Shown: one piece after another, positions 1 through 64,000 of the stretch
How positions within the stretch are numbered: position 1 is the stretch's first letter
Layout: each line of letters starts with the position of its first letter
Source: Pocillopora verrucosa
Lineage: Eukaryota; Cnidaria; Anthozoa; Scleractinia; Pocilloporidae
Assembly: GCF_036669915.1 (NCBI RefSeq)
Contig: NC_089315.1
Coordinates: 22,497,499 to 22,561,498, forward strand
Direction: 5' to 3'
Length of the DNA: 64,000 nucleotides
Notes under the pieces: generated by a model
Database searches by the model: none
What the model saw: the letters and a program-made list of their open reading frames with translations, nothing else
Told to the model about the DNA's origin: nothing
Position numbers and translations under genes: made by a program

Positions 1-347
1 CTTGAAATGTATTTTTGAAGTTCAGAACTGAATGGTACATCGGTGGCGTATTTTTTTAGAAAAGTTCTTAAATGATGAAACGTTCTTAAATGATGTGTTA
101 TCAAAACCTATCGAATGCATGAAAAAGTATCCATATGAGTTTAAAAGTAGATCACCCGTATCTCTTAGTTAGTAAGCGCACTTAGATTGGTCAATTCAAC
201 CTGCCGTATTTCACTGTCCGGCCCGCTAAATTGAATACATATAATAAATATCTTACTAACCTTGTTTTTCTCGGTCCATACTGTAAGTTACGGAACCTCT
301 TACTCGGTGAGTAAGAACTACTTACAACTTGTGATAATTGCTCTTAG

Positions 348-3300
348 GGATCTCTGTATGTCCTTCTCGTGAGATTCAGGCCCCTCGAGGGGAAGTCACT
401 TCACCGAATTTTCCAAATGCCTACCCTCCTGATGTAAACTGTGTTCTGACCATTGATGGTGGAAACAGTGTTAAAATCAAGCTGAAGTTTGAACATTTTG
501 AAGTTGAAGAAGACGATAATGGTAAGTGCATTATAAACTAAACTTTTTCATTTGCATTATTTGTTAAAAGTCTTAAATATCAAGTTGTGCTAAATTTCTA
601 ATGTTCGCATAACTTTCTAAAGGTATTATTAACCCTTAAATTCCCAAGATCTGGTTGTGAAATCTCCCCTCTAGCTGCTGTGCATTTCCTTGTAAATTAG
701 TAACAAGAAATTGGTGTTAGATCAACAAAGCAATTTCTACATTATAAGTTTAAGCATTCTCATTACCTGTTAGCTGAATAATGTATGGACACTACAGGGA
801 GAAGTTACATGTTAATCAAATCTGGTAGTTAGGGGGCTAATCAAGAACGTATCGCTAATAGCATGGCTCAATTTCTTCGTAGAAATTTCCAATTTAGATG
901 TAATATTCCTCGCATACATAGAATTAATACCGTGGCCGACAGCACAGCAAACAATTGGCTTTTGCGTCGCTTTAAGGCGCGCTGCGCACTCCTCTAATAA
1001 CTTATGTGTGAGCTTCTGAGAGTAAACATTTTTTACGCGAGCGAAGATTTAAACTGTAAACATATAACTTATTTCGTAGATCCAAACGAGTGTAACTATG
1101 ACGCTGTGACCATCATCGATGGCCCAAGAACCTCTCGATACTGTGGCAGAAGAACTCCCCCGGAGTATACATCGACAGGAAATAAGATTTCCATCGGCTT
1201 TAAGTCGGACGAATCTTTTGAGATTAAAGGTTTCAACATCTCGTTCACCTCCTTCGCTGTTGAGACAGATCGTAAGTAAAATTGATTTGTGAGGGTAACT
1301 GGTCACTTCAACGACAACCAACTCGCGAACACCTTTGGTCGACTCGCCCACGCCTTTAATCAACTCGCCCTCAGTTGGCAAGTTGAGTACCCGGCCACTT
1401 CGAGTTGACCAAAGGTGTCGGCGAGTCGACCAATGGTGTCGCCGAGTTGGTTATCGGCGGGTTGACATGTCGGCGAGGTGACAAATGCTCAAAATGAACT
1501 CAATGAATCTGCCGAACGCTTCATTTCCTTAACATTCAAGATTAAATGTTTTAACTGAGAAGCTCGGGCATGAGGGAACACTCTCTTGTGGGTATGGAGA
1601 AGCTGATATTGTAGTGTATGGTATAATATAGTGTGGTACGGTTCAGTACGTTATGGGTTCGTTTTGGTGCGATACAGGTATCTTTCGATATGATATGGTA
1701 CGATTTGGTACGATATGGATATGTTTCGGTCCGATATGGTACGATTCGGTACGATGTGGATATGTTTCGGTACAATATGGTAGGGTTCGGTACGATACGG
1801 GTATGTTTTGGTCCGATAAGGTACGATTCGGTACGATATGGGTATGTATCGGTACGATACGGTACGGTTCTGAATGACACGGGTATGTTTCGGTACGATG
1901 TGGTACGGTTCGGTACGATACGGATACGGTTCGGTACGATACGGGTATATTTCGGTGCGATGTGGTATGGCTCGGTACGATACGGGTATATTTCAGTGCG
2001 ATGTGGTGTAGTAGGTTATGGTTCGGCTCGTTTCGGCGCAATACGCCCAGGTATGGAATAATAAGACGCGCTCAGCGAACTATGTGTTATGGCATGCTAC
2101 GATATCAAACAAAAACAAAAAAAGCCAACCAGGATCATCTTCAATACTCAATTGAATACTACTCTATTCCGAAGTTTCTGATTTGGATAATGTTTTTCCT
2201 TCATTGTATTTTTCAGCACCAAAAGGCTCTGACATTTGTCCCACAAGAGAAATTAAGATCAAGCCTGACTCGCCAGAAACAATGAAAGGAGCGCTTTATT
2301 CACCAAATTTTCCCAACTTTTATCCAAACGACCAGAGCTGCACATTAACTTTGGACGTACCTGATAACTACAAGGCTGTTGTCACGTTCCAGAAGTTTGC
2401 TTTGCAATGTAAGAACAATTCCTGCTTTGTTATCAGTATGTAAAAAACTTTGCAACGAGTATTTTTCCTGATAAAAACTTAGCAAGTTTCTCATATATAT
2501 GTTATCGTTTTGCTCCGTAGATTCTGAGACGTGCGATTTTGACAAGTTAGTGGTTAGTGACGAGAGCGACAGTGATACACAGTGCGGGGGGGGCGCAGAC
2601 CGGCTCCCTCCTTTAATAGAGAAAAAAGGAAGGGAAGTCAAGTTTTCTTTCACCACTGATAGTTCAACAACATCAACAGGATTCCAGTTGGAGTATAACA
2701 TCACTCGTCTCGAAGAAGGTGAAATACCGGTATTTAAACGTGTATTACTGGAAAGGTTCGTCTGCGATCTAAGCTGCGTAGCAAGGGCTTGCATGGCAAA
2801 GCACACCAGTAGCACACTCGTGGGCCGGCTTCTGCGCGCGTGACTTGACACTTTTCATTGTCTGCGGTCAAGTACATTTTCTTTTGCCTGAGCGGGGGGG
2901 GGGGGGGGGGGGGATAACGAGGATTTTGTTTGTGACTAAAAGAATTTACCTGATCCCCTATTAAACTCTGAAGTATTCTAACGATCTCCCTTCATTGGCA
3001 GTTGGGTTGTTCATGATCAGTTGCGCATGGTGGTTATGCGCAAATACCAATATCAAAAATCTATGTAGGTGGTATAATTATATTTTATAGCATAGTATTT
3101 ACCGCCTCATGAAAAAAAACTTTTAAATAGACGTGAACAACTACTGTAGATCAAGTTCATTTTATAACAGTACAACTACTGATCTTATTCAAGTGCAACT
3201 TTCGCTTTGAATACATGTTTTCTATATTCTGCAATATTAACAATTGACTCTATCAGAGAAGCGCAGCCTGTATAGCCAGGCTCCTTAAGGGAGTAAGAAA

Positions 3301-5535
3301 AGAGAGGCTGGAGTGTGATAGGGATGAAAAAAGCTCTCATGTATCTACAGTTCCACCTTCATACTCTGACTGACTTCTCTTCCGCCCTCCCCCCCGGAAA
3401 TCATGTGATCTCAAAGAAAATCCCCCGACCCCCTCCCCTGCGATAAATAATGACAGATTCCTAAATTTTTGTTGGCTGAACAGGTCGGTGTGTGTGTACC
3501 ACTGGATTGGGTTATACAACCATTGCAAACTTCAAACCAAGAAATGACAGAAAGCACGATGATATCCGCTTTGAGTTTAAAAGTACTCAATCGAGTGGAA
3601 TGATCATGTATGCCAAAGGATACTACAAGGATTATATTTACATTGGTTACAAGGATAGCAATGTTTTTATGTACCACATTGAGCTGGGCACAGGTACCTA
3701 AGCCTTAATCCTTTACACCCTAACATCAGTATGCATAATCTCCATTCTGTTCTCTAAACATTCCCTAAGGAGCTGATAAGGAGAATTTGTTTGATAATCA
3801 AGAGCTTCTTTAGTCGGTAATTAGTTCCGTTACTCTCGTGACCCTAACATGTGTTTCATGGGTGATACTGTAAGGAGATTTTTAGATGCTGGTCACTTTT
3901 TTAGCATTTTTCAGCATTGTCCAGTTTGAAAGTGTGGATGGCTGTTTATGAAGAAGTACTGAGTTAAAGAAACTTTCATGCTACTTCGGTGGGAGGGGGG
4001 GGGGAATTACAAGATCGTTTGTTTCTAATGTAAACTAGCCACCGTGAAGTGTTTATAAAGCTGACGTCTCGAGCGATAGCACAGTGCTAGGTTGAAGAGT
4101 AAGAGGCTAACGCTCGAGACGTCAGCTTCACAAAACTTTTTACGGTGGTCAATTTTTACATAATAACTCATGCGTCATGATCAGTTGACAAACCAGATTA
4201 TAGCTGTGTTAAGATACACACAACTTATACAGATAAATGTAAGATGACCCTCAAGACCTTTTGCAAGCAAGTGAAGGGATAAATTTTAAAATACGTTTCT
4301 TGATTATTTTAATTATACAGAATGACTCTTGGTTCTTTGTTCATTGAGAAAGCAGAATATTTAAAAAAATTTTTACAGAAGAGTTAATTTGTTTACCCAC
4401 GACGAGAATCAATTTTTTTCAGCTCGTATACCTTTTCTCCCAAATTTTCTTTTTATCTGTTAGTACAACAAACGTTTCGTATTTAATAGAAGCTGATTCG
4501 TTGGGCAAATTGTTTCATAGGAACAAAAAGGATGGAGACAAAGAACTTGAAACTAAACGACGATAACTGGCACAAGGTCCAACTGACCCGCGCCGACCGA
4601 TTGCTTACCATCAGCATTGACGACGTAACTCGTGAGTAGATTGCTTTTCTCATTGCTTCTAATTGTAAAGAACAGTGAGCCAACTTGTAAGCCAAGAGTA
4701 TACCGAATATTTCAGGTTGCGAGATTAGTAGAAGAGCATTTTTCAATTGAGTGTTGAAAGTTATCCAAGATTGGATTGGATATGCTTTACTTCGCTCCTT
4801 GGTCTAGAAAACTGGTGCTACCCTTTCAACCAATCAGATTCAAAACTTAAACCAATCACGACTTGGTCGCCTACGTTTTCCCGCGCTTTAGAAAATTTGG
4901 TTATTTTTACCTTGAGTTCTCATTGGCCATTTGCGATACTTTCCTTTCTTCTGCCTGGCCGTCGTGATTTAAAGACATTCAATCGAAAAGCGCCCCAAAA
5001 GTATGTCATCAGAAAACACCTTCAAGGAAATTCAAGGAAACTGCAGTTTTCATAGATATTTAAAAGCGCAGAACCCAAGGTTATCGTCTAGCACAAACAA
5101 TATTCTTGGACAGATAAGTTTTTCTTTCTTAAGGCCGCAGGTACAAATCACTTGTTGCTCTTCAGGAGTGAAGAAAGCCGCACACGTCGCTTCTCGGTTG
5201 AAACAAATGAGAATAGTTTTCCCTTGGTTGAAGCCATAGAGAACGAACGATAGGATGTTTTACTTTCACACGCATTCTGCGTTGATTGACAACAAAATCT
5301 TTTATATTTTGTCTCTTCAGTCTCTGGACAAGCTCCAGGAGGTTACAATCGTCTTGATATACCAACCGCAACAGCATATTTCCTGGGAGCTCCAACGAGG
5401 TTGAACCTGGAACCTAATTTCATTGGCTGCATCCGGGATTTTACGGTCGATGGATATGAGCCACTAACAAACGCCTGGGTAGGAAAGCCAGACTATTCGA
5501 TAGTGGGCAAAAGTTCTATGAGACAATGCAGCTAA
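348..5535 (+). CDS. Secreted CUB-CUB-laminin G protein, 3' seven exons
   Basis: Exons at 348-521, 1080-1271, 2217-2408, 2521-2718, 3484-3693, 4521-4631 and 5321-5535 (TAA). They join with AG/GT borders and every intron is phase 1, giving about 430 codons; the 5' end lies outside the window. Exons 1-2 and 3-4 each encode one CUB domain: the SPNFPN-YP motif followed by paired Cys and the YDAVTI or FDKLVV strand. Exons 5-7 encode one laminin G domain with the NWHKVQLTR strand and the closing FIGCIRDF motif, ending in a Cys shortly before the stop. No membrane segment follows the LamG domain, so the product is probably secreted or matrix-bound. CUB and LamG domains bind proteins and glycans outside the cell. 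Domain-bounded phase-1 exons are typical of shuffled extracellular modules. Exact orthology is not recognised; neurexin-like or skeletal-matrix-like proteins are possibilities. Confidence 0.85.
628..842 (+). repeat. MITE family A copy (diverged)
   Basis: A 215-bp AT-rich element in the first visible intron of the CUB-LamG gene. It starts AACCCTTAAATTCCCAAGAT and carries the internal blocks TAGCTGCTG, GGTGTTAGATCAA and GGGAGAAGTTACATGTTAATC. The same order of blocks recurs at 9719-9917 and 28158-28366. Confidence 0.7.
1299..1450. repeat. Imperfect inverted/tandem GTCGACTCG-rich repeat
   Basis: The segment around 1316-1350 (CACCTTTGGTCGACTCG) is matched in reverse complement around 1396-1430 (CGAGTTGACCAAAGGTGTC). 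The motif then repeats directly around 1430-1450. It lies in an intron and looks like a decayed fold-back or tandem repeat. No coding signal is visible. Confidence 0.55.
1630..2040. repeat. GGTACGATA minisatellite, ~41-bp period
   Basis: About ten imperfect units of roughly 41 bp, each made of two ~20-bp sub-units beginning CGGTACGATA or CGGTCCGATA and alternating with GGATATGTTT. The whole array lies in an intron of the CUB-LamG gene. Because the sub-unit lacks stops in several frames, it gives long open frames on both strands, which are not genes. Confidence 0.9.
2894..2913 (+). repeat. Uninterrupted G20 tract
   Basis: Twenty consecutive G on the coding strand of the intron between exons 4 and 5 of the CUB-LamG gene. 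It is a likely slippage site and possible quadruplex former. Confidence 0.9.
3735..3900 (-). repeat. MITE family C copy (reverse)
   Basis: Contains, in reverse orientation, the blocks of the family also seen at 28613-28822 and 35461-35640: CATAATCTCCATTCTGTTCT, GCTGATAAGGAGAATTTGT and GGGTGATACTGTAAGGAG. It lies in the LamG intron between 3693 and 4521. Confidence 0.65.
4029..4160. mobile_element. Fold-back MITE family D
   Basis: Inverted repeat with outer arms TGTAAA...GCCACCGTGAAG and, in reverse complement, TTTACGGTGGTC...TTTACA. Inner arms are AAGCTGACGTCTCGAGCG and CGCTCGAGACGTCAGCTT. Related sequence occurs at 24199-24480, and half copies at 13085-13255 and 36840-36915. It lies in a LamG-gene intron. 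Confidence 0.8.
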
Positions 5536-7530
5536 TTATGAGAAATAAGACGGAACATCCTGGCTTGAGGGATTTGTTAACATCATTTTCTTTAATCGAT
5601 TGTAGTCACGCATTTGTTAGATTTTTTGATAACGCCAAAGAGGCTCACATTATATTATAATCAGGGAAAAAAACATTTACCATGTTTGAATCTTATTCGG
5701 AGAATAGGATTACGATGACTGTTTAAACGCCTTTAGGGACTGTTCATTAATTATTGCTTGGGAGAGAGGGAGAAGGGTACAGGATTTTGATTGTATCACA
5801 ATATAAAAACTTACCTGTTCCCCCCCCATAGGGCTGTGTGGTTTTCTAATAACATCCTCCCCCCTCCCCCCCCCCCCAAAAAAAAATGTGGAGTCAATTT
5901 TCTATGGCCACCCTCAAAATTCTGTCAGAGACAACTGATTCCTTCTCTATCCCCCTGAAAACCAAGTGATCCTCCCAAAATCCTCTGATGCCCCCCAAGC
6001 TATAAATAGCGATTGGTCTGTTAACAGGTCTCCCTTAGAGAATCATTGAGTTCTTTAAGTATAACTCTTTAGCTCATTTTTAATGTAATATTGCATTGTT
6101 AATATGCTGCTAATGCTTTAGAATTGTACAAAGAAAGTTGTAGTAAGGCTGTTGCTTTTGTTAAAAAGAGAGACCATCAGTTATTAAACTATTGGTTGAG
6201 TTGAATATTGTAAATCTCTTGGAGGAGGGGAGGAGGGTAGAACCTCATACAAAGAAGGCAAGCCTCTGCAAGCCAAATTCCTCTTAACAGTGGACTCCCC
6301 TGAGCCTTACAAAGGTTCTTTATCCATCAGATGAGTTTTCTGCATGTATGTCTGCATTGCTCTAAACATACATGTAAGGTTTGTGACAAGTGAAACTTCC
6401 TCGAGTTGATTTCCAATATGCCAGCCTGTCAACAAGTAGGTTCGTTTCGTTTGAGGATAATATTCAAAACTGCAGTGAAAAGCAATAAAAACTGGAAGAT
6501 GGAAGAAGTTAGCGATCAAATCTAACAATGATATTCAACCACAGCTGCATTAAATATCATTCAGCAAATACCGAACAACCATGGCATTACCTCCACTAGC
6601 TTTACTGGGTACGGGTATAATGTGATAGCAGAAAATACTTTTTCTCGATTTCAGCAAAAAATAATGGAGAATTTCGCTCAAAACCACATGATTACAGAAT
6701 GGTAATAACTACTTTGTGCACCCTGATTCCAATAGGCTAGGTGAAATCTAATGCACAGTGTCACACCTTTTGCATAGGGCACAAAAAAGTTTACAAGGGT
6801 GAGAAAAGGATCATTTGAGCACAAAATCTAATTTATAATTTGAAAGGGGGGGGGGCAAGGTTTTTTCTTTGTTGCAAAACAAAAAATTTGTTTTAGATGG
6901 ACACCCTTCTGTCCATAAGCATTTCCCCATTTTGGCCAAAATGTTAATGAAGAGGTGCTTATTCCATGAAAAACAGTATCCTCTGTTTTACAATAGACAA
7001 TATTTCCCAAACTTAGTTTCACAAAAAAATTCTTCAAGGCTTTGGAATCTTGTAGTTCATAGTAAATGTGTATGATTACATCGACATCCAGTATAAGTAA
7101 CTTACATGTTTATTTCCCTTCATTCAACCTTTCTATACCACATGTTTGTTTTAGCTAATGGTTAGATAAGGACTTGGCTTATGCAAAAATTATAGTAATA
7201 TTTTTTTTAATGTACTGTTGCCACAACATATGCAGTAGTACCTCAGTAGAGGAGAGGTATGCAATTGGTGTATGCAACACCATTATACAAAAGTATACCT
7301 CTAACTTGAGCTGTGGCCCTCTTGAAAGTAAGCAAACCCTGACTCATCCAAATTACAAGATTAAATACCTCTAAAATCCTGCCTATACCATTGTGGTTTT
7401 AAAAAAATGTTGTTACCTGTTTTTGGCTGACTCAAATCTTTGAGAACAGAATAAAATGTTTTTTTTACTAATAGATGAGCTTGAAACTAGCAAGCTTATA
7501 AGTAAGGAAGCTTAGAACTATGATTTATTT
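5536..7530. other. Intergenic spacer, no gene seen
   Basis: 3' flank between the CUB-LamG gene and KLHDC10, whose 3' ends face each other. It is AT-rich with C-runs and A-runs near 5821-5886. No open frame here has splice or family support. Confidence 0.6.
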
Positions 7531-7718
7531 AACAAATAGAGAAGCCTTGACTGTGCTCTGTTCTGTTATAGAACATGCAGGAAGCAGCTAGAGTATGAAA
7601 GAAGTGTAGGGAGAAACACGAGACATAGTTGAGTGTTTCCCCCACTTCTTGAGTGCTCTAGCCGCTTCCTAAGTGCTTTACAACAGAACAGAGCACAGTC
7701 AAGGCTTCTCTATTTGTT
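7531..7718. mobile_element. Fold-back element, ~75-bp arms
   Basis: The left arm starts AACAAATAGAGAAGCCTTGA and is repeated as reverse complement ending TCAAGGCTTCTCTATTTGTT. Both arms contain the CTGTGCTCTGTTCTGT block. The loop holds GAGTGCTCTAGC-type sequence. It is a non-autonomous fold-back transposon between the CUB-LamG gene and KLHDC10. Confidence 0.85.
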
Positions 7719-9174
7719 TTATAATAAAGAATTCATTAAATTCCCCAAGAATTACTTTCAATTTTCAAAACAAACTTTATTTTCAAAGCGAACAACAATG
7801 TCATCAGCATGCTCTATACTCTCATAAAGCATGCTACAATAAGCCAATCAGAATCCCTGTTAGAATGGTTCAAGTAATCTGATTGGCTGTACAAGACAAA
7901 AGCTGTCAAAAGTGTCAAACCATCAAAGTTAAAAAACCATCAAAGTTCACAATCTGCGATAGTTTACAAACTAAATAGTTTGGCAAGTTGAATTTAACAC
8001 TTTTGCCTGAAGTTTCTATGTCTCTAGTATAGAATCTTGAAGTGAAATGTTCAGTGAACTTCAGCTGAATAAAAAACAAAAAAATAAAAAAAACAGCTCA
8101 TAAAAACATGCAAGTTTTTTCATACGACAAGGTAGAAAACAAACTGTGCAAGGCGAGTGTTTTTTGAATGAACGACAGCCGAATTCACCAGAATATGAAG
8201 ATCGCTCAGGATGACAGGGATTACTGAAGTTATGACCAGAGATTGTCATGATGAGCAAGCCGCAATGGACTTCAGCATGATCATATTCGCTTTGACACCG
8301 TTATGATTAGTATGAATTTTAACAGTTATGCCAGTTTGGTTATATTTTTCATCATTTCTGTTTTGTTCTGTTTTGTTTTTGAACACTGAACTTTATATAC
8401 TATATGTGTTAGCTGTTTGATTTTTATTACCGTATGTAAGCTTGCAATCTAACTGAACATGAAAATGTTTAAAACTTGGAATGTCTATTTTGTTTTTCCT
8501 TTGAGGATTTTCCTATCTGCTCATGTTTTAATAACATAAATTACAGCACCTGGTATTTTTACAAACGTTTGTTTGGTTCTTCTGTTGCTACTTGCCAGCT
8601 CGCTGGTTTTGAAATTTCACTTTCAATTATTGAAAAAAGCTAAAAAAAAGTCCCGCAAAAGGTCAAACATTACAATTTGGGAGATGGCATGACAGCTTTA
8701 GCTCAGTTCTATGCTCTATACTCTCATAGAGCATGCTCTTTCAACAAATGACAGCATGCGTTATATCCGAACTTTATTATAAATTATGCATGTTGGTCAC
8801 TTTCCATTTTGGTGAATTAACATAGTGGATTATATACATGTACTGTATCGTGTCAATTATTACATCTCTCTATTACTAAATGCACTACAATTTGTCTTAC
8901 AATTAGTAAGCTGTATTTAACTCTACAGCCTACTAAATTCAAAAGCTTGTTTTACTGGTAATTGAGATCTACCCTCTCTATTTGAACCTAGAGATATAAT
9001 AGAGATACTACTAACCTTATTTTCTCAGTCTCTATTGTCAGCTAAGGAATCTTGTTTTTTTTCCCACTCAGACATATGGTTTGCTTTGCTCCAGGGTCAT
9101 AAAATTGAGCAGAAAAAATTTGGTCTCTAACTTTCAGTACAGATCTCTTACAAAGTTAGTAAGAAGTATGTATA
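7719..9174. other. Intergenic spacer with AGCATGCTCTATA repeats
   Basis: No gene is supported here. Two short related motifs, CATGCTCTATACTCTCATAA near 7808 and CTCTATACTCTCATAGAGCA near 8712, suggest relics of a further repeat family. Confidence 0.45.
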
Positions 9175-11538
9175 TTATTTCAGCCTCTCTAAGAAATGGT
9201 GCGGAACACCAAGATTCTTAAGATCTGTATGGAAATTTCTTTTGCCTTGAAGACAACTTGTGACAACTTCCCAGCATCTTTCCACAAGAGGCTGCCAAGC
9301 TATACAAAGTCTAAAAACATCATTTGACCTGGTGGCTTCATTAGAATTGATGGTCTTCACACCTCCAAACACATACATGCAGCCTGACGGAGTAACTGCA
9401 GCCGAGTGAAAGTAAACAGGGTAAGGCAGAACCTGCATTTGGATCAAAGAAACTAAACTTCAATACAGAGACAATCGGCATACTTGAGGGTCTGCATCAT
9501 TCCTCTCAGTATTGAGCAAGAGCCAGAAGTAGAACAAAACATAATAGGTGTCAAACTTTTGTAAATTACACCATATGCATATTGTTCAATATGGAGCACA
9601 GTATATTTTAAACCTTTCACTCCCAAGATCTCATTGGTAATTCTCCTTACTGTCTGCCATACAATCCTTATTATGTTTTAGTTTTGAATATATTTTTATG
9701 GATCAACTAATAATTACTTAACCCTTTAACTCCCAAGATCTGATTGTTAATTCTTCCCTCTAGCTGCTACACATTTCCTTATAAATAAGTTGTGAGAATT
9801 TGGTTTTAGATTGAGATAACAAATTCTACCTAATGGATTTGAGAATTCTCATTACTTATTTGCTGGATATTGTAGGGAGAAGTTACTTGTTAGTCACTTC
9901 TGAGAGTTAAAGGGTTAATTGGTATTTCTCTCTATTCTCATCACTTGTCTGCTTCATATTATGTTGGTACTGTTGGGAGAAATTCTGTTTTGGCCAATTA
10001 CAAGAGTTTCAAGAAGGGTTAAAGGTAAAGAACCTCAATCTGTTTTTCTAGATAGTGTCTATTTGAATGGTTGACAAAGCATGAACAAAAGAAGCCTTTT
10101 GTTTCTTCCTACAGTGAAGCATTTATAAGATCATATTTTTCCTTATCTGACTGTTTTCAAAATTCAGCACAATAAGCTAAAAATAAGTTTTGATGATGTT
10201 CGTCATGGTGCCAAATATTGCCTGATTCTTTTTTATCATATTTTGGCCACAGGATCAACATACAGTAATCTTACACAAAAATCTAAAATGTCAACACCCT
10301 GTGAGAATATTATTCATGCAAACACTTGGCCATTGTATATCATTTGTTATTCTCCTTGCTGCCTTGTTCCAATTTTGGGTTAATTACACTGTAGGGATCT
10401 ACTAGTGGTCACTGGTCTATAGAAATAGGTTATTCACCCGGCTTTTTCTTCTTAAGCACCAAATCTAGGGGGTAGGCCCAGCTTAAAAAAAAAAAAACTT
10501 TAATGAGAAAAGCATGTGAACACCTTAGCCCTAGGTGCCTAGTAGTACTCTAAAACTTGGGAAAGGGCGGGACCTGCCCCCAAGTTCGCTGAAAACACTC
10601 CAAAGCTCCCTGGTGCGGTACACAGGCTACATGCGGTTGCAAATTAATCATTCTTTCGTATTAAATACCTTGTGGTGTTTTTTCCATTGAAAAGTCGCTA
10701 GATCAAGGCTCCATATATCATCAAAAATGTTCGACCCGTCATAACCTCCGCAAATGTACACAACTGAATTAAAAATTACACAACCATGACATCTTCTACG
10801 CTTAGGAAAACCATGAGTTCGGGAAGGATAGCAAACATGCTCCTCCCATTGTTTAGAACCAAAGTTAAAGGACTGAATTTTCTCCAACTGGAAGAAAATT
10901 GCGGGGTCTCGATTGCTCATTCCACCACCGATTACATAAAACCTTTCGCCGTCGGAAACAGATTCATGTCTGTATCGGGGCACAGGAGGATTATGGCTTT
11001 TCACATACTCCCAAGTGTGATTGGAGAAGCTGTAACGATATAAATACGAGTTGAATTCTAGTCCCGTTGTACCACCAAAAACATACAATTCCTTGTCCCT
11101 GGACAAAACCATACTCTGTCCATAACCAGCAATCGGTGAAACACCTTCCCCATCACTTTCTTCCTTATCAGAATAAGTTTTCGTGAGATCAAACCACTGA
11201 TGTCTCCTCAAAGAGCACACGTGAAGCTTTTTGCTATTACTCTCGCCAAAAGGAACTCCAGATCCACCAAAGACGATGAGGTTTCCTTTGTCATAGACAA
11301 GACAACTTGAGGCTACCTCATTCGGAAAGGGACCGGTAGTATTTACGCAGTGCCATGTTTTGGTAGCGATATTGAAGCGCCATAACTCACGGTAAAGGAA
11401 ATTTTCGTTATGTGGAGAATAACCTCCAAAAACATACATATTTCCATCATCAGCTGCACATCTATGCCCGCTTCTTGGCTCTGGAACCTGGGAGTTTGCT
11501 GCAGGACGAACTGTTTCAAGTAACGTTTCGGATGCCAT
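9175..11538 (-). CDS. KLHDC10: Kelch domain-containing protein 10 (KLHDC10)
   Basis: Two coding exons, 11538-10669 and 9432-9175, joined by AAG|GTATTT and TGCAG|GTT in phase 0, give 375 aa. A six-bladed kelch propeller is visible: RSGHRCAADDGNMYVFGGY near residue 22, then LIVFGG, ELYVFGG, FYVIGG, VYICGGYDG and MYVFGG. Block order and the FRELW-like, PFGESN and GFPxxRRCH motifs match KLHDC10. The C-terminal tail has PLVERCWEVV (residues 338-347), fitting the Elongin-binding BC-box, and ends in LERLK like the family. KLHDC10 is known as a CUL2-Elongin substrate receptor and a regulator of ASK1 stress signalling. The N-terminus is shorter than in vertebrates. An in-frame ATG at 11595 would add 19 residues. 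The start lies 251 bp from the divergent DNAAF5 start. Confidence 0.92.
9615..10022 (+). mobile_element. MITE family B interrupted by a family A MITE
   Basis: Outer element: TTTCACTCCCAAGATCTCAT at the left and GGCCAATTAC...AGGGTTAAAG at the right. It is split by a 199-bp family A copy (9719-9917) with TTAACCCTTTAACTCCC and GAGAGTTAAAGGGTTAA ends. The uninterrupted relative of the outer element is at 32297-32500. All lies inside the KLHDC10 intron. Confidence 0.75.
9719..9917 (+). mobile_element. MITE family A, nested insertion
   Basis: The termini are inverted repeats, TTAACCCTTTAACTC and GAGTTAAAGGGTTAA-like. It shares the internal blocks of the copies at 628-842 and 28158-28366. A TTA-type target duplication is plausible at both ends. 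Confidence 0.75.
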
Positions 11539-11789
11539 GTTGTCAATATGAACGCAAAGTACGCTGGGAAATAACACTGGGAAATAACATGACACTTCTT
11601 AATAGCTTTCATCGAAAGAGAAACGTTGCCTGCGTCATAATTTAGTTTAAGTGTTACGAAAAAATATTTATTATCATTAGAGATGAGAACGAAAAGTTTT
11701 GAATAAGCGGCATCATTAAAAATAAAATCTTAAGAAATTATATTCAAAATCTTCCCCACCCCCTCCCTGAAGGTAGAGGTAATGACACG
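11539..11789. promoter_or_regulatory. Bidirectional promoter, KLHDC10 / DNAAF5
   Basis: Only 251 bp separate the two divergent start codons, so both transcripts must initiate here or overlap. Just inside DNAAF5, two ATGGCGG motifs (11790-11808) match the core of a YY1-type downstream element. No TATA box is placed convincingly. Confidence 0.6.
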
Positions 11790-14700
11790 ATGGCGGAAAA
11801 GATGGCGGCAGATTTGAGTCCAACTGACAACGATACTTTGGAAGCGCTGTTACAGGTTAGTTCTTTGAGAACAGATACGTTTTGATTCTATATTCACATT
11901 CTTAACTTAGCAGTAGTTTCAGATCTTGCAGAAAATTGTGTTAATTCTCGTGTCTGCACAAAGACAAGAGAAGAAACTAAATAAACTTACATGGCAACGT
12001 GCTTAGCAACAAACATGGGTTACAGTGCTATCATATCTCATACATTGAATATAAGGAACTCTTGAGAGTCAATTTTTACACGTTTGAAATAAGACCAAAC
12101 ATTATCATCAATTTCAAACGCAAATCAAATTGATTTTTCCCAATCCTGCTTGCAGTAGACAAAGCTATTGAGTTTGAACATAGTTAATGTCCTAACAGAC
12201 TTAAGCCTACCAGTAAAGCATAATACAAGGCCGTTAGTTAAGTGTCTGTTAATATGACAGACATTCACTTGAACAATGACGGCAGAATCATCCATGTTAA
12301 GCTTGTAATACGTCTGTAAATCCAGTTTGCATAATTGGTGCCTCAATATCTACTCATACACTTCTGTGGGAGATGTGATACAGCTAAAACCATGCCCAAC
12401 GCCATTCAATAGCTATAATTTCAGCTGATGCTGTCATGGAAAACTAGGGGAAAACGATTGCCAGTTTGCTGTAGAAATTAATGTATATTTAGTTGTTGAA
12501 ATACCTTCAGTGAAAGCTCTGCCTACAAGATGGACCCTGCACCTACATGCATGTTACCATAGCTTTGGCCAGTTTCTGTAATATGATGCCACCAGGCCTG
12601 GTTATTTAAAGAGTGGATAACTGGATAAAGGGATATCATATTTTCCTTAGTGCCCACACTTTAATAAGCACCCTCCTCCAAATAATGCCCATCCCCAAGG
12701 CCATAATGTCAAACAAATGCCCCCTCTCCCCTCACTCTCTTAAATAGCAGTGATACAAGAAAAGCCTGTTTCTATTGCCACTTAATTTATAACTTTTTAA
12801 GCTTCAGTTAAAGTGTGATCAGTAAAGGAGAATAACAAGGATCCCCCTCGATTAAGCACCCCCTTCAATAAGCACCCCCCCTCCCTTGAATTTTGAATAA
12901 GTATCCAGGCACATATGTGTGGAAATATAGTAAATCACTATCACTATAATTGCTTTTTATGCTGTGTAATAAATGTTATATACTTATGAAAGGACATTAT
13001 AACTGTCTGTTGTATAATTATATTAATGTGCTAGAAAGAAAAGCTGCATTTTATTGTGTAATTGTTTCCATAAGTGGTTCTGTTTAAATTAATAAAGGGG
13101 GTAAGTTCTAAATAAACTGTGGTGCTGCATCAGTAGGAAAGCATAACAGGGTAATTTATTGTTACCAACTGAGTTGAAAATGTAAATTGACCAGTCTGCA
13201 AAAAGTTTAAAGGCTGGTGTTTCAAGTGTTAGCCCTTTAGTAGAGCAATTGAAATTTTTCTGTTTAAATTACACTGCCTTCTTATTACATATACTTATTG
13301 CAGGGCCTTCAAAGAGATATTAACTGCCTTAGTGACGATAATAGAGGAACAAGAAAGAGAGCCCTGGAAAAGATAACAAAAGAAGTGTTTTCAAAAGCCA
13401 AGTTTTCAGCTGCAGTACTTCAAGTTACTTTTGAAGAAATACTTAAACCCATTTTGAAGCTGTTCTCAGATCCAACTGAAAAGTGTCGGGAGCTTTCTGT
13501 CCAGATGGTTTCTGAGTAAGTCGTAGAAGTGTTCTATGAAGATGAAAATAAATTTGAGTTTAAAAATTTTAAACTCAAATTTGATTTAGTGAACATGGAA
13601 TACCCTTTCATTATTCTTAAATTCCAACAGCTGCAAGTACATTTCTGATTATTTCTTTTGACTATATAAAACTACAGAACAGAGTAAAGTGCTTTTTGAT
13701 TAAGTTGATTGTTTAATCCCCTCTTAAATGAATCCCTCACACTGTGCTCCTCCCACTTTAAATTTAGGACTATCATGCTATTGTTTCTACACCAACTCAT
13801 CATATGATATAGGTGGACAAATATTTGTGTCTTCTACTAATAGGAAACTTCATATTACAGAGACAATGAAACCCTTACTCTTCCAATTTATTAACTTCAA
13901 ATATACCTGCTCCTCTCTGTCAACCCTCTCATCCACTAAAATGGGGGAAGGGAGGATGGGGGTTAAAAGGTCAAGCAGTATTTTAGTTTGATGCAAGTCT
14001 TTTTCTCTGTGTAGATTTGCAAAGCAAGTTACAGACTTATGGTCATTTCTACCATACATCATCCCAACTGTGGTGCAAAGACTTGGCCAACCAGAGATAG
14101 CGGAATCTTGCGAGGAACTGAGGTTGTATTTAGTTGAACTACTGCGTTCTGTGACAGAGATCTGTGGTGAAAAAATTGGTGTATATATCGATGACATGGT
14201 AAAGATTCTTCAGAGAACTCTGGTTGATCCATTTCATGATGTGAGGAAGGTTAGTTTTGTCTGAAGTTTATTTATAAATGCCCTTGGAATGTAGCCCAAA
14301 GATACTTTTGGTTACATAATAGATTTTCCTTCCTGTTTGACTTGTGAATGGAGGAGGGTATCTTGAAATTAGATCAAGAGTAGCTTTGGGCATTTCTTAA
14401 AAAAACAATGATGCTGCTTCTTGAAAAGTGAAAATAAGCATTGATCCACAAGACTAAAATATACAATAATACAAATATACACAAAACCTGACAAATTACT
14501 CCACATAAATTACATAACGACAATGATGTAAACATCAACCACAAGTACACAATACAGCCAATGAAATTCACAACCACTTCCAAGTAATTAACACGCAATT
14601 GCAATACACAAGAATGAGTATAACAATAAGTTTCATGATAACAGATGCTAAGGGGAGGTCTGCAGTGGTGTAATTGACTTGACTCCTGGTAAAGTTACTC

Positions 14701-17700
14701 TTTTGTGTTTGTGAGTCAGCCATATTGCTCTCACACTTTTGTTCAGAAGCACGGTTATTAAATGCATATTCATTTAGTGAACTGCCTGGGAGACCTGAAA
14801 AAATTCTCAGGGTTACATGTACAGACATATCTTTCTATAATGGACTATCAACCTATTTCCTCTCAGACCAACAGTTTTTTGATGTTACAGAAACTAGAAT
14901 GAACTCTGGCAAAATGAAAAATATGGCTTAAGTTCAGACTCTGTTCATGTAATTTTGCATGTTGCTAATTGTTTTGGTCATTAACTTGTAGAAAGCTATC
15001 TTAATACTCAAATGGTTCAATGAAATCTGTGAAATAATTAAACACCAGGTTTTGCCTTCTTGTTCATAGGAAAGTTGCCGTTGTGTCAATGTCTTGGCTG
15101 TGGCTGTTCCTGACCAGTTTTACTTTCAAGCTAACTCTTTAGTGAATCCTCTTCTTAAGTCTCTCTCTCATCAGCACTCCAAAGTTAGAGTATCTTGTAT
15201 ACAGGTGAGAAATATTATTTTACAGTTTCTGCAAAAAATTGTACAGCATTGTTGTAGGTTTTTTTCCTTCCCATACTGTAAACTTATTTAGCTTAGTTGG
15301 TACAGTAACTGTAACATCCAACTTATTACTTAAGGTGTGCTGGTTTTACTAGGCATCATTTTTCAGGACTTTCCTTCCAACATTCTTTGAATGATATCTT
15401 AGTTAAACTGTAAGAATTGATTTGTAGATCATCATTTGCTGATCAGGTGTTTTTTAATTGATAATGATGGTCTTATTACATACATTTATTTATCATTATC
15501 ATATAACAGGTCATTCAACCCTGTAACTCAGAAATGATTAACATGTACCATCTTATGGTACATTATCTTGCCAACAGATTATGAGAACATAAAAGCTTCA
15601 CCTTGTCATTAATTTCTCTTGAAATAAAACATAAATTAGGGCTTATGTTTTGAGGGGTTTCACCTCAGCGTAAGACGAAACTGAAGGAAAAACATAGTCA
15701 ATGAAAACTGTCTGAAAAGCCACAAAACTCAGTGAACAATTGTTGACTGACCCCCTGTTAGCTTACTCTTGACTTGAACAACTCAGCCCTGGTTTGTGGC
15801 TCAGATCTTGGGGGTCACAGAGTTAAAAGATGTCTGAAATAAATTGGTGGCTAATAAACATTCAATTTGATATTATTTTAGACCTTAGGCATTGTAATTA
15901 AAGGTGGGGATGGTAAAAATGTGGATGATGTGGTGTCGCATCTTGCACAAAGAACATTTGACAGTGCACCAACTGTAAGAACAGCAGTGACAGGTGTTGT
16001 TGGTGATTGGCTCTTAAACCTCAGAGATAGGTCAGTCAAATGGTGTGTAGGAGTAAAAATTTTGACAGGAAAAAATGTAATACATGTAATTAATATGTGA
16101 ACCACACTGAACCCCATATTTGTGTACCCTGAACATCTTGTGCTTATATCTTTTCTCAAACTTTAGGCAAAGTCATCTGAATTTGTATCAGACTAATTTA
16201 GTAGTAATAGTACTATGATTTTACTGTGGACATCTTTAACAGCCCAGTCACATACATCCTAAGTCTTTCATTTGAACCAGTATCACTGTCACTCTCACTA
16301 TCACTGTCTTTGTCATAATCATAATTAGTCTAATTATTATTGGTGTTATAATTTTAACTTGCTATTACCATTTTTAATGGATAAATAAATTATAATTATT
16401 GTTATTATGAAATCACAAGCCAATATATCAAATCATAAGATGCTACTCTAAGAACTTTTGTTTCAGTTGAGAGTTGCATCATTGGACAAGAAAAAAATAT
16501 ATACTTTTAATAAATATGATTAAAAAGATTTTTACAACTTTATTAGTACAGAACAAGTTTAAACTTAGTTCTAATAAGATGGGTTATTATAATTCAGTTT
16601 GATAAAATATATTATATTTTCTTGTAGATATTCATATTTTCATAAACTACTGCCATTGCTGATGACAGGACTATCTGATGAGTTACCTGACATTCAGAGG
16701 CAGTCAAAACTGCTCATGAACAAGGTATCTATATATGTCGCATAATTTCTCACAATTTCTTGGTAGATAATACAACATGGTTCTACTACTAATCAGTCAT
16801 GTGAAAAAGTGTTTTTTTCCATTATTGAAATTGTTTAGTGGCAATTTAAAACCATTAAATTATGAATTCATTTCTTCACAGGTTGGTGATCAATATGCTT
16901 TAGAAAATGAGGAAGAATTAAAGGACAGAATGAATTTTGAGGAGCAATCTAGTTACAGACTTCAAACAGGTGGTTAATGGGTATTACATATATTTATTTA
17001 TTATTGAATTAATGAAAACCAAAATATAACATTTGATCTTACAGGGAGTGTTATGCTTGTGAACTTTACAAGTTGGCTTTTACAGTAGATAGAGCTCTTT
17101 ATCATCATTTTGTTTCGAAAGGTATGGATCGTCCTAGTCTAGGATGCAGAATATTAGTACAAAGAAATCTTTCCAAAATTTTACCAGCTGCATTACGTGA
17201 TATGGCAGATTGGACAACTGACACAAGAATCAAGGTTTGTGCCAGAACTGCCTTTTTCTTATTATGTCTTGAAAATCTTCTTCACATGGCTTAAAACAGA
17301 AAAAAAAGATGTTGTTGCAAGTTTGCTAGTGGATGCAGAAATTGTTTGTTAGTAGAATGTTTTATATTTGATGATCCATTACTTTCCTGAGAGTGATTTT
17401 GGGTCATCCTAACTAGAGTAATGTAGTTTTTGATCCATGGAAATACAGATACATATGTCAGTGTGCTTAGAATTGAAATTTTTTACCCACATGTTTTGAA
17501 TGATTTGGAAATTAAGCATTTATTTGATAAATTAAAAAAATCTTCGCTAAAAATTTCCAATTGATTAAGTACAAGGTGGTAAAAGAGAGCCTTATAAACA
17601 TAAATTCAGTTTTCACTGAGGCCTCAGGTATGAATTCCACTGGAGTCAGAGATTTTAATAGAAAAATGTGTAACATTTTCATGAAATTTATTAAACATAA

Positions 17701-20700
17701 CCTTGTAGGGTCTCTCAGGATGTTGGGGTATCTTCTTGGAAATGTCAGAAAAAAATATTGAAAGATCTTTAATCTCCATTATTTTTGGGGGGATATTTGT
17801 ATAGTTTTACAGTTTAAATCAATTTCCCTTAAGTTTCAAATTCAGATTAACATGCACCTGCTGCTGCTGGTATTAAAAAAAACCAAATGTGCTTAATATG
17901 GTTTAAAATACCAGTAATTTATTTTTGTCTTCTACCAGGCTTCATCTCTGGTTTATTTTTTACTATTTTATGCTGAGGATAACACAACTCAACACATGGA
18001 GATCTTGTTACAAGGCTTATATAAGGCTAGCCAAGATGAAAATGAACAAGTTGTGAAAGAGGTAACTGGAAAGAGGATGGTTGAACTTTCTCCCTTTACT
18101 ATATGCAAGATTCTATACCTGCAAATGTATTTTAATGGTTTGGTTCAGATATGAGCAAATTTGGGAAGGGGTGTGGTCCCCTATGCTTTACATTTGGGTA
18201 TGAATTGTTTGTGAGTTTCTTTGGAAAAGCAGAATAAAAAACCTTGAAAATTAAAGAAAGTGTGAGAAATTTAAAATCCCCTAGACCATGTGAAACTAAT
18301 ATGTCATTTAGTACCTGGTTTTGAGTACAATTTTGTATATATTGTATTTGACATATGAAAGAGAAGTCATAATCTATAACATGTGGTGAGGCTCCTCTCC
18401 CTGAGAAGGGAGGAGACTTGGATCTCTTTCCTGGATCTCTTTCCTGTTGCATAGAAAATGTTTCTCTGAATAAAGAACTCCAGCTTACCGTCACTTTCAA
18501 ACTGCTTTGTTGTCTTTCATGTTGGGCTTTTTTTTTACCTAAACATTTTTCTTCTCTTAATAGGTTGTGTCAAGTGCTGAGCTTGCAGGCTGTTTTGTAG
18601 ATCCTGCACTTTTTTGTAAGCTAGTGCTACCCCATTTGAAGTCCTCTGCAGGAAGTTCAACAACTGCTGGTAGCAGTTGTTTAATGATTCTAGCAGCCTT
18701 GCTAAGAGGCTGCAACCCAGAGCTTATTAAACCCCATCTTAAGGTATGGTCACTGTGGAAGTTATACTTGTCTGCTAACCACTCAGACAAATTTTTGTTT
18801 GAGTTGTGAATCCATTGACCATTAATACTGTTCATGGTCTTATCATGGATCTGTGTAGAACTGACAATAATTTTTATGGGGACTTGGCATGTAAATGTGT
18901 CAATCATCAAAGTGTGGACATTGATGTCAGAATGAAGTTTAATTTATAATTATATGAAAGGGAGTTTTCGGTTTTCTACTTGCTATTAGCAGCTTGCTAT
19001 TCTTAAAATGCTGCTTGTAAGTTGCCAAAAGTCACCTGAAAGAAAACTTTCCTAGAAGAATAAAGCTTTCAACAGCCTTCTTCTTAAAAATAATTTTTAC
19101 CTTACTCAATGAAATTGGTTTTAAACCACACTGTGTTAACACTCTTTTAAATCTTGTGCTCTTTTAAATCTGCTTTTACCTTACTAGAACCACATTGCTT
19201 TGTGTTCATGGGTATGAAAAGCTATTCAGTTCTCAAAACATTTCTGGCAGAGTATGCACCCAGACCCCCTTCTTGTGGAGCTTAATATGCCTTTGTTACT
19301 TGAATAATCACCTTGGTTTGAAGTTTAATTGTCTCGTGATTTGATGCATAGTTTACTGAGATCCCTGTTTTGATGTTCACTTACTGTTTTCTTTCATAGT
19401 GACACTGAAATGGAATCTACCTAATTCATTAATTGAATGATAAAGACAAACAATATTCAAACAAATGATAACCTTTGCGAGACTGTTGAATTAGTACACC
19501 TAATTCAGTAAATAGTATGCTAAACCTAACTGCATTGACTTTTTGTTTATTATGCCAGGATGTTTGTGGCACAATATCCCTTGCTGATGTCTGCTGTACA
19601 GAACATTTATCATCTCAGCGACATCTCTTGGCAACTGTTTCAGCAGTTGTTGATAAGGCTGGAGAAGAGAGCAGTGTTCACAGCTTTAAGTTGTTTTATG
19701 TCTTGTTACACGTCAAGGCACTACAGCGAGAGGGAAGCCTTGAACTTGAGGTACATTTCACATGCTTCATTAATATTCTAAAAACGTTGACTAAGAGTTA
19801 TTTCAGCCATCTTAACTTCATTGTGCACAAAAAGTAATTAAAGCTTGCTTCTGGCCCATGCAGCCAACAGTTCACATAGAATGAAGTAGTTTTGGTTGCT
19901 TGTCACCCCTTCTTCCACAACTGAGCATCTCAGTAATTTGCCTGACTCCAACTTTTTTACCAAGGCAGAACCAGTGCAAACACAAATTCTTGACGCCATT
20001 ATTAATAACAATGGTGGAGACACAATTGGCAATTGTCAATATATTAAAATTCAAACTTGGCTCATAGACTTGGGGGAGTAAAACAAAAGAAACCAGTGGC
20101 ATCAAGGTTGAGGGATGAATAATTAATTTATTTTGTTTTATTACCCCTAGCCTTAGAGCCATGTTAGAATTTTAATATATTGAAGATGGCCTATTAGGTT
20201 AGTTGAGAGTGGTATTGAACATTACATTCACAAGAAAACATTTTGAGCTAAAACTAAATACATTTGAAGAGAGAGAGTCAGAAATAAATTTGACTGAGGT
20301 ACTTTTAAAGTCAAGCAAAGCAAGACTTGAGGTGTCTTGGCATTTTTCTTTTCAAAGGGTTAATATCGTGTTTATTTGATTATTCTTTATTTAACCAGGT
20401 CAATTCTGTTTTAACCAAACTTGCAACAGCACAGAGTTTAGCAAGTTCAAGTAAGCTGTATGAGAATCACATCCAAGACTTCTTGAAAAAATTAAAAGTA
20501 AGTCGTGTGATGGAGAACAAGCTGTTAGTTAATTAGGTGTGTTTCAATATTTCTTGCCCAAATTTAGAGAATAATGATTACTGTAATTCTCACTTGAGGA
20601 AGTTGTTTAACATTGACATAAAGAACAATTTAACAGCACTGAATACTATAGAGGAAGCAAAGGCTGTTGATTTTTGGTTACAATATTATAGGTTATTACA

Positions 20701-23700
20701 ACTTTCAGTATCTCAATGAAAAAGGACTTTAGACAATACTCTTTTGATTTGTCCTTTGGTGTGTTTGATGGATTTTTTGATGTGATCTTCCTGAACCAAG
20801 GAAATATTTTTTATAATTATACTGCAGTCAGTATAAATGACGGCACTAAATGGCTTATTCAAGACAGTAGTGAGTTGAAGAGGGGGACCATGGACAGGGA
20901 TTTGTGATACTGCACTGTTTAAAGAAAAAATAGGAATGATTCAACACATATTTTTTTTCTTGTTTTAGGAAAATCACACCTCTTGGACCCATCATTCTCC
21001 AGAGTGCCGTCTGTTTGATGTGTTATTGATTGACTCTGGACCAACCATTGGTCTGCACCTTCAGGATGTCATGGAGATTTTTACTGAATGCTTAGACAGT
21101 CAGAAAAAAGATCCTGAATTGAGGCTGAAGTAAGAAAGCGATTCTCACAATAGTGAACACTACTGAGCTAGTAGTTGAAATAAGGCCTGAAAAAAATTCA
21201 GGTCCATACGGGCCTGAATTTTTTTTCAGACAGGCCTTATTTCATCCACAAGCTCAGTGGTGTTCATAATTGCAAGGATTGCTTCAATATTCATTTCTTT
21301 AACTGCAGTGCCCATATATGATTTCATATGTCATTACTCTGAAAATTGGAAGGTAAATCTTTAGGTTACGGTGGAGCACCCCATCAGTCATGTTGGATAA
21401 CAGATATTCACAATAACAGTATCCATTTTTGTTTCAATTTTTACCCTTCATGATTTGCAGAATGTTTTCACTGTTGTCGCGGCTCTTCATGAGTGCATCT
21501 GAATCAGTGGATTTACAGCAAGCTTTCAATCCTTACTCAGTACAAGCTGTTCAAAAACTGATCATTCCTAACTGTGTATGGCAAGCAGGAAGGTAGGTGC
21601 TGTAGTAACCAATGAATCTTTTTTGACTTTACATGTTCTCTTGTTGTTTCCAGGATACAAAGTTGGTAGTGAAAGCAGTGTCATGTCCATGCTCTCTCAC
21701 ATAGGTCAAAGTATATGTCTTTAATGCTTGGGAAGGTTCCAAACCTGCAAACATTTCAAAAGGAGCTGCATGATGCATGTCCCTTTTGTGTTGATAGGAA
21801 TTCATGCTTAATTAGTGATTTAATGACTCATGTTATGAAAGCCTGAAGCCTAATTTTTTTTTTAAGAACTGCTGCTGCTGTTCGCTCTGCAGCAATCTCT
21901 TGCCTTTGGGCTTTGCTGCAATCTAACTTGTTGTCTTTGCAAGATGCTGGACAAATAATGAAGGATCTTCTCACTCAGGTACACAAGCTATGGATTTACT
22001 ATTATATTTCATTTTAACACCTGAAAAAAAGAGATTTGTTGTCCAGTAATGGGTTAATTGTGAGTAAGTAAATCAGCTATTTTGCTAGGCTTCGATTCTC
22101 AATTTGTGGAACTCAAATTAAGAAATTCTTTGTTTATTATGCATGTACATCTGGGTGATACCAAGTATCTCCTCAGTGGACATACAACATTATGGAAACC
22201 ATTTGTTTTACTTGTTTTGTATGATAAAAATATTGAAAAGTTCAAACGGGACATATTTGTGTAATTTTTATCATTTTGTTCTTTTCTTTTTTTAACTTCT
22301 AATCTCATCTGAGTCTCTTCTTCTTTGCAGCTCACCTCTTGCCTTGATGACCACAACCAAACCACAAGACTTGTATCTTGTAAAGCCCTCCAGAGACTCC
22401 TTATGTCTTGTAATGAAAATCTTAATGGTGGGTTGCATCATCTTTGTGTTGTTTCAGTTTCAGTATTATGGAATGAACTGAAGAAAAATGATTTTTAGGC
22501 AAGCCTATGTTAAAGAAAGGTGTGATATGGTTTCACCAAAGGTGCTTTGGTTTCATTTGTGAGTGTGCTGCAGTTTCCTTTTACTCTGCATTGGTATAAC
22601 ATCTGCCTGTGACTTTTCAAAAGATAGTACAATTCATGACAAGTAATTTTAATTATAATTATCCTTTTTTCATTGTCTGAGGCATTGTTATAATGTAATT
22701 GCTTCATTCCACCCTTGTTTAGCTGATATGCTTCATCAGGTTTACCCTGAGTTACTGAAGAGAATGGATGATAGCAGTGATGAGATAAGAATTGTTGTCA
22801 CTAAAACATTTCTTGCTTACTTTAGGTTAGTGCAGTTGAGTTTATACTGAAGAAATGTAAAATGGTTTCCGTGTTTACATAGCCTGATGTAAACACGTGG
22901 GAGGTTGGGAGAACACGAGATAAGCGTAGGAAACCACGACGTGAAGCAGAGTGGTTTCGAGCTTATCGAGTGTTCTCCCAACCTCCCAAGTGTTTACATC
23001 AGGCTATGTAAACACAGAAACCATTTTACATTTCTTTTATAAAATAACTAATGAAAGAGGAATGAAAACCGTGTTTACATATGCTCATTTAAAATGGTTT
23101 TATGGCCAATCAGAGCGTGCATACTATTTGAATTATTTTATAAAACTATATTTATCATTTGTGTGAAATACAGTGCAAAATTAAATGAGGTCAAATGTAA
23201 AAGTGCATGTCTGCATGTAACAAATGGAATGTATTTTATGTATTTTCATGAACAGATCTTTAAAGTGTAGCAGTTTATAATGAGAAAAGAAATTAACAAT
23301 CTTGAGTTTCACTCAAGTTCATTTTACTGACACAACATTCTGCAGCAACTCCGTCTCCTAGACTACCCTCAACAATATATCACAAATTAAACTAAAAGCA
23401 CTTCTCAATACCATTTGTGGTATTGTAAGCCTTTACTTTATCCTCATTGTCATTCTTTCAGCCAAAACTGATAAAATTCAGCAATTTTAATGGTTTGGTA
23501 GGAAATCTGTTTCCAGTCCTGTACAAGACCACTGTCAGTAGTATTATCATTGATGCTTTACTAAATACTCCTGGACTTGGACAAACATTGTTAAACAATT
23601 TTTGACCTTGTCTTTATCATATTATTCTTTTTGTTTATCAATTTCCCTTAGAGCATTTCCATCTGACTACGATTGTGACTTATACAAGTTACACCTTCAA

Positions 23701-24411
23701 GCCATGTTCAAAGGTCTCTTAGTACATTTAGATGACCCTTCAGCTTCAATACAGGTGAGTAAATTTATGAACACCTCTAGGTGCTAGTTTTAAATTGTAG
23801 AGATTCAATAAATACTGATAAATTAAAAGCTCCTTCAGTCACCAAAATCATCATTACATCTGTCTTCTGTCAGGACACTTCACATATTCCATTACCTATT
23901 TCTAGTCATTGTGATCTCACACATTCCTTAACAGAACTCAATACTTCTCAAAATGGAGAAAAAAAGCCATCAAAGTAGAACAGGCATCATCATCTATGTT
24001 AACTTTTAAGGGCATTTCACTACATGTACAGAGAAAAAACAATGAAGATGCATCAAAGGGTACTTTATACACCGAGGTGTTGAATGCAATCAGTCATCCC
24101 TATGAAAGATCAGAGCCAGAATAACGACCTTAGATGGTGAAACTAACTGCTCCTTAAAGCAATTAACAATTTTGTCAAAAGAAATCCATGGATTGCTTTG
24201 CAGGTAATTTAGTGTTAACTGAGTTGAAAATGTAAATTAGCCACCGTAAAGGGTAAAAAAGCTGATGTTTGAGCATTAGCCCTTCATCAGAGAAATTGAT
24301 CAATTGATCACTCTGATGAAGGGCTAATGCTTGAAACGTCAGCTTTTTTACCCTTAACGATGGCTAATTTACGTTTTCAACTCAGTTGTTAACACTAAAT
24401 TACCTGCTATA

Positions 24412-24456
<45 letters not shown>

Positions 24457-25760
24457 TTTATTCATGGTAGCTTTGGTTTTGCTTTACCTCGTTCTGTGAT
24501 TGATGTAGAAAACTTGCACCATTCTCTCAACCAATCAGATGCAAATCAAACTAAAACTAATTATGACCTGGTTGCTATCATTTTCCCACACTTTAGGCAT
24601 TTTAGTTGGTTTTACAGTGACTTCTCGTTGGCTGTTAAAGTACTTCCTTTCTTCTAATTGGCCATTTTGATTACTTTGGTTTTAGTGTTTCAACATTCAA
24701 TTCAAAAGTGCTTCAGTTGAAAAAGGAGTTTTGTATACTGTACTCTTCTTATTTTGCAGGAAGCAACGCTTAATGTGCTAAAAGATGCAGCAAAGGTGCA
24801 ACCTTTGCTACTTAAAGAACAGGTGGAGGCTGTAAGGCATAAACACAGAGTGGCCAGGTAGACCTTTCATGGGTTTTCCTTATTAAGCTTGTTAAAGAGG
24901 ACCTTAATTGCTCAACTTATGATGAAATGTATGTTTCATACTTCCCTCAAACAATTTCACAATGAAGATCTCAGGGCAAAAGTAAACATAACAGATCAAA
25001 TTTACCAATTAAAAATCTAGAATGTGACCATGTAAACATTTCCAAAAATAAAAATATCACACCATACTTGTCACCTTGGAATTTTGTGACAGACATGGTT
25101 GTCTCGTATCAAGAAAAATATTTTTTTTTTCTGTGAATACGCAACATGCATGTAATTGGGGAGTGTATCACAAACTACATAAAATCATGAACAAACTCAA
25201 AGAATATATATCTTATTACAAGTTTTGGTGGGTATTATTACTGAGTATTTTTACAAGTTGTGCTGTATTTTGACAAGCCTGTAGGGCAAGTCAAAATACA
25301 AACAAAGAGTAAAAATACTAAGCAATACTGCACACCAAAACATCTAAAATGTGTTATTTGTTATCCAACTGCTTTTTCTATGCTAAGTGTTTCTAATCAT
25401 TTTTTATATGGCAAGAAAAGCAAAGTGAATAGAGAAGCATAGTGCACACTGCCAACTGGTTAATCAGGTTTTCTTACAGTATAATATAACCAACTGTACA
25501 ATATCACAGGCTACTTGTACTCTAATCATGCTTTATTTTTTCTCTACTTTGTGAAGTTGGATAACAAGGGGATGTTATGATCTAGCATGCAGAAAGACAG
25601 TTGATTCACAAAAGGGGAAACCAGAAGATGTTGTGTATAAGCCCAGTCATTCATAAACTTGTAAAGCCACTCATTTTTTTCGTCAAAAAGCTAAACAAAT
25701 GCTTTTCAACTCTTTAGGTACTGTGAGGAATTAATAAACCACTGTCAGGCTGCAGTGTGA
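11790..25760 (+). CDS. DNAAF5: Dynein axonemal assembly factor 5 (HEATR2)
   Basis: Twenty exons: 11790-11855, 13304-13515, 14015-14249, 15070-15204, 15882-16030, 16628-16724, 16882-16969, 17086-17234, 17939-18061, 18564-18743, 19559-19750, 20399-20497, 20969-21129, 21461-21592, 21867-21978, 22331-22427, 22723-22825, 23652-23754, 24760-24857, 25718-25760 (TGA). They stay in frame and give 857 aa, essentially the vertebrate length. The protein is HEAT-repeat alpha-solenoid throughout. Diagnostic blocks include [39 protein letters not shown] and the C-terminal [19 protein letters not shown]5 acts in the cytoplasm in pre-assembly of axonemal dynein arms. Exon 8 is best started at 17086 (TTTTACAG), because an upstream AG at 17044 breaks the frame. 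Introns hold several fold-backs but coding sequence is undamaged. Confidence 0.95.
12640..12905. repeat. TAAGCACCC-type degenerate repeat in DNAAF5 intron 1
   Basis: Recurring CTTTAATAAGCACCCTCC, TTAAGCACCCCC and AATAAGCACCCCCC motifs within about 230 bp suggest a short interspersed or tandem repeat. No coding content. Confidence 0.4.
13085..13255. repeat. Family D MITE, partial copy
   Basis: The AACTGTGGTGCTGCATC, GGTAATTTATTGTT and AACTGAGTTGAAAATGTAAA blocks match, in opposite order and strand, the right end of the copy at 24199-24480. It sits just upstream of DNAAF5 exon 2. Confidence 0.65.
13550..13583. repeat. Short AT palindrome
   Basis: AAATTTGAGTTT and AAACTCAAATTT flank a 9-bp A/T centre, 34 bp after the donor of DNAAF5 exon 2. 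Probably incidental, but a strong cruciform candidate. Confidence 0.6.
21135..21345. repeat. SINE-tail-derived fold-back
   Basis: Head-to-head copies of AATAAGGCCTGAAAAAAATT and its reverse complement surround a short GGTCCATACGGG loop. TTCAATATTCATTTCTTTAA and GATTTCATAT blocks follow. The same blocks flank the tRNA-like SINE at 39257-39492. It lies between DNAAF5 exons 13 and 14. Confidence 0.65.
22853..23034. mobile_element. Fold-back element in DNAAF5 intron 17
   Basis: The outer arms AAATGTAAAATGGTTTC and GAAACCATTTTACATTT enclose GTGTTTACATAGCCTGATGT and its complement, then GGGAGGTTGGGAGAACAC and GTGTTCTCCCAACCTCCC. Layout and the GAG-TGTTCTCC motif resemble the fold-back at 26734-26853. 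Confidence 0.85.
24199..24480. mobile_element. Family D fold-back MITE, full copy
   Basis: Symmetrical: GTGTTAACTGAGTTGAAAAT, GCCACCGTAAAGGG, AAAAAGCTGATGTTT and GGGCTAATGC on the right half mirror the left half around GATCAATTGATC. The flank carries CAGCACCACAGTTTC, shared with 13085-13255. Lies in DNAAF5 intron 18. Confidence 0.8.
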
Positions 25761-26546
25761 AGGAGATTTGAACATCAGACCAGTTCTAAGAATATGTTGT
25801 AAGGTTCATGATCATGTGCTTGGGAAACTGTTCAAGAATGTACAAAGACGTCCACCTGAATCAATGTTTCAACAACAAGGACAGATTTGAGGGTGTGTGA
25901 ATCCAATGCATAAGCACAAGATGGAAAGCTGTCAGCAAAGGAAAGTGCAGGGTTGATTCTTTACACATTTCCATCAACAGCATGGTATTTTTCTTTGAGG
26001 TTTCAACTTTCTTAACTGCCTTGGGGCTTAAGTGGCACAACAGGATGATTTATGAAAGGGAATATTGTTGTCTGTTATTTCATGAACATGTATACAGTGA
26101 ATAGTGAGAGTATTTTAAATACCCTTACCGTTCAATGCATAAATGTTCATGCGTAAAAGCTTAAAAGCGGGTATTTTCAGTGGCAGCAAGATCAAGACTC
26201 ACTGGGAACACAAACATACTATTTTAATTGGATTTAATGCACATGAATATGACAAGATTTACTCTGTACTCTGCATAATTCATGGTTTTTTTGAGAACGG
26301 AAGGTATGAGAACTATACTGTAAAGACAAAGACAAAAACAAAAACATTTTATACAAAATTTGTCCCAAAATAAAATGTTTTCTTAACACAGTCTGTTAGG
26401 ATTGTTTGCTGTTGCATCTTGAGTTGTTTGATTGTGAAGTTGTTCCCTCCAGTGTTGCTGGTCTGATAGCACTCACCACTGTCCTTGTTTGGCAGTAAGC
26501 AGTAAGTAGTGGTAGGCTTACACCGTAACTTTCCTGTTGGATTGAT
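25761..26546. other. Convergent 3' UTR region, DNAAF5 / PPIL3
   Basis: The two stop codons face each other across 786 bp. A canonical AATAAA at 26369-26374 on the plus strand, about 610 bp past the DNAAF5 stop, is a plausible poly(A) signal. No additional gene is seen. Confidence 0.55.
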
Positions 26547-29500
26547 TCATCCACTCTTATCTGCAATAGGGTTTGCATGGATGGTCACATTCTTTATTCG
26601 CACCTCAGTGAGTGGGCGGTATGTCTTCTCATTTACAGGGAGTTTCTCTAAATCATCAAGGGTCTCTAACCCATCAATCACTCTGCAAATAATATAATTA
26701 ACAATTGGTTCATACGTAAGCGTGCATTCATCGAGATATGAAGCATGCGGGAAGTTTGGAGAGCACAAAAGATGCGTAAGAGTTGCTCGAGGCGTAGCCA
26801 AGAGCAACTCTAGCTTCTTGAGTGCTCTCCAAACTTCCCAAGTGCTTCATATCTTATAACATTTTCAAACCGAAGGAAAATTTTTTTTTCGTGAGGGATT
26901 TGTTTGCTGACATCATAAGCGTGCACAATAGGAATATGAAGCACGCTCACACAATGGAATTTGATTAGACAAATTTACTAGCTATGTTATAAATTAAAAT
27001 AGTGAAACTCTAAGGATTGTGTCCCTGAAACTCTTAACTCTTTCACCTCAAGGCGATTTTCAGTTCCTAACAATTCAAATTGTTAGAGAAAATTTTTGTC
27101 CTGTTCAATACTACAGTAAATGTATAAAGAAAAAAGATACAGAGTGCAGATAATATGAAAAATGATGTTGGGGACTAAAGGGCTAAATTCCATTTGACAA
27201 GTTGTAAAAATTAGGATTTGTTATAACTAGAGAAATTTGGGGATTGTCATCAACACAAGCAAATGTTTCAAGTTTGCTGTATTAAGAAATAGTACATGTA
27301 ATTGATTGCAAACACAGAGGAAGGAAAAATTAGGGGAAAAAGGACAATAAGTATAGGATCCACGGCTTTCATTTCAGATGTTACATTTCTCCTAAAATGA
27401 TCACCTTAAGTTTTTTTTTCAGAAACGACTTACTGTATCTTCAACATACACAGTTACTTACTTTCCAAATACTGTGTATTTCATGTCAAGATGAGGTTGT
27501 TTGCCATAACAGATAAAAAACTGTGATCCATTTGTATCTTGTCCACTATTTGCCATTGATACTGTTCCTCTTGCATTATGCTAACATAAAGATGTTACAT
27601 AATTACAATAAGAACCATGATAAATTTTGAGCTCAGTGAAGAAATAGAAAGAGATGTTTTTTCTCTTGTCACAAGCGCGGGACAAATAAAAAATCCTGAG
27701 TCCCCATGAGGAATCAAACCTCAGACCTTCAAACTGTGGGCCTCAATTCTACAGATACTTTGGTGTCCAAGGACTTTACAAAGTTCAGATATGACATGCA
27801 TCCTGCATACTTCTAGGATTAGAAATGTCAATAGCATCATGTATGTAAATGGAATAAGAAAGAATAATGGTAAATTTGATACAATACATGATTGTATCTT
27901 TAATTAATCAGAAGACATGAGCATTATTCAATCATGTATTTGAAATGTCCATGAGTTATTGCTATCACAGACTAGAAACAAAATCAGGCCAAGGTCATCA
28001 GTTTGCTTACAAAAAAAGAATCTGTAGATGCATGGGTCATTTGTGAACAATAAAAGTAAACAGCATCCTTTGTTGTGATAATGAATGACATACTTTAATT
28101 GGCTACAACAGATCATTTGACAAGACTTGCCAAACCAGCCTATACTTGAAAAAATTCAACCCTTTAATTTCAGAGATCTGATAGTTAATTCTCCTCTCTT
28201 TTTGCTACACACCTCCTTGTAAATTAGTAATGAGAATTTGGTGTTATATCAAGATAAAAATTCTTCCTGATAAGTTCAAGTATACTCATTACCTGTTTGC
28301 TGGATAATGTATGGATATTATAGGGAGAAGTTGCATGTCAATCACTTGTGGGAGGTAAAGGGTTAGGGTACCAGATCACCACTGCTACATTGTAGGCTAC
28401 AACAGTTTACTCCTAAATAGTATTCTGTCCTCTAAGGTTCATTGTGATATCCACTAACACTAACCCTCAGTGACGGACTCAGCTCATCAACAAACTTTTT
28501 TCCCCAGATGCTTTTACCTCCTTTTCCTGTCCCTAAAATGAAAATTGGATGACACTTAAATAAGGAAACTTATTGGTTACTTATTAACTGAATAATATCT
28601 GTTATCCTTCTTAAACCTTTAACCCCTAAGAGTGAGTAGGAGGTTGTCCTTACAATATCCTCCCTGAATCAAATATTAAGGTCACAAGAATAAAGGAAAT
28701 GATCACCAACTAAAGAAGCTTGTGACTGTTATATAAACAAATTCTCCTTGTCAGCACCTTGGGAAATGTATAGAGAACAGTATGGAGAATATGCATACTG
28801 ATGTTAGAGTGTAAAGGGTTAACTACACACCTGTAGGATCACCTGTTTGTACCATAAAACCTTTGATGTTTCTGTTGAAAAGAAGAAGATTCTAATTTCT
28901 TTTTCATTATACTCACTAGTATGTATACTTCATAACCAAAAGACAAATGAAATAATTTTGAACAACAGAGTATGGTTCATACATACAGAGTACACAGAAG
29001 TTGACTGAATACAAAAATTGCTTGTAAGGTTCACTTACCGATGAAAAACACAATTATCATAGTAACTGCTTGCACACAGAGCAAGAAAATTCTGTGAATG
29101 TAAGAGTAAAAGTTAGTACTTTACAATGATTGACAAAAACTTCATACCATTGAATAATACTACCTCACTCCTACCTCACATGCTTTTGGAGTGTCCTCAC
29201 AATTAAGCTCAATTTTTAAGTCTCCTACATCAGTGTGCAAAGTCACAGCCTGCAAGTTACAATCACAGATGACAACTTTGTGAACAAACTTTGCTCTGAT
29301 AAATGGTGAATCAACATGCGAGCAATATTGCCCAATAAAAGAATGCTGGGAAATGTCACATCTCTTCATCCTTTGACCCTCTTAGGAAGACTAGCATCTA
29401 ACCTCTCCATATAATATCACCAGTGAATCTTATAACTCTCCTAAATCACAAATTGAGGTCACAAGAAAGAAGAAAATGATCACCAACTAAGGAAGCTCTT

Positions 29501-30482
29501 GATTTTGAGCAATGATGATGTAAATAAAAATGGTAAATTAACTGGTAAAAGTGCTTAACTGTTAAATAAATTTTCCTCATTAGCACCTTGGGAAATAAAT
29601 GAAGAACAGTATGGAGAATATCTATACTGATGTACAGCCTATAGTGATATCTATAGTGATATACTGCCTAAGGAGCTTACATTGGCTGCCAGTTCATTAT
29701 AGGATAGTTTTTAAATATTGTTGCTGAATTACAAAGTTCTGAATGGACTGGCCCCAGATTACATTAAAGACCTATTGAAGTATAATGACTCTCGTCACAC
29801 ACTATGATCTTCAAACAACAGGTTGCTTGATGAGTCTAGAGTGAATCTTAAAACGTTTAGTGAAAGGGCTTTTTCCATGGTGGCACCAAGGCTCTGGAAT
29901 AAACTACCACTCCAGATCAGGCTTTCATCATCAGAGGCAGTTTTTAAGGCTAATCTTAAGACTTTTTAAGCATGCATTTGATTAGTAGTTTTTACTTGTA
30001 GTTATAGTGTACTTAATTCTTAGGATTTTAATTTTTACCGTTTTTAGAGTATTGTAAAGTGCAATGGACAATTATTGGAAGATGGCGCTATATAAATGTA
30101 ATTAATTTAATTAACTAATTGATGTTAGGGTGTAAAGGGTCAATTCTCAAGGCTTCCTAATCGCACGAGTTGGCTCGCCTGGCGACAAAGCCAGTTTTTC
30201 TCCCATGTCTCCCTCGAAATTCTTGGAAATTATTTGCTTCATTCGAGTATCCTAGTTACTGATCAAATCATTGAGCTAATTCACCTGAGGTTTTTAAAAC
30301 TGAGACTGTTGTATTATAAATCATGAAGAGATAAATATTTTCCTTATAACCCCATAGAAGAAGTCTTGGTCCTAAAGGCAAGCTTTCGTTTTCGGTATCA
30401 TTTTCTTGCATCAAAGATCTGTAAAAATAATTATTTATGGGGCTATAAGGACATCTTGACTAAATCACTGCCCACTCACCAT
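26547..30482 (-). CDS. PPIL3: Peptidyl-prolyl isomerase-like 3 (cyclophilin J)
   Basis: Seven coding exons on the minus strand: 30482-30480, 29249-29175, 29091-29039, 28871-28831, 28526-28465, 27580-27462 and 26682-26547. They total 489 nt (162 aa), within one residue of human PPIL3. The first coding exon is just the ATG, directly followed by a GTGAGT donor; exon 2 opens with [15 protein letters not shown]. Cyclophilin motifs: Arg of the [18 protein letters not shown] segment, [22 protein letters not shown] and the C-terminal [19 protein letters not shown] that is diagnostic for PPIL3. Cyclophilins catalyse cis-trans proline isomerisation; PPIL3 is associated with spliceosomes. Intron 6 carries a fold-back element and intron 1 a LINE fragment. 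Divergent from GNL1, with 210 bp between starts. Confidence 0.94.
26734..26853. mobile_element. Fold-back element in PPIL3 intron 6
   Basis: GATATGAAGCATGCGGGAAG and, in reverse complement, ACTTCCCAAGTGCTTCATATC form the arms, followed inward by TTTGGAGAGCAC/GTGCTCTCCAAA and AGTTGCTC/GAGCAACT. This is a non-autonomous fold-back transposon. Confidence 0.85.
27617..27790 (-). mobile_element. tRNA-derived SINE family 2 (minus), degraded
   Basis: Contains TTTTGAGCTCAGTGAAGA, CTTGTCACAAGCGCGGGA and GAGTCCCCATGAGGAATC. The minus strand therefore has a pol III B-box-like GGTTTGATTCCTCA. The same order is found at 34630-34867. Lies in PPIL3 intron 5-6. Confidence 0.6.
28158..28366 (+). mobile_element. 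MITE family A copy
   Basis: Begins AACCCTTTAATTTCAGAGAT and ends GGGAGGTAAAGGGTTA, with terminal inverted repeats. Internal blocks CACCTCCTTGTAAATTAGTA and GGAGAAGTTGCATGTCAATC match 628-842 and 9719-9917. Confidence 0.75.
28613..28822 (+). mobile_element. MITE family C copy
   Basis: Blocks CCTAAGAGTGAGTAG, CTTACAATATCCTCCCTGAA, AAGGAAATGATCACCAACTA, ACAGTATGGAGAATATGCAT and a GTGTAAAGGGTTAA end. Related copies: 29378-29633 plus 30120-30142, and 35461-35640. Reverse copies: 3735-3900, 31876-32024 and 34372-34560. Confidence 0.75.
29378..30142 (+). mobile_element. MITE family C copy split by a LINE
   Basis: The left part (29378-29633) ends in ACAGTATGGAGAATATCTAT followed by ACTGATGT. The right part resumes at 30120 with TGATGTTAGGGTGTAAAGGG. 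In intact copies these halves are adjacent. The TGATGT on both sides is the target site duplication of the inserted LINE. Confidence 0.75.
29634..30119 (+). mobile_element. 5'-truncated CR1/L2-like LINE 3' end
   Basis: A 486-bp fragment encoding, with stops, the C-terminal tail of a non-LTR reverse transcriptase polyprotein. Recognisable blocks are LHWLP at the left, then [37 protein letters not shown] and FKANLKTF followed by a stop. The 3' end is a GCGCTATATAAATGTAATTA short tandem tail typical of this clade. Severe 5' truncation and a 6-bp TGATGT target duplication indicate target-primed integration into a MITE. Dead copy. Confidence 0.8.
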
Positions 30483-30692
30483 GTTTCTGGCATTCAAAGT
30501 TCAACGGTGAACATTTGCACACTAATCCGCCATGTTTGTCTTCGAAGCCTCGAAGTGGACTGGCAGGCTACCAAGCTTCGATGGTTCTTATATGACAGTG
30601 TTAGTGCTAATGTTTTCATTATTTTCAGTGTTGTGATTCTAAATATAATTTAAATCTCCACACCATTGCTATGATAGACGAACGAGCTGGAA
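30483..30692. promoter_or_regulatory. Bidirectional promoter, PPIL3 / GNL1
   Basis: 210 bp lie between the PPIL3 ATG (30482, minus) and GNL1 ATG (30693, plus). A CCGCCATGTTTG motif near 30528 resembles the YY1 site seen at the other divergent pair. No clear TATA box. Confidence 0.55.
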
Positions 30693-33600
30693 ATGCCGCG
30701 CAAAAAACCCTTTAGCAACAAGCAGAAAAAGAAACAACTGCAGGAAAAAAGAGAAAAAAATCGTTTGAAAAATCTAGGTATATTGAATTTACTCTAACTT
30801 ACTCTTATATGCCGGATATCTTCAAAACGGTCATATCATTATAAGCAGCATGGATGTCTGTTTTTAAATAGTGCTACATCGTTGGTGCTACATCGTTGGT
30901 GTGTAAGGTGTTTTGCATTTATCGGTCAAAATATGTATATTTTTTTTTCAGATGAAGGGAGCAAATCTTCAAACGGGAATTCAGCTGACACAGAAGGCGA
31001 TGAAGAGTCCGAGATTGGAGGGCTCGAAAAATCTTTGGTCGAAAGGAGAGCAGCTGTCGATAAATTACATCATCAGCCCCTCACCCATCGGCAGGAGAAA
31101 AACCGAAAACACGATCCAAACAGGTACAGGTTATCATGGGAATATTTTAAGCTCATCTATGCTTTTAGTTGTGCACAGAAAATGAAATTGAAATACGTGA
31201 CCCAAAATATTTTTACGTAAGATAATCAATCGCTATTCAATTCTTCCCTAAACAGAGAACGAAACCCTTACACGTATATTCTTGAAAGAAAAGAGGCATC
31301 ATTTCCTTTAATTTTGTTCTGTATAAATGTTCTTTGCTTGAGTTATTGTAAAACCATACAAGTTCCTAATTCTTCTAACGGACAATGAAGTAAATCGTAC
31401 AATGACTTGCTGTTCTCCCATCCCATGCAGGTTTTTGTTTCACTTAAGTACATCTGAAGAAATTGTGACCTACTGCTTGAATACATTCAGACAGGCCATA
31501 GCCACTAAGTTTTCAGATTATCAGCTTGAGGAACTTTTGTTACACTTAGATGTGAATAAAAGCTATTTTTAAAGTTTTGCAATATGCCATTGGAATGAGA
31601 AACAACCACCCTTGCTGACATTTCGTTGTTGAATTTTATATTTCTATTTTAATTTTTAAGATCAAAAACACAAACCCTTACCTTGAATTGACTGCACTTA
31701 AATTCAATAATTTATAATTACCTTTATGATTTTCTTCAGATATCGCTTGCAGTTTGATCGTGAATCAAAGGCTGAAATTGAAGCTAGGAAAAGGCTGCCC
31801 AAGAACCACTAGAGTATGTCACTGAGGTATGCTAAGTTCTCATTTTTATCTTGTCGCATAAGATATTTATTATAAAGGCACTGATAAGGAAAATTTGTTA
31901 ACATTATCAAGAGCTGCTTCAGTTGATGATCATTTCCTCTATTCTCCTGACCTTCATGTTTGATTCAGGGGTGATATTGTAAGGAGAAATTAGACGCTTG
32001 TTTCTCTAAGGAGTTAAGGGTTAATAATCTTACCATTTCAGTCTATGAGGTTATGGAATTGGTTCTAAATGATGGCATTTATCCTCTGTTGGTCCAATAG
32101 ATTGAATAATAAATTGCACCAAATTAGTCAACTATTGAATTTGTTTTGGTGGTTCATTTAAATGAATATGATATTTATTTTCTAAACCCTAGGAAAGTCT
32201 TGAGGTGAGCCTTGAAAGTACCTACAATCCTGGATCAGGTATAAATAGACGAATAGTATGTAGGTACTTTAGGAATAAATGGCTTATTAATTAAACCTTT
32301 TCACTCCCATGATCTTGAGAGTAATTCTCCATACTGTCTGCCAAACAATTTTCTGATGTTAGTTTGAAGAATTTTTTTTGGATCAACTGAGAATCCTCTT
32401 AATGACAAGTTTTCCCTTTATTCTCATCACTTGCGTGCAGAAGATTATATTGATATGTAAGGAGAAATTTTGCCTTAGTCACTCATGGGAGTCAGAGCAT
32501 CTGTTAACTTGTTATATGGAATCAAAAGTGAATGTGTTATCAGAATATGGGAACTACCCAAAGCTTGATAATTGAATGTGCAATATTTTAGATGTTGTTT
32601 AAAATATGGTTGAAATATTTGAGAAATTCAAGGGAGATCATACCATGTACTTGAAGTTTAAATGGTACCAGCAAATTGTCAGGGAAGCCTGATAAAATGC
32701 TAGGGGGAACCTTGCAATGGAGTAGCTTCTCATCCAGGGAGGAGTAGTAGCAAGTTCTAATCTCTTCATCAGCCACTTGGAAACAGGGATAAGCTGAGGC
32801 TGAGAGGGCCAATAGGCTCTAGTACAAACTTTACCATAACTAGCTGGAAAAATAAAGAAAAATAAGTTTGTGTTGTTTATGATTCTGTAGTGCTGGACAT
32901 GCCTAAAAGGCCCCCTTGGAAATATAGCATGAGCAAGGAACAAGTAGAACAAGCAGAGCAAGAAAAGTTTGAAAATTTCTTGGACAATATTTATGATGAA
33001 TACAAGCACTCATAACTCAGTTACTTTGAGCGAAACTTGGAGGTAATATAATTTGTTCACTGTATAATTCCTCAAATCAGAGTTGATGATTGGATAGCAC
33101 TAACATAGGGCAGTCCTCCACCACGTATGGTGGATCCATTTGGTGAAAATTGAAAATCCAAACAGTTGAATATTTGCTAAATTGAAATAATGTTTTTTTT
33201 TTTTATTGTTATTGGAAGGAGTTTTTAATGTAAAAATAATGTGATGTAAATTTGTGTACCTGGAATAGCCATTTTATATTTTTATATTGTAGACGTGGAG
33301 ACAGCTGTGGCGGAGTTTTAGAAGTCTCTGATATTGTTGTTCTTATATCAGACATTCGACATCCAGTAAGTTGATGGTTTAGACAAAGCTACATTCCATA
33401 CTACTGTAAAGCTGTATCATTATCTGGCTTGTAATGTTAAAGATCCTAAATTAAAGGTGATACATGTATTGAGTACATTTCCCTGAAGGTTTCAGATGGT
33501 CTTCACTATTTATTCAATGGGGAAGAAGCTATATCATCCTTTAAAGGGGCTAATTAGAAGCAGCTATTGACTCTATTTCTAGAGCCAACTGTTTACCCAA

Positions 33601-36600
33601 TTGGACCTTATCTTGTTTTCCCAAGCATGATTTGACCAGAAGTATTACTAATCCTCCCTGATGACGATGCCATTTCATTGCAGCATTTCATCAGACTTTC
33701 CTGACAATTTAAGGTACCCTTTATACTCCTGGGTGGAGAGATGTACCATAAAAAAGTGTTTTGCCTAGGAACACAACACAGTGACCTGGCCAGATCAGAC
33801 ATACTACCCATCAGGCTAACACAATGACCATAGGTGAACCAGGTCAACCAATGAAAACAACAGGGTAAATGTCCCCTCCTCCCCAAGAATTTTTGGGCCT
33901 CATTAATTTCCATAACTGGATCTGATATGTTACTAGTAATACCCAATCCCAAAAATATCCACATCCCGATCATTTACATCTCTATTATAATATCCTTCAA
34001 GGGACTTCATTTCCCTCCAACTGTCGACAATCATGTTGTGCAAGACTTAAAGAAGATTTAGTGTTGGTTTTAAATAAGGTATGTACCACCTTATACATAT
34101 CACTATTCTTTTTTTCAATATTATGCAACAACCAGGCTTCATCAGAGATTCTATAGAATTAAGTCCACTGAATTTGTGTTCCTGGACTTTCAATTAGCCT
34201 TTTGCAGAGCTTGTAAATGCTGGCTAGACTTTCCTCAATTCAGAAGAAAGGTAGCATTATTCTGATTTGCTCCATGCTTGTCAACCCAGGATGAATGCAA
34301 AAGTGGCCCTGATAACCTGGTCCTGGCCAAGAAAAATAAGTAATTAACGCCTCTGGCTGCAACCCCATACCATCAATAATGTATATTCTCCCTATTGTTC
34401 TCTGTTACAGTTTGTCTAAAGTAACTGATAAGGAGAATTTGGTAACAATCAACATGCCTCCTTACTTAATGATTCATAAACGGCTTAACATGTGATTTCC
34501 AGGGTGAAAACTGTAAGTAAGAAAGTATAAAGATGCTGTCGGTAGAAATAGGGGTGGTCTACAGGCTTAACTTTCTCATGCTAGATTTCTCATAATGTAT
34601 TGTAAACATAATTAAGAAATAGATTTTTTTTTCCGTCTTGTCACAAGCGTGGGATACAGAAAATTTCTGAGTCCCCATGAGGAATCGAACCTCATACCAT
34701 TCGGATTTGTGCTCTGATGCTCTAAGCCACTGTGGGCCACAAAGACTCTTTTTTACATAGAAATATTAGAGATGGTAAGGTTTTGAGCTCAGTGAAGACT
34801 GAAGAAAGATCTTTCTTAATTCTTCACTGAGCTCAAAACTTACCATCTCTACTATTTCTATGTAAAATAATTGTAGCTACTAAAACTGCATGGTAATTAA
34901 CTCAAAGCTGTATGTTCATTTTGATTATTAGTTTTGCAAATTATTTTGTACATCTCTTTTTGTTTTGTTTTGTTTGATTGGTTTTTATATTTTGTTTTTT
35001 TTTTTTTTTTTTTTTTGTGTGTGATGTACTGTTTTGTCTTGTTGCTGCAGATAGATCTTGTTCCTCCAGAAGTAGTAACAGCCTGGAAGCATTACTTCGC
35101 ATCCAAGTTTGAAAAGCTCAGGGTTGTATGCTTTACATCCTTCCCTAAAGATGAAAATGAACGCAATAAAGACCCAAGTAAAGGTACAATTATTAACTTT
35201 GTGAGAGCGTTAAATTATAGAATTAAAATCATCAAAGATGAGCTCCTGAAGAAAATTTCACCTTGATTTTAACTTGTATTGATTGATTTTTGATGATATG
35301 CTGAATTGTTTTCAACGCCAGTTTTTATCCAAGCGCCGTCGCCGCAAGAGATGTTTCTTTCCTGTTGGACCAAGGGCTCTTCTTGAAGCTTGTGAGAACT
35401 TACGTGGAGACAAAGGTATGATGATTAAGTTAATTTAGTTTTCCCACAATTTTGTTAACTCTTAGACTCCTAAGAGTGAGTAGCATCTAATTTTTCCTTA
35501 CAATATCATCCCTGAATCGTTACAGTGAGGTCACAAGGGTAAAGGAAATGATCGCCAAAAATAGAAACTCAAATTATCCTTATCAGCTCTGAACGGTATG
35601 GAGAATATGCATACTGATGTTAGAGTATAGTGTGTTAACGCTATTTGATGCTGTTTAATTGTTAGCTGGAATTCTGAGTCAAAATCTGCATATTTTGAAG
35701 GAAACCAAATTGACATAATCTAAATAAAACTAAAAGTCAAACTGCCAAGGTCGTTCGAACGATATTTCGTAATAAGCAAGTGGAAAATGGAAACAATTTC
35801 CATTGTCTTTTTGTTAAATATTTTTAATCTATCACCTTCATTTTAGTTGACTTTAGCAACTGGGCCAGAAAACTCAGTCAGCAAAAAAGGAGAAGAAGGG
35901 CATCATTTATGATGACTACGGTAGCTCTGAGGAGTCTGAAGGTACAATACTATGCTCAATGCTACTCAGTGAAATGCAAAAGTCAATAAATTCACAATGG
36001 TGTGTATTCAACTAAGTACTGTTGAATGATCATAGACAATCGATTACATACCGGGTGAGCTTATCCTAATTTCCTCAGCGTTTGGCGACTGGCAGAGAGT
36101 ATTTCATTTTACCGTTACATGCTTGTAGTCTGCGCGGTTCACCCCTTTCTTTTTCAGGTTCCCATTGGGTGTAACAGCTCGCTAATCTCCAGCTATACTT
36201 GAGCTGGCCCAGTTTTTCAAAGGACAGATGACGCTAGCCAACTAGTAATTCGCATCGCTATGTAGCGGATATGTGTTATTAAAACGAACTGCGCTATCCA
36301 TCGCATGGCGATTTATCCAGTGGGTAGTGTTATCCACCCTTTAGAAAACATGGGCTTACTACCTCTATACTTGCGAGAAATCATTAACACGTCCCGTTTT
36401 TATTCTAAGTAGATATATTCCATTTTTTCGTTTCGACAGAAGAGGAAGGTAGTAGTTTTGAAGACGTCGAGCATAACGAAGATATACTAACGTTGGGTCT
36501 CGTAGGTAAGTGGAGCCGTGTTCTAGAAGAAAAGTTGATACTAAGGGGCTGCTAGTACATTGTACTTGCAGCGCGCCCGACGCGTGCGTTGCCTAATTAA

Positions 36601-38688
36601 AGTTGCTTAAAACAAATACAAAGCCATCTTGTACGAGTTAAATTGTTCTGACAACGCGTTCATTAAAGTCTGCTCGGCTCTTATTTTAGGTCACCCAAAT
36701 GTTGGAAAGTCCTCCCTTTAATGGTCTCATCGGACACAAGGTTTGTAGCAGGGTTCTACAAGTTGTACTTTTCTTACTTTGAAGTTTACTTTGAGCCCTT
36801 TTTAGCGGGTGTGCGAATATATCATAAGGGTAGGGATTTCGCCATTGGCTTTGACGAAGTAGTAACGCTCGAAACGTCAGCTTTAGAAACTCTATAGGGT
36901 GGCCAATTTACATGATCAATACAGTCGATGAAACCAGATTACCTGATTTCAATAAAAGCCAGTTACCGTTGGTCTGCAGCCGACTGTACGACCACTCACC
37001 GCCGTCTTTTTAGCCAGCGGGCTCTCGTTTTTGGGTTTCGCCTTACGCTATTGAAACTGACCCCTGTAAGAGTCTTGGCTCTTAAAATAGTAGAACCCAC
37101 CTCTTTCATATACGTTTTGGATGTTCTTTTTCGTATATTTCTTCCCAACAGGTTAAGAGCACCTTTTGTTTCGCCTTACGTTATTTAAACTGACCTCTGT
37201 TAGAGTCTTGGCCCTTAAAATAGTAGAACCCACCTCTTCCGTACACGTGTCGAATGCTCTTTTTCGCATATTTGCTCCTAACAGGTTGTGAGCACCTCTC
37301 GTACGCCTGGCCACACCAAACATTTTCAGACTATATTTCTTACGCCCAACGTAGACTCTGTGACTGCCCCGGATTGGTGTTTCCTTCTGTCGTTGGTAAA
37401 CAGCTTCAGGTAAGCTGTGGTTTTTCTATGTTGCGATAACTTTGGTTGTGCGTTTCTTTCCCAAAGTGGGACTAAAAAATACTCTTAGTGGTAGCTCAGA
37501 GTAAATTTTCTTTAATTAAGTCGCGAATATTACGTCTACTGGTGTGGTTTAAAAGGGTGTGGACACAATTCTGTACACTTTTATGTCAGCCGAATTTAAA
37601 ACTCATGAATACGTAGACAAGTTGTTACTGGGTTTCCGATTTCGTTTCATGGGGATTTCGAGTCGATCGTACTTCACGCTCGTATCGTCACCAGAAGGAG
37701 TACTTATTCTGGAAGGTAATGATGCAACCCTTCAGTAATATAAAAGAAAAACTCTCCCTAGTTCCTGTGCGGCAATTTTTTTTGTTCTCTTATCGAGAAT
37801 AAAAGAGCGGATAAAGACACCCTATCCGAAAGATATATCTGATCATCCGTATGATTACCTACCTGTACCTAAACTTTGCCCTCTTACCTCTTTGTTTCAC
37901 TGGTACCCAGCTGTCACAATTCAGCCACAGATGTCAAGACATCCTCAGCAGATGTACTCAACGTTGTTGCCGTGTTTTCCTGCCCTTAGATCTTATCAGG
38001 AATGTATCCTATTTCACAAGTTCAGGAACCATACACCTCTGTGGGGTATTTAGCTGCCAGAGTACCCCTGGTTGATCTACTACAGCTGGTCCACCCCGAA
38101 AATAGAGCTGATTCTGATGGAGAGGGAGGGGTGGGAGAGGAAAACCATCCTTGGTCAGCATGGGATGTTTGTGACGGTGAGATGAATACTCTCCAGATCT
38201 AACCTGCTTCTTACAACATTTCGCTGTTAAATAACTTTTCTGAACATGACTGCAGTCTAAGTCTCTAACGGTGCTCTTGTTTTGATGATTCTTTCAGCCT
38301 GGGCTCATAAGAGAAGTTTTCTAACAGCAAAAGCAGGCCGCCCCGATGTATATCGAGCAGGTATTTGGCGTTGCTAACATCATCTCGGAAAGATTTGGGT
38401 TGAACTACCTGTACCTAGATGCAGACACCTAATCTTAGAAAGGAGATCAGACAAACAGAGCTTGCTAAGAATTTATGATGCGTGTCAGTGGCAAGGTGCA
38501 GTTGCTATGTCATAAAACTGATGCACAGACGTTTTGAGACGCCGGTAAGAGAATGCAGCATCTTCTCGCGCGCTTCTCCGTCAACCATTCAACTAAACGC
38601 TCGATTAAAATTTGTGAAGAGCATCAGGGTAGAGAATTTTTAACTTTTAGCTTGAAAATTCTGCAATTGACATGATCCTGAAACGATA

Positions 38689-38734
<46 letters not shown>

Positions 38735-39829
38735 TTTTAATGTTTGGTTTATTTTCTGTACTTTACATCTTAGCCAACAGTCTTTTGAGACTGACTGTGG
38801 ATGGCAAGATTGTTATGTGTGTATATCCACCAGGCTTCATAAACAAAAGAGGTAAGTCAATCGGAATCTTTTCCCCAATGATTTTTTGTGTGATGACATG
38901 GAATTGATAAGCAATTGCCTATTACAGTTTACCAGTGAAGGTGGGTGGCTCTATATAACTTTTTTGTGAGATGAAACACAATTAAACGACTCTTATGACA
39001 AGTGTGGGAAGGAAACGACGGACGAATTTCGCCTGAGTGAGGTAAAGCTAATAACAAAGACGTCACAAGGGCCAATCATAAAATAGTCTACTTGCTGTGA
39101 GATCAATATCAGTATCTGGGCAACTGCCCACCTACCCCTGGCCCCTGGCCCACATTAACCTTAACTGTTGTCAATTGACTGTTGTTGAGTTAGGAAAGGT
39201 ACGGACGAATTTCGCAGTTGCCTAGATACTGATATTGATCCCACTGCTTAGTAGTGCTCATTACTGTGAAGAATGCTGTCATATTCATTTCTTAACCCGC
39301 AGTTCACATATGTGATTTTCATATTAACACAGTCAATTATTCATCACTTCACGGGTTTATTACGAGCTAACATAGTGACCAGCTTCCAGTTGACTTGTTA
39401 ACTTGGTTGGGTAGAGCACTGCACCGGTATCGCAGAGGTCACGGGTTCAAATCCGTGCAGGCCTGAATTTTTTTTCAGGCCTTATTTTCACTACTGCCCA
39501 AGATCTCTTCCATGTTCAGAATAGCTTATGTTGTCACCATCGCTTTTGGTGTTACGCCTGAATCTTGAATCTTGCTATGGCTCAACAGATGAATGGCAGC
39601 AACATCCTGAAACGGAAGAGATTGCCCTTCTACAAGACAGACACTCAGAAAGCAAACGACTGCGACTTCAGGAAAACGAGGTGGACGAGCTGTCATTGCA
39701 TCTGCTTGCCCCTCCGGGCTGGAGCAAGAGAGATGAGAGACCGAGTAGTGATGGCGATGACGAACAGGAGGGGGGGAGGAAAGCGAAGTCATGTCCTCAA
39801 ACCCGTTTGCACTTCTGTCAGACGAGTGA
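30693..39829 (+). CDS. GNL1: GNL1 permuted GTPase, coding frame broken at nine sites
   Basis: Seventeen exons: 30693-30777, 30952-31123, 31740-31826, 32193-32238, 32891-33042, 33293-33365, 34002-34078, 35051-35183, 35322-35415, 35847-35941, 36440-36505, 36690-36740, 37285-37409, 37990-38176, 38298-38360, 38774-38851, 39589-39829. All borders are AG/GT and phases fit a 608-aa protein, the human GNL1 length. The order is that of a circularly permuted GTPase: MPRKKPFSNKQKKK basic start, KRPPWKYSMSKEQ, SDIVVLISDIRHP, G4 NK|ID, G1 GHPNVGKSS, G3 DCPG, QVQEPYTSVGYLA. Lesions: exon 3 -1, exon 5 TAA at 33013-33015, exon 6 +1, exon 7 -1, exon 9 +1, exon 10 -1, exon 12 -2 in the P-loop exon, exon 13 -1, exon 17 +2 G. 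Eight exons are intact. Either a pseudogene or consensus errors. The last exon would otherwise run to 39908. Confidence 0.9.
31876..32024 (-). repeat. MITE family C copy (reverse)
   Basis: CACTGATAAGGAAAATTTGT, GGGGTGATATTGTAAGGAG and an end in GAGTTAAGGGTTAA. Lies in GNL1 intron 3. Confidence 0.65.
32297..32500 (+). mobile_element. MITE family B, uninterrupted copy
   Basis: CCTTTTCACTCCCATGATCT, ACTGTCTGCCAAACAATTTT, TTGGATCAACTGAGAATC, ATTCTCATCACTTG and CACTCATGGGAGTC in the same order as the split copy at 9615-10022. Lies in GNL1 intron 4. Confidence 0.7.
34372..34560 (-). repeat. MITE family C copy (reverse)
   Basis: Contains CTCCCTATTGTTCTCTG, AACTGATAAGGAGAATTTGG and GGGTGAAAACTGTAAGTAAG. 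Diverged copy in GNL1 intron 7. Confidence 0.6.
34630..34867 (-). mobile_element. tRNA-derived SINE family 2 plus fold-back
   Basis: 34630-34740, read on the minus strand, has GTGGCTTAGAGCATCAGAGC (A-box-like) and GAGGTTCGATTCCTCATGGG (B box), so it derives from a tRNA-like pol III gene. Adjacent 34751-34867 is a fold-back: ACATAGAAATATTAGAGATG, then GTTTTGAGCTCAGTGAAGA and its complement. The same two modules adjoin at 27617-27790, so they form one composite family. Confidence 0.75.
34988..35015. repeat. Poly-T tract upstream of GNL1 exon 8
   Basis: A run of more than 20 T just 5' of the acceptor at 35050. It may serve as part of a long polypyrimidine tract and is a sequencing-error hotspot. 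Confidence 0.6.
35461..35640 (+). mobile_element. MITE family C copy
   Basis: CCTAAGAGTGAGTAGCATCT, CTTACAATATCATCCCTGAA, AAGGAAATGATCGCC and GGTATGGAGAATATGCATAC match 28613-28822. Lies in GNL1 intron 9. Confidence 0.7.
36840..36915. repeat. Family D MITE, half copy
   Basis: AACGCTCGAAACGTCAGCTT followed by AGGGTGGCCAATTTACAT equals one arm of the fold-back at 4029-4160. Lies in GNL1 intron 12. Confidence 0.65.
37037..37305 (+). repeat. Tandem duplication including GNL1 exon-13 acceptor
   Basis: Two ~130-bp units: TTTCGCCTTACGCTATTGAA...CCCAACAGGTTAAGAGCACC and TTTCGCCTTACGTTATTTAA...CCTAACAGGTTGTGAGCACC. Each unit holds AGAGTCTTGG, AATAGTAGAACCCACCTCTT and a CAACAG-type splice acceptor with the first bases of exon 13. 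The second unit is followed by the real exon; the first is a decoy acceptor. Separated by a few tens of substitutions and small indels. Confidence 0.8.
38697..38735. repeat. CT/TA microsatellite (left arm)
   Basis: CTCTCTCTATATATATATAT with one interruption. The mirror locus 63747-63837 is much longer. Confidence 0.9.
39101..39240. mobile_element. MITE family E, present in left arm only
   Basis: 27-bp terminal inverted repeats GATCAATATCAGTATCTGGG+CAACTGC and GCAGTTGCCTAGATACTGAT+ATTGATC with one mismatch class, 140 bp in all. The core is CCACCTACCCCTGGCCCC. It lies in GNL1 intron 16. The right arm runs straight from GTAAAGCTAAT to CATTACTGTGAAG without it (around 63385). Confidence 0.85.
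39257..39492 (+). mobile_element. tRNA-derived SINE family 1 (left arm)
   Basis: Near 39402-39463 a tRNA-like body has an A-box-like TTGGTTGGGTAGAGC, an anticodon-arm-like CTGCACCGGTATCGCAG and a B box CACGGGTTCAAATCCGTG with a perfect 5-bp T stem. The tail GGCCTGAATTTTTTTTCAGG forms a hairpin. Upstream CATTTCTTAACCCGCAGTTC and CATATGTGATTTTCATAT blocks recur at 21135-21345. Repeated family and tail indicate a SINE rather than a working tRNA. Confidence 0.8.
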
Positions 39830-42760
39830 AGTATATAACGAAGGAATTCGTGCCACCGCTGTTACGAAGTGTCAATTGATTGCGCCCTCGAGAAGTGACG
39901 CGAGATGATGTGCAGTGGAGCACATTACACTCAATTCATAAATCCGCTTTTAGCTTGTTCGTCGCTTGACGCCGCTGATGATGAAAGAAACATCTCAGAA
40001 TATGGGAAAGAGACAAAAGGGATGTCTAATTCTCTAAACTGAAAAAATTACCAAAAAATGTAACATGAATCACTCATCATTTGTGAACAGCGGTTTGTGG
40101 GATAACTTTCGGAATCACTTAACGCATTTTATTGGTTATCTTTACCGGGGAAAAATTCTCGCCAGGTTGTTGCATTTGCGTAAAAAAATACCAAAGCTCT
40201 CGCACAGTATTTTTTCTTTTACCTCAATGGGGCTGAAATAAAGAGTGAAAATGAATAATGTTAGTTTAATGATAATGATGGTGATGCATTCATGCAGCGC
40301 AACCTTCATATAACTACCCTCTAATACGCTTTACAACACCCTGCGGGGGACTATGGCCAGACTGCATTAAGCAGTTTACAATTTTGAAAGGAAATTTTGC
40401 AGGTGCCCCTAATTTTAGAACTTTTGGAAACTTAGCCAGACCTACGTTCCCTACTCTTTTCAAACAGAGCGTGGATTCTTTAACGTCCCCTCTCAACCAA
40501 TGCAGTGAAGATGCAGGAGAGGGGCCTGCGGTTTATCGTCCTTATCCGAGAAGACTGGAACGTCTAACCTTAAGCGAATGCAATAGCAGAGGCTGTAGCA
40601 CCTTCTCCCTCGTCATCATTTACAATAATCAGAATGAGGTTCCCCCCCCCCCCCTGAGGGAATAAGTTCAAAAGACATCATTGCAGTGGCCGCCAACCTA
40701 ACGTAAAACAAACATAAAAGCGCAAGGCCACAGGTTTCGAGAGAGGGAATGCGTGTGTGACGGAGAAGGGACTGGGTTCGGTTCTGCACCTGATTAGCTC
40801 GCTAAAGAAGCACACTGTTTTGGTGCTAGTTAATCAACAGTAGGCGAGGGATTTCAAACTGATTGTAATTGAAAATTGCCCGTTTTGATTCATTTGAATG
40901 CAAACAAGGAAAAAGAGCTTTTCCTTTGAAAAATGAACCATGTACACTGCAGCACGTTCTTGAGATTCAGATGGATGAAATATGCAGGTAAAAAATTTCA
41001 AAACTCAGTCGACAGCGATGACATGATCGTGCTAATTTGAAAGAGGATGATGATGACTCTTTGCGAGGACACCAAAGAGTCTGAAATGGAATAAAATTTC
41101 ACTTTGTATATCATGAATCAAATCGCGAATATCCAATAAGCAATTTTCACGACTTCGAAAGAATGCGTTATGATTTAGTACAGACTCCTAAATTGGGGAC
41201 TAAATTGGAATGCTGTCCGGTCGTCAGATTTGTTTATCACGAATATTACTGAGTATTACTCATTGCTATTACCATTACATAACATACAGGGGAAATTTTA
41301 GATGCTGATCGGCTGAGACAGCTCCATTAATTTGGTAATTTCCCAGGACACAATTACTTGAAATTGAGAACATTGACGAGGGCAATACAATTTATGCAAC
41401 TTCTAAAAACACTCGTGATATTAATCCTTAATTTTACTCGGCCCCGTACGATTACCTCTTTCGTAATGCTAATGAGAATACAGGCGACACACCAGTCACG
41501 TAAGGAGTAGGAAAAACGACCGACTGCAAAGGTGAGATACGTGTTAAGATAGGTAAAGAAAGTGGTCCCGGAAGTAAGGGGTCTCACATTTTCTTCGAGT
41601 ATCACAGCGGTTTGCTGGTCTCGCACTCTTGGTCTCGAAAATTTAAAGATCAGGGCCTAGTTTTGTTTTCGAAAAATACCTCGGTGTTATGTGTTTTGAA
41701 GCCAACCCGTCTTGAGAAACATCCTGTGTGTTTCTAACACATTTTTGGAACTGTTTACACCTGTACCATGTACGTGCTTCAGTGGATAAATGTTTTACAA
41801 TTTGCAGTAAATAAATATACGTAAAAATCCATACAAATCAAGGACCTAAATACTTTTTGACTCTTTGATTCGGATTTTTATAAATAGCATTCTATTCTCG
41901 TCGAGCAACGAGTTACAGAAGCTATTTTAAAATAGTTATTCATAGATGAAATATTTAGCAGCGCCTTAAAGTGTATTCTTGGACTCAAATATTACGTATC
42001 AGTGTTGTTACGGTTTTGGTACTACCAGAAATGGCTTTGAACAAATTTTTTGTCGTTGCGTGACAGTGACCTTCGTACTTCCTGATACAAAATGAACAGT
42101 ATTCTAATTTTGCATCTTTGTTAATAATTATCCATTTTTTTTTTTTTTTGGGACTCGAATGGTGTTTTATTTGATCGTTTTCTCGTAGGCGACTACCGCC
42201 TTCAACAGTTGATCTAGTTGTTTTAAAACCGTGGGTGGATATTCCAGAGATATTTAAAGGAATTTCGAACCAAATGAAAGGATTACAAAGACATTGCACT
42301 GACGTGGTACTCGTTTAAGTTGAAACCGAAATTCTGTCTATCCATGTGAGCCACGTGTATTTGTTAGGAATAACACACAATAATGTGTGGGAGAATCAAA
42401 CAAATGGACTCGCCAAATGACCGTCAAGAACGCCCGAGATTATCATTATTCAGGGTAACATAAAGCATTTTAATAAAAAAAAAACCATTCAATGTTGTGA
42501 AGAAAAAGGATTTCAAATGAAACTTACGATGGTTTTAAACTATAATACGTAGTTATATTCAGATGCTTCGGCAACACTGACGTAATTATTCAATAACACA
42601 ATTTTTATCAATAGTAGCTAACCCAAAAAGGAAGAATGCGCTTTGGATTTCCGGTCTGCAAACCTTTCATCTTTGGATTTGCGTAAGAAGGCTTGGCTTT
42701 TTAAGGACAAGAGTTCACGCTGGATAGTCAGAATTTGTAGGTGAATCAAACTACAGAACA
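39830..42760. other. Intergenic region GNL1-caspase (left arm)
   Basis: About 2.9 kb with no supported gene. It contains caspase 5' flank, a C-run near 40640-40652 and a stretch at 40310-40600 (TTTACAACACCCTGCGGGGG ... GGACTATGGCCAGAC) that reads like an interspersed-repeat fragment. All is mirrored at 59880-62816. Confidence 0.5.
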
Positions 42761-44426
42761 ATGGGCAACGTTTTGTTTAACTATTTAGGTAACGGTGTGA
42801 GCGAAGATCTCCGGGAGGAAATCGCCCGTCACGGTAAGTTTCAGACTGGATTCCAATCAAGATGCATTATGAAGCGGTCCTTAATTTTTTTTAGTCATAA
42901 GATCCAATGCCTCTTTCAACTAACCGTGCAAAATACGTACTGACATCTCAATCCGTGATGTTGAACCAACTGACCGAAGTAAACATTAATTGATGTGTTC
43001 AGTCTCAATGTGAGAAAACGCACAAAAAGATTGCTCTTTGTCAGGATGTTCTCGCCCTAACTTTGAGCAGCGTTGTTCTCACCTTCAACTGTTACTGGCC
43101 TTCCATTTTCAAGTCCTTTTGAAAAGGCTTTGTGAAATAAAACTGAGTAAACTTTGAATTATTCATAGAAAATTAAACAAATTATAACGCGTTCGTTTTC
43201 GTGTTTACAGGCAAGGCGTATGATGCCGATGATTCGATTCAGTTGACACCCACTCTTCAAATGGCAGATACGAGTCGAAACGTCAATCGTGTAAAAGACC
43301 TGCCAAAGGATCAAGTCTACGAAGGGGTGCAGAATCCGTATGTGTTAGTGATAAACAACGTGAACTTTAAAGAAGACCCAGTACCAAGGAATGGAGCCGA
43401 ACACGATCTTAAAAACGTGGAAACGTTTTTACGAGAAGCTGGTTTCGAGTCTGTGGAGAAGCGTTACGATCTGGAAAAAAAAAGAGATGATGGCAGCTTT
43501 TGACGAAACTCGAAAAAGTATTGAATCAGGTAAGTGGCTTTACACCGAATTTCTACCTTTTTGCTCTCAGCGATGGAAGCTGATCTGATGAGCGTCTACT
43601 CCATTGCCTTTGTTTGGTCTTGTCACGCAACATGCTCTCCTTAAAATGGAAGGAGATCATTGTACGAGGTTCAGTCACTTATCGCCGTCGAAGCCCTACA
43701 GCACATGCTCTCTCCGCCCTCAAAGGACGAGAGCAAATGACAAAGTTATTTTTTAACTCGGGCTCCTGTTTTGTAAGGTCTGGTATGTAAATAATAAGAA
43801 GAGCTGTTACAAATTCAATTCTAATCGAATAATTTCATTGCACAGGTAAACATGACGGCCTCATATGCATCATCATGAGTCACGGCGATGACAGAGGAAT
43901 CAAGTGCAAGAACGGTGAAACCATTCCAGTTGACGAAATAACCTCTAAATTCCGTGGTAGCGATGAATCGTGTCCACAGCTAGCGGGAAAACCTAAACTA
44001 TTCTTCCTTCAAGCATGCAGAGGAATAGTCGACGATAGAGGGTATCGGCATGCAGCCAGTTCGCAAGACGACGATGTTGTTGCTGATAGCTTTTCTTCTG
44101 AGAGAACGTCTCTGACGCTTCCTTCTGATGCAGATTTTTTGATTAGTTACTCTACCACCACGGGTTACAAGTCATTCAGGAGGTTCACCATGCCCACAGC
44201 AAGTGCACCACCCAGTGAAACGCTCGGCTCCTGGTTCATCTTCACATTAATGAGAGTTCTACGGGAAAATTCACACAAGGACGACTTGATGACAATGCTG
44301 ACTAAGGTGAATCAAGAAATGATTAAATATGCGACAGGCAAAGGCTGCAAGCAGATTCCAAGCCATGTCTCCATGCTCACACGAAAGGTCTTCTTCACAA
44401 ATTTTTTTAATAATAAGACATTTTAA
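42761..44426 (+). CDS. Caspase, short prodomain (left arm; one-base frameshift)
   Basis: Exons 42761-42833, 43211-43529 and 43846-44426 in phase 1. Peptidase C14 hallmarks: the p20 start NPYVLVINNVNF, Arg of PVPRNGAEHDLKNVETFL, catalytic His in MSHGDD, catalytic Cys in QACRG, the p10 pocket FLISYSTTTGYKSFR and GSWFIFTL. Only about 50 residues precede the catalytic domain, with no CARD or DED, as in effector caspases. An Asp-rich linker between QACRG and p10 offers cleavage sites. A nine-A run at 43475-43483 (eight in the right arm) shifts exon 2 and creates an early stop. The pocket is SFR instead of the usual SWR, and p10 has an extra Pro/Ser-rich loop. AATAAA at 44497-44502. Caspases cleave after Asp in apoptosis or inflammation. 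Confidence 0.88.
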
Positions 44427-45671
44427 TTTAACCATAAAAAACAAACATCTCTTTATCATTCCTTGCTTTTGGCTGTAATAAATTTACTTGTTGTGAAATA
44501 AAGATCATTTTCAAGCTGTAAGTGTTGTCTATTCGATGAATGCGGGTAAGAAAGTTGTTTCTGCGAATTCTTACTAACATCACATTAAATTTTCTATTTC
44601 TTCTGCGATATTTTTTCAATTTCATCCGAACAGGGAACTCGAATGCCTGTTTCATGATACACCATCGCGCGCAACATCGAACGTTGGAAAAACTGTAGGT
44701 ACACGAGGCCAAAAACTACCATGGTTTACATTAATGGTGCAAATAGTGCTTTTCTATTGTGGTCCGTTAAACCAAAACAGTTTTTCTGTCAGCGAATCAG
44801 AACAAATTGGGAACTTCAAGTGAAACAATTCAAGTGCCAGAAGTGCGAGAAAACGCTGGTAGCCAAGTCGCGGTTGATCTCAGTAAAGAATTTGATAGGG
44901 TGGGAGAGAGACGTTTCTCAGGTGGTGAAGTGAAGTACTGGAAACCAACGAAATCTAGTATTATTTTTGACACGTAAACGAAAATTTATAGAGCTCGAGA
45001 TCAGGACTAATTTGAGACTATTTCTCAAAAAGGGCTCATAAACTTACGGCACTCCCATCGAGAGTCTCTCAAATGCCGACTCACAAAGGCCTCGTAAGGT
45101 GTTTAGATCATATAATGAGTTACCCTTGATTGGTGTCAAATGCCAAAATGGAACTGGACGTTGATAAACCTCCGCTCTATTTGAACATTTGGTTCTCATT
45201 CATTTTAGGTTTTCTTTAAATTGGTAATATAAATCAGATTCACTTTAGCATGAGTTTGAGTCTAATTCCATCTGTCGAAAGGGAGTCGGCTTCCTGTAAT
45301 CAGAGTGTTTTATTTAATACTTTATAAGGAAACTGGCCTGAACATACGTGACACGAAGTTCTTTGGGCACTCGACGACGCTCGAGGCCAAAAGGACTCTT
45401 TTCTCTTCCTCTTCCAGCATCGGAAGAAGGGAAACAATTTCTTTCAAGACCAATATCCCAGAATCTTACTGCCAGCCTTTCCTTATTAAAATTTTTATTG
45501 ACATTAACAGATTATCCAAATGATAGCGATCTTTGCGTGAATACAAAATAAATGTTTTGAATTAAACTTGCACGGCTGTCGATAAGATATTTGGTACTAT
45601 CTTCATTACTTCTTCAGTTTAAACCAAAATTCTTTCATACACATATTGCATAAACACAGAAAGTTAAGTCT
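44427..45671. other. Convergent 3' region, caspase / CIMIP2B (left)
   Basis: The two genes end tail-to-tail 1.2 kb apart. Poly(A) signals AATAAA at 44477-44482 and 44497-44502 serve the caspase. Small open frames here lack any family or splice support. Mirrored at 56973-58215. Confidence 0.5.
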
Positions 45672-48631
45672 TTAGGCGGTCAGGGCTTTCATAGGCGCTG
45701 CGTTCTGGGTGCTGTACCCAAATGTCATCCCATAACGGAATTTCTCACCTGAAAACCAAATAAAAGTGACACGTTCAGTAAACTCTTCCAGCGAGCTACG
45801 AGAAAAGGGAAATCTGTCATTAATCTCGCACCCAGATCTCTCACTGATGAAAGAGCTTTGTTAGGAAAGAGTTCAAAGTTTTTTCAGAGTTTTTTCAAAC
45901 TTTTGGACATTTATGAAGTTTCGGCCGGCGCCAATTTGCTTTTTGTTTTGCTGCTTCATTTCATATGCGCGATCTTCTTTGATGTGCAGATCTAACGAGC
46001 TTTAGCGATTCCAATGTAATTTTGCTTCTAGTAATGGGTTTTAGATATCAACATACTTGTTCGTTAAGCAGCAGGATATAATAGAGTGTTGTTCTGTACG
46101 ACTTAAAGTTGTCGGGCGTTACAAACGCCTTAAGAAATCCTATTTTCAGGGAAACTGGTAGAGAATGGATACTGTACCTGGCACATGTCCAGTGTAATGA
46201 GGGACCTGTCCCGAACCTCGGATGTAAATCGGCTTGGTGTCGACGATTTTGATCTCGGGTCGATCGACAGTTATCGGCAGCTCCTTGACACGCTTCAGCC
46301 TGTCACTTTCAACCGTGAAATCACACAGCGCTTTATTCGTCAACAGGGGATAGCCCATTCCCATTTCGCCCCTAGCTCGCGGGACGAATCCCGTGTATCC
46401 CGACATGAGGAACTTCTTCGGGTCGTCGTTACTCATTATGAATGGGGAAAGTGAATGTTGTAAAGCGAATGGGGATATAATACGCCTTAGGTCGAATAGT
46501 TATTGACTTGAGCGGAGTCTTGTACTTGGTTGTAATCAAGGTATCACTGGATAGCATTTCTTTGGGAACGTCTTTGCCTTTTTGCAACTCTGCGATTGTT
46601 CTTAGGTCGCGGATCTTACGATTATTTTTCACTTGGTCTTCCTGGAAACTTGCAATGGCGCTTAAACACGTGTCTGCGTAAGGTTTTCCAAAGTAATGCT
46701 CTCCTTTTGGTATATAACCTGATGATCAAAAAAAGGGGGAAAGGTCAATGCTGTGATGGCTTTGAGCATGTCCAAATGGGTGGGTTTTTGTTTCGCGCAT
46801 CGGGGGATTGTGGCGAGGGGACGACGAAAACATTTCCCTGTGTCCCTTGTGGGGTGGGTACGGGGCCCAAACGTACCTCCATCTGCAACTTACTTTTTTG
46901 TCATATGAAAAAACTCTCGGTGGCATATCAAGTCAGGTCATCCGCGTGCGTTGCTAGAAATTTGCGGCACCGCTTTATTTACTCATTTAGTACACAATTA
47001 GGAGTAAATATTGCTGAAGGGCGCGCTGATTGGCGATTTAAGATCCGAATATTCTTTGCTATTCACCTTCAAGCAGCGCACACGGGATTTATGCTCGAAA
47101 ATAATTTAATTGTCGCAGGACTAAACGAATTAAAATCAACTTTTTTTTGCTACGTTATCACACTATTCTAGTATATACTAAAACAACTATTCACCTCAGA
47201 GTCGTCTGGCAATGAGTATTTACCTCGCCGCTTTGCAGCTTGGTAACTGTCCACCACTAGCCACCTTCACTTCGGTGAATTGTTGTTAAATATACTCGAA
47301 TCATTTACCGCGGTAGTCTCGTGTCTCTGGCTGGAGTCCTTAACTCCTTCTCGATAAAAGAGAGGATTGAGGAAACTGGAAGTTCTTAAGGTACCTTGCA
47401 CCGACACACTTCATTACAAGCCTATTTTACCAAGTTCTGATACACACGGGAAGGTTAAAACCTTCGGTCAAATTCAGTTATTTGTTTGACTAAGAGCAAT
47501 ACTAAAGCCGGAATATCTGCCCTTTTTAGTGGGCAAATATCATTACAGATACACCTGATTTTTTTGCTGAAGTAACTTTTTAACAGCTAAAAAAAATCTT
47601 CTTAAGCGCTTTAAGAAATTGTTTAAGCTGCTAAACAATAAAAATAGAACTATATTTAATCTGAAATATTGTAAGGGTTTCCTTATATTGGTGATGGAAA
47701 AAAGAATGGAAATATTATACTTCTTTAAGCCATTCGATACAAAAAAATTATAATAGCCAGGTTGATCATTTCTTATTCCTTTTGGCGGTCTTATATAGGT
47801 ACCATTTCTTTAACCTTTTTCTTATTGTGGTTGTGAATTTGACATGGAGACAGATGTTTCTGCGTAAGCTGCGGTTTGCAGCTAGTTAACGGTATATTTT
47901 CATTATGTTGCTAAGAAAAATAATTAAGTACCAAGAAAATGACTCTACCCTATAAAAATTGATCCCGTACAGGACTTTCCTGGAAATAACCCTCCTTTAT
48001 TCTTTTTATCCATTTAATACTCTCGTTTTTACGCTGAATCCTTGTCGAATTCCCGATCAGGAAAATAGTTTTTAGTTTTTAATTTAACACGTTCGACACC
48101 CTTTTTCTTAGAGGTGATTTAAGGTTCTTAGAGGTGATTTGCAAGGGGTAAACGTAATAGGGGCGGTAATCTTCGAATTTTGTGTATACTCTGCTGTTAT
48201 GTAACAACCTTCAAGTAAGTGTTGACTTTCCCGCTATCCTGGCTTTTCTGTTGTTTCCTTCAGTGGCCTTGAATGTCACTAGTCCTTAATGTTCTTTGAT
48301 TTTGCTGTTTTGCTTGGTTTTCCTGGCTTTTCTTTTGGTAGCCTGGTTTCTCCTGGTTTTTCTTCCACAACCACAATAAGAAAAAGGTCAAAGAAATGGT
48401 ACCAAGATGAGACCGCCAAAAGGAATAAGAAATGATCAACCTGGCTATTATAATTTTTTTTTATCGAATGGCTTAAAGTAGTGTAATATTTCCATTCATT
48501 TTTCCATCACCATATAAGGCAACCCGTATCTTCATGCCGACACAGAAACGAAGCGTTGCTACGCAACAGCTGAACTTTAAAGTTTTTAAGTTTACCGCGT
48601 ATTATGTAAATTTCCCTAGTATATGTTTATA

Positions 48632-48663
<32 letters not shown>

Positions 48664-49800
48664 GTTCCTTTCACGAGTACTTTGATTACCAAAAAAGCAA
48701 TTTTATCCGATGTTGAGTCTGTTATGCCTAAACTGGTGTATGTTCCAGCGGCATATCATAATATGACAAACAAAGGTAACGCAATATTCAGTTATCTGAT
48801 GGGCAACGCATACATTACATAAATTTTAAAGCTCATGAAATCGAGACTCGTCTGCTCCCTTGGTTACAGCTGTAAACTATTCACCACACGAGTCACAAGA
48901 CAGAAAAAACTGGGACGTCTGATTCTTCCATATCTCTCGAAAACGAATTAAATGATTTCAAACCACTTTTTCTAGGCTCAGACACGGTTCAAGTTTTTTA
49001 ATTGAACATTGTCGGTCTTTCTGGTGTTTCTGCTCCTTCTCTAAACGAGAATAAAACCCTCGCTACTCTTGTGTTTGTGCCTGTCACCTTTAAATTCTTT
49101 CAATTTATTTTCTATCGTTTATAGCGGAAGGGATAAAAGTTGTTCTAGATTTTGTCATGAAATATCACTATATTTCAACATCTTTTCACGAATCCCTCCA
49201 CAAGCAGCGATTTGTTTTCATTTCTTTAGCAAAGCAAACCGCAATAAACTTCTTTGACACTCGTTTGTGTACCAAGGATTATAATATACGATTAGATAAT
49301 CGCTTCAAAACATAGCTCTAGGATATGTGTTAGAGCTTAAAGTAAGTAAAAAAAACATCGCTTCTACTTCCTACCTGTGTAGTTTGGCACCATTTCATCG
49401 CACAATTTCTGATCGCCGAGATTTTTGCAACGCGCCGCTATCAAAGATCTCCTGTTGTCCTTCGGCGGTCGGGGATGTGGAGTTATGTCGGACAGTACAG
49501 GCCTGCCGGAGCTAGCCACACTAGATGTTGTCAAAAGCTGAGAGGTTGTTCTTCCGAAAGTTTCGCCAATTTGGTACTTGAATTGTGGGCAATAACCGCA
49601 ATAACTGCGTAAGCAAAGCAATCATAAAGACATAAATTCTCGCTGGCAAAAATGAAGTTCGTGTTCTATTTAAAAGTATTTGCGAGGAGTAAGCGATTTG
49701 CACAGGGCGCGACAGATTATAAAATCCTGCCAGATATTACCTACCCCGGTATGTGGTATGGATCCGGAGTCATAAGTGTAGATTTCCTAGTTCCTCTCAT
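45672..49800 (-). CDS. CIMIP2B: CIMIP2B (FAM166B), left arm; one-base frameshift
   Basis: Minus-strand exons 49800-49745, 49604-49375, 46718-46178 and 45748-45672 mirror the intact right-arm gene exon for exon. Exon 3 is 541 bp here versus 540 on the right, from an extra base at about 46475-46477. This throws the frame after IRPKAYY, so the encoded protein is truncated as written. Four PxYxGxxP-type microtubule-binding motifs are present in the underlying sequence: IPGYCGYCP, VPNYTGYIP, MSGYTGFVP and VPHYTGHVP. Function is given at the right-arm copy. Intron 2 holds a 0.85-kb TIR element. Confidence 0.85.
47674..48525. mobile_element. Non-autonomous DNA transposon with ~160-bp TIRs (left)
   Basis: Left TIR 47674-47835 (GGGTTTCCTTATATTGGTGA ... 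CTTATTGTGGTTGTG) and right TIR 48366-48525 are reverse complements with a few differences. About 530 bp lies between, with no transposase. It sits inside CIMIP2B intron 2. Mirrored at 54140-54963, so the insertion predates the palindrome. Confidence 0.8.
48629..48663. repeat. Poly-T tract
   Basis: More than 25 consecutive T following TATATATA. The mirror site at 54003-54028 is an A-run interrupted by C, so the arms differ here. Confidence 0.8.
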
Positions 49801-50661
49801 TTTAGTGCGCTGTCGAGATTCACCGCCGTTTAAAGCGTGATCTTACAAAGGCATAATCTACTAAAGCACTCAGATTCAACTGGATCGACAATTGACTAAT
49901 AAATACATTATACTCAATTATCCGTATGACTTAATTAACAATAGACCCAGAAGACCGCGCGAGCTTATCGGAACAATGACATAAATACTACCTATTTGAA
50001 TGCAAATTTTTAAGCCTAAAAGGTGGTCTCTTCTATTTTCGATTATAGGTTTTTATGGTGAGCCATTGTTCGGTTTAAACAATTGTTTTGTTCTGCGTCA
50101 CCCAAGTGGCAACACGCGAGATACAAATATGCAAATATACTAAAGAAACTCAATAGTGACAACCAGTAATCAAGCAGAAAAAAAATTGTCATCGTCTCGC
50201 TTCTGTGTAGTCTTCACTTGCTGAGAATATTGAGAAGAATTTGTCGAGGTATCGACGGCATAATTAAGCTTTCTTTTTTTATAAACGATGATTGTGCACT
50301 ATTGACCATTATTGGTCGATATCAACACTGACGAGCACTCGTTCCTCTCGACCAGCGGACATGGTAGCAACTGAACCACCATAGCAACGAGTACTCGTCG
50401 CGTCGGGAATCTTTAACGTTGGCGAAGACTTTTCCGAAGATTTAGGCGAAGAATCGTCATCTTCGGGCAGAAAAACGCGCGAGACTTCGAAGCATGCGTA
50501 ACAAGAGAAAGTAATCACCAGTCGGTTCTCATTGGGTTGTCAGTGAGACTAGCGCGAATTCTCGTATGCAAGTTATTTTCGTGACAGCAGTTGAGTTTTA
50601 TTTCTTGAGAAAACGCTAAAGAAGGTCACATAAACTAGCTTCTTGAGAGAAGTTGGCGGCC
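49801..50661. promoter_or_regulatory. Divergent intergenic region, CIMIP2B / gene X (left)
   Basis: 861 bp between divergent start codons. CpG-containing sequence near 50330-50540 (GACGAGCACTCGTTCC, CGTCGCGTCGGGAATC) looks promoter-like. No gene is seen. Mirrored at 52006-52867. Confidence 0.4.
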
Positions 50662-50752
50662 ATGGCCGCTGCGAGCTTGTCGCTTATTGCGCCTGTGTGC
50701 TATAATCATCCCGAGAAGCGAGCGGATTTCAAGTGTTTTGATTGCAAATATG
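50662..50752 (+). CDS. First coding exon of unidentified gene X (left arm)
   Basis: ATG in a strong context (GGCGGCCATGGCC), 30 codons, then a TATG|GTGAGT donor in phase 1. The peptide contains C-x2-H-x8-C-x2-C (CYNHPEKRADFKCFDC), the spacing of half a B-box-like zinc site. The product is not recognised. A possible second exon is 51244-51290 in the spacer (TTTTACAG acceptor, CTCAG|GTCAAC donor), joining in phase. A third, 51443-51557, needs one base change to be open and crosses into the right arm. The inverted repeat cuts any longer gene here. Confidence 0.45.
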
Positions 50753-51140
50753 GTGAGTTCATCTCCTAAAATTCCTTTCTGTAAGCACATTTGGAAAGAT
50801 TTGTTTTCCACTAGAGTTCTATGTACCTGTATCAATGCAAACAAAGCGTGTAAACATGTTATGGTGTAGAAAACACATGGCACGTGATTTGCGCCCGGTA
50901 AAGATTATAATGACAGTAGTAATAACGAGTACAATGTTAAAGAGGGATAAAAAAACAAAAACAAATAAACAAAGAAAAACAAATTGACAATAAAATTTTA
51001 GACTTATTACTTAACATCTTCGCGCTTAGAAATTAAGCTTCAACATTAGTAAAGAATTTAGACTTGAACCAATATGCATGAAAGATGTAAGCCTTCTGGG
51101 TAACTTACCATGACACTGTACCTGAATGCGAGTGAATAAG

Positions 51141-51525
51141 GTCAACAGACTAACTCTTTGTTACATGTCGCTCAACGTTTTGCATCATCTTTTAACTGAC
51201 AAGGTTTCAGCTTCAAATGTAGATGTATGATCTTGTTTTACAGCCAAATTACTCTCTGGATTTTGTAATTCTTTAGAGACACATGCTCAGGTCAACACTT
51301 ATCTCATGGTTTTTAAATCTGAATGGCTGTTGACAGAAAAAAATTTAGAAAAGTAATATCCAGAATCTGTCTGGTTGCTGTTCTGGGATATGAGTTTTGC
51401 CATCTAAGCATATATTAAATCCAGTTAAACCTGGTCCTTTAGGTTGTAAACAATTGAAAGGCTGATTGAAGCAGGATTAGCTAGTGCCAACATGGATTTA
51501 GTAGATGATAAATGTGAAATCAGGA
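51141..51525. other. Unique spacer at palindrome centre
   Basis: 385 bp between the arms, not self-complementary, beginning GTCAACAGACTAACTC and ending GAAATCAGGA. It carries one acceptor/donor-bounded open stretch (51244-51290). No transposon termini or recombinase sites are evident. Confidence 0.85.
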
Positions 51526-51914
51526 CTTATTCACTCGCATTCAGGTACAGTGTCATGGTAAGTTACCCAGAAGGCTTACATCTTTCATGCATATTGGTTC
51601 AAGTCTAAATTCTTTACTAATGTTGAAGCTTAATTTCTAAGCGCGAAGATGTTAAGTAATAAGTCTAAAATTTTATTGTCAATTTGTTTTTCTTTGTTTA
51701 TTTGTTTTTGTTTTTTTATCCCTCTTTAACATTGTACTCGTTATTACTACTGTCATTATAATCTTTACCGGGCGCAAATCACGTGCCATGTGTTTTTCTA
51801 CACCATAACATGTTTACACGCTTTGTTTGCATTGATACAGGTACATAGAACTCTAGTGGAAAACAAATCTTTCCAAATGTGCTTACAGAAAGGAATTTTA
51901 GGAGATGAACTCAC

Positions 51915-52005
51915 CATATTTGCAATCAAAACACTTGAAATCCGCTCGCTTCTCGGGATGATTATAGCACACAGGCGCAATAAGCGACAAGCTCGCAGCG
52001 GCCAT
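51915..52005 (-). CDS. First coding exon of unidentified gene X (right arm)
   Basis: Exact 91-bp mirror of 50662-50752: ATG at 52005, donor GTGAGT at 51914. It points toward the palindrome centre, so the two X first exons face each other across the spacer, and at most one can use spacer exons on a given strand. Confidence 0.4.
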
Positions 52006-52867
52006 GGCCGCCAACTTCTCTCAAGAAGCTAGTTTATGTGACCTTCTTTAGCGTTTTCTCAAGAAATAAAACTCAACTGCTGTCACGAAAATAACTTGCA
52101 TACGAGAATTCGCGCTAGTCTCACTGACAACCCAATGAGAACCGACTGGTGATTACTTTCTCTTGTTACGCATGCTTCGAAGTCTCGCGCCGTTTTTCTG
52201 CCCGAAGATGACGATTCTTCGCCTAAATCTTCGGAAAAGTCTTCGCCAACGTTAAAGATTCCCGACGCGACGAGTACTCGTTGCTATGGTGGTTCAGTTG
52301 CTACCATGTCCGCTGGTCGAGAGGAACGAGTGCTCGTCAGTGTTGATATCGACCAATAATGGTCAATAGTGCACAATCATCGTTTATAAAAAAAGAAAGC
52401 TTAATTATGCCGTCGATACCTCGACAAATTCTTCTCAATATTCTCAGCAAGTGAAGACTACACAGAAGCGAGACGATGACAATTTTTTTTCTGCTTGATT
52501 ACTGGTTGTCACTATTGAGTTTCTTTAGTATATTTGCATATTTGTATCTCGCGTGTTGCCACTTGGGTGACGCAGAACAAAACAATTGTTTAAACCGAAC
52601 AATGGCTCACCATAAAAACCTATAATCGAAAATAGAAGAGACCACCTTTTAGGCTTAAAAATTTGCATTCAAATAGGTAGTATTTATGTCATTGTTCCGA
52701 TAAGCTCGCGCGGTCTTCTGGGTCTATTGTTAATTAAGTCATACGGATAATTGAGTATAATGTATTTATTAGTCAATTGTCGATCCAGTTGAATCTGAGT
52801 GCTTTAGTAGATTATGCCTTTGTAAGATCACGCTTTAAACGGCGGTGAATCTCGACAGCGCACTAAA

Positions 52868-55800
52868 ATGAGAGGAACTAGGAAATCTACACTTATGACT
52901 CCGGATCCATACCACATACCGGGGTAGGTAATATCTGGCAGGATTTTATAATCTGTCGCGCCCTGTGCAAATCGCTTACTCCTCGCAAATACTTTTAAAT
53001 AGAACACGAACTTCATTTTTGCCAGCGAGAATTTATGTCTTTATGATTGCTTTGCTTACGCAGTTATTGCGGTTATTGCCCACAATTCAAGTACCAAATT
53101 GGCGAAACTTTCGGAAGAACAACCTCTCAGCTTTTGACAACATCTAGTGTGGCTAGCTCCGGCAGGCCTGTACTGTCCGACATAACTCCACATCCCCGAC
53201 CGCCGAAGGACAACAGGAGATCTTTGATAGCGGCGCGTTGCAAAAATCTCGGCGATCAGAAATTGTGCGATGAAATGGTGCCAAACTACACAGGTAGGAA
53301 GTAGAAGCGATGTTTTTTCTTACTTTAAGCTCTAACACATATCCTAGAGCTATGTTTTGAAGCGATTATCTAATCGTATATTATAATCCTTGGTACACAA
53401 ACGAGTGTCAAAGAAGTTTATTGCGGTTTGCTTTGCTAAAGAAATGAAAACAAATCGCTGCTTGTGGAGGGATTCGTGAAAAGATGTTGAAATATAGTGA
53501 TATTTCATGACAAAATCTAGAACAACTTTTATCCCTTCCGCTATAAACGATAGAAAATAAATTGAAAGAATTTAAAGGTGACAGGCACGAACACAAGAGT
53601 AGCGAGGGTTTTATTCTCGTTTAGAGAAGGAGCAGAAACACCAGAAAGACCGACAATGTTCAATTAAAAAACTTGAACCGTGTCTGAGCCTAGAAAAAGT
53701 GGTTTGAAATCATTTAATTCGTTTTCGAGAGATATGGAAGAATCAGACGTCCCAGTGTTTTCCTGTCTTGTGACTCGTGTGGTGAATAGTTTACAGCTGT
53801 AACCAAGGGAGCAGACGAGTCTCGATTTCATGAGCTTTAAAATTTATGTAATGTATGCGTTGCCCATCAGATAACTGAATATTGCGTTACCTTTGTTTGT
53901 CATATTATGATATGCCGCTGGAACATACACCAGTTTAGGCATAACAGACTCAACATCGGATAAAATTGCTTTTTTGGTAATCAAAGTACTCGTGAAAGGA
54001 ACAAAAAAAAAAAAACAAAAAAAAAAACATATATATAAACATATACTAGGGAAATTTACATAATACGCGGTAAACTTAAAAACTTTAAAGTTCAGCTGTT
54101 GCGTAGCAACGCTTCGTTTCTGTGTCGGCATGAAGATACGGGTTGCCTTATATTGGTGATGGAAAAATGAATGGAAATATTACACTACTTTAAGCCATTC
54201 GATAAAAAAAAATTATAATAGCCAGGTTGATCATTTCTTATTCCTTTTGGCGGTCTCATCTTGGTACCATTTCTTTGACCTTTTTCTTATTGTGGTTGTG
54301 GAAGAAAAACCAGGAGAAACCAGGCTACCAAAAGAAAAGCCAGGAAAACCAAGCAAAACAGCAAAATCAAAGAACATTAAGGACTAGTGACATTCAAGGC
54401 CACTGAAGGAAACAACAGAAAAGCCAGGATAGCGGGAAAGTCAACACTTACTTGAAGGTTGTTACATAACAGCAGAGTATACACAAAATTCGAAGATTAC
54501 ACATTCGTTTACCCCTTAAATCACCTCTAAGAAAAAGAGGTGTCGAACGTGTTAAATTAAAAACTAAAAACTATTTTCCTGATCGGGAATTCGACAAGGA
54601 TTCAGCGTAAAAACGAGAGTATTAAATGGATAAAAGTATAAAGGAGGGTTATTTCCAGGAAAGTCCTGTACGGGATCAATTTTTATAGGGTAGAGTCATT
54701 TTCTTGGTACTTAATTATTTTTCTTAGCAACATAATGAAAATATACCGGTAACTAGCTGCAAACCGCAGCTTACGCAGAAACATCTGTCTCCATGTCAAA
54801 TTCACAACCACAATAAGAAAAAGGTTAAAGAAATGGTACCTATATAAGACCGCCAAAAGGAATAAGAAATGATCAACCTGGCTATTATAATTTTTTTGTA
54901 TCGAATGGCTTAAAGAAGTATAATATTTCCATTCTTTTTTCCATCACCAATATAAGGAAACCCTTACAATATTTCAGATTAAATATAGTTCTATTTTTAT
55001 TGTTTAGCAGGCTTAAACAATTTCTTAAAGCGCTTAAGAAGATTTTTTTTAGCTGTTAAAAAGTTACTTCAGCAAAAAAATTCAGGTGTATCTGTAATGA
55101 TATTTGCCCACTAAAAAGGGCAGATATTCCGGCTTTAGTATTGCTCTTAGTCAAACAAATAACTGAATTTGACCGAAGGTTTTAACCTTCCCGTGTGTAT
55201 CAGAACTTGGTAAAATAGGCTTGTAATGAAGTGTGTCGGTGCAAGGTACCTTAAGAACTTCCAGTTTCCTCAATCCTCTCTTTTATCGAGAAGGAGTTAA
55301 GGACTCCAGCCAGAGACACGAGACTACCGCGGTAAATGATTCGAGTATATTTAACAACAATTCACCGAAGTGAAGGTGGCTAGTGGTGGACAGTTACCAA
55401 GCTGCAAAGCGGCGAGGTAAATACTCATTGCCAGACGACTCTGAGGTGGATAGTTGTTTTAGTATATACTAGAATAGTGTGATAACGTAGCAAAAAAAAG
55501 TTGATTTTAATTCGTTTAGTCCTGCGACAATTAAATTATTTTCGAGCATAAATCCCGTGTGCGCTGCTTGAAGGTGAATAGCAAAGAATATTCGGATCTT
55601 AAATCGCCAATCAGAGCGCGCCTTCCGCAATATTTACTCCTAATTGTGTACTAAATGAGTAAATAAAGCGGTGCCGCAAATTTCTAGCAAACGCACGCGG
55701 ATGACGTGACTTGATATGCCACCGAGAGTTTTTTCATATGACAAAAAAGTAAGTTGCAGATGGAGGTACGTTTGGGCCCCGTACCCACCCCACAAGGGAC

Positions 55801-56972
55801 ACAGGGAAATGTTTTCGTCGTCCCCTCGCCACAATCCCCCGATGCGCGAAACAAAAACCCCACCCATTTGGACATGCTCAAAGCCATCACAGCATTGACC
55901 TTTCCCCCTTTTTTTGATCATCAGGTTATATACCAAAAGGAGAGCATTACTTTGGAAAACCTTACGCAGACACGTGTTTAAGCGCCATTGCAAGTTTCCA
56001 GGAAGACCAAGTGAAAAATAATCGTAAGATCCGCGACCTAAGAACAATCGCAGAGTTGCAAAAAGGCAAAGACGTTCCCAAAGAAATGCTATCCAGTGAT
56101 ACCTTGATTACAACCAAGTACAAGACTCCGCTCAAGTCAATAACTATTCGACCTAAGGCGTATTATTCCCCATTCGCTTTACAACATTCACTTTCCCCAT
56201 TCATAATGAGTAACGACGACCCGAAGAAGTTCCTCATGTCGGGATACACGGGATTCGTCCCGCGAGCTAGGGGCGAAATGGGAATGGGCTATCCCCTGTT
56301 GACGAATAAAGCGCTGTGTGATTTCACGGTTGAAAGTGACAGGCTGAAGCGTGTCAAGGAGCTGCCGATAACTGTCGATCGACCCGAGATCAAAATCGTC
56401 GACACCAAGCCGATTTACATCCGAGGTTCGGGACAGGTCCCTCATTACACTGGACATGTGCCAGGTACAGTATCCATTCTCTACCAGTTTCCCTGAAAAT
56501 AGGATTTCTTAAGGCGTTTGTAACGCCCGACAACTTTAAGTCGTACAGAACAACACTCTATTATATCCTGCTGCTTAACGAACAAGTATGTTGATATCTA
56601 AAACCCATTACTAGAAGCAAAATTACATTGGAATCGCTAAAGCTCGTTAGATCTGCACATCAAAGAAGATCGCGCATATGAAAATGAAGCAGCAAAACAA
56701 AAAGCAAATTGGCGCCGGCCGAAACTTCATAAATGTCCAAAAGTTTGAAAAAACTCTGAAAAAACTTTGAACTCTTTCCTAACAAAGCTCTCTTCATCAG
56801 TGAGAGATCTGGGTGCGAGATTAATGACAGATTTCCCTTTTCTCGTAGCTCGCTGGAAGAGTTTACTGAACGTGTCACTTTTATTTGGTTTTCAGGTGAG
56901 AAATTCCGTTATGGGATGACATTTGGGTACAGCACCCAGAACGCAGCGCCTATGAAAGCCCTGACCGCCTAA
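52868..56972 (+). CDS. CIMIP2B: Ciliary microtubule inner protein 2B (FAM166B)
   Basis: Four exons, 52868-52923, 53064-53293, 55925-56464 and 56896-56972 (TAA), phases 2, 1, 1, give 300 aa. A second in-frame ATG at 52895 would give 291 aa. Four copies of the family's P-x-Y-x-G-x-x-P motif appear: IPGYCGYCP near residue 17, VPNYTGYIP near 93, MSGYTGFVP near 200 and VPHYTGHVP near 268. Each is followed by a F-G or M-G turn (IGETFG, HYFGKPY, MGMGYPLLTNKAL, RYGMTFG). This matches CIMIP2B, which binds inside axonemal doublet microtubules. The strongest anchor is DPKKFLMSGYTGFVPRAR followed by LLTNKAL. Poly(A) signal AATAAA at 57145-57150. Tail-to-tail with the caspase. No lesion seen, unlike the left copy. 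Confidence 0.9.
54140..54963. mobile_element. Non-autonomous DNA transposon with TIRs (right)
   Basis: Mirror of 47674-48525: TIRs 54140-54300 and 54803-54963. The left-arm copy has an extra ~20-bp tandem duplication of TTCTTAGAGGTGATTT that is single here (near 54525). Confidence 0.8.
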
Positions 56973-58215
56973 AGACTTAACTTTCTGTGTTTATGCAATA
57001 TGTGTATGAAAGAATTTTGGTTAAAACTGAAGAAGTAATGAAGATAGTACCAAATATCTTATCGACAGCCGTGCAAGTTTAATTCAAAACATTTATTTTG
57101 TATTCACGCAAAGATCGCTATCATTTGGATAATCTGTTAATGTCAATAAAAATTTTAATAAGGAAAGGCTGGCAGTAAGATTCTGGGATATTGGTCTTGA
57201 AAGAAATTGTTTCCCTTCTTCCGATGCTGGAAGAGGAAGAGAAAAGAGTCCTTTTGGCCTCGAGCGCCGTCGAGTGCCCAAAGAACTTCGTGTCACGTAT
57301 GTTCAGGCCAGTTTCCTTATAAAGTATTAAATAAAACAATCTGATTACAGGAAGCCGACTCCCTTTCGACAGATGGAATTAGACTCAAACTCATGCTAAA
57401 GTGAATCTGATTTATATTACCAATTTAAAGAAAACCTAAAATGAATGAGAACCAAATGTTCAAATAGAGCGGAGGCTTATCAACGTCCAGTTCCATTTTG
57501 GCATTTGACACCAATCAAGGGTAACTCATTATATGATCTAAACACCTTATGAGGCCTTTGTGAGTCGGCATTTGAGAGACTCTCGATGGGAGTGCCGTAA
57601 GTTTATGAGCCCTTTTTGAGAAATAGTCTCAAATTAGTCCTGATCTCGAGCTCTATAAATTTTCGTTTACGTGTCAAAAATAATACTAGATTTCGTTGGT
57701 TTCCAGTACTTCACTTCACCACCTGAGAAACGTCTCTCTCCCACCCTATCAAATTCTTTACTGAGATCAACCGCGACTTGGCTACCAGCGTTTTCTCGCA
57801 CTTCTGGCACTTGAATTGTTTCACTTGAAGTTCCCAATTTGTTCTGATTCGCTGACAGAAAAACTGTTTTGGTTTAACGGACCACAATAGAAAAGCACTA
57901 TTTGCACCATTAATGTAAACCATGGTAGTTTTTGGCCTCGTGTACCTACAGTTTTTCCAACGTTCGATGTTGCGCGCGATGGTGTATCATGAAACAGGCA
58001 TTCGAGTTCCCTGTTCGGATGAAATTGAAAAATATCGCAGAAGAAATAGAAAATTTAATGTGATGTTAGTAAGAATTCGCAGAAACAACTTTCTTACCCG
58101 CATTCATCGAATAGACAACACTTACAGCTTGAAAATGATCTTTATTTCACAACAAGTAAATTTATTACAGCCAAAAGCAAGGAATGATAAAGAGATGTTT
58201 GTTTTTATGGTTAAA
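56973..58215. other. Convergent 3' region, CIMIP2B / caspase (right)
   Basis: 3' UTRs only. AATAAA at 57145-57150 (plus) and, for the caspase, TTTATT at 58141-58146 (AATAAA on the minus strand). No further gene is supported. Confidence 0.5.
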
Positions 58216-59879
58216 TTAAAATGTCTTATTAAAAAAATTTGTGAAGAAGACCTTTCGTGTGAGCATGGAGACATGGCTTGGAATCTGCTTGCAGCCTTTA
58301 CCTGTCGCATATTTAATCATTTCTTGATTCACCTTAGTCAGCATTGTCATCAAGTCGTCCTTGTGTGAATTTTCCCGTAGAACTCTCATTAATGTGAAGA
58401 TGAACCAGGAGCCGAGCGTTTCACTGGGTGGTGCACTTGCTGTGGGCATGGTGAACCTCCTGTATGACTTGTAACCCGTGGTGGTAGAGTAACTAATCAA
58501 AAAATCTGCATCAGAAGGAAGCGTCAGAGACGTTCTCTCAGAAGAAAAGCTATCAGCAACAACATCGTCGTCTTGCGAACTGGCTGCATGCCGATACCCT
58601 CTATCGTCGACTATTCCTCTGCATGCTTGAAGGAAGAATAGTTTAGGTTTTCCCGCTAGCTGTGGACACGATTCATCGCTACCACGGAATTTAGAGGTTA
58701 TTTCGTCAACTGGAATGGTTTCACCGTTCTTGCACTTGATTCCTCTGTCATCGCCGTGACTCATGATGATGCATATGAGGCCGTCATGTTTACCTGTGCA
58801 ATGAAATTATTCGATTAGAATTGAATTTGTAACAGCTCTTCTTATTATTTACATACCAGACCTTACAAAACAGGAGCCCGAGTTAAAAAATAACTTTGTC
58901 ATTTGCTCTCGTCCTTTGAGGGCGGAGAGAGCATGTGCTGTAGGGCTTCGACGGCGATAAGTGACTGAACCTCGTACAATGATCTCCTTTCCATTTTAAG
59001 GAGAGCATGTTGCGTGACAAGACCAAACAAAGGCAATGGAGTAGACGCTCATCGGATCAGCTTCCATCGCTGAGAGCAAAACAGGTAGAAATTCGGTGTA
59101 AAGCCACTTACCTGATTCAATACTTTTTCGAGTTTCGTCAAAAGCTGCCATCATCTCTTTTTTTTCCAGATCGTAACGCTTCTCCACAGACTCGAAACCA
59201 GCTTCTCGTAAAAACGTTTCCACGTTTTTAAGATCGTGTTCGGCTCCATTCCTTGGTACTGGGTCTTCTTTAAAGTTCACGTTGTTTATCACTAACACAT
59301 ACGGATTCTGCACCCCTTCGTAGACTTGATCCTTTGGCAGGTCTTTTACACGATTGACGTTTCGACTCGTATCTGCCATTTGAAGAGTGGGTGTCAACTG
59401 AATCGAATCATCGGCATCATACGCCTTGCCTGTAAACACGAAAACGAACGCGTTATAATTTGTTTAATTTTCTGTGAACAATTCAAAGTTTACTCAGTTT
59501 TATTTCACAAAGCCTTTTCAAAAGGACTTGAAAATGGAAGGCCAGTAACAGTTGAAGGTGAGAACAACGCTGCTCAAAGTTAGGGCGAGAACATCCTGAC
59601 AAAGAGCAATCTTTTTGTGCGTTTTCTCACATTGAGACTGAACACATCAATTAATGTTTACTTCGGTCAGTTGGTTCAACATCACGGATTGAGATGTCAG
59701 TACGTATTTTGCACGGTTAGTTGAAAGAGGCATTGGATCTTATGACTAAAAAAAATTAAGGACCGCTTCATAATGCATCTTGATTGGAATCCAGTCTGAA
59801 ACTTACCGTGACGGGCGATTTCCTCCCGGAGATCTTCGCTCACACCGTTACCTAAATAGTTAAACAAAACGTTGCCCAT
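58216..59879 (-). CDS. Caspase, short prodomain (right arm; intact)
   Basis: Exons 59879-59807, 59429-59112 and 58793-58216 (phase 1 introns) encode 322 aa without interruption. Catalytic dyad: His in MSHGDD and Cys in QACRG. The Arg of PVPRNGAEH and the Arg of GYKSYR would form the P1-Asp pocket. The usual SHGEE and SWR are here SHGDD and SYR. p10 contains an added Thr/Pro/Ser-rich insertion (MPTASAPPSETL) before GSWFIFTL. With about 50 residues before the p20 domain and no CARD or DED, it resembles an effector caspase. An Asp-rich stretch (QDDDVVAD) after QACRG is a likely processing site. It is the twin of 42761-44426, differing by F/Y in the pocket, one Asn near the C-terminus and the A-run length. 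Orthology to a specific vertebrate caspase cannot be set by eye. Confidence 0.92.
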
Positions 59880-62816
59880 TGTTCTGTAGTTTGATTCACC
59901 TACAAATTCTGACTATCCAGCGTGAACTCTTGTCCTTAAAAAGCCAAGCCTTCTTACGCAAATCCAAAGATGAAAGGTTTGCAGACCGGAAATCCAAAGC
60001 GCATTCTTCCTTTTTGGGTTAGCTACTATTGATAAAAATTGTGTTATTGAATAATTTACGTCAGTGTTGCCGAAGCATCTGAATATAACTACGTATTATA
60101 GTTTAAAACCATCGTAAGTTTCATTTGAAATCCTTTTTCTTCACAACATTGAATGGTTTTTTTTATTAAAATGCTTTATGTTACCCTGAATAATGATAAT
60201 CTCGGGCGTTCTTGACGGTCATTTGGCGAGTCCATTTGTTTGATTCTCCCACACATTATTGTGTGTTATTCCTAACAAATACACGTGGCTCACATGGATA
60301 GACAGAATTTCGGTTTCAACTTAAACGAGTACCACGTCAGTGCAATGTCTTTGTAATCCTTTCATTTGGTTCGAAATTCCTTTAAATATCTCTGGAATAT
60401 CCACCCACGGTTTTAAAACAACTAGATCAACTGTTGAAGGCGGTAGTCGCCTACGAGAAAACGATCAAATAAAACACCATTCGAGTCCCAAAAAAAAAAA
60501 ATAAATGGATAATTATTAACAAAGATGCAAAATTAGAATACTGTTCATTTTGTATCAGGAAGTACGAAGGTCACTGTCACGCAACGACAAAAAATTTGTT
60601 CAAAGCCATTTCTGGTAGTACCAAAACCGTAACAATACTGATACGTAATATTTGAGTCCAAGAATACACTTTAAGGCGCTGCTAAATATTTCATCTATGA
60701 ATAACTATTTTAAAATAGCTTCTGTAACTCGTTGCTCGACGAGAATAGAATGCTATTTATAAAAATCCGAATCAAAGAGTCAAAAAGTATTTTAGGTCCT
60801 TGATTTGTATGGATTTTTACGTATATTTATTTACTGCAAATTGTAAAACATTTATCCACTGAAGCACGTACATGGTACAGGTGTAAACAGTTCCAAAAAT
60901 GTGTTAGAAACACACAGGATGTTTCTCAAGACGGGTTGGCTTCAAAACACATAACACCGAGGTATTTTTCGAAAACAAAAACTAGGCCCTGATCTTTAAA
61001 TTTTCGAGACCAAGAGTGCGAGACCAGCAAACCGCTGTGATACTCGAAGAAAATGTGAGACCCCTTACTTCCGGGACCACTTTCTTTACCTATCTTAACA
61101 CGTATCTCACCTTTGCAGTCGGTCGTTTTTCCTACTCCTTACGTGACTGGTGTGTCGCCTGTATTCTCATTAGCATTACGAAAGAGGTAATCGTACGGGG
61201 CCGAGTAAAATTAAGGATTAATATCACGAGTGTTTTTAGAAGTTGCATAAATTGTATTGCCCTCGTCAATGTTCTCAATTTCAAGTAATTGTGTCTTGGG
61301 AAATTACCAAAATTAATGGAGCTGTCTCAGCCGATCAGCATCTAAAATTTCCCCTGTATGTTATGTAATGGTAATAGCAATGAGTAATACTCAGTAATAT
61401 TCGTGATAAACAAATCTGACGACCGGACAGCATTCCAATTTAGTCCCCAATTTAGGAGTCTGTACTAAATCATAACGCATTCTTTCGAAGTCGTGAAAAT
61501 TGCTTATTGGATATTCGCGATTTGATTCATGATATACAAAGTGAAATTTTATTCCATTTCAGACTCTTTGGTGTCCTCGCCAAGAGTCATCATCACCTCT
61601 TTCAAATTAGCACGATCATGTCATCGCTGTCGACTGAGTTTTGAAATTTTTTACCTGCATATTTCATCCATCTGAATCTCAAGAACGTGCTGCAGTGTAC
61701 ATGGTTCATTTTCAAAGGAAAAGCTCTTTTTCCTTGTTTGCATTCAAATGAATCAAAACGGGCAATTTTCAATTACAATCAGTTTGAAATCCCTCGCCTA
61801 CTGTTGATTAATTAGCACCAAAACAGTGTGCTTCTTTAAAGCGAGCTAATCAGGTGCAGAACCGAACCCAGTCCCTTCTCCGTCACACACGCATTCCCTC
61901 TCTCGAAACCTGTGGCCTTGCGCTTTTATGTTTGTTTTACGTTAGGTTGGCGGCCACTGCAATGATGTCTTTTGAACTTATTCCCTCAGGGAGGGGGGGG
62001 GGAACCTCATTCTGATTATTGTAAATGATGACGAGGGAGAAGGTGCTACAGCCTCTGCTATTGCATTCGCTTAAGGTTAGACGTTCCAGTCTTCTCGGAT
62101 AAGGACGATAAACCGCAGGCCCCCTCTCCTGCATCTTCACTGCATTGGTTGAGAGGGGACGTTAAAGAATCCACGCTCTGTTTGAAAAGAGTAGGGAACG
62201 TAGCCTGGCTAAGTTTCCAAAAGTTCTAAAATTAGGGGCACCTGCAAAATTTTCTTTCAAAAATTGTAAACTGCTTAATGCAGTCTGGCCATAGTCCCCC
62301 GCAGGGTGTTGTAAAGCGTATTAGAGGGTAGTTATATGAAGGTTGCGCTGCATGAATGCATCACCATCATAATCATTAAACTAATATTATTCATTTTCAC
62401 TCTTTATTTCAGCCCCATTGAGGTAAAAGAAAAAATACTGTGCGAGAGCTTTGGTATTTTTTTACGCAAATGCAACAACCTGGCGAGAATTTTTCCCCGG
62501 TAAAGATAACCAATAAAATGCGTTAAGTGATTCCGAAAGTTATCCCACAAACCGCTGTTCACAAATGATGAGTGATTCATGTTACATTTTTTGGTAATTT
62601 TTTCAGCTTAGAGAATTAGACATCCCTTTTGTCTCTTTCCCATATTCTGAGATGTTTCTTTCATCATCAAGCGGCGTCAAGCGACGAACAAGCTAAAAGC
62701 GGATTTATGAATTGAGTGCAATGTGCTCCACTGCAAATCATCTCGCGTCACTTCTCGAGGGCGCAATCAATTGACACTTCGTAACAGCGGTGGCACGAAT
62801 TCCTTCGTTATATACT
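59880..62816. other. Intergenic region caspase-GNL1 (right arm)
   Basis: Mirror of 39830-42760. No gene is supported. The C-run/G-run near 61990-62003 corresponds to the left arm's 40640-40652. Confidence 0.5.
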
Positions 62817-63703
62817 TCACTCGTCTGACAGAAGTGCAAACGGGTTTGAGGACATGACTTCGCTTTCCTCCCCCTCCTGTTCGTCATCGCCATCACTACT
62901 CGGTCTCTCATCTCTCTTGCTCCAGCCCGGAGGGGCAAGCAGATGCAATGACAGCTCGTCCACCTCGTTTTCCTGAAGTCGCAGTCGTTTGCTTTCTGAG
63001 TGTCTGTCTTGTAGAAGGGCAATCTCTTCCGTTTCAGGATGTTGCTGCCATTCATCTGTTGAGCCATAGCAAGATTCAAGATTCAGGCGTAACACCAAAA
63101 GCGATGGTGACAACATAAGCTATTCTGAACATGGAAGAGATCTTGGGCAGTAGTGAAAATAAGGCCTGAAAAAAATTCAGGCCTGCACAGGATTTGAACC
63201 CGTGACCTCTGCGATACCGGTGCAGTGCTCTACCAACCAAGTTAACAAGTCAACTGGAAGCTGGTCACTATGTTAGCTCGTAATAAACCCGTGAAGTGAT
63301 GAATAATTGACTGTGTTAATATGAAAATCACATATGTGAACTGCGGGTTAAGAAATGAATATGACAGCATTCTTCACAGTAATGAACATTAGCTTTACCT
63401 CACTCAGGCGAAATTCGTCCGTCGTTTCTTTCCCACACTTGTCACAAGAGTCGTTTAATTGTGCGCCAACGCCAGGTTTACACGCTCTTTTTTTTGCTTT
63501 TTTCATCTCACAAAAAAGTTATATAGAGCCACCCACCTTCACTGGTAAACTGTAATTGGCAATTGCTTATCAATTCCACGTCATTGACACGAAAATCATT
63601 GGGGAAAAGATTCCGATTGACTTACCTCTTTTGTTTATGAAGCCTGGTGGATATACACACATAACAATCTTGCCATCCACAGCCAGTCTCAAAAGACTGT
63701 TGG
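62817..63703 (-). CDS. GNL1: GNL1 3' exons, second copy (right arm)
   Basis: Exon 16 (63703-63626) and exon 17 (63055-62817) on the minus strand, with acceptors and donor identical to the left copy. Exon 17 is 239 bp and reads through an acidic stretch (SSDGDDEQEGEESE) to NPFALLSDE-stop, matching the acidic tail and NPYALL-type C-terminus of GNL1. The left copy has seven G instead of five at this point and loses that ending. Exon 15 would lie beyond base 64000, so whether the rest of GNL1 is duplicated cannot be told. Confidence 0.88.
63155..63385 (-). mobile_element. tRNA-derived SINE family 1 (right arm)
   Basis: Mirror of 39257-39492, with the GGATTTGAACCCGTG B-box complement near 63190 and the CAGTGCTCTACC A-box complement near 63225. 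The T-stem closes as CACGGGTTCAAATCCTGTG with a small difference from the left copy. Confidence 0.8.
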
Positions 63704-63744
63704 CTAAGATGTAAAGTACAGAAAATAAACCAAACATTAAAAAA

Positions 63745-63746
<2 letters not shown>

Positions 63747-63837
<91 letters not shown>
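63747..63837. repeat. Expanded AT/AG microsatellite (right arm)
   Basis: About 25 AT dinucleotides followed by about 19 AG. The left-arm equivalent (38697-38735) has a handful of CT and about 20 TA with an interruption. Confidence 0.9.
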
Positions 63838-63839
<2 letters not shown>

Positions 63840-64000
63840 CGTTTCAGGATCATGTCAATTGCAGAATTTTCAAGCTAAAAGTTAAAAATTCTCTACCCTG
63901 ATACTCTTCACAAATTTTAATCGAGCGTTTAGTTGAATGGTTGACGGAGAAGCGCGCGAGAAGATGCTGCATTCTCTTACCGGCGTCTCAGAACCGTCTG

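Follow-up and report, generated by a model that had tools for sequence, protein, structure and literature searches.

A near-perfect palindrome spanning GNL1, caspase and CIMIP2B sequences in the Pocillopora verrucosa assembly: very probably an assembly artefact

Gene content and extent of the palindrome

The window analysed here is a stretch of 64,000 nucleotides of the coral Pocillopora verrucosa (NC_089315.1, positions 22,497,499 to 22,561,498) from an assembly of 353.4 Mb in 52 contigs. It carries GNL1 and, in two inverted arms separated by a short spacer, paired copies of a caspase gene and of CIMIP2B-like frames. The features discussed below are listed in window coordinates, which are continued beyond position 64,000 where necessary.

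30693..39826, + strand: GNL1, exons 1-2 clean, eight break places in exons 3-17
31700..34799, + strand: error-rich stretch outside the mirrored part, GNL1 exons 3-7 (exons 3, 5, 6 and 7 broken by frameshifts and a stop)
34751..34867, no strand: short hairpin, with the outer end of the right block at its middle
34800..51140, + strand: left arm, error-rich, with GNL1 exons 8-17, tRNA-like element, caspase and CIMIP2B; mirrored by 67,965-51,526
39054..39256, + strand: 203-bp insertion with inverted ends, left arm only; haplotype-type variant
42761..44423, + strand: caspase, left copy, frameshift at 43,475
46146..49621, - strand: CIMIP2B-like frames (not gene limits), left copy, frameshift at 46,476
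51141..51525, no strand: spacer (385 bp), ordinary downstream flank of the locus, recurring forward past the N run
51525..51526, no strand: probable false junction between downstream flank and inverted block; the spacer end ATCAGGA is followed here by the inverted arm and in the next contig by GACACGG
51526..64000, continuing to 67,966, - strand: right arm, a clean block with CIMIP2B, caspase and GNL1 3' exons in open frames; N run next
53047..56499, + strand: CIMIP2B-like frames (not gene limits), right copy, open
58219..59879, - strand: caspase, right copy, open frames; matches P. verrucosa caspase-3 isoform X2

In self-BLAST on the minus strand, positions 39,252-51,140 of the left arm align with 63,391-51,526 of the right arm at 99.08% identity over 11,915 columns, with 35 mismatches and 43 gap openings. 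Large indels lower the identity to 84% in an outer piece (38,526-39,052 versus 64,000-63,388). Beyond the window, homology reaches 34,800 on the left and 67,965 on the right, so that the whole palindrome comprises about 33.2 kb. Among the listed inverted pairs of at least 500 bp in the 313.5 kb examined, those longer than 2 kb were exclusively pieces of this palindrome. No chance model is needed for an inverted match of 12 kb at 99% identity. A pair of long inverted arms with high identity is what a biological palindrome would show, and natural Y-chromosome palindromes carry genes, as the arms here do. Palindromes of this type, which are named in passages of PMC6218980, share with the present one inverted arms of about 99% identity and a spacer.

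A sequence-only reading of the window had proposed a long near-perfect palindrome with similar but not identical arms running past the window end, and the alignments confirm both the arms (about 99.1% over 11.9 kb) and the continuation beyond position 64000. Its assignment of GNL1 3' exons to the mirrored part also holds, as do those of a caspase (domain PF00656, tested in the left copy) and of CIMIP2B (CIMIP2B-like domain PF10629, tested in the right copy). The TIR transposon it named is consistent with inverted 164-bp pairs found by self-BLAST at 47,672-47,835/48,366-48,528 and 54,137-54,300/54,803-54,966. The SINE, presumably the tRNA-like element, attains the Rfam threshold in the right arm (63,179-63,251) and falls below it in the left one. 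The matching caspase-3 isoform X2 is probably the same locus as the right caspase copy. Among the literature matches listed, no paper treats Pocillopora and palindromes together, and none was recognised as the methods paper for this assembly.

Reading frames and differences between the arms

The quality of the two arms, judged from reading frames, is highly unequal, one copy being much poorer than the other as would be expected of an artefact. Ten break places were counted in 1,033 codons of the left zone, a 4-base loss at 35,888 being scored as one place and the indels at 39,409 and 39,454, both within the tRNA-like element, lying outside the count, versus none in 892 codons of the right block and none in 1,268 codons of the left flank, where a few of the 866 DNAAF5 codons were counted twice at exon edges (guide protein of 845). 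For the right GNL1 exons the check consisted of tblastn frames, with frameshift-aware alignment added for two of them; CIMIP2B was judged from the frames of one exon without an outside protein as reference, and a kelch frame of 316 codons entered the count as an open frame only. Within the codons held by both arms, all six breaks fall into the left arm (35,888, 36,717, 37,352, 39,770, 43,475 and 46,476), and each site is intact in the right arm.

The remaining four breaks are situated outside the mirrored part and comprise three frameshifts (31,790, 33,314 and 34,054) and one stop (33,015). The left limit of the error-rich zone lies between the last clean exon end at 31,130 and the first break at 31,790. 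A search for a second full copy of the 31.7-34.8 kb stretch, which could not reach inside the N run, yielded, with 40 of the 6,395 candidates scored, one full-length match and otherwise short repeats. As no second full copy turned up there, these four breaks are not accounted for by decay of a duplicate. An open GNL1 of 609 aa that is nearly identical to these broken exons exists (P0121). The clean exons 1-2 are on the forward strand; exons 8-17, also clean, are carried by the right block on the reverse strand, an arrangement which suggests that a false inversion has divided a single gene.

Breaks in GNL1, caspase and CIMIP2B that occur only in the left arm could also be read as pseudogene decay after a real simple inverted duplication. 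Natural decay, however, yields many more substitutions than indels, and GNL1 exons 3-17 of the left copy combine eight break places with nine amino-acid differences in 521 codons. Moreover, the sole copy of GNL1 exons 3-7 that was found is itself broken in four of the five exons (40 of 6,395 candidates scored), and such a duplication leaves the forward restart with the spacer, described below, unexplained. Decay of the left arm is rejected on this ratio of indels to substitutions together with the broken state of the sole copy found, and a real simple inverted duplication is barely credible.

The nucleotide differences between the arms likewise depart from a mutational profile, in which substitutions exceed indels. 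The inner arms differ by 40 substitutions, eight of them within one 20-bp cluster, and 42 indels, one of which is at the edge of the aligned stretch, compared with 263 and 47, respectively, for a duplication nearby (Fisher p 1e-10). In all 26 other listed repeat pairs, mismatches outnumber gap openings by at least 3.4:1. The outer arms (34,800-39,256) show 51 substitutions versus 19 indels, a ratio nearer to the natural one and less extreme than that of the inner arms, which counts against an artefact. The innermost 2,063 bp are devoid of substitutions (p 0.0005 for 40 independent, uniformly placed substitutions; 0.002 for 33, an alternative used because of the cluster of eight); gene conversion would produce the same pattern, and this too counts against an artefact.

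Larger indels of 203, 240, 48, 37 and 22 bp separate the arms as well. A small divergence combined with insertion polymorphisms is allele-like, and from their sequence the arms would represent different haplotypes. These indels bear on the idea of a fold-back chimeric long read, produced from both strands of a molecule or by strand switching during amplification and incorporated into the contig. Such an origin, also an artefact, would yield an inverted duplication of a locus like the one observed; palindromic reads are common after whole-genome amplification according to passages of PMC6218980, and for nanopore reads, parts of PMC7229812 describe a loss of quality over the second of the two arms of an inverted duplicate. 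In contrast to those artificial reads, the arms here do not derive from one folded molecule, as the indels of 22 to 240 bp indicate, and the forward restart past the N run would require a second event. A single fold-back read is rejected on these two grounds, and fold-back in general is very improbable as the source of the palindrome.

Spacer, N run and order of the pieces

The centre of the palindrome had been regarded as a unique 385-bp sequence. Its length is correct (51,141-51,525) and its uniqueness applies only inside the window: bases 1-365 are found again 24 kb further along at 98% identity (window coordinates 75,914-76,275, C4:22,573,413-22,573,773), with other sequence beyond, and the spacer has partial matches at two places on C12 (75% and 80%). 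Because the forward recurrence continues into other sequence, the spacer is the ordinary downstream flank of the locus and not a loop; a role as a meaningful loop is rejected because of this second copy. The argument that a unique spacer speaks against an artefact fails with it.

At its outer end, the right block is bounded by a run of 7,277 N (67,967-75,243) and not by real flank, the homology stopping at most 2 bases from each edge of the run. A position at a contig boundary or gap is again typical of an artefact, the run being either a gap or a withheld stretch. The other two N runs observed comprise 100 N each; the long one could have been withheld by the operator instead of being an assembly gap, and could hide further copies. 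Past it, the spacer returns in forward direction together with the final 670 bp of the arm, and other sequence follows; when this start of the next contig is aligned with the right arm (679 columns), there are 6 mismatches and 13 gap openings. The order of the pieces is forward-reverse-N-forward, and the sequence at the inner junction departs from the continuation of the spacer in the next contig. Compared with natural palindromes, the locus is set apart by differences of the error type, an arm edge at an N run and a spacer repeated outside, and two genomic copies are unsupported.

A forward-inverted-forward order is also known from ODIRA and DUP-TRP/INV-DUP rearrangements, both named in passages of PMC7229812. 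A real, perhaps heterozygous, inverted triplication of GNL1-caspase-CIMIP2B in Pocillopora would explain this order and, with inner arms homogenised by gene conversion, the substitution-free inner 2 kb, provided that the N run conceals most of the third copy and that bad base-calling affected the left copy alone. Against it stand breaks that are confined to the left copy and extend past the duplicated part, the ratio of indels to substitutions in the inner arms, which is unlike that of nearby repeats, the arm edge at the N run, and a third copy too large for a 7.3-kb gap, if the size of the gap is right. We consider a triplication very improbable.

Origin of the palindrome and consequences

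On this sequence evidence, the palindrome is very probably an assembly artefact of one kind or another, and not a biological palindrome. The best reading is that the real locus is single-copy, comprising DNAAF5, GNL1, caspase, CIMIP2B, the spacer and downstream sequence. As the particular steps we infer misorientation and gap filling. A clean contig of about 16.4 kb from the middle of the locus (the right block, 51,526-67,966) would have been put in reversed, and the gap separating it from the left contig would have been filled with long-read sequence of this same region that had been poorly polished. The filled part would start within 31.1-31.8 kb, end at 51.5 kb and be derived chiefly from the other haplotype; the contig on the right would then restart with its own rough end, in which the spacer and the final 670 bp of the arm are repeated. 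This course, which takes its share of the confidence placed in an artefact as such, is moderately probable. Misoriented short contigs are described in passages of PMC7672694, and a contig of 16.4 kb belongs to the class that is hard to orient, although the scaffolding method here may differ. Since there is no N at 51,525/51,526, the join was made at the sequence level, for which scaffold misorientation alone is insufficient; this counts against the proposed course. PacBio Sequel II is named in a table of PMC12250223 for a P. verrucosa assembly of 353,416,094 bp, which is likely the present one; if the reads were HiFi, so many indels would be unexpected, which counts against that course as well. 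PMC12250223 also lists an independent P. verrucosa assembly, GCA_030620025.1, as nanopore plus Illumina.

A haplotype false duplication without gap filling, again an artefact, is a tentative alternative. Here, a contig would have run along one haplotype and back along the other, and polishing reads would have been drawn to the better copy, leaving the left arm unpolished. The allele-like indels between the arms and the central junction without N agree with it. False haplotype (heterotype) duplications in long-read assemblies, as described in passages of PMC8081667, likewise place two haplotype copies in one chromosome beside a gap, the second copy being poorer as reads align to the better one, and according to PMC10236652 (section 30) allelic regions may stay unpolished. 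At this locus, however, the second copy runs in inverse orientation and its join lacks N, so that the result resembles a palindrome, and the cases in those passages of PMC8081667 are not described as inverted. The breaks at 31,790-34,054, moreover, have no second full copy that was found to divert reads, unless it lies inside the N run. With four breaks in 31.7-34.8 kb and no other full copy found there (40 of 6,395 candidates scored), polish starvation is less likely to be the whole story.

The sequence-only reading had left two options open and is partly supported overall. Two haplotypes concatenated inversely by the assembly come close to the artefact reading favoured by the spacer recurrence, the breaks and the allele-like indels. 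The other option, an inverted duplication of biological origin with gene conversion between its arms, is not supported.

The reference chromosome presents one locus twice, with the conserved GNL1 split by a false inversion and broken caspase and CIMIP2B sequences beside open ones. The twin caspase and CIMIP2B genes are almost certainly not to be counted as real duplicates. The block at 51.5-68.0 kb should be treated as probably reversed, and the combination of an indel-rich arm, one-sided frame breaks and an arm edge at an N run could serve to screen other assemblies. For studies of gene duplication or palindromes in corals, window positions 31.7-51.5 kb (C4, about 22.529-22.549 Mb) are to be regarded as suspect.

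Extent and contents of the palindrome

The right 25 kb of the window is taken up by an inverted repeat in which 39,252-51,140 mirrors 63,391-51,526 with 99.08% identity around a centre of 385 bp, and the near-perfect palindrome described in the sequence-only reading is thereby confirmed. The window was placed at C4:22,497,499-22,561,498 in a 353.4-Mb assembly of 52 contigs, and 50 kb of sequence starting just inside its right end were read. In window numbering extended outside the window, the mirror reaches 34,800 in the left arm and 67,965 in the right arm. The following parts are distinguished:

34,800-51,140, plus strand: left arm (L)
51,141-51,525: spacer, the centre of the palindrome
51,526-67,966, minus strand: right arm (R)

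Both arms contain GNL1 3' exons, a tRNA-like element, a caspase and CIMIP2B-like frames. The top named match of the caspase is the Pocillopora verrucosa caspase-3 isoform X2, which is probably the same locus and hence provides no independent evidence. The genome holds two near-identical copies of the caspase stretch, L and R, and most of its weaker relatives lie in an array at C2:18,631,060-18,651,295, whose members have 64-78% DNA identity to it. Also found nearby were a short-unit repeat stretch, open in several frames (1,551-2,071), a degenerate inverted fragment with stops and 71% identity to exon 3 of GNL1 and the sequence around it (79,416-79,705), and a tandem array whose copies are spaced at 72 bp and are about 87-91% alike (86,488-87,329).

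Reading-frame breaks in the two copies

Reading frames were examined by frameshift-aware alignment guided by close proteins for DNAAF5 (P0241), GNL1 (P0121) and the caspase (P0001). Neither DNAAF5 at 11.8-25.8 kb (866 codons) nor GNL1 exons 1-2 (86 codons) showed a break. In GNL1 exons 3-17 on the left, eight break places were detected, comprising seven frameshift places and one stop, with exons 4, 8, 9, 11 and 14-16 intact. Two right GNL1 exons aligned in the same way were free of breaks, and the remaining ones, exons 8-15, have one open frame each. The caspase carries one frameshift in the left copy and none in the right, and the CIMIP2B exon has a frameshift on the left, at 46,476, and is open on the right. 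In total, 10 break places in 1,033 codons of the left zone stand against none in 892 codons of R (Fisher p 0.0024) and none in 1,268 codons of the left flank, including a kelch frame of 316 codons (p 0.0003). Within codons present in both arms, all six breaks are on the L side (sign test 0.03), and the tRNA-like element reaches the Rfam threshold in R only.

Four of the break places fall within 30,500-34,799, a stretch whose one full-length match in the assembly is itself, besides short repeats, among the 40 of 6,395 candidates that were scored. A conserved GNL1, open in P0121, would thus be broken in its only copy, and the left zone, starting somewhere in 31.1-31.8 kb and ending at 51.5 kb, is therefore best interpreted as a region of poor consensus quality. 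In nanopore sequencing, quality drops in the second arm of a true inverted duplicate (PMC7229812); however, reads from both strands should then spare the arms equally, and the rough zone extends past the visible mirrored part.

Differences between the arms

The inner arms (L 39,257-51,140) differ by 40 substitutions (21 transitions and 19 transversions, eight of them in one cluster) and 42 indels, 36 of which are single-base. Same-base runs of at least two make up 49% of the bases and hold 28 of 41 small indels; runs of at least four make up 10% and hold 17. The control was a direct tandem duplication of 7.1 kb:

-28,118 to -7,692, on C4, 8-28 kb left of the window: control tandem duplication (loci L017-L019)

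It shows 263 mismatches and 47 gap openings at 94.5% identity, and the indel to substitution ratio differs from that of the inner arms with p 1e-10. These counts come from two aligners, MAFFT for the inner arms and BLAST for the duplication, but BLAST on the palindrome (35 mismatches, 43 gap openings) gave the same outcome. Mismatches outnumber gap openings by 3.4:1 or more in each of the 26 further repeat pairs listed, many of which overlap. Decay of the left copy was rejected, given the indel share of the inner arms and the breaks in the only copy of GNL1 exons 3-7 found among the 40 candidates scored. A point on the other side is that the outer arms (34,800-39,256), with 51 substitutions and 19 indels, are closer to a natural proportion, which would be expected from genuine allelic differences on top of errors.

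An insertion of 203 bp at 39,054-39,256, present in L only, contains a short element whose ends are inverted and is apparently an insertion polymorphism between haplotypes. R carries insertions of 240, 48 and 37 bp, and the arms also differ by a 22-bp unit. Such allele-like differences speak against one folded molecule, so that a fold-back read, itself an artefact, is very improbable as the source. The inner 2,063 bp (49,077-51,140) contain three indels but lack substitutions altogether (p 0.0005 to 0.002 under a uniform distribution). This could result from patchy heterozygosity or gene conversion and counts as a point against an artefact.

Sequence order and origin of the palindrome

The end of R at 67,966 adjoins a run of 7,277 N. 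Starting no more than two bases beyond this run, L 50,471-51,505 reappears in forward orientation, comprising the arm's last 670 bp and most of the spacer. This spacer copy does not turn back and runs into other sequence, which gives the order forward copy, spacer, reversed copy, N, end of forward copy, spacer, downstream sequence. The simplest single-copy source is a left and a right contig that overlap slightly, separated by a single surplus block in reverse. The next contig likewise begins with rough sequence, differing from R by 6 mismatches and 13 gap openings over 679 columns, and the outer end of the R contig lies midway along a short hairpin at 34,751-34,867, a plausible site of an assembly break. 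Homology is cut at both edges of the N run, be it a gap or a withheld stretch that may hide more.

Real forward-reverse-forward rearrangements of the ODIRA type exist as a class (PMC7229812), and the central junction is free of N; both points count against an artefact. The palindrome is nonetheless very probably an assembly artefact, whatever its course. No description of the methods used for this assembly was found among the papers listed in a literature search. PMC8081667 reports haplotypes falsely retained as duplications, in some cases at contig boundaries, with one copy staying at lower quality because the other draws the reads, and PMC7672694 reports short contigs placed in the wrong orientation. 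The best account, whose exact steps are inferred and which we consider somewhat more likely than not, is as follows: a clean contig of 16.4 kb would have been set in reversed orientation, and the space ahead of it closed by rough long-read sequence from the left, which would have overrun the contig's true position up to the end of the spacer. A walk back along the other haplotype, equally an artefact but with no gap filling, is rather unlikely. The head-to-head twin genes proposed in the sequence-only reading most likely represent a single locus that appears twice.
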